NCBI GenBank assembly: GCA_023954135.1
Contig: JAMLIN010000006.1
Span: 62,001 to 126,000, forward strand
Direction of reading: 5' to 3'
Origin: Burkholderiaceae bacterium
Lineage (GTDB): Bacteria > Pseudomonadota > Gammaproteobacteria > Burkholderiales > Burkholderiaceae_E
Length of the DNA: 64,000 bases
The translations under genes were made by a program, and so were the position numbers. The notes under the pieces were generated by a model. That model ran no database searches. It was given only the letters and a program-made list of their open reading frames with translations, and was not told the DNA's origin. This document shows positions 1-64,000 of this stretch, piece after piece. Position 1 is the first letter of the stretch; each line of letters starts with the position of its first letter.

Positions 1-669
1 CGGGTCTGCCCTGAGCTCCGAGGCCGGTCCCTCGTGCGCGATATGCCCGTTGTTGATGATGTAGGCACGACTCGCGAGCGCCAGCGTCGCGGCAATGTTC
101 TGCTCGACCAGCACGATCGTCTGTCCGGCATGGGCGAGCTCCCGGCAGGCCCGCACCAGGTCCTGCACGATCACCGGGGCGAGGCCTTCGAAGGGTTCGT
201 CCAGCAGGATGATCTTCGGATCGCGCACCAGTGCGCGGGCGATCGCGAGCATCTGCTGCTCGCCCCCCGAAAGATCGGTTCCCCGGCTGGCGCGACGCTG
301 ATGCAGGCGCGGAAACATCTCGTAGATGCGCTCGAGCGGCCACCGGTCGGTCGCGGTAAGGCCCGCGAGGACGATGTTCTCCTCGACGTTCAGGCTGCCG
401 AAGATCCGCCGGTCCTCGTGCACGAGCTGCACCCCGGCCCGGGCGATGTCGTGCGCCTTCCTGCCGGCCAGCTCGACGCCGTCGAGCCTGACGCTGCCGC
501 TCCTGGGGCGCACCACGCCCATCAGGCTCTTGAGCGTGGTCGACTTGCCGGCGCCGTTGCGCCCGAGCAGTGCGACGACCTCGTTCTTCTCGATCCGCAG
601 CGAGATGTCGAACAGGATGTGGCTGTCACCGTAGTAGCTGTTCAGGCCGCTGACTTCGAGCAGGCTCAT
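1..669 (-). CDS. livF: Branched-chain amino acid-type ABC transporter, ATP-binding subunit LivF (partial)
   Basis: ATPase subunit of a hydrophobic amino acid (HAAT) family importer; it powers uptake at the inner face of the cytoplasmic membrane. The frame opens at ATG 669 and runs open to the window edge (223 residues), so perhaps 10-20 C-terminal residues lie outside. Walker A GRNGAGKS is at residues 36-43, followed by the signature LSGGEQQ and Walker B LLDEPFEG. Its start codon overlaps the stop of the upstream permease-ATPase fusion (ATGA), which implies translational coupling. It is the fourth gene of a livK-livH-livM/G-livF unit. The family is certain; the substrate cannot be read from sequence, and HAAT importers also carry aromatic acids, urea or short organic acids. 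Confidence 0.93.
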   Translation of the reverse strand, partial: MSLLEVSGLNSYYGDSHILFDISLRIEKNEVVALLGRNGAGKSTTLKSLMGVVRPRSGSVRLDGVELAGRKAHDIARAGVQLVHEDRRIFGSLNVEENIVLAGLTATDRWPLERIYEMFPRLHQRRASRGTDLSGGEQQMLAIARALVRDPKIILLDEPFEGLAPVIVQDLVRACRELAHAGQTIVLVEQNIAATLALASRAYIINNGHIAHEGPASELRADP

Positions 670-2519
670 GCGGTGGTCTCCATCCCTTCGTGCATGCCGC
701 CGAGATAGGCTTCCTGGACCTTCGCGTTGGCCTTGATCTCCTCGGGAGTGCCTTCGACCAGAACGCGCCCTTCCTGGAGCACGGTCACCTTCCCGACGAG
801 CTCGAACAGCGAATCCATGTCGTGGTCGATGACGACCATCGTGCGTCCTTCGGCGATCGATTTCAGCAGTGCCACCGTGTCGACGCGCTCTTGCGGGCTC
901 ATGCCGGCGAGGGGCTCGTCGAGCAGGAGCAGGCTCGGCGAGCTCGCCAGCGCCAGCCCGATCTCGAGGCGCCGCTTCTCGCCGTATGCGAGCTCGGACA
1001 CCCTCGCGTCGAGCCGGCTCGTCAGGTTGACCAGGGCCGCCGTCCCCTCCACCTGCTCGGCGAGCCCGCGGACCTTCGCCAGGTTCCTGAGCATGTCCAG
1101 CCGGAACTTGCCCCGAAGCTGGCCGAGCGCGGCGATCTCCAGGTTCTGCCGCACGGTCAGGCGATCGAAGAGCTGGTTGATCTGGTAGCTCTTGGTGAGT
1201 CCGCGCTGGCAGGCATCGGAGACGTCCATGCCGGTGATGTCCTGTCCGTCGAACACGATCCGTCCCGCGGTGGGCGGCACCTCGCAGGTCAGCATCTTGA
1301 AGAAGGTGCTCTTGCCGGCGCCGTTCGGGCCGATGATCCCGCGCACCTCGCCGTGCTCGACGACGAAGTCGATGTCGCTGTTGGCGACGACCCCGCCGTA
1401 GTGCCGGGTCAGGCCGATGGCCTCCAGGATGGGGCCCTGCTTGCGGCCGCTGCTTCGCGCCTGCGGCCGGATCGTCGCGCCGCCGACCGGAGACGGGGAA
1501 GCCGGCCCGGCCGCCGCGGGGCCGGGATCCCCACCCGTCTCGCCGCGCCTCTTCGTCGCCAGGTGGTAGAGGTCCACGACGGCACCGACGAGGCCGCGCC
1601 GGAAGAAGACCACCAGGATCACGAACACGATGCCGAGGATCAGCTTCCAGGTGGCGCCCAGGCCGAGAGTCGTCTGCAGGAAGTCGCTCAGCAGCAGCCA
1701 GGTGGCCGCCCCGAGCAGCGGACCGAAGAGAGTCCCGGCCCCTCCGATGGCGGTCTGGATGACGATCTCCCCCGAGGTATGGAACATGAAGGCATCGGGC
1801 GGCATGAAGCCCTGCATCATCGCCAGCAGGCCGCCCGAGAGGCCGGCGTACATCGCGGCGACCACGAACACCGCCAGCTTGTAGCCATGGATGTCGTGGC
1901 CCAGCGCCCGGGCTCGCTGCGGATTGTCGCGGATGCCGCGCAGCAGCAGGCCGACCGGGGAGCGCACGATGCGCAGCGCCACCACCATCCCGACGAAGTA
2001 GCAGAACGCGAAGAAGACGTACATCTCGAGGTTGCTGGAGAATTCGTACGCGAAGAAACCGAGGTCGATGGCGGGCGGCGGCACCCCCGGTATGCCGTTC
2101 TCCCCGCCGGTGTACTCCGACAGCGGATTGAACTCGAGGAAGAAGAACACCTCGGCGATCGCCACCGTGATCATGGCGAAGTAGATGCCGGTGCGCCGCA
2201 GCGCGATCAGCCCCACCAGGTAGCCGACGATCCCGGCCGCGACCGTGCCGACGAAGAGCGCGCCGATCGTGTTGTCGAAGGACGTCTCGGTCAGCAGGTA
2301 GGCCGCGAACATGCCCCCGGTGCCGAAGAACGCCGCCTGGCCGAAGGACAGCAGGCCGGTGTACCCGAACAGCAGGTCGAAGCCGATGCCCACCAGCGCC
2401 CAGATCAGGATGCGGTTGATGGTGGTCAGGGGAAAGCCGAGATGGGGCAGGATGAACGGCACTGCGATCAGGCCGATCAGCAGCAGGGTTTCGACGAGAA
2501 GGGGGCGTTGTCTGCGCAT
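666..2519 (-). CDS. LivM-LivG fusion: ABC permease plus ATP-binding protein
   Basis: A 617-residue protein joining two normally separate HAAT subunits. Residues 1 to about 320 are a LivM-type permease with many hydrophobic helices and the LivM hallmark FGYTGLLSFGQAAFFG near 51-66. Residues about 325-362 form a Pro/Ala/Gly-rich linker. Residues 363-617 are a LivG-type ATPase: Walker A GPNGAGKS at 397-404, signature ELAYGEKRR near 509-517 (YGE in place of SGG, usual in LivG), Walker B LLLLDEP near 530-536, and an H-loop in VVIDHDM. The start ATG lies 4 bases after the livH stop; the stop overlaps livF. The reading frame is continuous, so this is a real fusion and not two adjacent genes. Such LivM/G fusions are known in proteobacteria. 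Confidence 0.95.
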   Translation of the reverse strand: MRRQRPLLVETLLLIGLIAVPFILPHLGFPLTTINRILIWALVGIGFDLLFGYTGLLSFGQAAFFGTGGMFAAYLLTETSFDNTIGALFVGTVAAGIVGYLVGLIALRRTGIYFAMITVAIAEVFFFLEFNPLSEYTGGENGIPGVPPPAIDLGFFAYEFSSNLEMYVFFAFCYFVGMVVALRIVRSPVGLLLRGIRDNPQRARALGHDIHGYKLAVFVVAAMYAGLSGGLLAMMQGFMPPDAFMFHTSGEIVIQTAIGGAGTLFGPLLGAATWLLLSDFLQTTLGLGATWKLILGIVFVILVVFFRRGLVGAVVDLYHLATKRRGETGGDPGPAAAGPASPSPVGGATIRPQARSSGRKQGPILEAIGLTRHYGGVVANSDIDFVVEHGEVRGIIGPNGAGKSTFFKMLTCEVPPTAGRIVFDGQDITGMDVSDACQRGLTKSYQINQLFDRLTVRQNLEIAALGQLRGKFRLDMLRNLAKVRGLAEQVEGTAALVNLTSRLDARVSELAYGEKRRLEIGLALASSPSLLLLDEPLAGMSPQERVDTVALLKSIAEGRTMVVIDHDMDSLFELVGKVTVLQEGRVLVEGTPEEIKANAKVQEAYLGGMHEGMETTA

Positions 2520-2523
2520 CGGA

Positions 2524-3399
2524 TCACTCGCGACCGACCGTGCCGAGCAGCCCGTGGGGACGCAGCACCAGCACCAGTGTCATCACCACGAACAGCATGA
2601 TGTACGAATAGGCGGGATTGACCATCGATGTCAGGCTGATGATCTCGCCGGCGATGAGCCCTCCGAGCACCGCTCCGGGAAAGGAGCCGACCCCGCCGAT
2701 GACGACCACGACGAAGGTCTGCACCAGGATGGCTTCGCCGACGTCCGGAGCGATCGACACGACAGGCGCGTTCACGATGCCTGCGAATCCGGCGGCCATC
2801 GCGCCGATCCCGAACACCAGCATGAAGACCTTCTGGATGTTGATTCCCAGCGAATCGACCATCACCGCATCCTCGATGCCGGCGCGCACGATCATGCCGA
2901 TGCGGGTGCGATAGAGCACGAAGTACAGGGCCAGCAAGGCCACCGTGACGATGCCCAGGAGCGCGAGCCGGTAGGTCGGGTAGACCATGAAGCCGAGATT
3001 GGTGATGCCGACCAGGGAATCCGGCGGCGGCACCGATTTCGACAGGCTGCCGAAGAAGAAGCGCACCGCCTCGACGCAGACGATGCCCAGCCCGAAGGTG
3101 ACGAGCAGCTGGTCCTCGGCGGGGCGCGCATAGAAGTGGCGGATGATGAGCTGCTCGGTGACGATCCCGACCACCATCACGAACAACGCGCCGGCCGCGA
3201 CCGCCGCGAGGAACGATTCGGTGTACTCGTAGGCCATCCATCCGGCATAGCCTCCGAGCATGAACAGCGCGCCATGGGCGAGGTTCAGCACCCCGAGCGT
3301 GCCGTAGATGATCGTCAGGCCCGAGGCGATGAGCGCCAGCAGCGCACCCAGCACCAGCCCGTTGAAGAGCTGAGATACGAAATTGGCCCAGTTGAGCAC
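2524..3399 (-). CDS. livH: Branched-chain amino acid-type ABC transporter permease LivH
   Basis: Second integral membrane subunit of the importer (291 residues), pairing with the LivM half of the fusion to form the translocation pore. Multiple transmembrane helices are evident, with the LivH signatures GLTIIYGTLGVLNLAHGAL near residues 27-45 and the C-terminal VLRPHGLLG. The start MLNWANF is the first ATG in frame. It lies 98 bases downstream of livK, with a hairpin in that gap, and is followed 4 bases later by the LivM/G fusion gene. Length and helices fit the family. Confidence 0.95.
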   Translation of the reverse strand: MLNWANFVSQLFNGLVLGALLALIASGLTIIYGTLGVLNLAHGALFMLGGYAGWMAYEYTESFLAAVAAGALFVMVVGIVTEQLIIRHFYARPAEDQLLVTFGLGIVCVEAVRFFFGSLSKSVPPPDSLVGITNLGFMVYPTYRLALLGIVTVALLALYFVLYRTRIGMIVRAGIEDAVMVDSLGINIQKVFMLVFGIGAMAAGFAGIVNAPVVSIAPDVGEAILVQTFVVVVIGGVGSFPGAVLGGLIAGEIISLTSMVNPAYSYIMLFVVMTLVLVLRPHGLLGTVGRE

Positions 3400-3461
3400 G
3401 CGATGACGTCCTGATCATGGGTCGAGTCGATGGCCCGCCGCCGGCTCCGGTGACGAGCGAC

Positions 3462-3483
3462 CCGCGGCACGAAAGCGCCGCGG
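3462..3483 (-). other. Intercistronic hairpin between livK and livH
   Basis: A perfect 7-bp stem (CCGCGGC at 3462-3468 and GCCGCGG at 3477-3483) with an 8-base loop lies in the livK-livH gap. No T-run follows on the minus strand, so it is not an obvious intrinsic terminator. Hairpins after binding-protein genes often protect the upstream mRNA or reduce read-through, allowing more binding protein than membrane subunits; that role is inferred. Confidence 0.45.
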
Positions 3484-3497
3484 ACCGTCGGAAGTGG

Positions 3498-4859
3498 TCA
3501 GGTGTAGTCGCCGAGCTTGCAGCCGAAGGCGTCGGCGGCCTGGATCACCTTCTCGCCGGGGACGACTTCGAGCACCTCCCAGAAGTCCTCGTCGTTCTTC
3601 ATGTCCTTCTTCGCCTTGCCTCGCACGAGGACGACGGGACGCACGCACTGGTGGTCTTCCGGGCGGTAGTGGACATCACCGATGAGCGACGGGATGGTCT
3701 CGCCCTTCTCGTACTGCCTGATGACGTCGGGCGGATAGAAGCTGCCGGCTTCGGTGACCATGCGCGCCCAGTGGGCGAAGCTGACGTAGCCGTTCTCGGC
3801 GCCCCACTCCGGCCGGTACCCCCACTTCTTCTGGAAGGCCTCGACGAACAGCTTGGCGTTCGGGTACTTGTCCTCCAGCGTCCACCAGAAGTCGGTCGCC
3901 GCGAACACGCCCGCGGTGATGTCGACCCCGGCCTCGCGCGCGAGGAAGGGAATCTGGTACGGGATCACCAGGGTCATGCTGGGCAGCAGCCCGAACTGCT
4001 TGGCCTGCTGGCTCGAGAGCACCGCGTCGCGTCCCCAGTTGACGTTGACGAGGAATTCCGCGCCCGAGTTCGCGATGTTGGTCAGGTACTGGCTGAAGTC
4101 CTGGGTACCCAGGGGCGACACCTGGTTGGTCACCACCGTCCAGCCGGCTTCCTTGGTGAGGTAGTCGGCGACCGACTTCGTCGTGGTGTGGCCGTAGGTG
4201 TAGTCCGGCGTCATGAACGCGGCCTTGCGGTTCTTGCCGAAGTTCTTGACCAGGACCGGGCCGATCGCGTTGGCCGCCATCTCGCCGAAGAAACCCTGGC
4301 GCACGCCGTAGCGCACGCAGTCCTTGCCCGTGGTGTCGTTCGACCCCGAGATCCCGGCCATGTAGAGGATCTTCTCGCGCTGCGCGAACTTGTTCATCGC
4401 CACGGCCACGGCCGACGAGGTCGAGCCGATCATGGCGATGATCTTGTGCTGGTTGATGAAGGTCTGCTGGACCTGCAGGGCCTGGTTGGGCTTGGCGGCC
4501 GAATCGGCGTGCACGAACGCGACCTTCTTGCCGAGCACGCCCTTGTCGATCTTCGGCGCGAGCATCTTCATCAGCTCGTGGTTGCCGTTGATGTGCTCGA
4601 TGGCGAGCTCCATGCCCTTGCGCTCGTCATCGCCCTGCACCGCATAGGTGCCGGTCAGCGGGACCGCCCCGCCGATGTAGACCGTGTCGCCCTGCGAGCC
4701 CGCGGGCCAGCTGCCGATCGGCGGCTTGTCCTGCGCATGAGCCCAGCCGATGTGGCCGAGGCCTGGAATGAGCGCCGCGCCTGCCGCGCCGGCGCCTACC
4801 CGAAGCACCTGGCGGCGCGAGAAGAAGGGCAACCCGTTTCCGGACTTGAACTCCGACAT
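3498..4859 (-). CDS. livK: ABC transporter periplasmic substrate-binding protein (LivK-like, Tat signal)
   Basis: Periplasmic solute-binding protein (453 residues) that delivers substrate to the LivH/LivM pore. Start chosen at ATG 4859 because AGGAGG lies just upstream and the protein then begins with a signal peptide; the frame extends further upstream only as spurious ORF. The leader has a twin-arginine motif (SRRQVL, residues 14-19), a hydrophobic stretch and a likely cleavage after AHA (residue 42), so export by Tat in folded form is likely. The mature part shows the peripla_BP_6 pattern (VYIGGAVPLTGTYA, then AMIGSTSSAVA). First gene of the importer operon, divergent from the regulator at 5086. 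Ligand unknown. Confidence 0.92.
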   Translation of the reverse strand: MSEFKSGNGLPFFSRRQVLRVGAGAAGAALIPGLGHIGWAHAQDKPPIGSWPAGSQGDTVYIGGAVPLTGTYAVQGDDERKGMELAIEHINGNHELMKMLAPKIDKGVLGKKVAFVHADSAAKPNQALQVQQTFINQHKIIAMIGSTSSAVAVAMNKFAQREKILYMAGISGSNDTTGKDCVRYGVRQGFFGEMAANAIGPVLVKNFGKNRKAAFMTPDYTYGHTTTKSVADYLTKEAGWTVVTNQVSPLGTQDFSQYLTNIANSGAEFLVNVNWGRDAVLSSQQAKQFGLLPSMTLVIPYQIPFLAREAGVDITAGVFAATDFWWTLEDKYPNAKLFVEAFQKKWGYRPEWGAENGYVSFAHWARMVTEAGSFYPPDVIRQYEKGETIPSLIGDVHYRPEDHQCVRPVVLVRGKAKKDMKNDEDFWEVLEVVPGEKVIQAADAFGCKLGDYT

Positions 4860-5085
4860 GTTTCTCCTCCTGTGGATCTTCGATTTCTGTCGACAAGCAT
4901 CGACTCGATGAGTCAATGACTCAACAAGGAATTGACTTGATTGATATTTCTTGTAAAGAATTGATCGAGATGAATGAAAATCCGTCGATTCTTCACCTTG
5001 CGACGCAGCATGCGCGGCCTGCGATCCACCCCTGGCCACGATTCGGGCGACCGGCGTGCGCAACGCGACCCGAGGCGGTGGACCC
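4860..5085. promoter_or_regulatory. Divergent promoter/operator region between livK and the acyl-CoA type regulator
   Basis: This 226-base gap is markedly AT-richer than its surroundings in 4910-4985. It holds two overlapping perfect inverted repeats: GACTC-GAT-GAGTC (4902-4914) and GAGTCA-A-TGACTC (4910-4922). A repeated TTGA/AATTGA motif follows (4930-4970). Such dyads between a regulator and a divergent transport operon are typical operators; the assignment to the adjacent regulator is an inference. Confidence 0.5.
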
Positions 5086-6660
5086 ATGCCGCGCTCGCTG
5101 ATCGGGCCCACCCTGCGCGAGCGCAGGCGACGCCTCGGCATCACGCAATCGAGGCTCGCGGCCGAGGCCGGCATCTCGGCGTCGTACCTGAACCTGATCG
5201 AGGGGAACAAGCGCAACATCGGGGGCGCGCTTCTCAAGCGCCTTGCTGACGCCCTCGGGATCGCGGTCGACGAGCTCGACGGGGCAGCCGAGCGGCGACT
5301 GGCGAGCGATCTCGAGGAGCTCACCGGCGAGCCGCTGCTCGCCGACCTGCGCCTGGATCCCGCCGTCACCCATGAGCTCGCCAGCCGTCGCCGCGACTGG
5401 GCGCGCGCCCTCGTCCGCCTGCACCGGGCCTGGCTCGATCGCGGCCGCGCGGTGAACGCGCTGTCGGATCGTCTCGGCCAGGATCCCTTCCTCGGCGGCG
5501 CGGTGCACAGCATGCTCACCCAGGTGACGGCGATCCACTCGTCGTCCGAGATCCTCGAGAACATCGAGGACCTCGAGCCGGCGCAACGCCGGCGCTTTCT
5601 CGGCATCGTCAGCAGCGAAAGCGCACGCCTCGCCGAAGTGGCCCAGTCGCTGACCGCATTCTTCGACAAGGGCCACACCGGCACGCGCTCGCTCACCCCC
5701 GTCGACGAGGTCGATGATTTCATCTTCGACCGGGACGACCACTTCCCCGGGCTCGAGGAAGTCGCGCAGGATTTCCGCGCCGCGGCCGGGATCGGGATCG
5801 AGTGCCATGAATCCGCGCTGGCGGACTACCTGCAGCGCGTCCACGGCGTGGCGGTGAGCACCCGGCCATCCACGCACGAGAGCCGCGCCGGAGCACCGAG
5901 GCCCGCCACCTTCGATCCGCGATCGCGAACCATGGCCCTGGCCGAATCGGCGCCACCTCCGACGCGGCGCTTCCAGCTCGCCCGGCTGGCGGTCGAGCTG
6001 TTCCGGCAGGGGCGCGCGATCGACACCGAGATCGCCCAGGCAACGCAGCTCACCACCGACGCCGCCCGCCAGCGTACCCGCCGCGTTCTCGCGTCCTACC
6101 TGGCGGCGGCGGTGCTGATGCCGTACGAAGCCTTCCTCGAGGCGGCGCGCGCCTCGCGGTACGACATCGACCACTTGGCGCGGCGCTTCGGCACGAGCTT
6201 CGAGCAGGTCTGCCATCGCCTCGCCACGATGCGCCGCCCGGGCGCGGCGGGGATCCCGTTCGGACTGATGCGCGTCGATGCCGCCGGCTTCACCAGCAAG
6301 CGCTTTCCCCTGGAACGGCTCACCCTGCCCCGCCATGGCCCGGCATGCCCGATGTGGGCGATCTACCAGGCCTTCCTCACCCCCGGTACCGTGGTGCGCC
6401 AGCTCGTCGAACTCCCCGCGGGCGACCGCCTGCTGTTCATCGCCCGTACCGTCGACAAACCCCGCCCAGCGTTCACCGCGCCGCGGCGCCTCCTGTCGAT
6501 CATGCTCGCCTGCGATGCCCTCTATGCCGACCAGACGGTCTACGGCGACGGGCTCGACCTGTCTTCATCGGCACCGGCCGTGCCGGTCGGGCCCAACTGC
6601 CGACTTTGCGTGCGCCGCGACTGCCTGTATCGCGAAGAGGATCCGATCGTCGACGCCTGA
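5086..6660 (+). CDS. XRE-family regulator of the short-chain acyl-CoA sensing (ScfR/RamB-like) type
   Basis: A 524-residue transcription factor. Residues about 8-62 are a Cro/CI-type helix-turn-helix (RERRRRLGITQSRLAAEAG, then SYLNLIEGNKR). The middle contains the degenerate M78/IrrE-like segment (SYLAAAVLMPYEAF) without a zinc-binding HExxH, and the C-terminus has the family's Cys-rich end (C505, C508, C513). This architecture matches regulators such as RamB and MccR, which sense short-chain acyl-CoAs and control acetate, propionate or methylcitrate genes. Start at ATG 5086 instead of 5056 because the HTH then begins at the usual position. Divergent from the livK operon, which is its likely target; effector unknown. 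Confidence 0.85.
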   Translation: MPRSLIGPTLRERRRRLGITQSRLAAEAGISASYLNLIEGNKRNIGGALLKRLADALGIAVDELDGAAERRLASDLEELTGEPLLADLRLDPAVTHELASRRRDWARALVRLHRAWLDRGRAVNALSDRLGQDPFLGGAVHSMLTQVTAIHSSSEILENIEDLEPAQRRRFLGIVSSESARLAEVAQSLTAFFDKGHTGTRSLTPVDEVDDFIFDRDDHFPGLEEVAQDFRAAAGIGIECHESALADYLQRVHGVAVSTRPSTHESRAGAPRPATFDPRSRTMALAESAPPPTRRFQLARLAVELFRQGRAIDTEIAQATQLTTDAARQRTRRVLASYLAAAVLMPYEAFLEAARASRYDIDHLARRFGTSFEQVCHRLATMRRPGAAGIPFGLMRVDAAGFTSKRFPLERLTLPRHGPACPMWAIYQAFLTPGTVVRQLVELPAGDRLLFIARTVDKPRPAFTAPRRLLSIMLACDALYADQTVYGDGLDLSSSAPAVPVGPNCRLCVRRDCLYREEDPIVDA

Positions 6661-6695
6661 TCCGATGCGAACGAATGCGAAACCGCCCGACGGGC

Positions 6696-6701
6696 TACAC
6701 T
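6696..6701 (+). promoter_or_regulatory. Possible -10 element for the receiver gene
   Basis: TACACT lies 46 bases before the receiver start and shortly after the upstream stop codon. No good -35 is visible. A strong ribosome-binding site (AGGGGGAG) follows about 10 bases before the ATG. Confidence 0.3.
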
Positions 6702-6747
6702 GCGGCGGAAAGACCGGAGAAGGCAGCTCAAGGGGGAGATACGGGCC

Positions 6748-7116
6748 ATGGCCACGGGCGTGCTGATCGTCGAGGACGAGCCGAACATCGTCGAGTCGCT
6801 GAGCTTCGTGCTGCAGCGCGCGGGCCATGCCGTCACTTCCGCGCTGGACGGCGAGGCTGCGCTGGGCATCCTGCGCAGCAGCGCGCCCGACCTGCTGATC
6901 CTCGACCTGATGCTGCCGGGAATCAACGGCTTCGAGGTCCTCAAGACGGTGAAATCCGATCCCGCCCTGAAGCAGGTCCCCGTCATCGTCCTTACGGCCA
7001 AGGGCCAGGCGCGCGACCGCCGGATGGCCGAGGACATCGGCGTGGAGGGGTTCATGACCAAACCCTTCTCCAACCGCGAGCTCGTCGAGCTGGTCGACAA
7101 GCTGGTAAAGCGCTGA
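6748..7116 (+). CDS. Stand-alone response regulator receiver protein
   Basis: A single CheY-like receiver domain of 122 residues with no output domain. The acidic pair is E9-D10, the phospho-acceptor is D53 in LILDLMLP, the conserved Thr is in VIVLTAKG and the Lys in MTKPF. It should be phosphorylated by a histidine kinase and act by protein contact. The nearest kinase is the transporter-kinase fusion encoded convergently at 7238-9979, separated only by a family A repeat, so the two are a plausible pair though not an operon. Confidence 0.93.
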   Translation: MATGVLIVEDEPNIVESLSFVLQRAGHAVTSALDGEAALGILRSSAPDLLILDLMLPGINGFEVLKTVKSDPALKQVPVIVLTAKGQARDRRMAEDIGVEGFMTKPFSNRELVELVDKLVKR

Positions 7117-7130
7117 CGGACCCGGGCCCG

Positions 7131-7232
7131 ATCATACGGATTCGCCTTCAACCGTATAACCGCGTTGGGTCGCCTTGCCGTGCAATCGCACTGTCTGCGG
7201 CTCCCCGCCTTGTTCTACGATCGAATGCGAAC
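7131..7232 (-). repeat. Family A dispersed structured repeat, copy A1
   Basis: About 100 bases between the convergent receiver and kinase genes. The conserved core is on the minus strand (7161-7211): reversed it reads GGCGGGG, GCAGACAGT, the inner hairpin GTGC-GATT-GCAC (plus-strand span 7180-7191), then GGCAAGG and CCCAACGCGG. The outer arms (ATACGGATTCG near 7134 and CGAACCCGTAT near 7227) are partly complementary. It matches A2-A5 elsewhere in the window. Confidence 0.85.
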
Positions 7233-7237
7233 CCGTA

Positions 7238-9979
7238 TCAGGCGCGCAGGGCCTGCCCGGCGCCGGCCTGCGCCGGCGCGACCGGCAGCATCACGCGGAA
7301 GCAGGCACCCGGCAGGACGCCGCGGGCGAGCTCCACCGTACCGTCGAGCTTGCCGATGATGTTCCGCGAGATGTTCAGCCCCAGGCCGAGGCCTCGCGAG
7401 CCGGTCGCCGCCCCCGGCTCGGCACGGATGAACTTCTCGAATATCGAGCTGCGATACTGGAGCGGGATTCCGGGGCCGTTGTCGGATATCTCGACGATGT
7501 ACATGCCGTCGACGACCCGGGATGCGATGTTCACCCGCGGCTCGGCCGCATCGTTGTACGAGATCGCATTCGAGATGATGTTGATGAAGACCTGGCTGAG
7601 CCGGCCGGCGTCCGCCAGCACGATCGCGCTGCCGGCCCGCGGGCCGTTCTCGATCACGACGAACCGCTTGCGGGCGATCGCCTCGCAGACCATGGCCGCC
7701 TGATCGAGCACCTCCTCGGCGTCGACCGGAACGTTCTCCCAGCCGCGCTCGCCCTGCTCGAGCGCGCTCAGGTCGAGAATGTCGTCGAGCAGGCGGGTCA
7801 GCCGCACGCTTTCGTTGTGGATCGTCGTGATGAAGCGCTGGCGCTGCGCCGGCGGGAGATCGTCGACCGAGAGCAGGATCTCGGCGAACGAACGGATCGA
7901 GGTCATCGGCGTGCGCACCTCATGGCTGACCTGCGACAGGAAATCGTCCTTCTGCCGATGCAGCTCCTGCAGCAAGGCATTGGCTTCCTGGAGCTTCTGC
8001 GCGGCGGTGTGCAGCTCCTGCGACTTCATCTCGAGCACATGCGAGTACTCGATTACCTGCTGGGTCTCGTCGGCGATCCGCATCACCTCCTCGAGCGACA
8101 CCGTGTCGCCGGCCAGCCCCTTGGTCAGCAGGATATGGGCCGAAGCCGAGCCGATCGACCCGGCCAGCTCGCGCTCGAGCCTCGCGATGAATCCGGGGGA
8201 GACATCCCGCTGCCATGCCCTCGTCCCCCGCGACAGGCCGGCCGATTCGAACAGGGATCGCGCGCGGTTCCATCCGAGCACCCGCTCGGCGACGTAGAAG
8301 AGCTCGCGGGTCGTGGTCGATCCGCGGATCACCTGGGGCTGCAGCGAGGCGCCGCGCCGGAACACGTCGACGAAGAGCGCCGCCTGGATCCGCTCCAGGA
8401 CGCTCCGGCTGGTGGCCACGGAAACGCAGAGCAGCGCCGCGGTGTTGAGGAGCAGGCTCCAGAAGACGGCGTGCACCAGGGGATCGACGCCCTCCATGCC
8501 GAACAGGGCCTGCGGGCGAAGCGCGTGGATGCCCCAGGGGCCTTCGTCGAGCAGCGACATCATCAGCGGACTGACCGAGGACAGCGAGGGCAGGAACAGG
8601 GTCCACGCCCAGACGACGAACCCGATGGATATGCCCGCGAGCGCGCCCCTGACGTTCGCGTTTCGCCAGTACAGGGCGGCCAGCATCGCTGGCAGCAGCT
8701 GGGCGACGCCGGCGAAGGAGATCAGCCCGATCTGCGCGAGCGCGGCCGAGGCCGACGTCAGCCGGAAGTACAGGAAGCCGAGCCCGAGCAGGCCCGCGAT
8801 GGAGATCCGCCGGCTGCGCAGCAGCAGGCGTGCGATGTCGTGCTCGCCCTCCTCGTGGCGGCGGCTTGCCCGGCGCAGCATCAGGGGAAGCACGACGTGG
8901 TTCGACACCATGATGGACAGGGCGATCGACGCCACGATGATCATCGAGGTGGCGCTCGAGAAACCGCCGATGAACACCAGCAGCGCCAGCGCATCCTGTC
9001 CCGCGACCATGGGCAGGGTCAGCACGAACATGTCGGGATTGGATCCGGCCGGCATGGTGGCGAGCCCATGGAGCGCGATCGGCATCGTGAAGATGCTCAT
9101 CAGCAGCATGTAGGCGGGGAAGGCCCAGCCGGCCGTGCGCAGGTGGTTCTCGTTCGAGTTCTCGACGACGGTGATCTGGAACTGTCGCGGCAGGCAGATC
9201 ACGGCGCAGGCCGACAGGAACAGCACGGCCACCCAGCGGCTGCCGAAGCCTTCGTTGGTCTGGATGTCGACGCCGGCCGCGACCGCGCGGGCATAGACAT
9301 CGCCGAAACCGTCGTTGGCGCCGTAGACGACGAAGACCCCTACGGCGAGCAGCGCGATCAGCTTGACGACCGCCTCGAAAGCGATCGCGGCGACCACCCC
9401 GAGGTGCTGCTCGCGCGCATCGACGTTGCGGGTTCCGAACAGGATCGTGAAGGCCGCGAGGACGACCGCGATGCCGAACGCCAGGGTGGCCTCGTCGAGC
9501 GCGGCGAGATGATCCTCCCCCGTCCCCCGGGTGACCGAGACGGCCTGGATCGACGCGGCGATCGCCTTGAGCTGCAGCGCGATGTAGGGCGTGACGACGA
9601 CCACCACGATCATGGTGACGAGCACCGCGAGCGCGTTCGACTTGCCGAAGCGCGACGACAGGAAGTCGGCGATCGAGGTGATGCGCTGGGAGTGACTGAT
9701 GCGGATCAGCTTGCGCAGGATGAACCACCAGGCAATGAAGACGAGCGACGGCCCCATGTAGATCGGCAGGAACTCGAGGCCGCGACGCGCGGCGGTGCCG
9801 GCCGCCCCGTAGAAGGTCCAGCTCGTGCAGTACACCGAGATCGAGAGCGTGTAGACGAGCGGCGAGCGAAGAAAGCCGACATGTCCCCGGGCCGAGAGGG
9901 CATCCGACGCATAGGCGAGCAGGAACAGCAGCCCGACATAGCCGATGGCCGTGAGAATGACGAAGTCGGGCGACAGCAT
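7238..9979 (-). CDS. Sodium:solute symporter-histidine kinase fusion (CbrA type)
   Basis: A 913-residue membrane sensor. Residues 1 to about 525 form an SLC5/SSS-like transporter domain with about a dozen hydrophobic helices. Residues about 555-645 resemble the STAC linker found in CbrA-type kinases, followed by a predicted coiled coil (645-678). The kinase has the H-box SHEVRTP (H686), N-box around N804 and G1 box DNGPGI (833-838). No PAS domain separates STAC from the H-box, unlike Pseudomonas CbrA. Family members couple or sense import of amino or carboxylic acids and tune carbon use. It is translationally coupled to the small membrane protein upstream (TGATG overlap), and the probable partner receiver is encoded convergently at 6748. 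Confidence 0.9.
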   Translation of the reverse strand: MLSPDFVILTAIGYVGLLFLLAYASDALSARGHVGFLRSPLVYTLSISVYCTSWTFYGAAGTAARRGLEFLPIYMGPSLVFIAWWFILRKLIRISHSQRITSIADFLSSRFGKSNALAVLVTMIVVVVVTPYIALQLKAIAASIQAVSVTRGTGEDHLAALDEATLAFGIAVVLAAFTILFGTRNVDAREQHLGVVAAIAFEAVVKLIALLAVGVFVVYGANDGFGDVYARAVAAGVDIQTNEGFGSRWVAVLFLSACAVICLPRQFQITVVENSNENHLRTAGWAFPAYMLLMSIFTMPIALHGLATMPAGSNPDMFVLTLPMVAGQDALALLVFIGGFSSATSMIIVASIALSIMVSNHVVLPLMLRRASRRHEEGEHDIARLLLRSRRISIAGLLGLGFLYFRLTSASAALAQIGLISFAGVAQLLPAMLAALYWRNANVRGALAGISIGFVVWAWTLFLPSLSSVSPLMMSLLDEGPWGIHALRPQALFGMEGVDPLVHAVFWSLLLNTAALLCVSVATSRSVLERIQAALFVDVFRRGASLQPQVIRGSTTTRELFYVAERVLGWNRARSLFESAGLSRGTRAWQRDVSPGFIARLERELAGSIGSASAHILLTKGLAGDTVSLEEVMRIADETQQVIEYSHVLEMKSQELHTAAQKLQEANALLQELHRQKDDFLSQVSHEVRTPMTSIRSFAEILLSVDDLPPAQRQRFITTIHNESVRLTRLLDDILDLSALEQGERGWENVPVDAEEVLDQAAMVCEAIARKRFVVIENGPRAGSAIVLADAGRLSQVFINIISNAISYNDAAEPRVNIASRVVDGMYIVEISDNGPGIPLQYRSSIFEKFIRAEPGAATGSRGLGLGLNISRNIIGKLDGTVELARGVLPGACFRVMLPVAPAQAGAGQALRA

Positions 9980-10290
9980 CAGTCGTCGCCAGCCAGCCTT
10001 TCGCTTCGTGGGCCGGGATCCGGGCCGGCCGGCGGCTGCTCGGCACCCGGCGCGAGCGGATCACTGAACGGCCGGCACCATGAGAGAACCAGGGTGCCGA
10101 CGATGATGAGCAACCAGACGGCGAAGAGGTAGAGGATCTCGAGCGGCAGGCCGAACAGGATCAGCCGCCTGCCGACGAACAGGTTGACCAGGGGCGGCAC
10201 CAGCAGCAGGGTGCCGAAGAAGGGCAGCAGGAAAGCCAGCTCTTCCCGGCCCGTCTGCTGTTCGGTGCCTGCCCGTTCGTCGGTCGTCAA
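9979..10290 (-). CDS. Small two-helix membrane protein, putative symporter small subunit
   Basis: A 103-residue protein with a charged N-terminus, two hydrophobic helices (about residues 21-40 and 50-72) and a Pro-rich hydrophilic tail. The pattern LLLVPPLVN ... LFGLPLEILY ... resembles the short DUF3311/DUF4212 proteins that sit next to SSS-family transporters. Its stop overlaps the start of the transporter-kinase by one base (TGATG), so the two are made together and probably form a complex. Exact Pfam family not certain. Confidence 0.7.
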   Translation of the reverse strand: MTTDERAGTEQQTGREELAFLLPFFGTLLLVPPLVNLFVGRRLILFGLPLEILYLFAVWLLIIVGTLVLSWCRPFSDPLAPGAEQPPAGPDPGPRSERLAGDD

Positions 10291-10315
10291 TGCCGCCCCC
10301 CTGAGCTTCGGCCGA

Positions 10316-11302
10316 TCAGATCGTCACGTTCGGCTCCACGCCAAGTCCCGCAAGCCGAGCCGCGGCTTCGTCCGCCATCCGTTCGACGATCCGTGCCGCG
10401 GGCTCGATGGAATCGATCAGGCCCGCGGCCTCCCCGAACCAGACCCCGGTGTTCTCCGGATCCCCGGCGGTGAAGGCCTGCCGGTAGCGCGGGCCTTCCA
10501 CCGCGACCTGGCGCTCCAGCTCCGCCTCGCGCCCGTGCCAGCGGTCGGTGAAGGCATTTCGCCGGATCCGGGCGCTGAACCCGCGCGGCCAGGGTATCTG
10601 GCGGGCGATGTCGGCCACCGCGGTGCGCAGCGTGCCGTCGCCGTCGGTTTCGAGGATGGCGCGGTGGTGTCCGTCGTGGACCAGGGCTTCCCTGGACGCC
10701 CACAGGCGGGTTCCGACCAGGACGCCATCGGCGCCGAGGGCGAGCGCTGCCGCCAGTCCCCGTCCATCGGCGATGCCGCCCGCCGCCAGCAGCAGCGTAT
10801 CGGGAGCATGCGCGGCGAGATGGTCGGCGACTTCGGGAACGAATGTCAGCGTCCCCCGCAGCGCGCCGTGTCCGCCCGCCTCCGAGCCTTGCGCGACGAC
10901 CACGTCGGCACCCACGTCCACGGCGTCCATCACATGGTCCATGTCCTGGCACTGGCAGATGACGCGCGCGCCGGCAGCGCGGATCTCGTCGACGAAGGGG
11001 CGCGGATCGCCGAAGGACAGCATGACCGCGGCCGGCCGATGCGCGAGCACGTCGGTCAGCATCGACGGCGACTTCCGCAGCGACCAGGTGATGAAGCCGA
11101 CCCCCACCCGCGCACCGGCAGCCGCCTCGAACTGCTCCTCGAGCCAGGAAGCATCGCCGTAGCCGCCACCGATCAATCCGAGCCCTCCGGCCCGGCTCAC
11201 CGCTGCCGCGAGAGCGCCGCCGGCGGCGAACGCCATGGGCGCCGAGACCACCGGGTGCCGCAGGCCGAGCACCTTGGTTAGTCGTGTCGAGAGTGTGGCC
11301 AT
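10316..11302 (-). CDS. Nitronate monooxygenase-like FMN enzyme
   Basis: A 328-residue TIM-barrel flavoprotein of the nitronate monooxygenase / 2-nitropropane dioxygenase family, which oxidises alkyl nitronates such as propionate-3-nitronate; many members have other or unknown substrates. Family motifs: N-terminal HPVVSAPMA, QGSEAGGH at the FMN phosphate site, and AAGGIADGRG followed by GADGVLVGTR. Start at ATG 11302, preceded by GGAG at suitable spacing; the upstream ATG 11338 would add an unrelated 12 residues. Encoded alone between the kinase operon and the decayed GNAT gene. Confidence 0.85.
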   Translation of the reverse strand: MATLSTRLTKVLGLRHPVVSAPMAFAAGGALAAAVSRAGGLGLIGGGYGDASWLEEQFEAAAGARVGVGFITWSLRKSPSMLTDVLAHRPAAVMLSFGDPRPFVDEIRAAGARVICQCQDMDHVMDAVDVGADVVVAQGSEAGGHGALRGTLTFVPEVADHLAAHAPDTLLLAAGGIADGRGLAAALALGADGVLVGTRLWASREALVHDGHHRAILETDGDGTLRTAVADIARQIPWPRGFSARIRRNAFTDRWHGREAELERQVAVEGPRYRQAFTAGDPENTGVWFGEAAGLIDSIEPAARIVERMADEAAARLAGLGVEPNVTI

Positions 11303-11360
11303 GGGTTCTCCGTTGATGTTCGGGACATTAGAGAACAACGCCCGCTATCGCGAGGAGGCT

Positions 11361-11783
11361 CTTCTCACTCGCCGAGAGCGCCTGTCGAGCCGCCTGAAGC
11401 CTGGCGCAAGCATTGGCATGGACGGCGTCTTCAGTATGCAAGGCTACTATGCAAAAGGCGGCTTCGTCTTTTCCCACCGGGACTTGCGTTTTCGCACCGA
11501 GATCGCTGACTCGCCGACGGACCTGCCTGCGAGCAGCCGGCACATCGTTCCGCTTGCGGACGCGCCTTTCGAGCAGATCCTCGACTATGATCGGAGCTGC
11601 TTTCCCGCCAGCCGCGCGAAGTTTCTGAAAGCGTGGATCTCCCAATCCGACGCTCTTGCGCTTGGCTACCTGCACGATGAAAGCATGACCGAGGTTTTCG
11701 GTTGCGCACGGATGTATCTGGGAACCCCGCCGGTCTTGCGCCACGAACGGATCTTCGGGGTCACGACTTTCGAGTTCGGGTGA
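11361..11783 (+). pseudogene. Decayed GNAT acetyltransferase gene (YitH-like)
   Basis: The frame reads like the middle of a YitH-type GNAT acetyltransferase: IGMDGVFSMQGYYAKGGF, then DYDRSCFPASRAKFLKAW. After SDALALGY it jumps straight to the family's C-terminal end (CARMYLGTPP, then RIFGVTTFEFG). Intact relatives have a first acetyltransferase domain of roughly 80-100 residues before this point and about 90 residues between the two blocks. Both are missing here, so the gene is truncated at the 5' end and internally deleted in frame. No start codon with a ribosome-binding site is seen. Judged non-functional. Confidence 0.7.
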
Positions 11784-11867
11784 TCCCTGAATCGAGCAAT
11801 GGCGCGGCTTGCGACCCATTGCGGACACACGGTGGCCGACAGGCCCAAGATTCCGGCCAGCTTCGGG

Positions 11868-11873
11868 TACAAT
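11868..11873 (+). promoter_or_regulatory. Probable -10 element of the tRNA-Ser promoter
   Basis: TACAAT lies 37 bases before the mature tRNA 5' end. The -35 region is not close to consensus. Confidence 0.45.
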
Positions 11874-11910
11874 GCGCCCCGAGCCGGCATCGAGAGCAAT
11901 CTTGAAGCCA

Positions 11911-12004
11911 GGAGACGTGGCCGAGAGGTCGAAGGCACTCCCCTGCTAAGGGAGCATGCGGGCCAAAACCTGCATCGAGGGTTCGAATCCCTCCGTCTCC
12001 GCCA
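11911..12004 (+). tRNA. tRNA-Ser (anticodon GCU), CCA encoded
   Basis: A 94-nt tRNA with a class II long variable arm, as expected for serine. Acceptor strands GGAGACG (11911-11917) and CGTCTCC (11994-12000) pair perfectly, followed by discriminator G and encoded CCA (12002-12004). The anticodon loop CTGCTAA sits between CTCCC and GGGAG, giving anticodon GCT (11945-11947), which reads AGC/AGU. The T-loop GGTTCGAATCC is canonical. Confidence 0.97.
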
Positions 12005-12012
12005 AACAACTG

Positions 12013-12039
12013 CGCCCGCGATAGCGGGCGTTGTTGTTT
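12013..12039 (+). terminator. Intrinsic terminator of tRNA-Ser
   Basis: A 7-bp GC stem (CGCCCGC at 12013-12019, GCGGGCG at 12024-12030) with GATA loop is followed by TTGTTGTTT. It starts 8 bases after the encoded CCA. Confidence 0.85.
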
Positions 12040-12118
12040 GGCGGGGACAGCACAGCGCCTGCGCGCTGTGCGCGAGGGATTCGAAGGGGAAAAGGCCGGG
12101 TTTCCCCGGAGTCCCCTT

Positions 12119-13375
12119 TCAGACGATCTCCTGCTCCAGCCCGAAGGCCTTGTGCAGCGCCCGGACCGCGAGCTCCATGTACTTGTCGGCGATCACCACC
12201 GAGATCTTGATCTCCGATGTCGAGATCATCTGGATGTTGATGCCTTCCTCGTACAGGGTGCGGAACATCTCGCTCGCCACGCCCGCGTGCGAGCGCATCC
12301 CGATGCCGACCGCCGAGACCTTGCAGATGTCCGGGTCGCCGACGATCTCGCCGGTTCCGAGCGGACCGCGGACCTCGCGCTCCATGATCTCGAGGGTACG
12401 CTTGTACTCGGAGTGCGGCACCGTGAAGGAAAAGTCCGTCATGCCGCCGACCGACTGGTTCTGGATGATGACGTCGACGTCGATGTTCGCCGCCGCGATG
12501 GGCCCGAGGATCTGGAAGGCGATCCCCGGCCGGTCGGGCACGTGCATGACGGTGATCTTGGCGGCGTCGCGGCTGAACGCGATGCCCGATATGACGGCCT
12601 TTTCCATGTTCTCGTCTTCCTCGAATGTGATCAGGGTTCCCGAGGCAGCCTCTTCCTCGACCGGGATGTCCGGCGGGGTCAGGCTCGACAGGACCCGGGT
12701 CCGCACCTGGTACTTGCCGGCGAACTCGACCGAACGGATCTGCAGGACCTTCGAGCCGAGGCTCGCCATCTCGAGCATCTCCTCGAAGGTGATGCGCGCG
12801 AGGCGCCGTGCGTCCGGGACCACCCGCGGATCGGTGGTGTAGACGCCGTCGACATCGGTGAAGATCAGGCATTCCGCGGCGCCCATCGCCGCGGCGACCG
12901 CCACCGCCGAAGTATCCGATCCGCCGCGGCCCAGGGTCGTGATGTTGCCGTTCGGATCCACGCCCTGGAATCCGGTCACGATGACCACCCGGCCGGCGGT
13001 GAGCTCCGCCCGGATGCGGCTGTCGTCGATCGATTCGATCCGTGCCTTGCCGTAGGCATCATCGGTGCGCACCGGCACCTGCCAGCCGGTGAAGCTCACC
13101 GCATCGATGCCGACCGACTGCAGCGCGATCGCGAGCAGCCCGACCGAGACCTGCTCGCCGGTGGAAGCGATCATGTCGAGCTCGCGCCGCGACGGGGCTT
13201 CGCTGATCTCGTGGGCGAGGCCGAGCAGGCGATTGGTCTCGCCCGACATCGCCGAGGGTACGACGACGACCTGGTGCCCGGCGCGATGCCACTTGGCGAC
13301 GCGTTCGGCGACATTGCGGATGCGCTCGACCGAGCCCATCGAAGTGCCGCCGTACTTGTGGACGATGAGGGACAT
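12119..13375 (-). CDS. lysC: Aspartate kinase
   Basis: Catalyses ATP-dependent phosphorylation of L-aspartate, the first step toward lysine, threonine, methionine and diaminopimelate. 418 residues from ATG 13375, where the protein begins with the family signature HKYGGTSMGS; an upstream ATG at 13441 would add 22 unrelated residues. The N-terminal amino acid kinase domain (RGGSDTSAVA, FTDVDGVYTTDPR) is followed by two ACT domains typical of lysine/threonine feedback-controlled aspartokinases. dapA, the next branch enzyme, lies about 20 kb away. Encoded at the end of the cysS / glycosylase / accA / tilS / lysC stretch. Confidence 0.97.
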   Translation of the reverse strand: MSLIVHKYGGTSMGSVERIRNVAERVAKWHRAGHQVVVVPSAMSGETNRLLGLAHEISEAPSRRELDMIASTGEQVSVGLLAIALQSVGIDAVSFTGWQVPVRTDDAYGKARIESIDDSRIRAELTAGRVVIVTGFQGVDPNGNITTLGRGGSDTSAVAVAAAMGAAECLIFTDVDGVYTTDPRVVPDARRLARITFEEMLEMASLGSKVLQIRSVEFAGKYQVRTRVLSSLTPPDIPVEEEAASGTLITFEEDENMEKAVISGIAFSRDAAKITVMHVPDRPGIAFQILGPIAAANIDVDVIIQNQSVGGMTDFSFTVPHSEYKRTLEIMEREVRGPLGTGEIVGDPDICKVSAVGIGMRSHAGVASEMFRTLYEEGINIQMISTSEIKISVVIADKYMELAVRALHKAFGLEQEIV

Positions 13376-13465
13376 GGCGTGTGATTTCCGGCTTGCGCAC
13401 GCCGCCCCGCCCTCGCGAGGACACGGCGGCAAAACATTCAATTATAGGAGATGCGGCCGCCCGCT

Positions 13466-14855
13466 TCAGGAGGCGTCCGGGCCTGCGCAAAGAAAGCGCC
13501 GGCGCGGGTCGTCCGCGGCGCGCGGCTCGAAGCGCAGCCCGACGCCGGCCGAGCCGCCGCCGCCGGAAGCCGCCACCGCGTTCCCGTCGACGTTACAGCC
13601 GAAACCGGCCGCGTACACCACCCGGCCGTCGATCTCCACCACCGGCAGGCCCGTCCGCAGCCAGGGCGGCACCGCCCGCTCCTGCCAGAGATTCTTCAGG
13701 GTCCGCGACGGCCGGCCGGCAACGGTGCGCAGGCGATCGCCGGCACGGGCACGGCGGACCAGCAGGGGCCGCGACCTCAGCCAGTCGGCCGGCAGCGGTC
13801 CGCCCGGCACGATGCGCAGCCGGGCATCATGGTCCGGCAACGCGAGATCCGGCTCCCCCTGCCAGTGCCAGCGGATCTCGCCCGGCGTGGCGTCGATCCC
13901 GCCCCGCTCGATCCAGACCGAGTCGCGATAGCGGCATAGCCATGCGCCGGCATGCGGCAGGCGCAGCGGCGGCGCGCCGGCCGCACCGAGCTGGCGCCGC
14001 CAGTCGGCCAGCCGCGCCGCGCTGGGCGCCGGGAGGCCCTGCCCGTCGACCCAGGCGCGCAGCACCAGGGCATGGCGGGCGTCGGACAGGCCGGCCAGCC
14101 CGCGAGCATCGAGCCGGCCGTCGGCATCGACCAGCCTGTCGAGCTCCTCGGCGGCAATCCCGGCGAGCAGGGCCCGGGCTTCGGCGAGATGCCCGATCGC
14201 ACGCATCGCCCCGACACGGAAGCCCGGCATCGCCGCCTCGAGCGCCGGCAGGGCCTGATGGCGCAGGGCATTGCGCGCGAACCGGCAGTCGCCGTTGGAA
14301 GGGTCCTGGACGAATTCGAGGCCACGGGCGCGGGCATGGGCCTCGAGCGCGATGCGCGGCAGCGCCAGCAGCGGGCGATGCAGGCCGCGCTCGGCCGGAT
14401 GGGCGGACGCCATCGCGGCGAGCCCGCGGGGCCCGGCGCCGCGCCCGAGGGCGATCAGCAGGGTCTCGACCTGGTCGTCGGCATGATGGGCGCAGGAGAC
14501 CAGATCGCAGCCGGCATCCGTCGCGATACGGTCCAGCGCGGCGTAGCGGGCCCTGCGGGCCCAGGCCTCGACGCTGTCGCCGGCCGCCGGCATGCCGTCG
14601 AGCCGGTGGGAGGTCGCATCGACACCGATCGCCCTCGCCCGCTCGGCGACGAACCGCGCCCAGCGCCCGGACCCGGGCTGCAGCGCGTGGTCGACATGGC
14701 CGACATGGAGCCGCTCCGGAGGGACGAGACCCGCCAGGGCGTCGAGCAACACCATCGAATCGAGCCCGCCGCTCACCGCCACCAGGATGCGCCGCCCGGC
14801 CGCTGGCCCGGCCAGCCAGCCGACCAGGGTATCGACTACCGCCGAAGCGCCCGTG

Positions 14856-14884
<29 letters not shown>
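13466..14884 (-). CDS. tilS: tRNA(Ile)-lysidine synthase
   Basis: Modifies C34 of the tRNA-Ile CAU anticodon to lysidine, using ATP and lysine, so that the tRNA reads AUA and is charged with isoleucine. 472 residues. The N-terminal N-type ATP pyrophosphatase P-loop SGGLDS is at residues 38-43, followed by [10 protein letters not shown]. The middle and C-terminal TilS domains are present ([14 protein letters not shown]). The start overlaps the 3' end of accA by 29 bases, which suggests coupling with accA. Confidence 0.95.
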
Positions 14885-15817
<933 letters not shown>

Positions 15818-15821
<4 letters not shown>

Positions 15822-16438
15822 CGATTCTCCACCGGCAGCGGATCGAGGCAGCGCCACATGTACCAGGTGGCCAGGCTTCGCCACGGGCGCCAGCGCTCGC
15901 CGATGGCCAGTGCCTCGCTGCGCGTCGGGACCATGCCGTCCGTGTAGTTGCGGGCGATTCCGCGCAGCAATCCGACATCATCGACCGGAAAGACATCCGG
16001 CCGGTGCAGATTGAATATCAAAAGCATCTCGGCTGTCCAGCGACCGACGCCCCGCACCCGACTGAGCTCGGCGACCAGCTCGTCGTCGTCCAGCCCCGCC
16101 CAGCGCGCCGGATCGACCTCGCCGCTGGCGAAGCGGGCGGCGAGATCCTTGAGGTATTCGGCCTTGCGTGCCGACAGGCCGCAATCGCGCAGGGTGGCGA
16201 TGCGCATCCGCGATATCCGGTCCGGGTCGACCCTGCGGGCGCGCGCCACGACCCGGCCCCAGACCGCCTGGGCGGCGGCCACGGAGATCTGCTGGCCGAC
16301 GATCGAGCGGGCGAGCGTCTGGAAGGGATCGCCGCGCTGGACGATATGGCCCGGCCCGCACTCGCCCATGACCCGTGCCAGCGTCGGATCACGGGCGGCC
16401 AGCGCGAGGCCCGCCTCGTCCCACCACGGTGGCTTCAT
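15818..16438 (-). CDS. DNA-3-methyladenine glycosylase II-like (AlkA family, HhH-GPD)
   Basis: Base-excision repair glycosylase that removes alkylated purines. 206 residues with the HhH-GPD fold: [11 protein letters not shown] near residue 46, the helix-hairpin-helix [14 protein letters not shown] and the catalytic Asp in FPVDDVGL. It has only the HhH core, not the N-terminal domain of E. coli AlkA, and is close in size to the short AlkA2/Mag types. Start ATG 16438 lies 28 bases after the cysS stop; its stop overlaps the accA start. Confidence 0.9.
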
Positions 16439-16466
16439 CGAAGCGCTCCGGGACCGGCGACCGCCG

Positions 16467-17897
16467 TCATTGGCGGCGCCATGTGGTGCCGGCCGCCGAA
16501 TCCTCGAGCACGATGCCCTGCTGCGCGAGATCGTCGCGAATCCGGTCGGCGAGCGCGAAGTCGCGCGACTTCTTGGCGGCGGCACGCTCGGCGATGGCCG
16601 CGGCGATGGCGGCATCGTCGGGACCGCTGGCGGTGACGGCATCGGCGCCGAGCAGGCCCGATCGCCTCACTTCGTGCGGATCGCGCCCGAGCAGGCCGAG
16701 ATGGCCGGCCAGGCGACGCAGCTCCTGCTCGAGGCCGGCATCGGGCTGGCGATTGAGCTCGGCCGCCATCTCGAAGAGCACGGCGAGCGCGACCGGGGTA
16801 TTGAAGTCGTCGTCCATCGCCTCGCGAAACCGCTCGGCGAAACCGCCGACGGACGCCGCGGAACCCGCCGTATCGACGTTCGCGGCACCAGCCGCGCCCT
16901 GCTGTCCGAGGGCGTTGTACAGGCGCAGCAGCGAAGCGCGCGCATCCTCGAGATGGGCATCCGAATAGTTGAGCGGGCTGCGGTAGTGCGCCCGCAGGAT
17001 GAACAGGCGCAGCACCTCGGGGTCGAAGCGGCGCAGGACGTCGCGCACGGTGAAGAAGTTGCCGAGCGACTTCGACATCTTCTCGTCGTCGATCCGCACG
17101 AAGCCGTTGTGGATCCAGTAGTTGACGAAGCGCCCCTCGCGACCGTGGAAATTGGCGCCCTCGCTCTGCGCGATCTCGTTCTCGTGGTGCGGGAACTGCA
17201 GGTCGGCGCCGCCGCCATGGATGTCGAGCGTCTCGCCCAGCAGGGTGGTCGCCATCGCCGAGCACTCGATATGCCAGCCGGGCCGCCCGGGACCGAGCTT
17301 CGATGCCCAGGTGGCATCGGCCGGCTCGTCCGCCTTGGCCGCCTTCCAGAGCACGAAATCGAGCGGATCCTGCTTGCCCGCATCGACCGCCACCCGCTCG
17401 CCGGCGCGCAGGTCGTCGAGCGACTTCCCGGAAAGCCGGCCGTAGCGCGGAAAGCGCCGCACCGCGAAATTGACGTCGCCGTTGTCGGCCTGGTAGGCGA
17501 GTTCGTTCTCGCGCAGGCGCTCGATCATCGCCAGCATCTGCGGGACGTGGTCGGTGGCGCGGGGCTCGAAGTCGGGCCGCTCGACGCCCAGCGCGGCCTC
17601 GTCCTCGTGCATCGCGGCGATGAAGCGATCGGTGAGCGAGCGGATCGACTCGTTGTTCTCGACCGCCCGGCGGATGATCTTGTCCTCGATGTCGGTGACG
17701 TTGCGCACGTAGCGCACTTCGTAGCCGCTTGCCCGCAGCCAGCGCTGGATCATGTCGAACACGACCAGGACCCGGGCATGGCCGATGTGGCAATAGTCGT
17801 AGACGGTCATGCCGCAGACGTACATGCGCACCCGCCCCGGCTCGATCGGCTCGAACACTTCCTTGCGGCGGGATTCGGTATTGTGGATTCGGAGCAT
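16467..17897 (-). CDS. cysS: Cysteine-tRNA ligase
   Basis: Charges tRNA-Cys. 476 residues, usual length. Zinc-ligand Cys28 lies in MYVCGMT, HIGH is at residues 37-40 and KMSKS at 273-277. The [10 protein letters not shown] and [10 protein letters not shown] motifs of the active site are intact. It is probably the first gene of the minus-strand run cysS / alkA-like / accA / tilS, with the TPR gene divergent at 18090. Confidence 0.97.
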
Positions 17898-18077
17898 CGG
17901 ACGAAGTCGCGGGAGGCCGGATCAGCGGCGCATCGTACTCGAATTCCGCCGGGCACCGCGCCGCCCGGCCCCATGCCGCATGGCAGAGGCCCGAGCCCGG
18001 TCGGTCTCGGGATTCAGGCTGGCCGGCACACCAGCCCGCACATGGCACGGGCACACGCGGATTCGCATGGCGATTGC

Positions 18078-18083
18078 TAGAAT
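18078..18083 (+). promoter_or_regulatory. -10 element of the TPR gene, possibly giving a leaderless mRNA
   Basis: TAGAAT ends 6 bases before the predicted ATG at 18090. If transcription begins 6-8 bases after the -10, the mRNA would start at or next to the A of the start codon. No ribosome-binding site precedes the ATG. Confidence 0.45.
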
Positions 18084-18089
18084 GCCGCC

Positions 18090-18731
18090 ATGCGATCGAG
18101 TATAGCATCGGGCCGTCTGCCCCTTCCGGCCCGGGCCGGCCTCATCGGCGCGCTCTGGCTGCTGGTGCTCGCCATGCCGGCCGGCGCGCAGACCCTGCCG
18201 CCACCGCAACTCGAGCCTCCGCCGGCCCCCGGCCGGCTGTCCGATCCGCGCCTGGCGGCGACGGCCGTCGAGCAGATCCAGCGACTGATCGGCGAAGGCA
18301 GCTACGAAGCGGCCCTCGCGGAGGCCGCCAAGGCCGGCGAGCGACACCCCCGGCGGGTCGAGATCGCCTTCCTGACCGGTGTCGCGCAGACCCGGCTCGG
18401 GCGCAACGATGAAGCGATCGCGACCTTCGAAGCCCTGACCCGGGACTACCCGGAGCTCGCCGAGCCCTACAACAACCTGGCTGCGCTCTACGCCGGTCGC
18501 GACGAGCTCGAGCGCGCCCGCGCCACGCTCGAGCAGGCGACCCGCGTGCAGCCCTCCTATGCGCTCGCCCACGAGAACCTCGGCGACGTGCTGCTGCGCC
18601 TTGCCCGGCGCGAGTACGATCTCGCGGCGCGCAGCGCCACGACCACGGCCACCGCGTCGCGCAAGCTCGAGCTCATCGACGAGCTGATCCGACGCACCAC
18701 CCCCGACCCAGAGCCGCCGGCCGGGCAATGA
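18090..18731 (+). CDS. Exported TPR-repeat protein
   Basis: 213 residues. The N-terminus is a Sec signal peptide (Arg-rich start, hydrophobic core LIGALWLLVLAM, likely cleavage after AGA at about residue 33), followed by a Pro-rich linker. Residues about 58-165 contain at least three TPR-like helix pairs (YEAALAEAAKAGERHP; GRNDEAIATFEALTRDYPE; ELERARATLEQATRVQP), a scaffold for protein contacts. Likely periplasmic. Followed 31 bases later by the cyclophilin gene, with which it is probably co-transcribed. Specific role unknown. Confidence 0.85.
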   Translation: MRSSIASGRLPLPARAGLIGALWLLVLAMPAGAQTLPPPQLEPPPAPGRLSDPRLAATAVEQIQRLIGEGSYEAALAEAAKAGERHPRRVEIAFLTGVAQTRLGRNDEAIATFEALTRDYPELAEPYNNLAALYAGRDELERARATLEQATRVQPSYALAHENLGDVLLRLARREYDLAARSATTTATASRKLELIDELIRRTTPDPEPPAGQ

Positions 18732-18762
18732 CGGAATCGAACGACACAACGACGGAGTCCCC

Positions 18763-19356
18763 ATGCTGCTCAAGAAAATCCCCGCGATCTGCGCCCTCGC
18801 CTTCGGACTGGCGGTAGCCCCCGGCGGCGCCTCGGCCGCGTCGAACCCGCAGGTCCTGATCAAGACGTCCGAAGGCGAGATCGTCGTCGAGCTCTATCCC
18901 GACAAGGCACCCAAGTCGGTGGCCAACTTCCTGCAGTACGTCGACGACGACCACTACGCCGGCACCGTGTTCCACCGGGTGATCAGCGGCTTCATGATCC
19001 AGGGCGGCGGCTTCGGCCAGGACTTCTACGAAGGCAACCTGCAGACCCGCAAGACCCGTGCGCCGATCGAGATCGAATCGAAGAACGGCCTCAAGAACGA
19101 CCGCGGCGCGATCGCGATGGCCCGCACCGGGGATCCGAACTCGGCCACCGCCCAGTTCTACATCAACGTGGTCGACAACGCCTCGCTCAACTATCCGGGC
19201 CATGACGGCTACGGCTATACGGTCTTCGGCAAGGTCGTCGAAGGCATGGACGTGGTCGACCGGATCCGCCACGTTCCGACGGGCTCCATGGGGCCTTTCC
19301 AGGACGTGCCCAGGACGCCGGTGCTGATCGAGTCGGTGCGCAGGGTTGGCAACTGA
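18763..19356 (+). CDS. ppiA: Periplasmic peptidyl-prolyl cis-trans isomerase, cyclophilin type (PpiA-like)
   Basis: Catalyses cis-trans isomerisation of prolyl bonds during folding of exported proteins. 197 residues with a signal peptide (cleavage after ASA, about residue 26). The cyclophilin domain shows the active-site signature YAGTVFHRVI with the catalytic Arg, FMIQGGGF, and AMARTGDPNSATAQFYIN. The upstream gene encodes an exported TPR protein and the downstream lpxH start overlaps its 3' end, so the three genes form a compact unit. Confidence 0.95.
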   Translation: MLLKKIPAICALAFGLAVAPGGASAASNPQVLIKTSEGEIVVELYPDKAPKSVANFLQYVDDDHYAGTVFHRVISGFMIQGGGFGQDFYEGNLQTRKTRAPIEIESKNGLKNDRGAIAMARTGDPNSATAQFYINVVDNASLNYPGHDGYGYTVFGKVVEGMDVVDRIRHVPTGSMGPFQDVPRTPVLIESVRRVGN

Positions 19357-20134
19357 GCCGGCGATCCGCATCGAAGGCGGGCAGCGCGCGCTGTTCGCAT
19401 CCGACATGCATCTGGGCGGGCATGATCCCGCCCTCACCGGGCATTTCATCGCGGCGCTGGACGAAGCCATCGCAGGGGTGACCGAGCTCTTCCTGCTCGG
19501 CGACCTCTTCGAGGCCTGGACCGGCGACGATACCGCCGACCCGGCGGCCGAGGCGCTCGCAGACGCCCTCGCCCGGCTGGCGGACACCGGCGTCCGGACC
19601 CGGGTCCTGCGGGGCAACCGGGACTTCCTGCTCGGGTGCCAGCCATCGCCACCCGCCGTCGCCCCCTATCCGCGACGCGCCCGCTTCGAGCTCTGCGACG
19701 AGCCGCTCGTCCTCGAGGCCTTCGGGCGGCGCATCGCCGTCTGCCATGGCGATGCGCTCTGCACCGATGACCTCGAGTACCAGCGCTTTCGCGCCGCCAG
19801 CCGCGAAGCCGCATGGCAGGACGCCTTCCTCGCCCATCCGCTCGACGAGCGCGAGCGGCTCGCGCGCGGCTATCGCGACGCCAGCGAAGCGAGCAAGCAG
19901 GCCAAGGCCGGGTTCCTGATGGACGCGAATCCCGGCGCGGTCGACTGGCTCATGGATGCCGCCGGCGCCGACCTGCTGGTCCATGGGCACACCCATCGGC
20001 CGGCCATCCACCACTGGCAGCATGCCGGGCGGCAACGCGAGCGCTGGGTACTGCCGGACTGGACGCTCGAACCGCGCCGCGGCGGCTTCCTGCGGATCGA
20101 CGCATCGGGCTGGAGCCGGCTCGGGGACTGGTAG
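19346..20134 (+). CDS. lpxH: UDP-2,3-diacylglucosamine diphosphatase
   Basis: Lipid A biosynthesis enzyme that hydrolyses UDP-2,3-diacylglucosamine to lipid X and UMP at the inner face of the membrane. 262 residues. All five calcineurin-like metallophosphoesterase blocks are visible: SDMHLGG, LLGDLFEAW, LRGNRDF, CHGD and VHGHTHRP. The best start is TTG 19346, inside the last codons of ppiA; it gives the standard short N-terminus before FASDMHL, and no ATG exists before that motif in this frame. The start overlaps ppiA by 11 bases. Confidence 0.94.
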   Translation: MATEPAIRIEGGQRALFASDMHLGGHDPALTGHFIAALDEAIAGVTELFLLGDLFEAWTGDDTADPAAEALADALARLADTGVRTRVLRGNRDFLLGCQPSPPAVAPYPRRARFELCDEPLVLEAFGRRIAVCHGDALCTDDLEYQRFRAASREAAWQDAFLAHPLDERERLARGYRDASEASKQAKAGFLMDANPGAVDWLMDAAGADLLVHGHTHRPAIHHWQHAGRQRERWVLPDWTLEPRRGGFLRIDASGWSRLGDW

Positions 20135-20186
20135 CCGGGCGCGACGGCCCGGCAGCGATCGTGGGCGCCGGGCCGCCGCCGGCCCC

Positions 20187-20930
20187 CTATTCGACCAGGC
20201 GATTCAGGTCGTTCGCATCGAGCGGCTCGCAGTCCTTCTCGAGCCGGACGCCCATGCGCTTGAGCTCGGCCTGCATCTCCTCGATGCGCCGGTCCTGCGC
20301 GGCGACATGGTCGATCAGCCGGTGCAGCGCCACCGACAGCGGATCATCGCCATCGCGGGTCACCGCATAGGCGGCGAATGCCGGGTGCGCGGCCTTCGGC
20401 TCGACGTCGTGCTCGGCATCGCGGGCGATGATCCGCGCCGGGATGCCGACCGCAGTCACACCAGCCGGCACCGACTTCAGCACCACCGAGTTCGATCCGA
20501 TGTTGGCATCGTCGCCGATGGTGAAGGGTCCGAGCACCTTGGCACCGGCCCCGACCACCACCCGCTCGCCCAGGGTCGGATGGCGCTTGCCGCCGTTGAG
20601 CGAGGTGCCCCCGAGGGTGACGCCCTGGTAGATGGTGCAGTCGTCGCCGACCTCAGCGGTCTCGCCGATCACGACGCCCATGCCATGGTCGATGAAGACG
20701 CGCCGTCCGACCAGCGCGGCCGGGTGGATCTCGATGCCGGTCAGCCAGCGCGACAGGTGCGACACCCAGCGCCCGAGGGTGCGGAAGCGGTTGATCCACA
20801 GCGCATGGCCGAGCCGATGCAGGGCGAGCGCATGGATGCCCGGATAGCACAACAGCACCTCGAGCGACGAACGCGCGGCCGGATCCCGTTCCCGTACCGC
20901 CGCCATGTCTTCGCGGATGCGCTCGAACAT
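20187..20930 (-). CDS. cysE: Serine O-acetyltransferase
   Basis: Acetylates L-serine with acetyl-CoA, the first step of cysteine synthesis. 247 residues. The N-terminal helical domain is followed by the left-handed parallel beta-helix ([15 protein letters not shown], then [20 protein letters not shown]), which carries the catalytic His in the FIDHGMG motif. The C-terminal tail is longer than needed for catalysis. Encoded convergently with lpxH; a family A repeat lies upstream of its start. Confidence 0.96.
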
Positions 20931-20984
20931 CGTCAGTTCTCCCTCTGTGGCCCCCGGCTGGTCCGGCGGGCCCGCTCATCATTT

Positions 20985-21094
20985 CACACGGGTTCGCATT
21001 CGATTGCAGGACAAGGCGGGGCGCCGAAGACAGTGCGCTTGCACGGCAAGGCGTCCCAACGCGGTCATGCGATCGAATGCGGATCCGTATCAGT
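20985..21094 (+). repeat. Family A dispersed structured repeat, copy A2
   Basis: Lies between prpF-like and cysE, both on the minus strand, and is the only copy not between convergent genes. The core at 21013-21064 shows GGCGGGGCGCC, AGACAGT, inner hairpin GTGC-GCTT-GCAC (21033-21044), GGCAAGG and CCCAACGCGG. The outer arms ACGGGTTCGCATTCGAT (from 20988) and ATCGAATGCGGATCCGT (from 21072) are nearly perfect reverse complements. Confidence 0.88.
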
Positions 21095-21106
21095 GTAGGC
21101 GCGGTC

Positions 21107-22261
21107 TCAAGCCCCCTGCGTGGGGACGTGTACCCAGCCGCTCATCAGGCGCCGGGCGCTGCGCGACATGAGCGCCCGGTCCATCCGCCAGGTGCCATTG
21201 TCGCAGACCACCTCGGCGCCCACCGCCAGCACGCCCGAAACGTGCCCGATGCGGGTCGCGACCCCCGGCAGGGTGCGGGCGATCTCGTTGGCGAGGCTGC
21301 CCGGCAGCGCCGCCGCCGCGCCCAGCGCGATCGAGCCGGTGCCGGTGTAGGCGTGGTGCAACCGGCCCATCGACATGATGCGGGCGAGCACGTCGATGCG
21401 CGCGGCGCCCACCTCGACCCCGGCGCTGGTGCGAAAAGGCGCGGGCTTGGCCAGCCAGGAGACTTTCGGCGTCGCCGGGCGCAGACGGCTCGCCTCGGCG
21501 GGCGTATCGGCAAGCCCCATGGCCACCGAGGCATGGGCGCGGATCGCTTCGAGCCGCTCGAGCAGCTTCCGGTCGCGATCGACCTCCTCGGGCAGCTCGC
21601 GACCGGACAGGCCGAGCGCATCGGCCCGGAAGAAGACCGTCGGGTTGCCGGCGGTGATCATCGTCACCGCCAGCCGCCCGAGTCCGGGGACCTCGAGAAG
21701 GTCCTGGGGATTGCCGGTGGGCAGCAGGGCCGGCGCGCCGGGCACCAGCACCGGCTCATGGTATTCGAGGCGCACCTCGGCCCCCGGGAACGGCACCCCG
21801 TCCTCCTGGAACATGCCGGATTCGAGCACTTCCCCGTCGCACACCGGCACGATCGCGTCGATGCGCTGGCCGAGGTTGCGCTGCCAGATCCGCACGCGGG
21901 TTTCACCCTCTCGCGCCGGGACCAGCCCTTCGGCGATCGCGAAGGGGCCGACCGCCGCCGACAGGTTGCCGCAATTGCCGCTGTAGTCGATCAGCCCGTC
22001 CTCGATCGACACGGCGCCGAAGGTGTAGTCGACGTCGCAGTCGTCGCGCCGCGACGGCGCGATCAGCACCACCTTGCTGGTGCTCGAGGTGGCGCCGCCC
22101 ATGCCGTCGATGTGGCGATGATAGGGATCGGGGCTGCCGATCACCCGGGCGAGCAGCGCATCGCGCTCGCTGGCCACCCTCGGCAGGTCCCGCTCATGGA
22201 AGAACACGCCCTTGCTGGTCCCGCCCCGCATGTAGACCGCCGGGATGCGTCGCTGCTTCAT
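21107..22261 (-). CDS. prpF: PrpF-family isomerase (2-methylaconitate isomerase-like)
   Basis: 384 residues of the PrpF/DUF453 diaminopimelate epimerase-fold family. PrpF converts trans- to cis-2-methylaconitate in the methylcitrate cycle of propionate use; related members are 4-oxalomesaconate tautomerases. Visible: start RIPAVYMRGGTSKGVFF, DGMGGATSSTSKVV and SGNCGNLSAAVGPFA, where the catalytic Cys lies. No prpB, prpC or acnD gene accompanies it, so the substrate is uncertain. The start overlaps the trmJ stop by 4 bases (ATGA), making it the second gene of a trmJ-prpF unit. Confidence 0.85.
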   Translation of the reverse strand: MKQRRIPAVYMRGGTSKGVFFHERDLPRVASERDALLARVIGSPDPYHRHIDGMGGATSSTSKVVLIAPSRRDDCDVDYTFGAVSIEDGLIDYSGNCGNLSAAVGPFAIAEGLVPAREGETRVRIWQRNLGQRIDAIVPVCDGEVLESGMFQEDGVPFPGAEVRLEYHEPVLVPGAPALLPTGNPQDLLEVPGLGRLAVTMITAGNPTVFFRADALGLSGRELPEEVDRDRKLLERLEAIRAHASVAMGLADTPAEASRLRPATPKVSWLAKPAPFRTSAGVEVGAARIDVLARIMSMGRLHHAYTGTGSIALGAAAALPGSLANEIARTLPGVATRIGHVSGVLAVGAEVVCDNGTWRMDRALMSRSARRLMSGWVHVPTQGA

Positions 22262-23058
22262 CTATCGTCCTTTGCGCTGGAGCGCTCGATTTTCGTACAG
22301 ATGCCGCGCAGCAGATCGACCTCCTCGACGCCGAGGCGGGTCCGGGAGAACAGGCGGCGCAGCCGCGGCATCAGCTTCTTCGGATGGGCGGGATCGAGAA
22401 AGCCGATCCCGACGAGAGCGCGTTCGAGATGGGCGTACATCGCCTCGATCTGCGCGCCGCTTGCCGGCTCACCCTCGGGCGTACCGGGCGCCCGCCCCGG
22501 GCTGCTTAACGGCGCACCGCCACCGGCCGCGTCGGCCGCCAGGGCCTCGCTCATCACGAAGGCCATCACCTGGACCGCCTGCGCAAGGTTGAGCGAACGA
22601 TAGTCGCCGGCACCGGGGATGGCGCACAGGCGCTGGCACAGCTGCAGCTGGCCGATCGACAGGCCGGTGCGCTCGGTGCCGAAGACGAGTGCCACCCGCG
22701 TCCGTGCACTCGCCCCCAACTCGCGGACGAGCTCCTCGCAGGCCGGCCGAGGCGGAGCCGGCGTGGGGCCGAACTCCCGTCCGGAAGCGCTCAGGCCCAG
22801 CGCCAGGGTCGTGTCCGCGAGCGCCGCCTCGAGGCTGTCGCAGCGACGCGCCGCGGCCAGGACATCGTCGGCACCGCTGGCCATGGCGATCGCCTGCGGA
22901 TGCTCCAGGACACCGGGATCGCGCGGCGCCACCAGCACCAGTCGCGAGAAGCCCATGACCCGGATCGCGCGCGCGGCAGCGCCGACATTGCCAGGGTGGC
23001 TCGGTTCGACGAGGACGAAATCGACGCGCCCGGCAGGCGCGGCAGGGCACGGATTCAT
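22258..23058 (-). CDS. trmJ: tRNA (cytidine/uridine-32-2'-O)-methyltransferase TrmJ
   Basis: SPOUT-class (SpoU/TrmH) methyltransferase that 2'-O-methylates position 32 of tRNAs using S-adenosylmethionine. 266 residues. The family motifs are [18 protein letters not shown] near the N-terminus, [11 protein letters not shown] and [12 protein letters not shown] at the knotted SAM site. The C-terminal extension of about 90 residues is typical of TrmJ. Divergent from suhB, with 51 bases between the two starts. Confidence 0.93.
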
Positions 23059-23109
23059 GATCGTCGAAGCGATACCTTAGAATTGCCTGTTTGGATTTGC
23101 CCGAAGCCC

Positions 23110-23970
23110 ATGCACCCGATGCTCAACATCGCGATCCAGGCCGCGCGTCGCGCCGCCCGGATCATCAATCGCGCCGCGCTCGATCTGGAGACGATCAAGA
23201 TCGCACGCAAGCAGCGCAACGACTTCGTGACCGAGGTCGACCAGGCGGCGGAGGTGGCGATCATCGAGACACTGCTCGGCGCCTACCCGGGGCACGCCAT
23301 CTTAGCAGAGGAGTCCGGGCACACCGCCGGCCATCACGGCGCGCCGATCGAGCAGGCCGAGCACATCTGGATCGTCGACCCGCTCGACGGCACCACCAAC
23401 TTCATCCACGGGATGCCCCAGTACGCGATCTCGATCGCGCTCATGCAGCGCGGCGTGGTCACCCAGGGGCTGGTCTACGACCCCAACCGCGACGAGCTCT
23501 TCACCGCCACCCGCGGCCGCGGCGCCTTCCTGAACAATCGCCGGATCCGGGTGTCGAACCGCGCCCGGCTCGACCAGGCGCTGATCGGCACCGGCTTTCC
23601 CCAGAGCCGGCTCGACAATCTCGAGGACTACCTGAAGCTGTTCCGGCTGCTGATCGAGCGCAGCGGGGGAGTCCGCCGGCCGGGCGCGGCCACGCTCGAT
23701 CTCGCCTATGCCGCCTGCGGCCGCTACGACGGCTTCTTCGAGATCGGCCTCAAGCCCTGGGACGTTGCCGCCGGCAGCCTGCTGATGAGCGAGGCCGGCG
23801 GCCTCGTCGGGGATTTCGAAGGCGACTCGAACTACCTCTTCGGCGAGCGGATCATCGCCGGCAATCCCAAGGTGTTCGCGGCCCTCGTCCAGCTGATCGC
23901 CTCGTCCGGCGTGAAGAGCCTGGATCCCGAGCCGGCGGCGGCAGGCGCCGGCGGCAAGGCCGGCGCCTGA
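23110..23970 (+). CDS. suhB: Inositol-1-monophosphatase SuhB
   Basis: Mg-dependent, Li-sensitive phosphatase of inositol monophosphates; in E. coli SuhB also joins rRNA antitermination complexes. 286 residues from ATG 23110, where the start [15 protein letters not shown] matches the family closely. Metal-site motifs: [18 protein letters not shown] and WDVAAG. A possible -10 (TAGAAT, 23078-23083) lies 26 bases before the start. The C-terminus carries an Ala/Gly-rich tail. Confidence 0.95.
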
Positions 23971-24172
23971 GCGAACCTCAGTCGGTTTCCTCCGCCGGGC
24001 GCGACAGGCAGCTGCTGCCTGCCGATGCCGCGATGGAAGACCTCGACCACGAAGCGCGGCTCGAACCAGGTGGCACCGCGCAGGTCGGTGTCGATGGCGT
24101 CGACACTAGAATGCACGACGGCGCCTCGCGAATCGCTGCGTCGACCGATCGCTCGAACGAGGGAATTGCACG
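23971..24172 (+). promoter_or_regulatory. Regulatory gap before the acyl-CoA ligase: dyad and -10
   Basis: The 202-base gap contains a perfect 7-5-7 inverted repeat (GTGTCGA-TGGCG-TCGACAC, 24088-24106). A TAGAAT hexamer (24107-24112) directly follows and could be a -10; the dyad then overlaps the promoter spacer and could be an operator. No good -35 is seen. Confidence 0.4.
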
Positions 24173-25786
24173 ATGACGACGAACGAGAGGCTGGAGACGC
24201 TCGACGCGATGCGAACGAAGGAGTTCGGCACCCTGCCGGATCTGCTTCGACTGCACGCCAGGCTGGCGCCGCGGAAAACGGCATTGATCCAGGATGCCGG
24301 GCAGATCGAGTACGCGGCGCTGGATCGGCTGGTCGACCGGGCAGCCGCGGCCCTGCAGCGCGACGGAATCCGCCCCGGCGACGTCGTCGCCATCTGCGCG
24401 CTGAACTCGATCCGCTATGCCGTCGCATTCATCGCCGCCCTGCGAGCCGGCGCCGCAGTCGCCCCGCTGGCACCGCTGACCACGCCGGAAGCCCTTGGCC
24501 TGATGCTGGACAACTGCGACGCCAAGATCCTCCTCGCCGACGGCGCGGGCAACGGCGTCGCCGCGGCCGGCCAGGCGGCCCGTCCGCTCGAGGCGGTGGG
24601 CCTGGACGAGGCGACGCCGTTTCCGGCCTTCGACCAATGGCTGGCGCCGCAAGGCACCGCGCCGGCGCCGGTACCGGCCGATCCGGACGCGGTGTTCAAC
24701 ATCATCTATTCGTCCGGCACCACCGGCACCCCCAAGGGGATAGTCCACACCAACCGGCTGCGCTGGCCGCAGATCTGCGGTGGTACGCTGTCGGCCTATC
24801 AGCCGGACAGCGTCACGATCGTCTCCACGCCGCTGTACTCCAACACGACGCTGGTAAGTTTCCTGCCGGCGCTGGGCGGCGGCGGCACCGTCGTCCTGAT
24901 GAAGAAGTTCGACCCGGCCGGATTCCTCGCGCTGGCGGAAAAGCATCGTGCCACCAACGCCATGCTGGTACCGGTGCAGTATCGCCGCCTGATGGAGCAT
25001 CCCGGCTTCGATCGCCACGATCTGTCGAGCTTCCGTATCAAGTTCAGCACCAGCGCACCCTTCTCCGCCAGTCTCAAGGCCGAGGTGCTGCGGCGCTGGC
25101 CCGGCGGACTGGTCGAGTACTACGGCATGACCGAAGGCGGCGGCAGCTGCATGCTGCTGGCCCACGAGCACCCGGACAAGCTCGGGAGCGTCGGCCGGCC
25201 GATGGACGGCCACGACATCCGCATCATCGACGAGGATGGCGTCGAGCTGCCCGCCGGAAGCATCGGCGAGATCGTCGGCCACTCGCCGTTCATGATGACC
25301 GGTTACAACAAGGAGCCGGAGAAATCCGCCGCCACCATCTGGACGGATCCGGCCGGCAAGCGCTTCATCCGCACCGGCGACATCGGCCGCTTCGACGAGG
25401 ACGGGTTCCTGACCATCATGGACCGGGCCAAGGACACCATCATCTCGGGCGGCTTCAACATCTACCCGAGCGACATCGAAGCGGTTCTCGCACAGCATGA
25501 AGCGGTCGCGGAGGCCGCCGTGGTCGGCGTGCCCTCGGATCGCTGGGGCGAAACCCCGATCGCCGTCATCGTCCCGAACGAGGGCTTCACCGCCGTGACG
25601 GCCGACGAGATCCGCGAGTGGGCCAATGCGCGCCTGGGCAAGACGCAGCGCATCGCCGCCGCCTGGCTGGCGAGCGCCCTGCCGAGGAACGACATCGGCA
25701 AGGTCTCCAAGCGCCATCTCCGGGACGAATATGCCCGGCGGGCGCAGCAGGTCGAGGAGGCTGCCGGGCCAGCCGGGGCTCGCTGA
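24173..25786 (+). CDS. AMP-dependent acyl-CoA ligase
   Basis: Adenylate-forming enzyme (537 residues) that activates a carboxylic acid as acyl-AMP and transfers it to CoA. The P-loop-like motif is [12 protein letters not shown], followed by YYGMTEGGG (A5), [12 protein letters not shown] (A7) and the C-terminal hinge region [17 protein letters not shown]. The catalytic Lys of A10 is in GKVSKR near the end. It resembles class I ligases of the 4-coumarate/long-chain/caiC type; substrate not predictable. Followed 17 bases later by mutS, probably by chance of gene order. Confidence 0.9.
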
Positions 25787-25802
25787 CGGCGATGGTGCAA
25801 CA

Positions 25803-28403
25803 GTGAGCCACGAAAACGGGGAACAGTCCCACACGCCGATGATGCAGCAGTACCTCGCCCTCAAGGCGGGCCACCCCGACACGCTGCTGCTCTACCGGAT
25901 GGGGGATTTCTACGAGCTCTTCTACGACGATGCCGAGCGCGGCGCTGCCCTGCTCGGCATCACCCTCACCCAGCGCGGCATGTCCAAGGGCGAGCCGATA
26001 CCCATGGCGGGCGTGCCGGTGCAGTCGGTCGAGCAGTATCTCGCCCGCCTGATCCGGCTGGGCGAGTCGGTGGCGATCTGCGAGCAGATCGGCGACCCGG
26101 CCACTTCCAAGGGGCCGGTAGAGCGCAAGGTGGTGCGCATCGTCACCCCCGGCACCCTCACCGACGAGCAGCTGCTGCCCGAGCGCGAGGACCCGTTGCT
26201 GCTCGCCGTCCTTCCGGGCCACCCGGCGGGTCTCGCCTGGATGTCGCTCGCGGCCGGTGAATGCTGGCTCGCCGAGGTCGATTCCGCGGCGCTACCCGCC
26301 GCGATGGCCCGGATCGGGGCGGCCGAGATCGTCCTGCCGGAATCGGCCGATCCGGCGCGGCTCTTCGCGGGCGTCGATCCGGCCATGCTCGGCTCGGTCG
26401 CGAGCCAGCCCGACTGGCGCTTCGATACGGCACGGGCCCGCAAGGAGCTCTGCGAGACCCTCGACGTCGCCGACCTCGGCGCCTTCGGGGTCGCCGACCA
26501 GCCGCAGGCGCTGGCGGCCGCTGGCGCCCTGCTTGCCTACGCCACCCTGACCCAGGGCCAGGCGCCGAGTCACCTGCAGCGGCTGCACGCCTGGCGCGAC
26601 GATGCCTTCATCACCCTGGACGAGACGGCGCGGCGCAACCTCGAGGTCATCGAGAGCCTGCGCGGCGACGATGGCCCGAGCCTGCTGCGGATCCTCGACG
26701 AATGCGCCGGCAGCGCCGGCGGCCGGCTGCTGCGGCGCTGGCTGCAGCAGCCGGTGCGGGAGCAGGCCGTCGCGGCCGCCCGCCACGACCGCATCGAGGC
26801 GCTGATCGAAGGCGCGCATCGCAGCCTGCGGCCCCTGCTGCGCGGCCTGCCCGACTACGAACGGGTGGCCGCGCGCATCGCGCTCGGCTCGGTGCGGCCG
26901 CGCGAGCTCGCGGCACTGCGCGATTCGGCGCCGGCACTTGCCGGCATCGCCGAACGCGTCACCGAGCTCGCGCCGGCCGCCTTCGCCGACCTGCGGGCGG
27001 CGCTCGTGCCGCCTGCCGACGCGCTCGCGATGCTGCGCGAGACGATCGCCGACGAACCGTCGGCCCAGGCCCGCGACGGCGGCGTGATCCGCGACGGATT
27101 CGATGCGCAGCTCGATGAGTTGCGCGAGCTCGATGCAGGCTGCGGCGACTTCCTCACCGCCCTCGAGGCCCGCGAGCGCGAGCGCAGCGGCATCGCCTCG
27201 CTGCGGGTCGGATTCAACCAGGTGCACGGCTTCTACATCGAGGTCGGCCGCGGCTCGGCCGACAAGGTTCCCGACGACTACCGGCGCCGCCAGACCCTGA
27301 AGAACGCCGAACGCTTCATCACGCCGGAGCTCAAGCAGTTCGAGGACCGGGCCCTGTCGGCGCGCGAACGGGCGCTCGCCCGCGAGCGGCTGCTCTACGA
27401 GGCGCTCGTCGCCGCGCTGAGGCCCTCGGTCGCCGCCTGGCAGGCGCTCGGCCGGGCGGTGGCCGAGATCGACGTGCTCGCCGCGCTCGCGGCGCGTGGC
27501 GCCCGGATGGGCTGGGTGCGACCACGGTTCACCCCCCTGCCGGGCATCGAGATCCGCGGCGCCCGTCATCCCGTGGTCGAGGCGCATGTCGAGCGCTACG
27601 TGCCCAACGACTGCGTGATGCATCCCCAGCGCCGGCTGCTGATCCTGACCGGCCCCAACATGGGCGGCAAGTCCACCTACATGCGCTCGGTCGCGCTGAT
27701 CGTCCTGCTGGCGTACTGTGGCAGCTTCGTGCCGGCCGATGCCTGCACGCTCGGACCGATCGACCGGATCTTCACCCGCATCGGCGCATCGGACGATCTC
27801 GCCGGCGGTCGCTCGACCTTCATGGTCGAGATGACCGAGGCCGCCGCGATCCTGAACGCCGCCAGCGACCGGTCGCTCGTGTTGATGGACGAGATCGGCC
27901 GGGGTACCTCGACCTTCGACGGGCTCTCGCTGGCGCACGCGATCGCCGACCGGCTGCTCGCCCACAATCGCTCGCTCGCGCTGTTCGCGACGCACTATTT
28001 CGAGCTGACCGCGATCGCGGCGCGCGACCCGCATGCGGTCAACCTGCACCTGGCCGCCGCCGAGCACCGCAATGGCATCGTGTTCCTGCACGAGGTCCGC
28101 GACGGCCCGGCGAGCCGCAGCTACGGACTGCAGGTGGCGCGGCTCGCCGGCATGCCGACCCCCGTGGTGCGCGCCGCCGGCGCCCTGCTCGCCCGTCTCG
28201 AGGAACGCGCCCGCGAGGACGGCGACCAGATGGATCTCTTCGGTGTCGACCTGCCCGCGGCGGTCGACGATGCCTCGGCCCCGGCCGACCCGGTCGCGGA
28301 GGCGGTGCTCGCCCGCCTGCTCGACATCGATCCCGATGCGCTCACGCCGCGCGCGGCGCTCGAGCTCGTCTACGCGCTACGCCAGCTCGCGATCCGGGAC
28401 TGA
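25803..28403 (+). CDS. mutS: DNA mismatch repair protein MutS
   Basis: Recognises base mismatches and small loops and starts methyl-directed or clamp-directed repair. 866 residues from GTG 25803; this start gives the standard N-terminus [16 protein letters not shown], and no ATG precedes it at a sensible place. The mismatch-binding Phe-x-Glu motif is in MGDFYELF. The ATPase shows Walker [10 protein letters not shown], Walker [17 protein letters not shown] and the H-loop FATHYFEL. Upstream ligase stop is 16 bases away. Confidence 0.97.
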
Positions 28404-28420
28404 GTAACCGCACCAATTCA

Positions 28421-28523
28421 TCCTGGCCCGGATTCGAGTGCAGGGCAAGGCGGGGCGCCGCAGACAGTACGGTTGTACGGCAAGGTGCCCCAACGCGGCC
28501 ATGTGCTCGAATCCGGGCCAGGA
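28421..28523 (+). repeat. Family A dispersed structured repeat, copy A3
   Basis: Lies between the convergent mutS and slyD, ending exactly at the slyD stop codon. The outer arms are a perfect 18-bp inverted repeat (28421-28438 and 28506-28523; TCCTGGCCCGGATTCGAG). The core 28446-28500 has GGCGGGGCGCC, GCAGACAGT, inner hairpin GTAC-GGTT-GTAC (28467-28478), GGCAAGG and CCCAACGCGG. Confidence 0.9.
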
Positions 28524-29006
28524 TCAGTGGCCCCAGCGGGCGCGTTCGGTGTCAATTTCCTCTTCGGTCGCCGGCCGCAGGCCGGTGATCTCGAGATCGA
28601 AGCGGATCGCGATCCCGGCCAGCGGATGGTTGCCGTCGACCACAACCGTGTCGCCGGCGATGTCCGTCACCGTGTAGATCCGGCCGTCGGGCGCTTCGCC
28701 CGGGATGCCCTCGAAATCCATGCCGATCTCGAGCGCCTCGGGGAAGCGCTCGCGGGCGGCGATGTGCAGCAGTTCCGGATCGTAATCGCCGAAGGCATCC
28801 TCGGGCTCGAGATAGGCCGATACCTTCTCGCCGGCGTGCCGGCCCTCGAGGAGCTCCTCGATCTTCGGGAACAGGTGCCCGAACCCGCCGTGCAGGTAGG
28901 TCTCCTCGCGGTCATGGTCCTCGAGAGCCTGGGCGGTCGAGTCGTACAGCCGGTAGCGCAGCGACACCCAGCGCCCTTCGCACACGACGTCGTCGGATTC
29001 CTGCAT
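28524..29006 (-). CDS. slyD: SlyD-type FKBP peptidyl-prolyl isomerase
   Basis: Cytoplasmic prolyl isomerase/chaperone, 160 residues. The FKBP core (VSLRYRLYDS at the start, GFGHLFPKIEELLEG) is split by an IF (insert-in-flap) chaperone domain (EDAFGDYDPELLHIAARE). The C-terminus is short and lacks the His/Cys-rich metal-binding tail of E. coli SlyD, as in many betaproteobacterial homologues. Start ATG 29006 is the only reasonable choice. Confidence 0.9.
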   Translation of the reverse strand: MQESDDVVCEGRWVSLRYRLYDSTAQALEDHDREETYLHGGFGHLFPKIEELLEGRHAGEKVSAYLEPEDAFGDYDPELLHIAARERFPEALEIGMDFEGIPGEAPDGRIYTVTDIAGDTVVVDGNHPLAGIAIRFDLEITGLRPATEEEIDTERARWGH

Positions 29007-29152
29007 CGTTTCGTCCTGCCTGGCTCATCAACGGTCGAATGTCCGCAGTGTACCCACCTGCCCCCAGAACGTCAGATCGCATGCCGCGGAACGTCAGATT
29101 CGGCCGCTAGACTCGCGTCGCGGTATCCCCTCACCCTCCAGGAAAGACCACA

Positions 29153-29590
29153 ATGAAGAATCGAATCCTCCTCGTATCGCTCATCGCGCTCGGCCTGGCC
29201 GCCTGTGGCGACAAGGAAACCCAGACCGCGATCGACAACGCGAAGCAGAAGGCGTCGGAAGCCGCCGAAGCCACGAAGGAAGCCGCCGGCGCCGCCGTCG
29301 ATGCAACCAGGGAAGCAGCAGGCAACGCGGCGGACAAGGCCAGCGAGATGGGCGCCGCCGCGAAGGAGAGCGCCGCCTCGGCGGTCGACGCGACGAAGGA
29401 AGCGGCCGGCGCGGCAGTGGATGCGACGAAGGAAGCCGCCCGGGATGCCGCCGACAAGGCCGGCGAGATGGGCGCGGCCGCGAAGGACAAGGCGGGCGAG
29501 ATGGTCGATGCGACCAGGGAAAAGGCGGCGGATCTCGGTGCCGCCGCCTCGGACAAGGTCGACGAAGCCAGGAAGGCCGCCAGCAACTGA
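29153..29590 (+). CDS. Ala/Lys/Glu-rich repeat lipoprotein (LEA/apolipoprotein-like helix)
   Basis: 145 residues. Residues 1-18 are a lipoprotein signal with lipobox LAAC (C18); Asp at position +3 of the mature protein (CGD) does not match the classical +2 Asp retention signal. The rest is a low-complexity amphipathic helix built of degenerate 11-residue units such as DATKEAAGAAV, with alternating Lys/Glu. Such sequences resemble late-embryogenesis-abundant or YtxH-like stress proteins and probably form long helices lying along membranes or periplasmic surfaces. No enzyme motif; role unknown. Confidence 0.8.
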   Translation: MKNRILLVSLIALGLAACGDKETQTAIDNAKQKASEAAEATKEAAGAAVDATREAAGNAADKASEMGAAAKESAASAVDATKEAAGAAVDATKEAARDAADKAGEMGAAAKDKAGEMVDATREKAADLGAAASDKVDEARKAASN

Positions 29591-29623
29591 TATCCCGGAT
29601 GGCGGCGGGGAGCCCACGGGCTC

Positions 29624-30430
29624 CTATGCCGCCATCGAGACTCCCAGCTCGACCCAGGCGAGCCCGGTCTGCTGCTGGGCGACCCGGATGTCCTCGGGTG
29701 AAGCGCCGAGCGCGGTCGCGAGCGCCGAGCGCGCGAGCTCGGGACGATTGTTGTGCGTCGACAGATGAGCGGCTGCGATCCTGCGCAGCCGGGTGCCGTT
29801 GATCGCGGCGGCGATCTCGGCCGCCGCCGCATTCGACAGATGGCCGTAGGGTCCGCCGATGCGCCGCTTGAGCGCCGGCGGATAGCGCGGATTCGCCGCC
29901 AGCAGATCGGGATCGTGGTTGCACTCGAGCACGATCGCATCGAGCCCCGAGAACGCCTGCACCACGTGCGGCGTGCCGTGCCCGAGGTCGGTGAGCACGC
30001 CGAGCCGCGAGCGACCGGAATCGAGGACGAACTGCACCGGCTCGCGCGCATCGTGCGGCACGGCCACCGGTTCGATGGAGATTCCGTCGATCTCGAAGAC
30101 CTTGCCCGGGTCGATGAAGCGATGCTCGCATTCGGCCGCGCCCGGCATCGCGGCGACGGCCTGCCAGGTGCCGTGCGTCAGGTAGACCGGTATCCGATGG
30201 GTTCGCGCCAGCCTGAACACGCCGCCGACATGGTCGCCGTGCTCGTGAGTGACGAGGATGCCGGCCAGGGAGTCGGCCGCCACATCGAGCGCCTGCAGGC
30301 GGCGTTGCGCCTCACGCAGCCCGAAGCCGCAATCGACCAGCACGCTGGTGCGACGTCCGCCGGCGCCGCCGTCGGCCTGCACCACAAGGGCATTGCCCTC
30401 GCTGCCGCTGCCCAGGCTCGCGAAACGCAT
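29624..30430 (-). CDS. MBL-fold metallo-hydrolase (YycJ/WalJ-like)
   Basis: 268 residues. The metallo-beta-lactamase fold begins at MRFASLGSGSEGNA, and the zinc/metal motif THEHGDH follows near residue 62; the later ligands appear in DLGHGT and ECNHDPDLL. The pattern matches YycJ/VicX-type proteins, related to exonuclease-like MBL enzymes. Encoded directly after bamC (20 bases), in the order dapA-bamC-MBL that is common in Burkholderiales, so it is likely part of that operon. Substrate unknown. Confidence 0.9.
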   Translation of the reverse strand: MRFASLGSGSEGNALVVQADGGAGGRRTSVLVDCGFGLREAQRRLQALDVAADSLAGILVTHEHGDHVGGVFRLARTHRIPVYLTHGTWQAVAAMPGAAECEHRFIDPGKVFEIDGISIEPVAVPHDAREPVQFVLDSGRSRLGVLTDLGHGTPHVVQAFSGLDAIVLECNHDPDLLAANPRYPPALKRRIGGPYGHLSNAAAAEIAAAINGTRLRRIAAAHLSTHNNRPELARSALATALGASPEDIRVAQQQTGLAWVELGVSMAA

Positions 30431-30450
30431 GTTCTCCGGTTCTCGGGCCG

Positions 30451-31638
30451 TCAGAGTTGAAGCTGTTCCTGGATCAGCGCAAGCATCCGGGACGCCGTCG
30501 CGCGGTCGGTCTCGCGTACCGCCTCGCCGTCGCCCGAGCGCACCCGGACGATGGACTGCTCGTTGGTCGACTCCACCCGGATCTGGAAGACTTCGGTCTG
30601 CTTCGCCTCCTTGCGCGACGAACCGAACATGCGGGAGAAGAAGCCGGGCTCCTTCTCTCGCCGGGCGTCGCTCTCGGGATCGATGTAGCGCACGAAATAG
30701 ACGCCGTTGGAACGGTCCCGGTCCTCGACCGCGAAGCCGCCGCGATCGAGCGCCAGGCCCACGCGCCGCCAGGCTCGCTCGAACCCGTCCGGAATCGCCA
30801 GCTGGGCGGTCCCGTCCGCCCCACGCCCGAGCTCGGTGCCCGTTCGGTCCGATCCCTGGCTGCGTACCGCCGCCGCGGCCGACTCGGCCCGTTCGGTATC
30901 GGCGCCGAGCCTGACCATGAGGCGACGCAGGAACTCGACCTCCAGTTCGGGGTCGCTCGGCCGCGGCTGCCAGACGGTGGCGTCCTTCTCCGTGCTGTCC
31001 TGGTAGACCTCGACCATCCCGCGGTGCGTCACGTAGATCTCGGTGCCTCCCGCCGTGCGCTCGAGCCGGGTGCGGAACCTGTCGCGCTCGCCGGTCGAAT
31101 AGAGGCTGTCGAAAACCCGTCCGACCGTGCGCCGGACGAAATCCTGGGGCAGCTTGGCGCGGTTCTCCGCCCAGTCGGTTTCCATGATCCCGGTGTCGGG
31201 AGACTCGGTGTCGATGATGAAGCCCGACTCCTGCCAGAAGTCGCGCACCAGCGGCCAGAGCTGCTCGGGTGTCATCGAGGTGCTGAGCCAGCGCTGCTGG
31301 CCTTCGCGTTCGATCCGCATGGCGCCGGCATCGACCTGCACCGCGTTGCCGGCCACTGCCTCGCCCGGGGCGGCCTGTGCCTGGCGCTGACCCCGCTCAT
31401 AGCCGGAGTAGGTCGGCTCGGAGGCGGCGTCGGGGAGCCGATAGCGCTCGGAACCGCGCGGTGAGGCGAGATCCGGCGGAATGTCGAGCGCCGCGGTCCG
31501 TTTCTCGCCAGCCGACTTGTAGTCGATCTGGCTCCTTTCCTCGAGCTTTCTGCCGAGGGAGCAGCCGCCGATGGCGACCGCCAGGGTGAGCGCCATCGCG
31601 ACGCGGATCAGTGGGCCGGCGGAGAAGCGTCGGTTCAT
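30451..31638 (-). CDS. bamC: Outer membrane assembly lipoprotein BamC
   Basis: Lipoprotein of the BAM complex that inserts beta-barrel proteins into the outer membrane. 395 residues from ATG 31638. The N-terminal lipobox is AIGGC (C26), followed by the conserved unstructured segment ([18 protein letters not shown]) that binds BamD. Two helix-grip domains follow ([28 protein letters not shown]). The start overlaps the dapA stop (ATGA), so translation is coupled to dapA; the frame upstream of 31638 is spurious. Confidence 0.94.
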
Positions 31639-32516
31639 CGGGGAAGTACTCCGGAGTCCATCAGCGCCTGTCGAACGACCTCGTGACAGGCGGCATCGAG
31701 TGGGGTCATCGGCAGCCGGATTCCGGTGCCGATGCGGCCCATCTCGGCAAGCGCCCACTTGACCGGTATCGGGTTGGCTTCGACGAACAGCTTGAAATGC
31801 AGCGGCAGGAGCTGCCGGTTGAGCTCGAGGGCCTCGTCCCAGCGGCGCTCGAGCGCCGCCGCGCACATCCGCGCCATCGGACCCGGCGCGACGTTGGCGG
31901 TCACCGAGATGGTGCCGTGCCCACCCATGCCGATCAGGGCGAGCGCGCAATCGTCGTTACCGCTGTAGACCGCGAAGCCCTCGGGCACCCTGGCAAGCAG
32001 GTCGGAGACCCGCGGAATGTCGCCGGTCGACTCCTTCAGGCCGATGATGTTCGGCACCTGCGCCAGGCGCAGCACCGTCTCGTTGGAGAGATCGGCGACC
32101 GTACGGCTCGGAACGTTGTAGAGGATGACCGGCAGCCCGCCGCGCTCGGCGACGGTCTCGAAATGCCGGCGCATGCCTTCCTGGGTCGGCTTGTTGTAGT
32201 AGGGAACGACCTGCAGGGTGGCGGCGGCTCCCACCCGGGCGGCACCCTCGGTGAGCTCGACCGCCTCGCGCGTCGAGTTGCCCCCGGTCCCGGCGATGAT
32301 CGGAATGCGCCCGGCTGCCTGCTCCACCGCCACCCGGATCAGCTCGATGTGCTCGTCGGGATCGACGGTCGGGGACTCCCCGGTGGTACCGACGGCAACG
32401 ATCGCGGCGGTGCCTTCGGCGACATGCCAGTCGATCAGAGCGCGATAGCGCTCGAAGTCGAGCCGACCGTCCTCGTGCATCGGACTGACGATCGCAACGA
32501 TGCTGCCCTTGATCAT
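31635..32516 (-). CDS. dapA: 4-hydroxy-tetrahydrodipicolinate synthase
   Basis: Condenses aspartate semialdehyde and pyruvate, the first committed step to diaminopimelate and lysine. 293 residues from ATG 32516 ([10 protein letters not shown]); ATG 32522 two codons upstream is an alternative. The Schiff-base Lys is in IIGLKES, the catalytic Tyr in VPYYNKPTQ, and VGTTGESPT is the pyruvate-binding loop. First gene of dapA-bamC-MBL. A family B terminator-like repeat lies just before its start. Confidence 0.96.
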
Positions 32517-32529
32517 GGTCATGCGCCCG

Positions 32530-32612
32530 CAAAAAAAGCCCCCACGCTGCGCCTTCGGCTCGCTGCCCCCCGAGGGGGCGCTTTTTGCCTTGGGGCGGCC
32601 CGGCGACAAAAA
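32530..32612 (+). terminator. Family B terminator-like repeat, copy B1 (bidirectional)
   Basis: A GC-rich stem (GCCCCC at 32538 paired with GGGGGC near 32574) with internal hairpins is flanked by seven A's (32531-32537) and five T's (32582-32586). It can therefore end transcription on both strands and would terminate the methyltransferase gene before dapA. The sequence CCCCCACGCT ... GCTCGCTGCCCCC recurs in B2-B4. Confidence 0.75.
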
Positions 32613-32691
32613 CAAGTAGTTTAACGGACCGGCGGGCCGATGAACGGCCGGCGAAGCGGCTCGGGCGGCGGCCCGGGGCGGGAAGCCCGGT

Positions 32692-33258
32692 TCATCCCGC
32701 AAGCGGCAGCGCCTCGAGCCGCAAGGGTGGCCGGCAGGCCACGATACGCTGGATCCGGGCCCGCGGCGGGGAGCCGACGATGCCGTCCTCGTAGGCGAGC
32801 ACATGCAGGCCGTTGCGCGCCGCCATCTCGAGCAGCTCGCCCGGCCGCAGCAGGAAATCCGGGTTGCGGGGGCGGCCCAGGGATTCGTTGCCCACCGCGA
32901 ATGTCTGATACAAGAGAACACCCGTCGGCCGGATCAGCCCGCACAGCAGATCGAGGCGGGGACGAAACAGGTAGTTCGAGACAATCACGGCGTCGAACCC
33001 CGCTGCGGCGAAGGGCCATGGCGCGGCTTCGAGCTCGGCCCGGACCACGTCGATGCCCTCGCCCACCGACGCCAGCGCCTGCGTGTCGCGGTCGACGGCG
33101 ACGACCGCCAGGCCCAGCGACGCCGCGGCACGGGCATGGCGCCCGGAGCCGCAAGCGAAGTCGAGCACGCGGGAGCCGGCGGGCAGGCGGGCCAGCCAGG
33201 CCTCGATCCAGGGATCGGGGCCGGGCTGGTGATGGATCGAATCGGTTAGGGACATCAT
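32692..33258 (-). CDS. Class I SAM-dependent methyltransferase (TehB-like)
   Basis: 188 residues with a Rossmann-type methyltransferase core: motif [13 protein letters not shown], an acidic residue after AVVAVDRD (motif II) and VSNYLFRP (motif IV region). This resembles the small TehB/Methyltransf_25 type proteins. Substrate unknown. The GGDEF/EAL gene starts divergently only 6 bases away, so at least one of the two annotated starts may be too far upstream; an in-frame ATG lies one codon later (33255). A family B terminator follows it. Confidence 0.85.
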
Positions 33259-33264
33259 GAGATT

Positions 33265-36108
33265 GTGAGCCAGACCCAGACTTCACGGCCCCCCGGTCGA
33301 TTCAGCCGCCCCCTCGCCGCCGCCTGCCTCGCAGTCGCCCTGGTCGTGCTGGCCATCGGCATATCGAGGCCCGACTGGATCGAGCTGGCCTTCGCGGTTC
33401 CGCTCGCGTGCGGGCTGGCCATCGTCGGCATCAGCCTGCTGGTGCGCGCCCGGCACCGGGCGCTGGAGCGCCAGGCGAGCCGGATCGAGGAGCTCGAGCG
33501 GCTGCGCGCGCAGCACGATGCCGCCGAAACGCTCGCATCGCTCGGCACCTGGGTCCACGTGCTGGCCGAGAACCGCCTCGAATGGAGCGCGGGCGCCTTC
33601 CGGCTGTTCGGCGTCGACCCCGAATCCGGCCCCCCTTCCCCGAAAGGCTTCCTGATCTGCCTGCACCGCGATGACCAGCGACGCTGGTCCGACGTGCACC
33701 GCCGGGTGGCGCGCAACGGCGGCGAAGCCAGGATCGAGTACCGCTACCTGCGCCCCAGCGGCGAGACCGTCTGGGTCCGGTCGGTCGCCCGGCCGGTACG
33801 CGGGCGCGACGGCGCGATCGACCGGCTCGAAGGCATCGTCCTCGACATCTCCGGGATGCGGGCGATGCAGCGCCAGCTCGCGGCGAGCGAATCGAAGTTC
33901 CGCGAGCTCACCCAGCTGAGCTCGGACTGGATCTGGGAAACCGACCCCCAGCATCGGCTGTCCTGGCTCTCGGACAGCGTCGACGCCGTGCTCGGGCAAT
34001 GGAAGCGGCGCTGGATAGGACGCCGCCGCTGGGAGGGCGACGGCATGTCCGCCGAATCGATGCCGGCCGACTGGGCCCAGCATCGCCAGACCCTCGATGC
34101 GCACAAGCCGTTCGAGCACTTCGAGATCAGCCGGCTCGATGACGAAGGCAATGTCTATCACCTGTCGCTGTCGGGGCGGCCGGTTTTCGACGACGCCGGC
34201 CGCTTCATGGGCTACCGGGGCACCGGACGCAACATCACCCGCGAGAAGCAGCAACGGATGCTGCTCGAGATCGACGGCGACATCGCCTCGATCATGCGCG
34301 AGCAGACCGATCCGGAACGGGTCGTCACCGCGGTGCTGATCACCGTCTGCGGCAAGCTCGCCTGGCTGGGCGGCGCCCACATGGTGCGTGCAGGCGATGG
34401 ATTCGCGGTGCGCGAGCGCTGGGGCTACCCGACCTTCACCCGGATGCTCGCCGAGCTGCCGGCGGTGCTGCCGATCACGCCCGGCTCGGCCGAGGCCAAG
34501 GCATGGACGCTGCGCAAGGCCGTCTGGCTCTCGGAGGTTGCCGAGGAGCCCGCCTTCGCCAAGCGATACCAGACCGCGGCAGTCGGCGCCCAGGCGGCCT
34601 TCCTCGCGCCGATCCTCAACGAGCACGACGAGGTGATGAGCGTGCTGCTGTTCCTCTCCCCGGTCAGCCTGCGCGGCGACGCATTCCTCGGCCAGGTCGC
34701 CGAAGTGCTGTCGCGGACGCTCTCGCTCTACCTGCAGCGCAAATCGGCCGAGAAACAGCTCCTGCACGCCTCCCTGCACGACGCGCTGACCGACCTGCCG
34801 AACCGGGCCTTCGTGTCGCACCAGCTCAAGGCGAGCCTGAAGCGCCGACGCGAGATCGCCCTGCTCTACATCGACCTCGATCGCTACAAGCTGATCAACG
34901 ACACGCTCGGCCATGCCGCCGGCGACAAGGTGCTCATCGAGGTTGCCGCGCGCCTGAAGGCCGCGATCCGCCCCGGCGACACCGCCGGCCGGATGGGCGG
35001 CGACGAGTTCATCGTGCTGGTGAACGACACCAGCGACCGCAGCGAGGTCGAGGCGATCGCGCGCGACGTGCTCGCTTCGATCGAGAAGCCCTTCATCCTG
35101 AACAACCGGGCCTATTTCCTGTCGGCCTCGATCGGCGTCGCCCTGTCGCCCGAGGACACCACCGATCCCCAGCAGCTGATCAAGGCCGCCGACGGCGCGA
35201 TGTACAAGGTCAAGTCCGAGGGTCGCAACGATGTCCAGTTCTTCGCCGGTCGCCTGTCGGACGAGCGCACCGAACAGATGCAGCTGGCCGCGGAACTGCC
35301 CATGGCGATCAGCCGCGAGGAGGTCGACCTCTTCTACCAGCCGATCCTCGATGTCGCCCAGCGCAAGGTGATCAGCATCGAGGGGCTGCTGCGCTGGCGT
35401 CATCCGGCCCGCGGGCTGCTCCTGCCCGAGAAGTTCCTGCCGATGGCCGAGCAGAGCAACCTGATCCGGGAGATCGGCTTCTGGGCGGTGCGCCGCGCGA
35501 TCGACGACCGCATCCGGCTCGGCCTGGACCGCTTCGAGGACATGGCGGTGACCGTGAACATCTCGGTGCGCCAGCTTGCCGAGGACGGCTTCCTCGAGAA
35601 TCTCAACCGGCTCATGACCGAGCGCGCCTTCCCGCCGAAACTGCTGCGGCTCGAGCTCACCGAGAGCTCGTTCATCGAGAACCCCGAGAAGACGATCCAG
35701 CTGATCGGGGAGTTGCGACGGCTCGGGGTCGCCGTCATCATCGACAATTTCGGCACCGGCTACGCCTCGCTGTCGTACATCAAGAACCTGCCGGTCGACG
35801 GGCTGAAGATCGATCGCGCCTTCGTCAGGGACCTGCCCGCCGATCGCGGCAACGCCGCGATCGTCCAGGCGATCACCACCCTGGCGGCCAAGCTCGGCAT
35901 GCGGGCAATGGCCGAGGGCGTCGAGACCCCGGCCGAGATGCGCGGCCTGCGCGAGCTCGACTGCGAGGTCATGCAGGGCACGCTGATCTACGAGCCCGTG
36001 CCCTACGCGGAGCTCGCCGACCTGCTCGAATCCCTGCCCGCGCTGCGCCAGATGCATCTGGCGGGTGGGCCATTGCACGCGGTAGGTTCGCCCCCGCTTC
36101 AATCGTAG
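33265..36108 (+). CDS. Membrane PAS-GAF-GGDEF-EAL cyclic-di-GMP protein
   Basis: 947 residues. Two N-terminal membrane helices (about 17-33 and 41-60), a coiled coil (65-85), PAS domains near 90-195 and 205-325, a GAF-like domain 335-490, GGDEF 495-660 and EAL 675-925. The GGDEF motif is intact (578-582) and is preceded five residues upstream by an I-site RPGD (569-572), so it is predicted to make c-di-GMP under product inhibition. The EAL part is altered: EAL reads EGL (706-708) and DDFGTG reads DNFGTG (827-832), though E797, N765, K848 and Q904 remain. Start GTG 33265 is uncertain. The 3' end overlaps trpS by 10 bases. Confidence 0.92.
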   Translation: MSQTQTSRPPGRFSRPLAAACLAVALVVLAIGISRPDWIELAFAVPLACGLAIVGISLLVRARHRALERQASRIEELERLRAQHDAAETLASLGTWVHVLAENRLEWSAGAFRLFGVDPESGPPSPKGFLICLHRDDQRRWSDVHRRVARNGGEARIEYRYLRPSGETVWVRSVARPVRGRDGAIDRLEGIVLDISGMRAMQRQLAASESKFRELTQLSSDWIWETDPQHRLSWLSDSVDAVLGQWKRRWIGRRRWEGDGMSAESMPADWAQHRQTLDAHKPFEHFEISRLDDEGNVYHLSLSGRPVFDDAGRFMGYRGTGRNITREKQQRMLLEIDGDIASIMREQTDPERVVTAVLITVCGKLAWLGGAHMVRAGDGFAVRERWGYPTFTRMLAELPAVLPITPGSAEAKAWTLRKAVWLSEVAEEPAFAKRYQTAAVGAQAAFLAPILNEHDEVMSVLLFLSPVSLRGDAFLGQVAEVLSRTLSLYLQRKSAEKQLLHASLHDALTDLPNRAFVSHQLKASLKRRREIALLYIDLDRYKLINDTLGHAAGDKVLIEVAARLKAAIRPGDTAGRMGGDEFIVLVNDTSDRSEVEAIARDVLASIEKPFILNNRAYFLSASIGVALSPEDTTDPQQLIKAADGAMYKVKSEGRNDVQFFAGRLSDERTEQMQLAAELPMAISREEVDLFYQPILDVAQRKVISIEGLLRWRHPARGLLLPEKFLPMAEQSNLIREIGFWAVRRAIDDRIRLGLDRFEDMAVTVNISVRQLAEDGFLENLNRLMTERAFPPKLLRLELTESSFIENPEKTIQLIGELRRLGVAVIIDNFGTGYASLSYIKNLPVDGLKIDRAFVRDLPADRGNAAIVQAITTLAAKLGMRAMAEGVETPAEMRGLRELDCEVMQGTLIYEPVPYAELADLLESLPALRQMHLAGGPLHAVGSPPLQS

Positions 36109-37301
36109 AGCAGGCCCATCGCCTCGCGCACTTCGCGCATCGTCTCGCCCGCCATCTTGCGGGCACGATCGCAGCCATCGGCGATGATGTTCTGCACGAG
36201 GTGCGGATCATCGACGTAGGGCTGGGCGCGCTCGCGGAACTGCGCCTGCTCGCGCAGGATCGCGTCGATCACCGGCTGCTTGCACTCGAGGCAGCCGATG
36301 CCGGCACTGCGGCAGCCCGTCTGCACCCAGTCGCGGACCCCTTCGTCCGAGTACGTGAGGTGCAGCTGCCAGACCGGGCACTTCTCCGGCTCGCCCGGAT
36401 CGGTACGCCGGACACGCGCCGGATCGGTCGGCATGGTGCGGACCTTCTTCTCGACCGAAGCGGGGTCCTCGCGCATCGCGATCGTGTTGCCGTAGCTCTT
36501 GGACATCTTCTGCCCATCGATGCCGGGCATCCGCGAAGTCTCGGTGAGCAACGCCTGCGGCTCGGCCAGGATGATCCGGCGGCTGCCCTCCAGAAAGCCG
36601 AAGAGCCGCTCGCGATCGCCGAGGCTGATGTTCTGCGCCTGGTCGAGCAGCTCGCGGCCGCGTTCGAGCGCCTGCTCGTCGCCCTGCTCCTGGTAGGCGG
36701 TACGCATCTGGTTGTAGATGCGAGCGCGCTTGCTGCCGAGCTTCCTGATCGCCTCGCGGGCCTTCTCCTCGAAGCCGGCCTCGCGGCCGAACAGGTGGTT
36801 GAAGCGCCGGGCCACCTCGCGGGTGAGCTCGATATGCGGGACCTGGTCCTCGCCGACCGGGACGTGCGATGCCCGGTAGATCAGGATGTCGGCCGCCTGC
36901 AGCAGCGGATAGCCGAGGAACCCGTAGGTCGCGAGGTCGCGGTCGGTCAGGCGTTCCTGCTGGTCCTTGTAGGTCGGCACCCGCTCGAGCCAGCCCAGCG
37001 GGGTGACCATCGACAGCAGCAGGTGGAGCTCCGCATGCTCGGGCACCCGCGACTGCACGAACAGCACCGACTGGGACGGATCGACACCGGCGGCCAGCCA
37101 ATCGATGACCATCTCCCAGATGCTCTCCTCGATGACCTCGGTCGATTCGTAGTGCGTGGTGAGCGCGTGCCAGTCGGCGACGAAGAAGTAGCAGGGGTAT
37201 TCGTCCTGCAGCCGCACCCAGTTCTTCAGGGCGCCGTGATAGTGACCGAGGTGCAGGGCACCCGTCGGACGCATGCCGGAGACGACGCGTTCGGGAAACA
37301 T
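36099..37301 (-). CDS. trpS: Tryptophan-tRNA ligase
   Basis: Charges tRNA-Trp. 400 residues. The HIGH motif is LHLGHYHG near residue 16, and KMSKS is in DGQKMSKSYGN. The protein is about 65 residues longer than E. coli TrpS because of an insertion between FGREAGFEEK and the PQALLTE segment, a feature of betaproteobacterial TrpS. Four bases separate it from the site-2 protease gene upstream. It overlaps the convergent GGDEF/EAL gene by 10 bases. Confidence 0.95.
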   Translation of the reverse strand: MFPERVVSGMRPTGALHLGHYHGALKNWVRLQDEYPCYFFVADWHALTTHYESTEVIEESIWEMVIDWLAAGVDPSQSVLFVQSRVPEHAELHLLLSMVTPLGWLERVPTYKDQQERLTDRDLATYGFLGYPLLQAADILIYRASHVPVGEDQVPHIELTREVARRFNHLFGREAGFEEKAREAIRKLGSKRARIYNQMRTAYQEQGDEQALERGRELLDQAQNISLGDRERLFGFLEGSRRIILAEPQALLTETSRMPGIDGQKMSKSYGNTIAMREDPASVEKKVRTMPTDPARVRRTDPGEPEKCPVWQLHLTYSDEGVRDWVQTGCRSAGIGCLECKQPVIDAILREQAQFRERAQPYVDDPHLVQNIIADGCDRARKMAGETMREVREAMGLLYD

Positions 37302-37305
37302 GTGT

Positions 37306-37962
37306 TCAGAATCCAGTCAGGGATAGGATTGCCCGGCTCGACCAGGCGACCAGGGGAAAGAGGATACGCCCGAGCACGCCCGTCACCAGCAGGGCCACGA
37401 GGATCATCAGGCCATAGGGCTCGATGCGGGAATAGACGGCAGCCAGGCGCGGCGGCAACAGGCTCGCGACGACCCGGCCGCCATCGAGCGGCGGCACCGG
37501 CAGCAGGTTGAGCAGGGCCAGGATCATGTTCACCTGGACCCCGGCGATGCCCGTCAGCACCAGGAAGCGCGCCACGTCGCCCTCGCCCACCGCCAGGCGC
37601 GCCAGCAGCGCCCAGCCGAGCGCCATGACGATGTTCGAGGCCGGGCCTGCGGCCGCCACCAGTCCCATGTCGCGCCGGGGCCTGCGCAGGTTGCTGTAGA
37701 CCACCGGGACCGGCTTGGCCCAGCCGAACAGCGCCAGGCCGGTACCGGAGAGCTTGGAAACCAGCAGCAACAGGCCGGGCACGGCGATCGTGCCGATCGG
37801 GTCGATGTGCTTGAGTGGATTGGCGGAAACGCGCCCGGCGAGCCTGGCGGTCGGGTCGCCGAGCAGCCACGCCACATAGCCGTGCGCGGCCTCGTGCAGC
37901 GTGATGGCGAGGATCGCCGGAACGGCGAAGACCGCGATCAGCTGCGGCAGCGATAAGTCCAT
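37306..37962 (-). CDS. Site-2 protease family (M50) membrane protein
   Basis: 218-residue integral membrane zinc metalloprotease. The HExxH motif is TLHEAAHGY near residues 22-30, and the third ligand lies in NLLPVPPLDGG. GPASNIVMA is typical of the family. No PDZ or CBS domain is attached, so it belongs to the compact group of uncertain substrate often found beside trpS, yciO and PHP genes in betaproteobacteria. First of a trpS pair (4-base gap). Confidence 0.92.
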   Translation of the reverse strand: MDLSLPQLIAVFAVPAILAITLHEAAHGYVAWLLGDPTARLAGRVSANPLKHIDPIGTIAVPGLLLLVSKLSGTGLALFGWAKPVPVVYSNLRRPRRDMGLVAAAGPASNIVMALGWALLARLAVGEGDVARFLVLTGIAGVQVNMILALLNLLPVPPLDGGRVVASLLPPRLAAVYSRIEPYGLMILVALLVTGVLGRILFPLVAWSSRAILSLTGF

Positions 37963-38019
37963 GGCGCGATTGTAGCAAGCGGGTCGAGGCTCGCCTTCGC
38001 GGATTCGTGGAACCCGCGC

Positions 38020-38643
38020 TCAGCCGGCGATGCGCTCGATCGAGCCGCGCCCGGCCCGGGCAATGACCGGCTCGGGGCCGGTCATGTCCACCATCGTGGT
38101 TGGCTCGAACCCCTGGCCGCCGGCGTCGATGACCGCGTCGATCTGCCTGCCGACCCGCTCGACGATCTCGTCGGCTTCGTGCAGGGGTTCGGACTCGCCG
38201 GGCAGGATCAGGCTGGTGCACAGGACCGGCTCGCCGAGAGCCTCGAGGACACCGAGCGCGACCCGCGAATCGGGCACCCGCAGCCCGATCGTGCGCCGCG
38301 ACGGATGCCAGAGCCGGCGCGGGGTTTCCTTGGTCGCCGGCAGGATGAAGGTATAGGGACCGGGGGTGATTTCCTTCAGGAAGCGGAACTGCCGGTTGTC
38401 GACCTGCGCATAGACGGCGAGTTGCGACAGGTCCGCGCACATCAGGGTGAGCAGGTGCCGGTCGCCCAGCTGGCGCAGCGCGCGCAGGCGATCGACCGCC
38501 CCCTTGTCGCCCAGCCGGCAGGCAAGCACGTAGCAGGCGTCGGTCGGCATCGCGACCAGATTCCCCGCACGCAGCATCTCGGCGGCCTGGTGCAGCAGCC
38601 GGGTCTGCGGATCGACGGGATGGATCTGGTAGCGGACGGTCAT
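38020..38643 (-). CDS. yciO: YciO/Sua5-family protein (threonylcarbamoyl-AMP synthase-like)
   Basis: 207 residues with the YrdC/Sua5 fold. Features: MPTDACYVLAC (canonical PTDTxYGL), HLLTLMC, and GPYTFILPATKETPRR followed by TIGLRVP. The GPYTFIL...TIGLRVP block places it in the YciO subgroup, whose role in t6A synthesis is weaker than that of TsaC. Start at ATG 38643 overlaps the stop of the PHP gene (ATGA), so the PHP gene and this one are co-translated. Confidence 0.92.
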   Translation of the reverse strand: MTVRYQIHPVDPQTRLLHQAAEMLRAGNLVAMPTDACYVLACRLGDKGAVDRLRALRQLGDRHLLTLMCADLSQLAVYAQVDNRQFRFLKEITPGPYTFILPATKETPRRLWHPSRRTIGLRVPDSRVALGVLEALGEPVLCTSLILPGESEPLHEADEIVERVGRQIDAVIDAGGQGFEPTTMVDMTGPEPVIARAGRGSIERIAG

Positions 38644-39521
38644 GCGGCGATCTCCCAGTCGTGCCAGACGGGAACGACCGAATCCGGCAGCGGCGGCACC
38701 TGGCCCAGCTCGACGTGGCTCTCGCCCGGGCCATGGAAATCGGATCCGCGCGATGCCAGCAGGCCGAACTCGACGGCCACCCTGGCGTACTCGGCGTACT
38801 GGGCAACGGTATGGCTGCCGCTGACGACCTCGATGGCGACGCCACCGGCGTCGCGGAAGTCGCTGATCATCGCATGGTGCTGGACTCGATCGAGCCGGTA
38901 GCGGCCAGGATGGGCGAGCACCGCCTGCCCGCCGGCGCACAGGATCCACTCGACGGCTTCGTCCATCGCCGCCCAGCGCTGCGGCACGAAACCGGGCCGG
39001 CCTTCGACGAGAAAGCGCGAGAACACGTCCGACACGTCGCGGCAGAAGCCCCGCTCGACCAGGAACCGGGCGAAATGCGTGCGCGACACGAGAGCCGGAT
39101 TGCCGACATAGCGCAGCGCGCCCTCGTAGGCGCCGGGGATGCCTACCGCGGCGAGCTGCTCCCCGATCTCGACGGCCCGCGCGTCCCGGCCGCTGCGGGT
39201 GCGGGCCAGGCCCTCCTCGAGCGTCGCATCCTGCGGATCGACGTTCAGCCCGACCACATGGATCGTCTCGCCACCCCAGGTGACCGAGACCTCCACGCCG
39301 GGCACGAAAGGCAGGCCGAGCCCGGCGGCCCGGGCAGCCGCCTCGCCGAGGCCGGCGAGATTGTCATGGTCGGTCAGGGCGAGCATCTCGACGCCCTGGG
39401 CGGCGGCTCGCTCGACCACCGCGGACGGGGACAGGGTCCCGTCGGACATCAGCGAATGGCAATGCAGGTCGGCGTTGATCCTGCGCGGATCGGCCCGACC
39501 CGCAGCGATACTCGATTTCAT
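38640..39521 (-). CDS. PHP-domain phosphoesterase (RNase AM/YciV-like)
   Basis: 293 residues from ATG 39521. The PHP metal motifs are in order: DLHCHSLMSDG, LTDHDN, VPGVEVS, LAHPGRY and GSDFHGP. In E. coli the homologue RNase AM (YciV) is a 5'-3' exonuclease that trims 5' ends of rRNAs and short oligonucleotides and can hydrolyse 3',5'-bisphosphates. Encoded upstream of and coupled to yciO, the same pairing as in enterobacteria. Divergent from the acyl-CoA synthetase gene. Confidence 0.92.
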   Translation of the reverse strand: MKSSIAAGRADPRRINADLHCHSLMSDGTLSPSAVVERAAAQGVEMLALTDHDNLAGLGEAAARAAGLGLPFVPGVEVSVTWGGETIHVVGLNVDPQDATLEEGLARTRSGRDARAVEIGEQLAAVGIPGAYEGALRYVGNPALVSRTHFARFLVERGFCRDVSDVFSRFLVEGRPGFVPQRWAAMDEAVEWILCAGGQAVLAHPGRYRLDRVQHHAMISDFRDAGGVAIEVVSGSHTVAQYAEYARVAVEFGLLASRGSDFHGPGESHVELGQVPPLPDSVVPVWHDWEIAA

Positions 39522-39666
39522 GGACCGAAGGATACGCCCTATCCTGCTGCAGTGCAGGATGAACCGGATCGGCCTTTGCGGACATCGCGAGGGCGGGCAC
39601 AATCGATCCGTCGGGACCGGCGAGGGCCGGATCATGCATCCCGGCGCCCCGAGGAGACCCCTGCCC

Positions 39667-41352
39667 ATGCCGGACCCCCAGGTCGACGATCATGACCGGC
39701 TCTATCGCGAATTCCGCTGGCTGGTGCCGGCCCGGTTCAACATTTCGACCGTCTGCTCGACCCGCTGGGCGCGCGACCCGCGGCGGATCGCGATCCGGGT
39801 CCATGGCGACGACGGACCGATCGACATGCTCTCCTACGCCCGGCTCGACGCCGACGCGAACCGGCTTGCCAACGCCCTGACGGCGAGCGGCGTACGCCGC
39901 GGCGACCGGGTCGCCCTGCTGCTGCCCCAGTGCCCCGAGACCGCCATCGCGCAGATGGGGATCCTGCGCATGGGTGCGATCGCGATGCCGCTGTCGATCC
40001 TCTTCGGTGCCGACGCGATCGCCTACCGCCTTCAGGACAGCGATACCCGGACCGTGATCGTCGATGCGAGCGCCCTCGGCACGCTGCGCGAGGCCCGCCT
40101 CGATGCCAGCGCCGTGACGCGGGTCGTCGTCGTCGGCGACGATCCGGTGCCGCTCGATGGCCATGGCGAGGCACGCTGGCAGGATCTCCTCGGCCGTGCG
40201 TCGGACCGTTACCGGACCATCGACACTCTTGCCGACGATCCGGCGCTGCTGATCTACACCAGCGGCACCACCGGGCCGCCGAAGGGAACACTGATTCCTC
40301 ACCGGGCGCTGATCGGCAACCTGCCCGGCTTCGTGGCCTCCCAGGACTGGTTTCCCCGGCCCGACGACGTATTCTGGTCGCCCGCCGACTGGGCCTGGAC
40401 CGGTGGCCTGATGGACGCTCTGCTGCCGACTCTCTATTTCGGGCGCCCGATCGTCGCCTCGCGCAGCCGCTTCTCGGCCGAAGGCGCTTTCGAGCTGATC
40501 GAGCGCCACCAGGTGAGCAACACCTTCCTGTTCCCGACCGCGCTCAAGATGATGATGAAGGCGGTGCCCAGGCCGCGCGAGCGCTACAGCCTGCGGATGC
40601 GCGCCATCATGAGCGGCGGCGAATCGGTCGGCGATGCGGTGTTCGACTGGTGCCGCGATGCCCTCGGCATCACCGTCAACGAGATCTTCGGGCAGACCGA
40701 AGCCAACTACATCATGGGCGGATCCTCGCAGCGCTGGCCGGCGCGATCGGGCGCGATCGGCCGGCCCTACCCCGGCCACCGGATCGCGCTGCTGGACGAC
40801 CGGGGCGATCCGGTGCCGACCGGCAGGATCGGCGAGATCGCCGTGAACCGCTACGACATCCACGGCCATCCGGATCCGGTGATCTTCCTCGGCTACTGGA
40901 ACCGCCCGGAAGCGACCGCCGCCAAGTACACCGGCGACTGGTGCCGTACCGGCGACCTCGCGAGCATCGATGCCGACGGCTATTACTGGTACGGCGGCCG
41001 GGCCGACGACATGTTCAAGGCGGCCGGCTACCGCATCGGACCGAGCGAGGTCGAGAACTGCCTCATCGGCCATCCGGCCGTCGTCAATGCCGCCGTGGTG
41101 CCCAAGCCCGACGCGGAACGCGGCAATCTCGTGAAGGCCTACGTGGTGCTCGCCCCCGGCCATGAACCGGGCCCCGCCCTGGTTGCCGAGCTTCAGCAGC
41201 ATGTCCGCGGCCGGCTCGCGCCCTACGAGTATCCCAAGGAGATCGCCTTCATCGACGAGTTGCCGATGACCACCACCGGGAAGGTCCAGCGGCGGATCCT
41301 CAGGCTGCGGGAAGAGGAGGCGGCAGCCGGCCGGCGGGCGCCGCCTCGCTGA
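39667..41352 (+). CDS. Acyl-CoA synthetase (acetyl/medium-chain type, AMP-forming)
   Basis: 561 residues. Activates a carboxylate as acyl-AMP and then acyl-CoA. Motifs: LIYTSGTTGPPKG (P-loop), ADWAWTGG, EIFGQTEANY (A5), RTGDLASIDADGYYWYGGRADD (A7/A8, together spanning residues around 439-459) and the acylation Lys in TTGKVQRR. The pattern fits the MACS/AcsA-like group acting on acetate, propionate or short aromatic and aliphatic acids. Start ATG 39667 has GAGGAG upstream; ATG 39634 is an alternative. The 3' end overlaps the convergent DUF455 gene by 53 bases. Confidence 0.9.
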   Translation: MPDPQVDDHDRLYREFRWLVPARFNISTVCSTRWARDPRRIAIRVHGDDGPIDMLSYARLDADANRLANALTASGVRRGDRVALLLPQCPETAIAQMGILRMGAIAMPLSILFGADAIAYRLQDSDTRTVIVDASALGTLREARLDASAVTRVVVVGDDPVPLDGHGEARWQDLLGRASDRYRTIDTLADDPALLIYTSGTTGPPKGTLIPHRALIGNLPGFVASQDWFPRPDDVFWSPADWAWTGGLMDALLPTLYFGRPIVASRSRFSAEGAFELIERHQVSNTFLFPTALKMMMKAVPRPRERYSLRMRAIMSGGESVGDAVFDWCRDALGITVNEIFGQTEANYIMGGSSQRWPARSGAIGRPYPGHRIALLDDRGDPVPTGRIGEIAVNRYDIHGHPDPVIFLGYWNRPEATAAKYTGDWCRTGDLASIDADGYYWYGGRADDMFKAAGYRIGPSEVENCLIGHPAVVNAAVVPKPDAERGNLVKAYVVLAPGHEPGPALVAELQQHVRGRLAPYEYPKEIAFIDELPMTTTGKVQRRILRLREEEAAAGRRAPPR

Positions 41353-42163
41353 GCCAGTCGAGCTCGGCTTCGGTGAAGCCGGCGGCAAGCCGGGCCTCGC
41401 GGTTCAGGGGCCCGCGCGCGGGCGGCGCCGCATGGCGACGAAAGAGATCGACGAAGGTCGCCCGCGGGTCGACGCCGCGCGCGATGCACAGCTCGTGGTA
41501 CCAGCGATTGCCGATCGCGACGTGACGCACCTCCTCGTCGAGGATCACCTGCAGGATCTCGACCGCGCGCATGTCGCCCGCGCCCCGCAGCCGGCGCTGC
41601 AGGGGTGGCGTCGCATCCAGGCCGCGCGCCTCCATCACCCGGGGCACGAGCGCCATGCGGGCGAGCACGTCGTCGCGGGTTCGCCAGGCAAGCTGCCAGA
41701 GGCCGTCGTGGGCATCGAAGTCGCCGTACTCGCAGCCCCGCGCCCGCAGCTCATCGCGCAGGAGCCGGAAGTGCTTCGCCTCGTCGATCGCGACCGACAA
41801 CCAGTCGCGCACGAAGTCCTCGGGCATCTCGAAACGCCAGGCGGCATCGAGCGCGAGATTGATCGCGTTGAACTCGATGTGCGCGATCGCGTGAAGCAGC
41901 GCCGCCCTGCCTTGCGCACTGCCGACCGGTCGCGCGGGCACGCTGCGCGGATCGACCAGCCGCGGCCTCGCGGGACGGCCGGGCTCGCTCGCCGCGAGCG
42001 CGCGCCGGTCCGGCACCGGCGTCGGCTCCGCCGGTACGCCCCCGTCGAGCAGCGCGGCGATCGCCGCGACGCACTCGAGCTTGCGCGCCGGCTCGGCTGC
42101 CAGCCAGCCGCAGGCGGCCCAGGCCCGGAGCGCATCGGACCGATGACTTACACTTGCACGCAT
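41300..42163 (-). CDS. DUF455 ferritin-like protein
   Basis: 287 residues. A four-helix ferritin-like domain shows the metal-ligand pattern [13 protein letters not shown], then [11 protein letters not shown] and later [10 protein letters not shown], giving the E...ExxH repeats of a di-iron carboxylate site. DUF455 proteins are distant relatives of MiaE/rhodanese-linked ferritin-like enzymes; no reaction is established. Start ATG 42163 is chosen because the next gene begins divergently at 42190. The C-terminal 17 codons overlap the end of the acyl-CoA synthetase gene on the other strand. Confidence 0.85.
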
Positions 42164-42189
42164 CCCGTGATTATCCCCGGAGGAACGCG

Positions 42190-42720
42190 ATGAGCGTCTT
42201 CGCACTCGATACGATCGTCCCGTCGATCGGCCCAGGCGCCTGGGTTGCCCACACCGCGAGCGTGATCGGCAACGTGGACCTCGGCCGCGATGCGAGCGTC
42301 TGGTTCGGCGCCGTCCTGCGCGGCGACAACGCGCCCATCCGGATCGGCACCGGCAGCAACGTCCAGGACAATGCCGTCCTGCATACCGATCCCGGCAATC
42401 CGCTGACGGTCGGCGAGCTCGTCACGATCGGCCATCAGGCGATGCTGCACGGCTGCACCATCGGCGACGGCTCGCTGATCGGCATCCAGGCAGTCATCCT
42501 CAACGGTGCGAAGATCGGTCGCGGCTGCCTGATCGGGGCCGGCGCCCTGATCACGGAAGGCAAGGAGATCCCCGACGGCAGCCTCGTCATGGGCTCGCCC
42601 GGCAAGGTGGTCCGCCAGCTCGCGCCGGCCGATGCCGCCCGGCTGCTCGCCAGCGCGCAGGGCTACGTCAAGCGCGCTGCGATGTTCCGCGACAAGATGC
42701 GCCTGATCACGCAGGACTGA
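42190..42720 (+). CDS. Gamma-class carbonic anhydrase-like protein (YrdA/PaaY type)
   Basis: 176 residues forming a left-handed beta-helix of hexapeptide repeats ([21 protein letters not shown]). The three His zinc ligands of the gamma class are seen in DNAVLHTD and [11 protein letters not shown]. Members hydrate CO2 or, as in PaaY, hydrolyse thioesters; many are of unknown role. Start ATG 42190 follows AGGA at 42181. Divergent from the DUF455 gene with only 26 bases between starts. Confidence 0.92.
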
Positions 42721-42725
42721 GATAT

Positions 42726-42870
42726 GAAGCCCCCACGCTCACTTCGTTCGCTTCGGCCGCGCTCACAGGCGCGGCCGGTCTTGCCGGCGCGAAGCGGTGC
42801 TTCGCGAATTCCCGGCTCGACCCCGCCCGAGGGGGCGCCTCAGCGGCTTCGGGCGGCCGGGCGCCGCTGA
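42726..42870 (+). repeat. Family B repeat, copy B2, interrupted by family C
   Basis: Left part CCCCCACGCTC (from 42729) and right part CCCGAGGGGGCGCC (from 42825) match the B terminator stem. They are split by a family C module (42755-42823). The last section is a hairpin, TCAGCGGC (42840-42847) paired with GCCGCTGA (42863-42870), ending one base before the hslO ATG. Confidence 0.75.
42755..42823 (-). repeat. Family C two-hairpin module, copy C1
   Basis: About 70 bases holding two perfect hairpins: GGCCGCGC-n6-GCGCGGCC (42755-42776) and CGCGAAGC-GGT-GCTTCGCG (42788-42806). Reverse-complemented, it matches C2 and C3 with only a few differences. Confidence 0.85.
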
Positions 42871-42871
42871 G

Positions 42872-43783
42872 ATGGAACGACCCTCACCCGATCGCCTGCT
42901 CCGGTTCAGCGCCGCGGCCGCGTCGGTGCGCGGCGAATGCGTCGAGCTCGGCGCCGCGTGGCAGGCGGTGCTCGCGCGCCACGAGCTGCCGCCGGCGGTC
43001 CGCGACCGGCTCGGGGAGCTGATCGGTGCCGCGCTCCTGCTGGCCGCGACGATCAAGCACGACGGCGCCCTGATCCTGCAACTGCACGGCGACGGCCCGG
43101 TCAGCCTGGTGGTCGTCGAATGCCGCTCCGACGGCAGCTTCCGCGCGACCGTGAAGCTGGGCGAGGCGCCGATCGCGGACGACGCGGATTTCACCTCGCT
43201 GCTCAATGCCAACGGCCGTGGGCGCTGCGTGGTGACGCTCGACGGCACCAGCGGCGACACCGGCCATACTTACCAGGGAGTGGTGCCGCTCGACGGCGAT
43301 TCCGTCGCCGAGGTGATCGAGCGCTACATGAGCCATTCGGAGCAGATCCCCACCCGGCTCTGGCTGGCAGCCGACGCCGGCGCGGTCCGCGGCCTGATGC
43401 TCCAGCGCATGCCGTCGGCCGGCGGCCTGGCCGGCGAAGTCGACGAGGATGCGTGGCCCCGCTTCACCCAACTCGCCGCCACGCTGGAGCCGGCGGAGCT
43501 GCTCGATACGCCGGCCGAGAAACTGCTGCACCGGCTGTTCTGGCAGGAACGGCTCGCCGGTCGCGACGCGCGCACCCTGCGCTTTGCCTGCCGCTGCTCG
43601 CGCGGCAAGGTCGCCGCGATGCTCCGGATGCTGGGTCGCGACGAGGTCGAATCGGTGCTCGACGAACAGGGCGTGGTCGAGGTGCGCTGCGAATTCTGCA
43701 ACGAGGCCTGGCGCTTCGACGCGGTCGATTGCGCCGCGCTCTTCGTCGAGGGCCTGGCTCCCGAGCACCCCACCCGCCAATAA
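42872..43783 (+). CDS. hslO: Redox-regulated chaperone Hsp33
   Basis: Holdase chaperone switched on by oxidation and unfolding. 303 residues from ATG 42872; the N-terminus VRGECVELGAAWQAVLARH fits the family. The C-terminal redox switch has the four zinc-binding cysteines as CxC (FACRCSRG) and CxxC (RCEFCNEAW). No Shine-Dalgarno is visible: a repeat hairpin ends one base before the ATG. The gene is flanked by inverted copies of family C. Confidence 0.94.
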   Translation: MERPSPDRLLRFSAAAASVRGECVELGAAWQAVLARHELPPAVRDRLGELIGAALLLAATIKHDGALILQLHGDGPVSLVVVECRSDGSFRATVKLGEAPIADDADFTSLLNANGRGRCVVTLDGTSGDTGHTYQGVVPLDGDSVAEVIERYMSHSEQIPTRLWLAADAGAVRGLMLQRMPSAGGLAGEVDEDAWPRFTQLAATLEPAELLDTPAEKLLHRLFWQERLAGRDARTLRFACRCSRGKVAAMLRMLGRDEVESVLDEQGVVEVRCEFCNEAWRFDAVDCAALFVEGLAPEHPTRQ

Positions 43784-43793
43784 AAGAAGGCGG

Positions 43794-43965
43794 ACGGCGT
43801 CGCCGTCGGGCGCACGGGGTCGAGCCGGGAATTCGCGAAGCACTGCTTCGCGCCGGCGAGACCGGCCGCGCCTGCGAGCGCGGCCGAAAGGCGGGGCGAC
43901 GCAGACAGTACGGTTGTACGGCAAGGAAGCCCCAACGCGGCCATGCGCCCGAAGGCGTCGCCGTC
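43794..43965 (+). repeat. Family A structured repeat, copy A4 (long form with family C inside)
   Basis: Lies between convergent hslO and ftsB. Outer arms ACGGCGTCGCCGTCGGGCGCA (43794-43814, one base trimmed) and TGCGCCCGAAGGCGTCGCC (from 43943) are largely complementary. Family C occupies 43815-43885. The core 43888-43942 has GGCGGGGCG, GCAGACAGT, inner hairpin GTAC-GGTT-GTAC (43908-43919), GGCAAGG and CCCAACGCGG. Confidence 0.85.
43815..43885 (+). repeat. Family C two-hairpin module, copy C2
   Basis: Hairpins CGCGAAGC-ACT-GCTTCGCG and GGCCGCGC-n6-GCGCGGCC. It is inverted relative to C1 on the other side of hslO and sits between the left arm and the core of A4. Confidence 0.87.
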
Positions 43966-43966
43966 G

Positions 43967-44287
43967 TCAGCGCCCGGCGTCGGCGGTCTGTATCCGGGTG
44001 CCGCCGCTGGATTCGCCGGCCTGGTTGATCTGCACGAAGACCTCGCCACGCCCCACCATGCCGAGGTCGTAGCGGGCGCGTTCCTCGACCGCCTGGCGCC
44101 CCTCGGCGAGGTCGCGCAGCTCGGCCTCGAGCCCGGCGTTGTGGACCGACATCCGGGCATTGGTCTGCTGCTGCTCGGCGAGCTGACCGCTCAGGCGCCA
44201 TACCTCGCGCCAGCCCCGCTCGCCGAACCAGAGCGGATACTGGATCGCGACCAGGAGCGCGCACAGCACGAGCGTCAGGGGGCGCAT
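43967..44287 (-). CDS. ftsB: Cell division protein FtsB
   Basis: Bitopic membrane protein of the divisome, forming a complex with FtsL and FtsQ. 106 residues from ATG 44287. One N-terminal transmembrane helix (TLVLCALLVAIQYPLWFG), a periplasmic coiled coil (SGQLAEQQQTNARMSVHNAG) and the conserved VEERARYDLGMVGRGEVFVQ end. The frame upstream of 44287 runs through eno and is spurious. It follows eno by 14 bases, the classical eno-ftsB pairing. Confidence 0.94.
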   Translation of the reverse strand: MRPLTLVLCALLVAIQYPLWFGERGWREVWRLSGQLAEQQQTNARMSVHNAGLEAELRDLAEGRQAVEERARYDLGMVGRGEVFVQINQAGESSGGTRIQTADAGR

Positions 44288-44301
44288 CGCTTCGATCACG
44301 C

Positions 44302-46576
<2,275 letters not shown>

Positions 46577-46640
46577 CGTCGGATCTCCGGACGCTGCTAC
46601 ACCGCGCCAAGGGTCGGAACCCGTGCGTGGCACGGCTTCC

Positions 46641-48482
<1,842 letters not shown>

Positions 48483-48483
48483 T

Positions 48484-48489
48484 TATAAT
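48484..48489 (+). promoter_or_regulatory. -10 element of the scoA promoter
   Basis: A perfect TATAAT lies 37 bases before the scoA ATG. The -35 region is GC-rich and not recognisable, so an activator may be needed. Confidence 0.5.
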
Positions 48490-48526
48490 CCCTCATCGCC
48501 ACCCGCCCCAGCTAGCGAGGTTTTCC

Positions 48527-49228
48527 ATGAGCAAGGTCTACCCGAACGCCACCAGCGCGCTGGCCGACGTCGTTGCCGACGGCCAGATGATCGCCGTCGG
48601 CGGATTCGGCCTTTGCGGCATCCCCGAGGCCCTGATCGCCGGCCTGCGCGATTCGGGCGTCAAGAACCTGACCTGCGTGTCGAACAACGCCGGCGTCGAC
48701 GATTTCGGACTCGGCCTGCTGCTCCAGAGCCGCCAGGTCCGCAAGATGATCGCGAGCTACGTGGGCGAGAACAAGGAGTTCGAGCGCCAGTACCTGAGCG
48801 GCGAGCTCGAGCTGGAATTCACTCCCCAGGGCACGCTGGCCGAGAAGCTGCGCGCCGGCGGCGCCGGCATTCCGGCCTTCTTCACCCGCACCGGCTACGG
48901 CACCCTGGTCGCCGAAGGCAAGGAAACCCGCGAGTTCGACGGGCACATGTACGTCATGGAACGCTCGCTCGTGCCCGACGTCTCCCTCGTCAAGGCCTGG
49001 ATGGCCGACGAGTCGGGCAACCTGGTGTTCCGGCGCACCGCGCGCAACTTCAATCCCAACGTGGCGATGGCCGGCAAGGTGTGCATTGCCGAGGTCGAGG
49101 TGATCGTGCCCACCGGCGAGATCGACCCCGACCACGTCCACCTGCCCGGCATCTACGTGCACCGGATCGTGCACAACCCGGCGCCGGAAAAACGCATCGA
49201 ACAGCGCACCACGCGCCCGACCCGCTGA
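48527..49228 (+). CDS. scoA: 3-oxoacid CoA-transferase subunit A
   Basis: Alpha subunit of a succinyl-CoA:3-ketoacid CoA transferase (ScoA/PcaI family), moving CoA from succinyl-CoA to acetoacetate or 3-oxoadipate. 233 residues. Motifs: [20 protein letters not shown], then [12 protein letters not shown] and [15 protein letters not shown]. The start ATG 48527 gives the family N-terminus; the ORF upstream is spurious. scoB follows 10 bases later. Confidence 0.95.
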
Positions 49229-49238
49229 GGAGATCGTC

Positions 49239-49892
49239 ATGCCCTGGACCCGTGACCAGATGGCCGCCCGCGCCGCCAAGGAACTGCGCGACGGCTTCTA
49301 CGTGAATCTCGGCATCGGCCTGCCGACCCTCGTCGCCAACTATGTCCCCGAGGGCATGGAGGTCTGGCTGCAGAGCGAGAACGGCCTGCTCGGGATCGGC
49401 CCCTTCCCGACCGAGGACGAGGTCGACCCCGACCTGATCAACGCCGGCAAGCAGACCGTCACCACCCTGCCCGGCTCGTCGATCTTCGCGAGCGCCGACT
49501 CCTTCGCGATGATCCGCGGCGGCAAGATCAACCTCGCCATCCTCGGCGCGATGCAGGTCAGCGCGAAAGGCGACCTCGCCAACTGGATGATCCCGGGCAA
49601 GATGGTCAAGGGCATGGGCGGGGCGATGGACCTCGTCGGCGGCGTCGGACGCGTGCTGGTCCTGATGGAGCACACCGCCCGCAAGAAGGACGGCACCGAG
49701 GATTTCAAGATCCTGCCCGAGTGCAACCTGCCGCTCACCGGCGTGGGGGTCGTCAACGAGATCATCACCGATCTCGGCGTGCTCGAGGTCGCACCCACCG
49801 GCCTGCGTCTGGTCGAGCTTGCGCCGGGCGTCACGGCCGAGGAACTGCAGAGCAAGACCGGCTGCCCGGTCGACGTCAGCGCCTTCGCCTGA
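49239..49892 (+). CDS. scoB: 3-oxoacid CoA-transferase subunit B
   Basis: Beta subunit partner of scoA, 217 residues. The catalytic Glu is in the family motif [10 protein letters not shown], and [25 protein letters not shown] and [12 protein letters not shown] are typical. Together with scoA it would enable ketone-body or 3-oxoacid breakdown and recycling of acetoacetate from polyhydroxybutyrate; specific substrate not proven. Confidence 0.95.
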
Positions 49893-49931
49893 ACGTGCCT
49901 CTCGTCCGGGCCATACGGCCCGGGCGGCCCG

Positions 49932-50366
49932 CTAGATCAGAGGCTTCAGAACGATCTCGCGCACCCAATCGGGCAGCGGAGCCGATCTCTTCTCCGGGAA
50001 ATTCACCCAGACGACCGTGGCGCCGCCCCGGGCGCAGATGCGATCGGGTTCGTCGCTTCGGCTCATCTCGGTCACCGTCTCGACGGTCGACCGGCCGATT
50101 CGGCCGACCAGCAACCGGGCCCGGACGGTGCCGGGATAACGCATCTCGTGCATGAAGCTGCAGTGGGCATTGACGATGACCGGCCCCTCGCCGCCGGGAT
50201 CGGGCGAGAACCCGAGCCGGCCGAACCAGTCGATCCGCAGCTGCTCCATGTAGGTGAAGTACACCGCGTTGTTGACATGGCCCATCGCGTCCATGTCACC
50301 CCAGCGGATCGGCAACTCGATCTCGAGCACCGGGACCGGATCGAACTGTGCCGCTTCTTCGTTCAT
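49932..50366 (-). CDS. 4HBT-family acyl-CoA thioesterase
   Basis: 144-residue hotdog-fold thioesterase. The 4-hydroxybenzoyl-CoA thioesterase signature is RWGDMDAMGHVNNAVYFTYMEQ (about residues 21-42), including the catalytic Asp. Likely hydrolyses acyl-CoA or acyl-ACP esters as a housekeeping or pathway-linked enzyme. On the minus strand, followed by the SDR gene upstream in transcription order (36 bases apart), in a neighbourhood of acyl-CoA enzymes. Confidence 0.88.
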   Translation of the reverse strand: MNEEAAQFDPVPVLEIELPIRWGDMDAMGHVNNAVYFTYMEQLRIDWFGRLGFSPDPGGEGPVIVNAHCSFMHEMRYPGTVRARLLVGRIGRSTVETVTEMSRSDEPDRICARGGATVVWVNFPEKRSAPLPDWVREIVLKPLI

Positions 50367-50402
50367 GTCGTCATGCCCCCCGCATGAGCCCGGCCACCGG
50401 CG

Positions 50403-51176
50403 CTAGATCGCGAACCCGTCGTCGGCCGCGATCACCGCGCCGTTGATGAATCCGGAGCGCCCGGACGCGAGCAGCACCAGCAGGCCGTCGAGATCCTCGG
50501 GATCGCCGACGCGCCGGCGCGGCAGCATCGCGACCAGGCGCCGCCCGCCCTCGGTTTCCCAGTGGGCGTCGTTGAGCTCGGTACGGATGTACCCCGGGCA
50601 GATCGCGTTGACATTGATGCCGTAGCGCCCCCACTCGAGCGCCATCGCCCGGGTCATGTGGACCACCGCCGCCTTGCTCATGGCGTAGATGCCGATCTGC
50701 GCGAGCGCCTTGAGCCCCGCCATCGACGCGACGTTGATGATCCGCGCCTCGCGGCCCGGCTGCGATTTCGCACGCTCGACCATCCGGCGACCGACCGCCT
50801 GGGCGACGAAGAACGCCCCCTTCAGATTGGTATCCATGACGAAGTCGAAATCCGCTGCCGTGACATCGAGCAGGCGCTGGGTGGTGCTCACGCCGGAGTT
50901 GTTGACAAGGATATCGATCGGCCCCGCCTGTTCCTCGGCGGCCGCGATCGCCGCGTCGATCGCGCCGGTATCGGTGACGTCGAGCGCGAGCACGCTCGCC
51001 GCCCCGCCGGCCGCCTCGATGGCGGCGCGCAGTTCCTTGAGCCGCTCCACACGACGCGAAGCGAGCACCACATGCGCGCCATTCTCGGCAAGAACGGTCG
51101 CGAACCGGGCTCCCAGCCCGCTCGAAGCGCCGGTGACCAGCGCTGTCTTGCCGGTGAGATCGAATGAGGTCGCCAT
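50403..51176 (-). CDS. Short-chain dehydrogenase/reductase
   Basis: 257 residues from ATG 51176; longer upstream frames are spurious. Classical SDR: NAD(P)-binding TGASSGLG, structural NNSG motif (usually NNAG), active-site Ser in INVASMAG and YxxxK in YAMSK, followed by NAICPGYIRTEL. Oxidises or reduces a hydroxyl/keto group, perhaps a hydroxyacyl-CoA given its neighbours (CoA transferase, ETF-QO, thioesterase). Substrate unknown. Confidence 0.92.
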   Translation of the reverse strand: MATSFDLTGKTALVTGASSGLGARFATVLAENGAHVVLASRRVERLKELRAAIEAAGGAASVLALDVTDTGAIDAAIAAAEEQAGPIDILVNNSGVSTTQRLLDVTAADFDFVMDTNLKGAFFVAQAVGRRMVERAKSQPGREARIINVASMAGLKALAQIGIYAMSKAAVVHMTRAMALEWGRYGINVNAICPGYIRTELNDAHWETEGGRRLVAMLPRRRVGDPEDLDGLLVLLASGRSGFINGAVIAADDGFAI

Positions 51177-51240
51177 GCGCGTCTCCGGTTCCGTCTGTCT
51201 GTCAACTCCGATGGCGTGGATCATAGCCGATCGATCCGAT

Positions 51241-51270
51241 TTGGACGGGCGCGGCGGTTTCCGCGACAAT
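51241..51270 (+). promoter_or_regulatory. Candidate promoter of ETF-QO
   Basis: TTGGAC (51241-51246) and GACAAT (51265-51270) are separated by 18 bases, 70 bases before the ETF-QO start. Both hexamers are imperfect. Confidence 0.4.
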
Positions 51271-51339
51271 TGCACGATCCGACACCCGGGGTGCCCGCCG
51301 CCCCGCGAATGCGCAGCGCCCTGACCCTGGAGACGCCTC

Positions 51340-52992
51340 ATGGAAATTGAACGCGACGCGATGGAGTTCGACGTCGTCATCGTCGGCGGTGGCCCGGCCG
51401 GCCTCGCGGCGGCGATCCGGCTCAAGCAGCTCGAAGCAGAGCACGGCCGCGAGGTCAGCGTCTGTGTCATCGAGAAGGGTTCGGAGATCGGCGCCCACAT
51501 CCTGTCGGGGGCGGTCATGGATCCGGGCGCGATCAGCGAGCTCTTCCCGGACTGGAAGGAGCGCGGCGCTCCGCTCAACACGCCGGTCACCGAGGACCGC
51601 TTCGTATTCCTCAGTGCCACCGGTGGGCGCAGCACCCCCAACTGGATGCTGCCCGCCTGCTTCAAGAACCACGGCAACTACATCGTCAGCCTCGCCAACG
51701 TCGTGCGCTGGCTCGGCCAGCAGGCCGAGGAGCTCGGCATAGAGATCTACCCCGGCTTCGCCGCGGCCGAGATCCTGTATTCCGAGGACGGCGCGGTGCG
51801 CGGCGTGGCGACCGGCAACATGGGCGTAAGCCGTGAAGGCGAGCCCACCGACCAGTTCCAGCCCGGCATCGAGCTGCACGCGAAGTACACCCTCTTTGCC
51901 GAAGGCTCGCGCGGCCATCTCGGCCGCCAGCTCATCGCCCGCTACGAGCTCGCCCGCGACCGCGATCCGCAGAGCTACGGCATCGGCCTGAAGGAGCTCT
52001 GGGAGATCGACCCGGCCCGCCACGAGGAAGGCCTGGTGATGCACACCGCCGGCTGGCCGCTGTCGAACGACACCTATGGCGGCTCCTTCCTCTACCACTT
52101 CGAGAACAACCAGGTCGCAGTCGGCTTCGTCGTCGGTCTGAACTACACGAACCCCTACCTCTCGCCCTTCGACGAGTTCCAGCGCTACAAGACCCATCCA
52201 ATGATCCGGCGCTTCTTCGAGGGCGGCAAGCGGGTGGCCTATGGCGCCCGGGCGATCACCGCCGGCGGCCTCAATGCATTGCCGAAGACGGTGTTCCCGG
52301 GCGGCGCCCTCATCGGCTGCGAAGCCGGCTACCTGAACGCCTCGCGCATCAAGGGCAGCCATGCGGCGATCAAGACCGGGATGCTCGCCGCCGAAGCCGC
52401 CTTCGAGGCCCTGGGCGCCGATCGCTCCAACGATGTGCTCGAGTCGTACCCGAAGGCATTCGAATCGTCCTGGCTGCACGACGAGCTCTACCGGGCCCGC
52501 AACTTCAAGCCCGCGATGAGCAAGGGCCTCTGGATGGGCACCCTGCTCGTCGGCATCGACCAGGTCGTCTTCAAGGGCAAGGCGCCGTTCACCCTGCATA
52601 CCAGCAAGCCCGACAACGAGTACCTCAGGCCGGCTGCCGAATGCACCCCGATCGACTACCCGAAGCCCGACGGCAAGATCAGCTTCGACAAGCTCTCGTC
52701 GGTGTTCATCTCGAACACCAACCACGAGGAGAACCAGCCGATCCACCTGACCCTGAAGGATCAGTCGATCCCGGTGGACACCAACCTCGCCCGCTATGCC
52801 GGGCCGGAGCAACGCTACTGCCCGGCCGGCGTCTACGAGTTCGTGAAGGACGATGGCACCGGCGCCGATCGCCTGCAGATCAACGCCCAGAACTGCGTCC
52901 ACTGCAAGACCTGCGACATCAAGGACCCGACGCAGAACATCGTCTGGGTGGTTCCGGAAGGTGGGGGCGGCCCCAACTACCCGAACATGTGA
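51340..52992 (+). CDS. Electron transfer flavoprotein-ubiquinone oxidoreductase
   Basis: Membrane-associated FAD/4Fe-4S enzyme that passes electrons from electron-transfer flavoprotein, and so from acyl-CoA dehydrogenases, to ubiquinone. 550 residues. The N-terminal FAD site is VVIVGGGPAGLAAAI, the middle has FAEGSRGHLGRQL and LIGCEAGYLN, and the C-terminal cluster ligands lie in CPAGVYEF and CVHCKTCDIKDP. The family ends with PEGGGGPNYPNM, as here. ATG 51361 is an alternative start. Consistent with fatty acid oxidation genes in the window. Confidence 0.96.
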   Translation: MEIERDAMEFDVVIVGGGPAGLAAAIRLKQLEAEHGREVSVCVIEKGSEIGAHILSGAVMDPGAISELFPDWKERGAPLNTPVTEDRFVFLSATGGRSTPNWMLPACFKNHGNYIVSLANVVRWLGQQAEELGIEIYPGFAAAEILYSEDGAVRGVATGNMGVSREGEPTDQFQPGIELHAKYTLFAEGSRGHLGRQLIARYELARDRDPQSYGIGLKELWEIDPARHEEGLVMHTAGWPLSNDTYGGSFLYHFENNQVAVGFVVGLNYTNPYLSPFDEFQRYKTHPMIRRFFEGGKRVAYGARAITAGGLNALPKTVFPGGALIGCEAGYLNASRIKGSHAAIKTGMLAAEAAFEALGADRSNDVLESYPKAFESSWLHDELYRARNFKPAMSKGLWMGTLLVGIDQVVFKGKAPFTLHTSKPDNEYLRPAAECTPIDYPKPDGKISFDKLSSVFISNTNHEENQPIHLTLKDQSIPVDTNLARYAGPEQRYCPAGVYEFVKDDGTGADRLQINAQNCVHCKTCDIKDPTQNIVWVVPEGGGGPNYPNM

Positions 52993-53007
52993 CGCCAGCA
53001 TCGACGC

Positions 53008-53170
53008 GGCTTCGGATTCGGGTGCAGGAGTCGAGCCGGGAATTCGCGAAGCACCGCTTCGCGCCGGCGAGACCGGCCGCGCCTGCCAGCGCGGCCGTGG
53101 CGGGGCACTCCAGATACTGCGGTTGTACGGCAAGGAGCCCCAACGCAGCCATGCGCCTGAATCCGAAGCC
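53008..53170 (+). repeat. Family A structured repeat, copy A5 (long form with family C inside)
   Basis: Between convergent ETF-QO and the RRM gene. Outer arms GGCTTCGGATTCGGGTGCA (53008-53026) and TGCGCCTGAATCCGAAGCC (53152-53170) pair almost fully. The core 53098-53150 is more diverged than in the other copies and its inner hairpin is degraded (ATACTGCGGTTGTAC). Family C sits at the same inner position as in A4. Confidence 0.82.
53027..53097 (+). repeat. Family C two-hairpin module, copy C3
   Basis: Hairpins CGCGAAGC-ACC-GCTTCGCG and GGCCGCGC-n6-GCGCGGCC, nearly identical to C2 and, inverted, to C1. Confidence 0.87.
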
Positions 53171-53250
53171 GCCGAAATGGGAAACGCCGGAGGTGCCGGG
53201 TTAGTCCGGCGCCATCCGGCGCTTTTTCAGCGTCGGGCCGTCCCAAGATG

Positions 53251-53309
53251 AAAAACGCCCCCTCGGGGGGCAGCGAGCCCGCGAAGCGAGGGAGCGTGGG
53301 GGCGCTTTT
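53251..53309 (-). terminator. Family B terminator-like repeat, copy B3 (bidirectional)
   Basis: AAAAACGCCCCCTC at the left and GTGGGGGCGCTTTT at the right form an outer stem with A/T tracts on both sides. It lies 22 bases beyond the stop of the RRM gene and can end transcription of either convergent gene (ETF-QO or the RRM gene). Confidence 0.78.
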
Positions 53310-53330
53310 GCGTCAGCGGATCAGCGGGCT

Positions 53331-53783
<453 letters not shown>

Positions 53784-54003
53784 GAAATCGGAGTCCATCG
53801 AATCGTTGAATGCATTGCATTTCGAGGCGAACCGATTTCAGCGAACCGGGAAATGCAACCCCACACAAGGCCTGTTGCGGGGTTAGAGTTTCGCAAGCGG
53901 TGGGCCCTGCGGAAACGCCACTCTGCCACAAGCCCGGGCATTTGCACAGGACCATGACGGGAGTACGGGAAACCCGCTGCCCGTCGAAAACCCTTGGCCC
54001 TGC

Positions 54004-54036
54004 TTGAGTTCGGTCGCATCCTGTATAAAAATACAG
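54004..54036 (+). promoter_or_regulatory. lexA promoter with LexA box
   Basis: A perfect SOS-box (CTGT-ATAAAAAT-ACAG, 54021-54036) lies 31 bases before the lexA start. TTGAGT (54004-54009) can serve as -35, with an AT-rich -10 inside the box, so LexA binding would block RNA polymerase. This indicates autoregulation. Confidence 0.9.
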
Positions 54037-54067
54037 GCAGACACCGATCATCGACCGGAGCACCACC

Positions 54068-54718
54068 GTGCGCGCACTGACCGCCCGACAGCAGGAAATC
54101 CTCGCGCTGATCAAGCAGCACATCGCCGACACCGGCTTCCCCCCCACCCGCATGGAGATCGCCCGCCAGCTCGGCTTCCGGTCGCCAAACGCCGCCGAGG
54201 AGCATCTCAAGGCACTGGCCCGCAAGGGCGTGATCGAGCTCACCTCGGGCGCCTCGCGCGGCATCCGGCTCAAGCTGATGCCCGGTCCCGGCCCCGAAGG
54301 CGATACCGGCAGCGCGGTCCAGATCGCGATGCGACTGCCCCTGGTGGGCCGGGTGGCCGCCGGCAGCCCGATCCTCGCCCAGGAGCATGTCGAGGCCAGC
54401 TATGCGGTCGATCCGGCGCTGTTCTCCCTCCCTCCCGACTACCTGCTCCGGGTGCGCGGCATGAGCATGCGCGATGCCGGCATCCTCGACGGCGACCTGC
54501 TCGCCGTCAAGCGGACCCAGGAAGTGCGCAACGGCCAGATCGTGGTCGCCCGGATCGGCGACGAGGTCACCGTCAAGCGCTGGCGCCGGCAGGGAACCCA
54601 GGTCCAGTTGCTGCCCGAGAACCCCGAGTTCGAGCCAATCCTGCTCGACACCCGGCACGATCAGTTCGCGCTCGAAGGACTGGGGGTCGGCTTGCTGCGC
54701 GCGGGCCGCGGCCTCTGA
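54068..54718 (+). CDS. lexA: SOS repressor LexA
   Basis: Repressor of the DNA damage response that cleaves itself when RecA is activated. 216 residues from GTG 54068. The N-terminal winged HTH shows [22 protein letters not shown]. The self-cleavage site is A98-G99 in VAAGSP, and the catalytic pair is S133 (RGMSMRDAG) and K170 (EVTVKRW). A perfect LexA box is in its promoter. imuA and imuB follow on the same strand and are probably co-regulated. Confidence 0.97.
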
Positions 54719-54725
54719 AGTGAAA

Positions 54726-54800
54726 CAGCCCCACGCTCGCTGTCGCTCGCTGCCCCCGAGGGGCTATCAGTGGCTTCGGGCGGCCGGGCGCCACTGATAC
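54726..54800 (+). repeat. Family B repeat, copy B4, between lexA and imuA
   Basis: AGCCCC (54727-54732) and GGGGCT (54760-54765) frame the CACGCTCGC...CTCGCTGCCCCC core. A second hairpin follows: ATCAGTGGC (54766-54774) paired with GCCACTGAT (54790-54798), ending 13 bases before the imuA ATG. No T-run, so read-through from lexA to imuA is possible. Confidence 0.75.
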
Positions 54801-54811
54801 GACTTCACCCC

Positions 54812-55537
54812 ATGAAAGCCTGCCCGCATCCGGCGGTATGGCGGGCCGGACAACTCGGCCATGGCGCCATCCGGGCCCTGGGCAGCCTGCACCCCGAGCT
54901 CGATGCCGAGCTGCCGGGCCAGGGCTGGCCGATCGGCATGCTCACCGAGCTCATCGGCCGCGAGGCCGGCATCGGCGAGCTGCGCCTGCTGATGCCGGCG
55001 TTGCGCCGGCTGACCCGCGAACGCCGGATCGTCGTCCTGCTCGGGCCACCCCTGATCCCCTACGCCCCGGCACTGGCCGATTTCGGCATCGACCTCGACT
55101 ATCTCGTCATCATCGATGCCCGCAATCCGGCCGATCGCCTGTGGGCGATCGAACAGACGCTGCGCAGCGCCAGCTTCGGCGCCCTGCTCGCCTGGCTGCC
55201 CCGGGCGCACACCCGGCCCGAGCACTTGCGCCGGCTGCAATCCGCCGCGCAAGGCACGACAGGCCCCGTCTTCCTGTTCCGGGATCTGTCCGCCCAGATG
55301 GAGCCTTCCCCCGCGCCGCTGCGACTGCTGCTGCTGCCCCTGCCCGCCGATCGGCTCTCGGTCCGGATCCTCAAGCGGCGCGGCCCGGTGCTCGGCCAGC
55401 CTCTGGTCATCGAGCTTCCCCGGCCGGACAGCGCCCTGGCGCTGCGCTATCGCCCGTCCGAAGTACCGGCGGCAACGATCCATGCTCATGACGCCACCCC
55501 CATCGGGTCCGGGCCCGGACAGCACACCCTGAACTGA
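54812..55537 (+). CDS. imuA: Mutasome accessory protein ImuA
   Basis: 241-residue RecA/SulA-like protein that works with ImuB and DnaE2 in damage-induced mutagenesis. Typical ImuA features: AVWRAGQLGHG, ELPGQGWPIGMLTELIG, then GIGELRLLMPALRRL. The Walker A position reads GREAGIGE, without the Lys-Ser/Thr of an active P-loop, as in this family. Start ATG 54812; ATG 54770 upstream would lie inside the family B repeat. imuB starts 2 bases after its stop, so they are tightly coupled. Confidence 0.92.
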   Translation: MKACPHPAVWRAGQLGHGAIRALGSLHPELDAELPGQGWPIGMLTELIGREAGIGELRLLMPALRRLTRERRIVVLLGPPLIPYAPALADFGIDLDYLVIIDARNPADRLWAIEQTLRSASFGALLAWLPRAHTRPEHLRRLQSAAQGTTGPVFLFRDLSAQMEPSPAPLRLLLLPLPADRLSVRILKRRGPVLGQPLVIELPRPDSALALRYRPSEVPAATIHAHDATPIGSGPGQHTLN

Positions 55538-55539
55538 GC

Positions 55540-57084
55540 ATGCTGTGGCTCGCGCTGCATTTTCCCGACCTGCCACTCGACGTCTTCGAACGAGCGAGGC
55601 CGTCGTCGGACGTCGACGGCCTCGGCCCGGCCCCGCTCGCGATCTGCGACCGGCTGGACATCCTGTTCGCCGATCCCCGGGCCCGCAGCACAGGGGTCGG
55701 CCCCGGCATGCGCCGGGCAAGCGCCCTGGCCCTGCTGCCCGGCCTGCGGCTCATCGAACGCGACCCCGCCCGTGAGCGGGCGGCGCTCGACAGCCTGGGC
55801 GGCTGGGCGCTGCAATTCACGCCATCGGTCACCTTTCCCGAACCACCTCCGGCACAGGCCGCCCGGTCCACCATGCCAGCGCCCGCGGGATTGCTGCTCG
55901 AGATCGAGCCCAGCCTGCGGCTGTTCGGTGGCCTGCCGGCCCTGCTCGCCCGGATCCGGGCCGGCCTGGAGCTGTTCGGCTATCGCTCGGCATTCGCCGT
56001 CGCGCCCACCGCGACCGGTGCCTGGCTGCTCGCCCGGCACCGCGACGGCATCCAGATCCGGACTCATGAATCCCTGCGCCGGCAGCTCGATTCCCTGCCG
56101 ATAAGCCTGCTCGCCGCGGCACGCGCCCACTTGTCCACGCTCGAATCGATCGGCGTCCATCGTCTCGCCGACCTCGATGCCCTGCCCAGGGCGGGCCTCG
56201 GCCGTCGATTCGGCCCGGCCCTGATCGAGGAAGTCGATCGGGCCCGGGGCCTGTTGCCCGAGGCCCATGCGTGGCTGCAGGCTCCCGCCGAGTTCTCCGG
56301 CCGACTCGAGCTGCTCGCCAGGGTCACCGGAACCGAGCCCCTGCTGTTCGCCGCCCGCCGCCTGCTCGGCGAACTGGCCGCCTGGCTGGCGGCCCGCCAG
56401 GCGGCAGTGCGCGGCTTCATCCTGGGCCTGCGCCACGACGACGGCAGCGACACGCCCATCGAGATCCGGCTCGCCGACCCGGGGCGCGAGGTCGACAGGC
56501 TCTTCGGCGTATTGCGCGAACGGCTGGCAGGCTTTCGCCTGCGCGCTCCGGTCGACGTCCTCGAGCTCGGATGCGCCGAGATCCTGCCGCTGCCCGGCGA
56601 CAGCGCGAGCCTGCTGCCGTCGGCGGCCAGCGCGCAACACGGCTTCGGTCTGCTGCTCGAAAGGCTGCAGGCCCGGCTCGGACGGGAACGGGTACGGCGC
56701 CTGCACCTGGTCACCGACCATCGGCCCGAGGTCGCCTGGCGCTCGAGCATGCTCGAGCGGCTCCCCGATGCCGGACCACGGTCGACGCCGGGCCCGGGTG
56801 TGCCGGGCGGCGTGGCCGAACCCGGCACCCTGCCTCGTCCGCTATGGCTGCTGCCCGACCCGCTGCGGCTTCGCGAACGCAACGACCAGCCCTGGTGGGG
56901 CACACCGCTGGCCCTGCTGGCGGGACCGGAGCGGATCGAGACCGGCTGGTGGGATCAGTCGCTGGTGCAGCGTGACTACTTCATCGCCGAAGACGCGCAC
57001 CATGTCCTGTACTGGATCTACCGGGAGCGCACGGCACCGGCCGGCGCCTCGCCGGGATGGTTCATGCAGGGACGATTCGGCTAG
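55540..57084 (+). CDS. imuB: Y-family polymerase-like mutasome hub ImuB
   Basis: 514-residue catalytically dead relative of Y-family DNA polymerases that bridges DnaE2, ImuA and the beta clamp. The palm keeps its fold (LWLALHFPDLPLD at the start, LLLEIEPSLRLFGG), but the metal-binding Asp and Asp-Glu residues of active DinB are absent. The C-terminal third (DYFIAEDAHHVLYWIYRER) is specific to ImuB. Follows imuA by 2 bases; its stop is only 4 bases from the convergent DksA-like gene. Confidence 0.94.
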   Translation: MLWLALHFPDLPLDVFERARPSSDVDGLGPAPLAICDRLDILFADPRARSTGVGPGMRRASALALLPGLRLIERDPARERAALDSLGGWALQFTPSVTFPEPPPAQAARSTMPAPAGLLLEIEPSLRLFGGLPALLARIRAGLELFGYRSAFAVAPTATGAWLLARHRDGIQIRTHESLRRQLDSLPISLLAAARAHLSTLESIGVHRLADLDALPRAGLGRRFGPALIEEVDRARGLLPEAHAWLQAPAEFSGRLELLARVTGTEPLLFAARRLLGELAAWLAARQAAVRGFILGLRHDDGSDTPIEIRLADPGREVDRLFGVLRERLAGFRLRAPVDVLELGCAEILPLPGDSASLLPSAASAQHGFGLLLERLQARLGRERVRRLHLVTDHRPEVAWRSSMLERLPDAGPRSTPGPGVPGGVAEPGTLPRPLWLLPDPLRLRERNDQPWWGTPLALLAGPERIETGWWDQSLVQRDYFIAEDAHHVLYWIYRERTAPAGASPGWFMQGRFG

Positions 57085-57088
57085 GCGC

Positions 57089-57463
57089 TCAACGCAGGCG
57101 AGCTTCGCGGGCCTCCCTGTCGCTCTGGCATTTCGTGCAACGCGACGCCAGCGGCTGCGCCCGCAGGCGCTCGATCGGGATGTCGGCGCCGCACTCGATG
57201 CACACGCCATAGCTGCCTTCCTCGATCCGCGCGAGCGTCCGCTCGATCGCGCCGAGCTCGCTCTGGTCGCGCTGCGCCTCGCCCGCATCGACCTCGCTCT
57301 CGGCGGCGGCGAAACTGCGATCCCCCGAGTCGCCGCGTGCACCGGCATCGCGGGCCTCGTCGGTCGCCTCGTCGAGCTTGGACTCCATTTCCTTGCGCAG
57401 GGCGACCGCGCGCTCGCGCAGTTGCTTCGCCAGTTCCTGGCGTTCGGCCGCACTCAGGCTCAT
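57089..57463 (-). CDS. DksA/TraR-family zinc-finger protein
   Basis: 124 residues from ATG 57463, preceded by GGGAG. N-terminal helix/coiled coil (ERQELAKQLRERAVALRKEM), then the four-Cys zinc finger CIECG and CTKCQ (Cys spacing CxxC-n17-CxxC). The coiled-coil tip lacks the exact DxxDxA of DksA, so it may not bind the RNA polymerase secondary channel in the same way. Likely a stress-related transcription modulator. Start choice avoids spurious upstream frames. Confidence 0.88.
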   Translation of the reverse strand: MSLSAAERQELAKQLRERAVALRKEMESKLDEATDEARDAGARGDSGDRSFAAAESEVDAGEAQRDQSELGAIERTLARIEEGSYGVCIECGADIPIERLRAQPLASRCTKCQSDREAREARLR

Positions 57464-57511
57464 TGGCTCGCTCCCAATCGTTCCTCGGATCCGCATACAT
57501 CCTCTGGTGCC

Positions 57512-57517
57512 AGTATA
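57512..57517 (-). promoter_or_regulatory. -10 element of the DksA-like gene
   Basis: TATACT on the minus strand, 49 bases before the ATG, leaves a leader of about 40 bases with the ribosome-binding site. The -35 (TTCGGG, 17-base spacer) is weak. Confidence 0.42.
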
Positions 57518-57582
57518 GGCCAGCCGTGCGGGCCCCCGAACGGGCATGAGGAAGGCTGGTTGACCGAGATCAGTGGTCGCGG

Positions 57583-58341
57583 CTAGTCGAGCGCCGCGAT
57601 CCGGTCGACCGAATCGGTGATCAGGCCATCGAGCCCGATCTCGCGCAGCCGCATCGCTTCGGCCGGATCGTTCACCGTGTAGCAAAGCAGCCGCAAACCG
57701 GCCGCATGCGCCGCTCGCAGCAAGGCGGCATCGGCGAAGCGCCAGTCGACGTGCAGCGCAACGCAGTCGAGCGCGACCGCCTGCGCGACGCAATCGGCGG
57801 GCGGGCGGCCGAAAAGCAGGCCGCGCGGCAGATCGGGCGCCGTCTGCCGGGCCGCGGCCAGCGTCTCGACCGAAAACGAGGACAGCAGCGGCGGCGGCTC
57901 GACACCCGCCCAGCAGCGGGTCGCGGCCAGCGCAACCGCCACTCCGGCCTCGACCTCGCGCCCCCGGCAGGGCTTGATCTCGATATTGGCGAGGCCACCG
58001 CAACCGAGCAGCCAGTCCGCCGCCTGGTCGAGATCCGGCACCCGCTCGCCGGCCATGCTGGCCGAATGCCAGTACCCCGCATCGAGCCGGGACACCTCGT
58101 CCCAGGAGCGGGTGGCCAGCGGCCCCACCCCGTCGGTGGTGCGCTCGAGGGTTTCATCGTGCAGCAGCACGACCTTGCCATCGGCCGTCAGCCTGGTATC
58201 GAACTCGAACATCCGGTAGCCATGCTGCCAGCCCGTGCGCAGCGCTGCGATCGTGTTCTCGGGAGTGAGCCGCCCGGCGCCCCGATGGGCGATGAACCGT
58301 GGATACGGCCACTCCCGAAGGCTGGCGCCAGGGCTTTTCAT
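57583..58341 (-). CDS. ugpQ: Glycerophosphodiester phosphodiesterase
   Basis: Hydrolyses glycerophosphodiesters to glycerol-3-phosphate and an alcohol. 252 residues of the GDPD TIM-barrel family. Active-site motifs: FIAHRGAGRLTPENT, then FEFDTRLTADGKVVLLHDE and NIEIKPC. No signal peptide, so cytoplasmic like UgpQ. Encoded after the enoyl-CoA hydratase gene with 38 bases between, but its function is separate. Confidence 0.94.
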   Translation of the reverse strand: MKSPGASLREWPYPRFIAHRGAGRLTPENTIAALRTGWQHGYRMFEFDTRLTADGKVVLLHDETLERTTDGVGPLATRSWDEVSRLDAGYWHSASMAGERVPDLDQAADWLLGCGGLANIEIKPCRGREVEAGVAVALAATRCWAGVEPPPLLSSFSVETLAAARQTAPDLPRGLLFGRPPADCVAQAVALDCVALHVDWRFADAALLRAAHAAGLRLLCYTVNDPAEAMRLREIGLDGLITDSVDRIAALD

Positions 58342-58379
58342 CGAATATCCATATTATTCAATGGGATTTCGGTCAAAAC

Positions 58380-59228
58380 TCAATATTTTCCGAGATCCGC
58401 GAAGCGGGCCGGACGCTTCTCCATGAAATGCGCCACCCCTTCCTTGAAGTCGGGGCGACCGAAGCTTGCCTCCATCGCAGCGTCGGCGATGGACATCGCT
58501 TCCGGGAAGCCCTGCACCAGCGCCGCATAGACCTGGGCCTTGATCACGGCGAGCGAGCGCGGCGACACCGTATCGGCGAGCATCCGGGCATATTCGGTGA
58601 CGGCGGCCTCGAAATCCGCATCGTCGTAGACCTGGTTGACCAGGCCCATCCGCAGCGCCTCCTCGGCGCCGAACTTCCGGCTCGTCATCAGCAGGTCGAG
58701 CGCATTGGCATGGCCGACCAGGCGCGGCAGCAGCCAGCTCGAGCCATGCTCGGCGATGAGGCCGCGCTGGGAGAAGGAGGTGGTGAAGCGCGCCCCGGCC
58801 GCCGCGAGACGGACATCGGCGTAGAGGGCGAGCACCAGCCCGAGCCCGGCCGCCGGACCGTTGATCGCCGCGATGATCGGCTTGGGGCACTGGAGCAGGT
58901 AGGTATGCCGGCCCTGATAGAGCTCGCCGAGATTGGCGCCGAACGGATTGCTCACCGCCGGCGGCTCCGGAGGCGCCGCCTTGGGAGCGTCCCCGCCCTG
59001 GGCGCTGATGCCCGAGAGCAGGTTCATGTCGGCACCGGCGCAGAAGCCCCGGCCCGCACCGGTCAGCACGATGACCCGCACCGCCGGATCGGTCGATGCC
59101 TCGGCCACCCTCTGGCGCAATTCGACCTGCATCGAGCGGGTGATCGCGTTGAGCTTGTCGGGGCGATTGAAAACGATCCGGGCGATCCGGTCGCGGACTT
59201 CATAGATGATCTCGGCTTCTTCGGCCAT
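58380..59228 (-). CDS. Enoyl-CoA hydratase/isomerase family protein
   Basis: 282 residues of the crotonase fold. Start ATG 59228 is preceded by AGGAG. The oxyanion-hole segment is TGAGRGFCAGADMN, with PIIAAINGPAAGLG and a general-base position in LIAEHGSS. It hydrates or isomerises an enoyl-CoA during acid degradation. A longer middle segment (SAQGGDAPKAAPPEPP) lies between the two oxyanion motifs. With scoAB, ETF-QO and the ligases it fits a scattered beta-oxidation or organic acid pathway. Confidence 0.9.
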   Translation of the reverse strand: MAEEAEIIYEVRDRIARIVFNRPDKLNAITRSMQVELRQRVAEASTDPAVRVIVLTGAGRGFCAGADMNLLSGISAQGGDAPKAAPPEPPAVSNPFGANLGELYQGRHTYLLQCPKPIIAAINGPAAGLGLVLALYADVRLAAAGARFTTSFSQRGLIAEHGSSWLLPRLVGHANALDLLMTSRKFGAEEALRMGLVNQVYDDADFEAAVTEYARMLADTVSPRSLAVIKAQVYAALVQGFPEAMSIADAAMEASFGRPDFKEGVAHFMEKRPARFADLGKY

Positions 59229-59325
59229 GACTTGTCTCCTGTGCAATCGGCTTGTGTTCGATCGCCATGAGGATACCGGAGCCCGAAGCGCGGCGCAGCC
59301 GCCGCCATGCCGAAGCCGGATGGCG

Positions 59326-59727
59326 CTACTTGCCGAGCTGGCCGCAGTCGCGGCTCGGCGCCAGCCGCGCCTCGCCGGCGCGGTAGTGCGCCCGCAGGCC
59401 GGCGCTGGTGTCGACCGGGAGGACGCCCACGCAGTCGCCGGCGGCGATCAACCGGCCTGTGGAGGGCCCGAGGGCGAGCTGGACACGCTCGCCGGTCTGC
59501 GTCAGCAGGATCGCTTCCCTGGGGTATCCGCCCTCTCCCGCCAGCGCGCGCAGCGCGAGCCCGATGGGGCCGAGCGCGTCGAATACCGGCGAAGCGGCCA
59601 TCGAGACCGGCGCCGCCACCCGCTCCACCCGCGCAACGACGAGCGGCGCCTCGCCGGGCGTCGGCGAATCGCTCGAGGCGCAGGCAGCGAGCGCTGCCGC
59701 AGCGAAGAGAAGGAGATTCCGGATCAT
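59326..59727 (-). CDS. Putative lipoprotein of unknown function
   Basis: 133 residues. Residues 1-16 form a lipoprotein signal with lipobox AALAAC (C16), followed by Ser/Pro/Thr-rich linker. The rest is mostly beta-rich and hydrophobic, with two Cys (in GDCVGV and SRDCGQL) that could form a disulfide. No family recognised. Upstream of the enoyl-CoA hydratase on the same strand (97 bases), possibly independent. Confidence 0.6.
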   Translation of the reverse strand: MIRNLLLFAAAALAACASSDSPTPGEAPLVVARVERVAAPVSMAASPVFDALGPIGLALRALAGEGGYPREAILLTQTGERVQLALGPSTGRLIAAGDCVGVLPVDTSAGLRAHYRAGEARLAPSRDCGQLGK

Positions 59728-59904
59728 GGCGGCTGGCCGATCGGGGCATGGTCGCCGAGGAGGCGACGACCGGCATCATCCTAGGCCTGGCGCGGCCGGC
59801 ACGCAGTGAAGCACGGCACGATGGCGGAGATGCGCCGACAGGCGGGGAGCGGCCGGAACCACCGTCATCGTCGGGCCGACGGACGGTTCATGCGAATAGA
59901 CGAC

Positions 59905-60489
59905 TCAGCGCGGTGCGCCGACCAGCTCGATGTCAGGGATCCGACGCCCTAGCTCGATGCTGTCGTTGCTGGCACGCATCGCGTCGATGACGATCGGCAG
60001 CGGTTCGGTCCAGACCTCGGGCAGGTTGCCCTCGCCGTCCTGGAGAGCATGGCGGGCGAAGCGCTCGACGGGTGGGCAGAATTCACCGGCACCGAGCCCA
60101 TCGGTGCCGCGACTCGGATCGAGCCGGTACCAGCCATGCCTGGAAAGCCGCGCCGCGGCCAGTCCATGCAGGCCGAAGCGCCCCGGATCGTCGCGGCAGG
60201 CAAGGCGCTGGTAGCACAGGCCGGCCGGAATCCGGTTCGCCCGCAACAGCGCGACGAGCAGGTGGGTCTTCGCGAAGCTGCAGCCCGAGCCGGTGGCGAG
60301 GACATCGGAAGCGCTGACCGCAAGCGGGGCGGCCGGAGCGGGTTCACGCACCGCATCACGCACGAACTCGAAGCTGCGCTTGACGAGCGCGTTCTCGGAA
60401 GTGCAGGCGACAGCAAGCTCGCGCGCCTTGCGCATGATGCGCGGATCCTGCCAGTCGACGATGGCGGAGCTGTGCAGATAGTCGGACAT
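59905..60489 (-). CDS. Transglutaminase-like cysteine peptidase domain protein
   Basis: 194 residues. A core of transglutaminase-like fold: the Cys nucleophile in GSGCSFAKTHLLVALLRA, followed by the conserved GIPAGLCYQRL-type strand (RIPAGLCYQRL) and a His in FGLHGLAA, with Asp in WYRLDP. These are the Cys-His-Asp positions of bacterial transglutaminase/protease-like domains. No signal peptide. Function not known; many such proteins act as proteases or in peptide tagging. Stands alone between gaps of about 170 bases. Confidence 0.75.
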   Translation of the reverse strand: MSDYLHSSAIVDWQDPRIMRKARELAVACTSENALVKRSFEFVRDAVREPAPAAPLAVSASDVLATGSGCSFAKTHLLVALLRANRIPAGLCYQRLACRDDPGRFGLHGLAAARLSRHGWYRLDPSRGTDGLGAGEFCPPVERFARHALQDGEGNLPEVWTEPLPIVIDAMRASNDSIELGRRIPDIELVGAPR

Positions 60490-60662
60490 GCGTGGAGACT
60501 AGTGCAGCTTCGAAGCCGATGCGAGCCGCGTTACACGCGCTCACAGCGCCATTGTACGGCGCGGGGCAGCGAGTGGCCGGGAGCCCTCTGTGCTAATGTC
60601 GCCGCAGCAACGGCGACGCGCAGCCCCGGCCGGCGAGCGCGGGCCATGAACAGGAGACGGGC

Positions 60663-61514
60663 ATGAAATGGCGCATCGGCGAAGTCACGGTCACCAAGAT
60701 CGTCGAGATGGAGGTTGCCGGCGGGACCCGCTTCATCCTGCCGCAGGCGAGCCGCGAAGCGGTGCTGCCCTACCAGTGGATGCGCCCCCATTTCATGACC
60801 GAGGAAGGCCGGCTCATCATGAGCATCCACGCGCTCGTGATCGAGACGCCGCAACGACGGATCATCGTCGATACCTGTCTCGGCAACGACAAGCAGGGAC
60901 GCGACGTGCCCGGCTGGAACGGGCTGCAGACCGACTTCCTCGCAAGGCTCGCCGCCGCCGGCCATCCGCGCGAATCGATCGACACCGTGATGTGCACCCA
61001 CCTGCATGTCGACCACGTCGGCTGGAACACCATGCTCGTCGACGGCCGATGGGTGCCGACCTTCCCCAATGCCCGCTACCTGATGGGCCGCGTGGAATTC
61101 GACTACTGGACCGACCAGCACCGCAACGTCGAGGCCTCGCCGCTCTATGCGGACTCGATCGCGCCGGTGTTCGAGGCCGGCCTCGTCGATCTCGTCGACA
61201 CCGACAGCCGCATCTGCGACGAGGTCCGTCTGGTGCCGACGACCGGCCACACGCCGGGCCACGTCAGCGTGCGCATCGATTCGGGCGGCGAGGCGGCGCT
61301 GATCACCGGGGACTTCATCCACCATCCCTGCCAGCTCGCGCGCCCCGACTGGGCCGCCACCGTCGACTACGATCAGGCCGCCTCGACGGCGACGCGGCGG
61401 CGCATGTTCGAGGAGCTCGCCGGCTCCCCGGTCCTGGTGATCGGCACCCATTTCGCCGGCGCAACGGCCGGACACATCATCCGCGACGGCGATGCCTGGC
61501 GACTACAAGTCTAG
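60663..61514 (+). CDS. MBL-fold metallo-hydrolase
   Basis: 283-residue single-domain metallo-beta-lactamase-fold enzyme. Metal motif THLHVDHVGWN, then later ligands in TTGHTPGHVS and TGDFIHHP, and the final His in IGTHFAG. It resembles the lactonase/hydrolase subgroup (quorum-quenching or glyoxalase-like); no assignment to one reaction. ATG 60663 is 3 bases after a GA-rich ribosome-binding area (GGAGACGGGC). Confidence 0.88.
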   Translation: MKWRIGEVTVTKIVEMEVAGGTRFILPQASREAVLPYQWMRPHFMTEEGRLIMSIHALVIETPQRRIIVDTCLGNDKQGRDVPGWNGLQTDFLARLAAAGHPRESIDTVMCTHLHVDHVGWNTMLVDGRWVPTFPNARYLMGRVEFDYWTDQHRNVEASPLYADSIAPVFEAGLVDLVDTDSRICDEVRLVPTTGHTPGHVSVRIDSGGEAALITGDFIHHPCQLARPDWAATVDYDQAASTATRRRMFEELAGSPVLVIGTHFAGATAGHIIRDGDAWRLQV

Positions 61515-61540
61515 AGTGACTCGCCCGAAGGCGAGCACTC
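61514..61540. terminator. Bidirectional terminator-like hairpin
   Basis: GAGTG-A-CTCGCC and GGCGAG-CACTC pair over 11 bp with one bulged A and a CGAA loop. It lies between two convergent genes whose stops touch it (MBL hydrolase 61514, DUF6776 61539). No T-tract, so it may act with Rho or as a barrier only. Confidence 0.6.
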
Positions 61541-62237
61541 AACGGACGTAGAGGACGCGCATTGCGCGAGTAGCGCCGCCCACGGAGTCCATGACCCGGA
61601 CCGTGGTCTCGCGCGGGTTGAAGCCTTCGGGCAGCGGCATGCTGCCGCGCAGGTGAACGTAGGCGGGCAGAACCACCTCGATCGGGTCGAGGGTGACATT
61701 GGTCTCGGCGCTGCTGTTGCCCCGCGTCCCCGCGACCACGAACTGCATCACACCCGTGTAGGGCCTGGCGGTCGGCTTGTCGCGGGTGACGACGACGTGA
61801 TAGCCGAGCCTGCCGCCATCCTGGAAGAAGCGCGCAGAACGGATCTGGGTCGGGCCGCCGCGGGGGTCGGGCGGCAGCGCCTGCAGGAAGAGGTCGATGT
61901 CCTGCTGCAGCGCCCCGACCGAGCCGCGACTCTCGGCGAGCTGCTCGGACAGGGTCTTGCCCTCGGCAACGGCCGCTTCGAGCTTGCGGGTGGTCGCGCC
62001 GAGCTCGTCCTGGAGCCGCTGGCGCTCCGATTCGGTCTGGTCGAGCGTCGCCTGCAGGCGCTGCGACTCGGCAGCCGTCAGGCGTTGCGGGCCGTATTCC
62101 TCCTGCGCGTAGAGCAGGCCGCCCACGCCGATCACGATGCCGGCCAGCAGGATGAGCAACCAGCGCGGAATCTTCCAGGATCGTCCGCGCCGGTAGCCGT
62201 GCGGTTCGAAGACAACGGGTTTGGATCGTCCGAACAT
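61539..62237 (-). CDS. DUF6776-family single-pass membrane protein with coiled coil
   Basis: 232 residues. A short cytoplasmic N-terminus, one transmembrane helix (about residues 27-43), a coiled coil of about 70 residues rich in Glu/Gln/Arg (TLDQTESERQRLQDELGATT), then a globular domain (FFQDGGRLGYHVVVTR, FVVAGTRG). This architecture matches DUF6776 proteins found beside accessory genes in betaproteobacteria. Role unknown; membrane-anchored periplasmic scaffold is plausible. Confidence 0.72.
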   Translation of the reverse strand: MFGRSKPVVFEPHGYRRGRSWKIPRWLLILLAGIVIGVGGLLYAQEEYGPQRLTAAESQRLQATLDQTESERQRLQDELGATTRKLEAAVAEGKTLSEQLAESRGSVGALQQDIDLFLQALPPDPRGGPTQIRSARFFQDGGRLGYHVVVTRDKPTARPYTGVMQFVVAGTRGNSSAETNVTLDPIEVVLPAYVHLRGSMPLPEGFNPRETTVRVMDSVGGATRAMRVLYVR

Positions 62238-62349
62238 AGCGGACTATTCTACGTTGCACATTTCGTCGACTGGCCAGCGCCGTGTCGCAATACCGACGAA
62301 TCGGCCCGTACCGCGAGCGAGCGGAGCCTCGGCAAGGCCACGACGAAGC

Positions 62350-62682
62350 TCATTCCGACGCGGGTCCGGCGATCACGGCCAGGGCGTCGGCAACCTCGGC
62401 GGCACTGCGCGGACGCACCACCCGGTCGATCTCGCGGCCATCGCGCAGGAACACGAGCGTCGGCCAGAGCTTGACGCCGAACGAACGCCCGAGCCGCTTG
62501 TCGCGGGCATCGGCGAGCTTCAGGTGCGCGATGCCGGCGTGGCCTGCGAACGCCTCGGCGATGTGCGGCTGGGCGGCCCGGCAGTGGCCGCACCAGTCGT
62601 TGCCGAACTCGAGGACCATCGGTCCGGAAGCCGCATCGACCTCGGCGCGATCGGGCTGCTCCTCGCTGTAGGGCTGCGTCAT
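62350..62682 (-). CDS. Thioredoxin-family protein
   Basis: 110 residues. Thioredoxin fold with the active site WCGHC (CGHC instead of CGPC), cis-Pro in KLWPTLVF and no signal peptide, so cytoplasmic. The CGHC motif is more oxidising than CGPC and is seen in YbbN-like or PDI-like proteins. Its start overlaps the stop of the PaaI-like gene by the ATGA pattern, so the two are co-expressed. Confidence 0.9.
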   Translation of the reverse strand: MTQPYSEEQPDRAEVDAASGPMVLEFGNDWCGHCRAAQPHIAEAFAGHAGIAHLKLADARDKRLGRSFGVKLWPTLVFLRDGREIDRVVRPRSAAEVADALAVIAGPASE

Positions 62683-63125
62683 GACTGGGTTGCGACGGTG
62701 GCCGGCCGGGGCTGGAGCACCGCCATCGTGATCCGTGAGATGCAGGTGAGATCTCCGGCATCGTTGCGCATCTCGATGTGCCAGACGTGGGTCGAGCGGC
62801 CGATGTGGATCGGCCGGGCGATGCCGGTGACCCAGCCCGAGGTCGCCCCCTTGAGGTGATTGGCGTTGATCTCGAGGCCGACGACCTGGTGCCCGGGGGC
62901 GGCGGCGAAGGCCGCGCCGCAGGATCCGAGGGTTTCGGCGAGCACGACCGACATGCCGCCGTGAAGCAGGCCAGCCGGCTGCTTGGTGCGCTTGTCGACC
63001 GGTACCCGCGCCCGGATGAAGTCGTCGCCGACCTCGAGGAACTCGAGGCCGACGTGCTCGACGGCGGTGTCGTTATGGGAGGAGTTCAGGATCTCGAGGG
63101 AGATCGGTCGTTTCCAGACGCTCAT
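62679..63125 (-). CDS. PaaI/YdiI-type hotdog acyl-CoA thioesterase
   Basis: 148 residues from ATG 63125. Hotdog fold with the PaaI signature QPAGLLHGGMSVVLAET, in which Gln/Asn and His shape the oxyanion hole and the catalytic acid is in VVLAETLG, then GLEINANHLKGA. Similar to YdiI (1,4-dihydroxy-2-naphthoyl-CoA or general aryl/acyl-CoA thioesterase). Coupled to the thioredoxin-like gene. Substrate unknown. Confidence 0.9.
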   Translation of the reverse strand: MSVWKRPISLEILNSSHNDTAVEHVGLEFLEVGDDFIRARVPVDKRTKQPAGLLHGGMSVVLAETLGSCGAAFAAAPGHQVVGLEINANHLKGATSGWVTGIARPIHIGRSTHVWHIEMRNDAGDLTCISRITMAVLQPRPATVATQS

Positions 63126-63254
63126 GCGCGCACTCCAGTCGGTTGCCGCGGCCGGCCGCCGCGAGCCAATCGGACAAGTCTGCCAGAGCTTCGCGGATCC
63201 GGTGTCCGCCGCGGACTGGATCAACTCGGCGGGAGCATCCCCGATGGCCGCGGA

Positions 63255-63299
63255 TTGGCGGCTGCCCCGATCGCCGCTATGATATGTATATTCATACAG
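63255..63299 (+). promoter_or_regulatory. dnaE2 promoter with LexA box
   Basis: TTGGCG (-35, 63255-63260), 17-base spacer, TATGAT (-10, 63278-63283), immediately followed by ATGT-ATATTCAT-ACAG (63284-63299). This is one mismatch from the CTGT-N8-ACAG LexA box seen at lexA. A repressor bound there would cover the start of transcription. Confidence 0.85.
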
Positions 63300-63357
63300 T
63301 CTTTCGGTCTTGCCAGGCAAGGCCCGCCCTCTTCCGATCCTGCAGCACGGGCTCGCG

Positions 63358-64000
63358 ATGCTCGCTCCCTATGCCGAGTTGCACTGCGTCTCGAACTTCT
63401 CGTTCCTGCGCGGCGCATCCCACCCCGAGGAACTCGTCGACCGGGCCCAGGCGCTCGGTTACGCAGCGCTCGCGATCACCGACGAATGCTCGCTTGCGGG
63501 GGTCGTGCGCGCCCATCTGCAGGCTCGCGCAAGCAGCCTGCCCCTGGTCGTCGGCGCCGAATTCTCGCTGCGCGACATCTGGCCGCGCCGTCCGGACGGC
63601 ATCGCCCTGCCCGCTGCCGCCTGCCGGCCCGAGCACGATGCCCGCCTGGTCCTGCTCGCGACCGACCGCGAGGGCTACGGCAACCTCTCCGAGCTCATCA
63701 CCCGCGCCCGGATGCGGGCCGCCAAGGGCAGCTACCGGCTCGAGGCGGCCGATCTTGCCGACGGCATCCCGGGCTGCCTCGCCCTGCTCGTCCCGGAAGC
63801 CGCGGCGCTCGTCGAGCCCGCGGCGCATCGGCGCCTGCTCACGCAGGCCGGTTTCGTACGCGAGCGCTTCGGACAGCGCGGCCGGCTCGCCGCCGAGCTG
63901 CTCACCCGCGGCCACGACACCGCATTGCTCGGCATGCTGCGCGATGTCGCACGCGAGATCGGCCTGCCGCTGGTGGCTGCCGGCGACGTCCACTACCATC
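63358..64000 (+). CDS. dnaE2: Error-prone DNA polymerase DnaE2 (ImuC), partial
   Basis: N-terminal 214 residues of a second alpha-type replicative polymerase used for damage-induced mutagenesis together with ImuA and ImuB. The PHP domain starts at once: YAELHCVSNFSFLRGASHP, then ITDECSLAGVVRAH and GAEFSL, which are typical DnaE2/ImuC sequences. The gene runs off the window end. Start ATG 63358 gives the family N-terminus. Its own LexA-boxed promoter lies 59 bases upstream, separate from lexA-imuA-imuB. Confidence 0.95.
   Translation, partial: MLAPYAELHCVSNFSFLRGASHPEELVDRAQALGYAALAITDECSLAGVVRAHLQARASSLPLVVGAEFSLRDIWPRRPDGIALPAAACRPEHDARLVLLATDREGYGNLSELITRARMRAAKGSYRLEAADLADGIPGCLALLVPEAAALVEPAAHRRLLTQAGFVRERFGQRGRLAAELLTRGHDTALLGMLRDVAREIGLPLVAAGDVHYH

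Follow-up and report, generated by a model that had tools for sequence, protein, structure and literature searches.

A probable MITE-like mobile hairpin family in a Burkholderiaceae bacterium has a core like that of Correia and BOX elements

Decades of work on the BOX and Correia elements have treated them as separate repeats, each specific to its genus. Correia elements (CREE/NEMIS) of Neisseria are about 105 bp long, form one long hairpin and occur in many copies; PMC2229807 describes a longer form that carries an internal module of 50 bp. For the BOX elements of Streptococcus, PMC3049150 describes terminal inverted repeats, target duplications, enrichment between convergent genes and a hairpin fold. 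The Beta-proteobacterial repeat element (BRE), which we compare by description only, is about 90 bp long, recurs in Comamonadaceae, among them Polaromonas, Delftia and Acidovorax, and forms tandem arrays in Bordetella, according to PMC3110155.

The repeats described here, family A, share with Correia elements their length, single long hairpin and high copy number, and an insert variant occurs in family A too. The core of the Correia short form (AAGGCG .. GCCGCAGACAGTAC .. GTACGGCAAGG .. CAACGC) is the same as that of family A. The arms, in contrast, are TATAGTGGATTAA in Correia and of the type TACGGSTTCG in family A, and Correia ends suggest, by eye, a TA target where family A has TNA. The internal module of the longer Correia form probably sits elsewhere in the hairpin than does the family A module. 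Judged by these sequences, family A is a relative of Correia and not a member, having the Correia core without the Correia arms. The boxA-boxC form of BOX carries the same core in reverse-strand terms: a BOXA1R-like core (GTACGGCAAGGCG..) is present in family A, and the BOXA1R primer, as given in PMC6232296, matched Streptococcus copies by eye at 20 of 22 bases. BOX differs from family A in its TACTC.. arms, its boxB module and its Firmicutes host, and family A lacks the boxA and boxC arms with their TACTC-type ends.

Five copies of family A lie in the window, by which we mean the whole stretch of 64,000 nucleotides that was analysed, each within a few bases of the place given in a first-pass annotation of this DNA (Table 1). 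The same annotation was right to put all five at gene 3' ends and four of the five between convergent genes, as our own gene calls agree, A2 being the copy that lies between tandem genes. It was right also about the inner hairpin, which pairs GTGC with GCAC in A1 and A2 but GTAC with GTAC in A3 and A4; in A5 this hairpin is broken. The outer arms do vary and covary as it had said, but its statement that they differ completely does not hold: they have a consensus about ACGGSTTCGSATTCG. Compared with shuffled sequence, A1 to A3 fold far better, with z of -6.5 to -8.3, values equalled by none of 200 shuffles.

Table 1. Family A copies in the window and their parts
Feature	Position	Strand	Description and neighbours
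A1	7135..7237	-	103 bp; direct repeats TGA at 7238-7240 and 7132-7134; TGA 7238-7240 is the stop codon of a minus-strand sensor-kinase gene
A2	20987..21089	+	103 bp; direct repeats TCA at 20984-20986 and 21090-21092; between tandem minus-strand PrpF-like and serine-acetyltransferase-like genes, antisense to both
A3	28421..28523	+	103 bp, best-paired copy; direct repeats TCA at 28418-28420 and 28524-28526; TCA 28524-28526 doubles as stop codon of minus-strand gene 28524-29006; mutS on the opposite side
A3 conserved core	28445..28496	+	52 bases; AAGGCG .. GCAGACAGTAC .. GTACGGCAAGG .. CAACGC; common to Correia, BOX and other repeats
A4, insert variant	~43793..43965	+	arms 43793-43817 and 43941-43965; between hsp33 gene and DivIC-type gene (stop codon 43967-43969)
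A4 extra module	43818..43886	+	~69 bases; two small hairpins by eye; boundaries by eye; also in A5 and other copies
A5, insert variant	~53006..53172	+	inner hairpin decayed; arms 53006-53026 and 53152-53172; between ETF-ubiquinone oxidoreductase gene and RRM protein gene
A5 extra module	53027..53097	+	~71 bases; related to the A4 module; boundaries by eye

The abundance of family A in the genome is far from chance. A covariance model, R1, returned 106 rows that were counted as 75 distinct places and 31 antisense shadows, with 150 of 5206 candidates scored, and the pattern GACAGTN{3,12}CGGCAAGG has 53 occurrences genome-wide, the reversed pattern one. The element is about 103-105 bp long and its arms pair end to end as one hairpin, with a core in which two conserved internal loops flank a small hairpin. 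When the family was aligned, 93% of alignment cells were paired, compared with 28-40% when the alignment was slid. Covariation of the stems, claimed earlier from the window copies, is upheld by the genome-wide alignment, where 23 of 38 pairs have changed on both sides.

The paired positions also carry a strand-specific bias. On one strand of the 47 full copies GU pairs number 100 and AC mismatches 10, or 70 to 10 when the common wobble between columns 20 and 86 is left out; with that wobble excluded, the seven copies that remain below 80% identity give 15 to 1. Those 47 copies are the ones retained by arm pairing from a set of 63, and since this filter slightly favours GU we recounted with no filter at all, obtaining 114 to 62; copies anchored by target repeats give 25 to 6. 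The 12 inner pairs of the cross-taxon comparison show no wobble excess (GU 26, AC 34), and the helix register varies there. In family A, then, wobble pairs exceed A·C mismatches on one strand, and it appears that selection acts on the folding of that strand, whether as RNA or in the form of single-stranded DNA; one step of the life cycle thereby becomes testable. The interpretation offered in the first-pass annotation is partly supported: the covarying stems and the strand-specific bias for the fold speak for it, and its suggestion of RF02278 is not borne out.

Evidence for insertion comes from the sequences that flank the copies. Perfect 3-bp direct repeats are found at only 11 of 47 copies in this genome, all of them TCA or TGA, against a shuffle mean of 4.2 and a largest value of 9 in 2000 shuffles. 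In other taxa TNA repeats flank 19 of the 73 rows, out of 87, that entered the count (shuffle mean 4.2, largest 13, 1000 shuffles), using a boundary rule that was the third tried and was picked after the results of two others; the first of these gave target repeats at 10 of 81 (shuffle mean 0.9), and the second, which overshot the arms, at 0 of 82. In a Pelomonas genus 10 of 12 copies have 3-bp direct repeats and 11 of 12 are flush with the TGA stop of an open frame of at least 139 codons. One pair of filled and empty sites places an insertion at a TGA stop; the TGA of the empty site closes a 472-codon frame, with a few further base differences just upstream. We infer that family A lands mostly on the stop codons of genes, inserts at TNA, here TCA or TGA, and duplicates those 3 bp, so that an element landing on a TGA stop codon would leave the stop codon of the gene intact. 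A target of this kind would be a simple reason for the crowding of such repeats at gene ends. These target duplications had been missed by the first-pass annotation, as had the presence of the family A core in Correia and BOX elements.

We consider it probable that family A is a MITE-like mobile hairpin of about 103 bp, belonging to the BOX/Correia type of element, moved in trans and possessing a structured core that recurs in multi-copy repeats of several other taxa. It is short, it has terminal inverted repeats and it is associated with target-site duplications; having a length of only about 103 bp, it has no transposase gene of its own. A DDE transposase, perhaps one of the IS5 type, would recognise the arms and move the element in trans, while the core, folded as RNA or as single-stranded DNA, may function in the life cycle of the element itself and not on behalf of the host.

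Some IS5 groups are compatible with a TNA target of 3 bp. In a relative from Eleftheria the arms agree at 20 of 21 bases with the termini of an IS5-family element from Pandoraea; this match, which came from a plasmid search by arm type, has an E value of 6 when taken alone, and of three records examined among 32, two have an IS5-family gene and one has none. The likeness of the Eleftheria arms to IS5-family insertion sequence ends is suggestive only. For the window's own arm type no such insertion sequence was found, in contrast to MITEs with IS5-family ends: the genome (116 contigs) gave no insertion sequence with matching ends among the arm hits listed (100 of 112; control 14), a search in which eight solitary arm hits were inspected and PF01609 was the one transposase family covered. 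Two DDE_Tnp_1 loci are present in this genome, their ends lying outside the arm comparison. In Pelomonas the 24 of 26 arm hits inspected showed no evident insertion sequence with such ends, and plasmids, searched with four further arm types of which one was the window's own, gave no matching insertion sequence, the search returning one cyanobacterial match of 18 bases, where no transposase is annotated.

The wobble bias of one strand, the conserved internal loops and the freedom of the arms to vary if paired would also be expected of a single-stranded-DNA element moved by a structure-reading enzyme of the HUH or tyrosine type, with the folded strand as its substrate. In the relative G060 the folded strand coincides with the C-rich strand in 17 of the 20 copies tested out of 31 (p 0.004), and in 7 of 7 convergent copies in a set of 24. 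The corresponding bias is weak in this genome (22 of 52 positive, p 0.05) and is not evident by eye in Janthinobacterium LM6, with the origin assumed at position 1. The 3-bp target duplication and the insertion-sequence-like ends point instead to a DDE enzyme, and we regard a structure-reading enzyme as unlikely. A replication-strand bias is clear in one relative only, G060.

Selection at gene ends on a structured RNA that serves the host, whether as a small RNA, a bidirectional terminator or a 3'UTR stabiliser, would account for the covariation and the one-strand wobble bias, and for the 3'-end position of the copies, 39 of 63 family entries having a convergent setting compared with 12 of the window's 61 gene pairs. 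(The 63 were drawn from 103 scan hits by dropping low scores and hits inside genes; A4 is among those dropped.) At tandem gene pairs, however, the favoured strand is antisense in 16 cases and sense in 7 (p 0.09), the opposite of what a 3'UTR role requires; these counts argue against a host 3'UTR or terminator element, and on them that role was rejected. The direct 3-bp repeats and the filled and empty site show insertion, and R1 finds the family patchily distributed, in 10 of 61 genomes with our own included. A host function of this sort is accordingly very unlikely. Less credible still is the idea that arm pairing is kept by template switching in replication (palindrome correction) with no selection on the fold: near-perfect arms that differ between copies would suit it, but it predicts no strand bias, and the asymmetry of the full, unfiltered and anchored GU:AC counts given above tells against it as the whole explanation.

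The earlier suggestion that family A may be the betaproteobacterial toxic small RNA RF02278 is refuted at the level of sequence and covariance model: the two have their host class in common and a true RF02278 copy is present in this genome, but that copy, the one above cut-off (62.6 bits), is an unrelated sequence, GATGTCTCCTCCACC.., with a terminator, neither of the two genome matches with E < 0.01 is family A (150 of 264 candidates scored), and no family A copy in the window gave a score. At gathering scores Rfam found only a tRNA in the window. With E values up to 5 the sole match touching a copy was p27_CRE, in the A4 extra module, and it was weak (26.2 bits, where the cut-off is 42; E 0.37).

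The MITE-like reading can be extended, tentatively and with somewhat more doubt than belief, to a wider proposal: that BOX, Correia and the betaproteobacterial repeats might be one ancient, cross-phylum family with a conserved structured core that must fold as a single strand for the family to spread, in which the arms have been swapped to suit the resident transposase and a 3-bp target at TGA allows harmless landing on stop codons. A shared structured core would unite BOX and Correia in one family with a requirement in common. Our literature search, which covered few subscription papers, found no published link between Correia and BOX through a shared core. Since 18 core bases were fixed and 2 half-fixed in the search by which the taxa were found, kinship has to be judged from the remaining positions and from architecture. 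In the core alignment across taxa (37 rows kept of 42) two of five covariation measures were not above shuffles, and in a sample of the class the core model R2 was positive in 5 of 274 genomes, our own included, which counts against breadth of the core. R2 was positive in all seven records that were picked because each already held a core hit, with 61 matches in one N. gonorrhoeae record, 41 in Janthinobacterium LM6, 35 in Polaromonas P2-4, 19 in a Clostridia MAG, 17 in Streptococcus SPS1 and 12 each in Pelomonas aquatica and a Cupriavidus megaplasmid.

The first-pass annotation had described five copies of a dispersed hairpin element (family A, copies A1 to A5) in the window, with covarying stems, and our analysis bears it out on both counts. 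Each of the full copies A1 to A3 forms a single long hairpin, with folding z-scores of -6.5 to -8.3. In an ungapped alignment of 30 copies from the same genome both sides have changed in 23 of the 38 pairs, and 93.0% of cells are paired, compared with a shuffle mean of 84.6% and 28-40% in slid versions. Across the family the stems are variable and the internal loops (CAAGGCG/CAACGC and GMAGACA/GGCAA) almost invariant. The family had also been guessed to be RF02278, the Betaproteobacteria toxic sRNA of Rfam; that identity must be abandoned because the true RF02278 copy in this genome is unrelated to family A.

Known RNA genes at loci of the own and other genomes
Feature	Locus	Positions	Remark
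RF02278 toxic sRNA	L001	1501-1565	own genome; true copy
RF02278 match	L002		own genome; second match, below cut-off
6S RNA gene	L105	5191-5369	Burkholderiaceae MAG; directly upstream of an element copy

Over the whole genome the family pattern has 53 matches and a reversed-pattern control one. A covariance model of the full element (R1), built from 30 full copies, returned 106 rows, of which 31 by our own count are antisense shadows of a hairpin in another row, leaving at least 75 distinct places. Some copies, A4 and A5 among them, carry about 70 extra bases within the 5' arm; eight 74-base copies (L209-L216) have no core, and their length is that expected of a 35-base deletion between two direct repeats, GGCAAGGCG. 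Two copies (L017 and L057) have in common a right flank beginning ATCAGTGGCGCCCGGCCGCCC and differ in their left flanks, as though they had gone into, or next to, some other dispersed repeat. The R1 model found copies in 10 of 61 genomes, the own one counted, with 31 in one relative (G060) and 7 in another (G033), a patchy spread like that of mobile repeats.

The ends of the element point the same way. Identical 3-mers flank 11 of the 47 full copies in the own genome (8 TCA, 3 TGA), compared with a mean of 4.2 and a largest value of 9 in 2000 shuffles. Among other taxa and relatives, TNA repeats flank 19 of the 73 copies used out of 87 (11 TCA, 7 TTA, 1 TAA; mean 4.2 and largest 13 in 1000 shuffles), a count made under a third boundary rule, the earlier two having given 10/81 and 0/82; non-TNA 3-mers show no excess at these 73 copies (3 versus 5.2). 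Perfect repeats flank 10 of 12 copies in a Pelomonas genus (8 TCA, 2 TGA), where 11 of the 12 adjoin the TGA that closes an open frame at least 139 codons long, antisense to the element in eight cases and sense in three. One site in this genus reads TCA-element-TCA and is a single TCA in a sister species, where, read as TGA, it ends a frame of 472 codons; a few upstream bases differ too. Six Janthinobacterium genomes (L090, L107, L116, L118, L137, L144) apparently have one common insertion site; by eye, between L118 and L107 two arm pairs have changed with compensation and one without, and the remaining comparisons are mixed.

With genes called by a home-made caller and low-scoring copies, including A4, dropped, 63 entries remain, two of them from a single locus (L202). 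These comprise 39 convergent, 16 tandem antisense and 7 tandem sense settings and one contig edge (sense versus antisense in tandem pairs, p 0.09); the gene pairs of the window are 12 convergent, 13 divergent and 36 tandem. An opposite-strand stop codon lies flush with the right arm end, 23-25 bases past the core segment, in 26 of the 39 convergent and 12 of the 16 tandem-antisense entries. With 80 T[CG]A sites between genes and 47 TGA stops in the window, random choice among them would place about 37% at stops, and the excess there could partly come from selection against insertion elsewhere. Nine of the ten genes beside A1 to A5 have Pfam matches, with unrelated functions.

We take the fold that matters to be that of the GCAGACAGT-bearing strand, as RNA or single-stranded DNA. 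In the 47 full copies GU outnumbers AC by 100 to 10, by 70 to 10 once the common wobble that pairs column 20 with column 86 is left out, and by 15 to 1 in the seven copies left after thinning to below 80% identity; of the 36 pair columns, 21 contain GU and 9 contain AC. These copies were selected by pairing, hence a recount over all 63 entries, which gave 114 to 62 with the out-of-register insert copies counted in. Other taxa give 91 to 35 (73 copies), and 25 to 6 in the 19 copies whose ends are fixed by target repeats. However, across taxa the 12 inner pairs give GU 26 and AC 34, which runs against a strand-specific wobble excess, though the second helix has no fixed register there. In G060 (L283-L302) 17 of 20 copies have their folded strand on the C-rich strand, as do all seven convergent copies in a set of 24, which hints at a replication-strand bias in that genome.

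As to the mobiliser, a 41-base arm query taken from the copy in Eleftheria, a relative with its own arm type, matched 32 plasmid records, mostly weakly. Among three that were read, the Pandoraea match (E 6 taken alone) corresponds to one end of an IS5-family element, the matched 21 bases recurring inverted (20/21) 0.85 kb away and flanking a transposase gene; that in Xanthomonas translucens lies at an IS5-family gene, inverted at 15/19, and that in Sphaerotilus does not. Searches of the own genome and plasmids gave no IS5-family-like element for the window arm type, and an arm search located none matching in Pelomonas. IS5-type mobilisation is therefore putative.

The core extends beyond this family. 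Its exact pattern (18 fixed bases, 2 half-fixed) occurs in at least 116 stretches of GTDB genomes; among 80 matches listed, five are from Streptococcus, three from Clostridia and the other 72 betaproteobacterial by name. Conservation continues outside the pattern, with C in 74 and G in 76 of 78 sequences. R2, a model of the 52-base core made from 37 sequences, aligns across taxa with 78.6% of cells paired, compared with 18-41% when slid, and 61 cells changed on both sides (shuffle mean 25.5); pairs changed on both sides (7 versus 6.2) and pair types (21 versus 20.3) do not exceed shuffles. It matched 61, 41, 35, 19, 17, 12 and 12 times in seven records picked for having a core match, five of which had given sequence to the model, and in at least five of 274 genomes of the class, the own one counted, with at most 21 candidates scored per genome. 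By their TATAGTGGATTAA ends the core-bearing copies of Neisseria are presumably Correia elements, and those of Streptococcus, with TATACTC ends and 20 of 22 bases of the BOXA1R primer, presumably BOX elements, labels taken from the usual sequences of these elements and the primer text. An Rfam scan of 17 related loci gave no match over the element and two elsewhere in the loci. The parts of the literature searched (including PMC3049150, PMC3110155, PMC10969869 and PMC2229807, with subscription papers mostly outside) treat BOX and Correia together as MITEs in reviews and state no core shared by the two, which may have been noticed earlier. The exact core pattern also lies on two IMG/VR viral contigs (L243, L244). 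In a Clostridia MAG (L335, L340 and, judged from sequence, L345 and L350) the inner core is embedded in a longer repeat of high similarity that lacks the outer AAGGCG/CAACGC loop.
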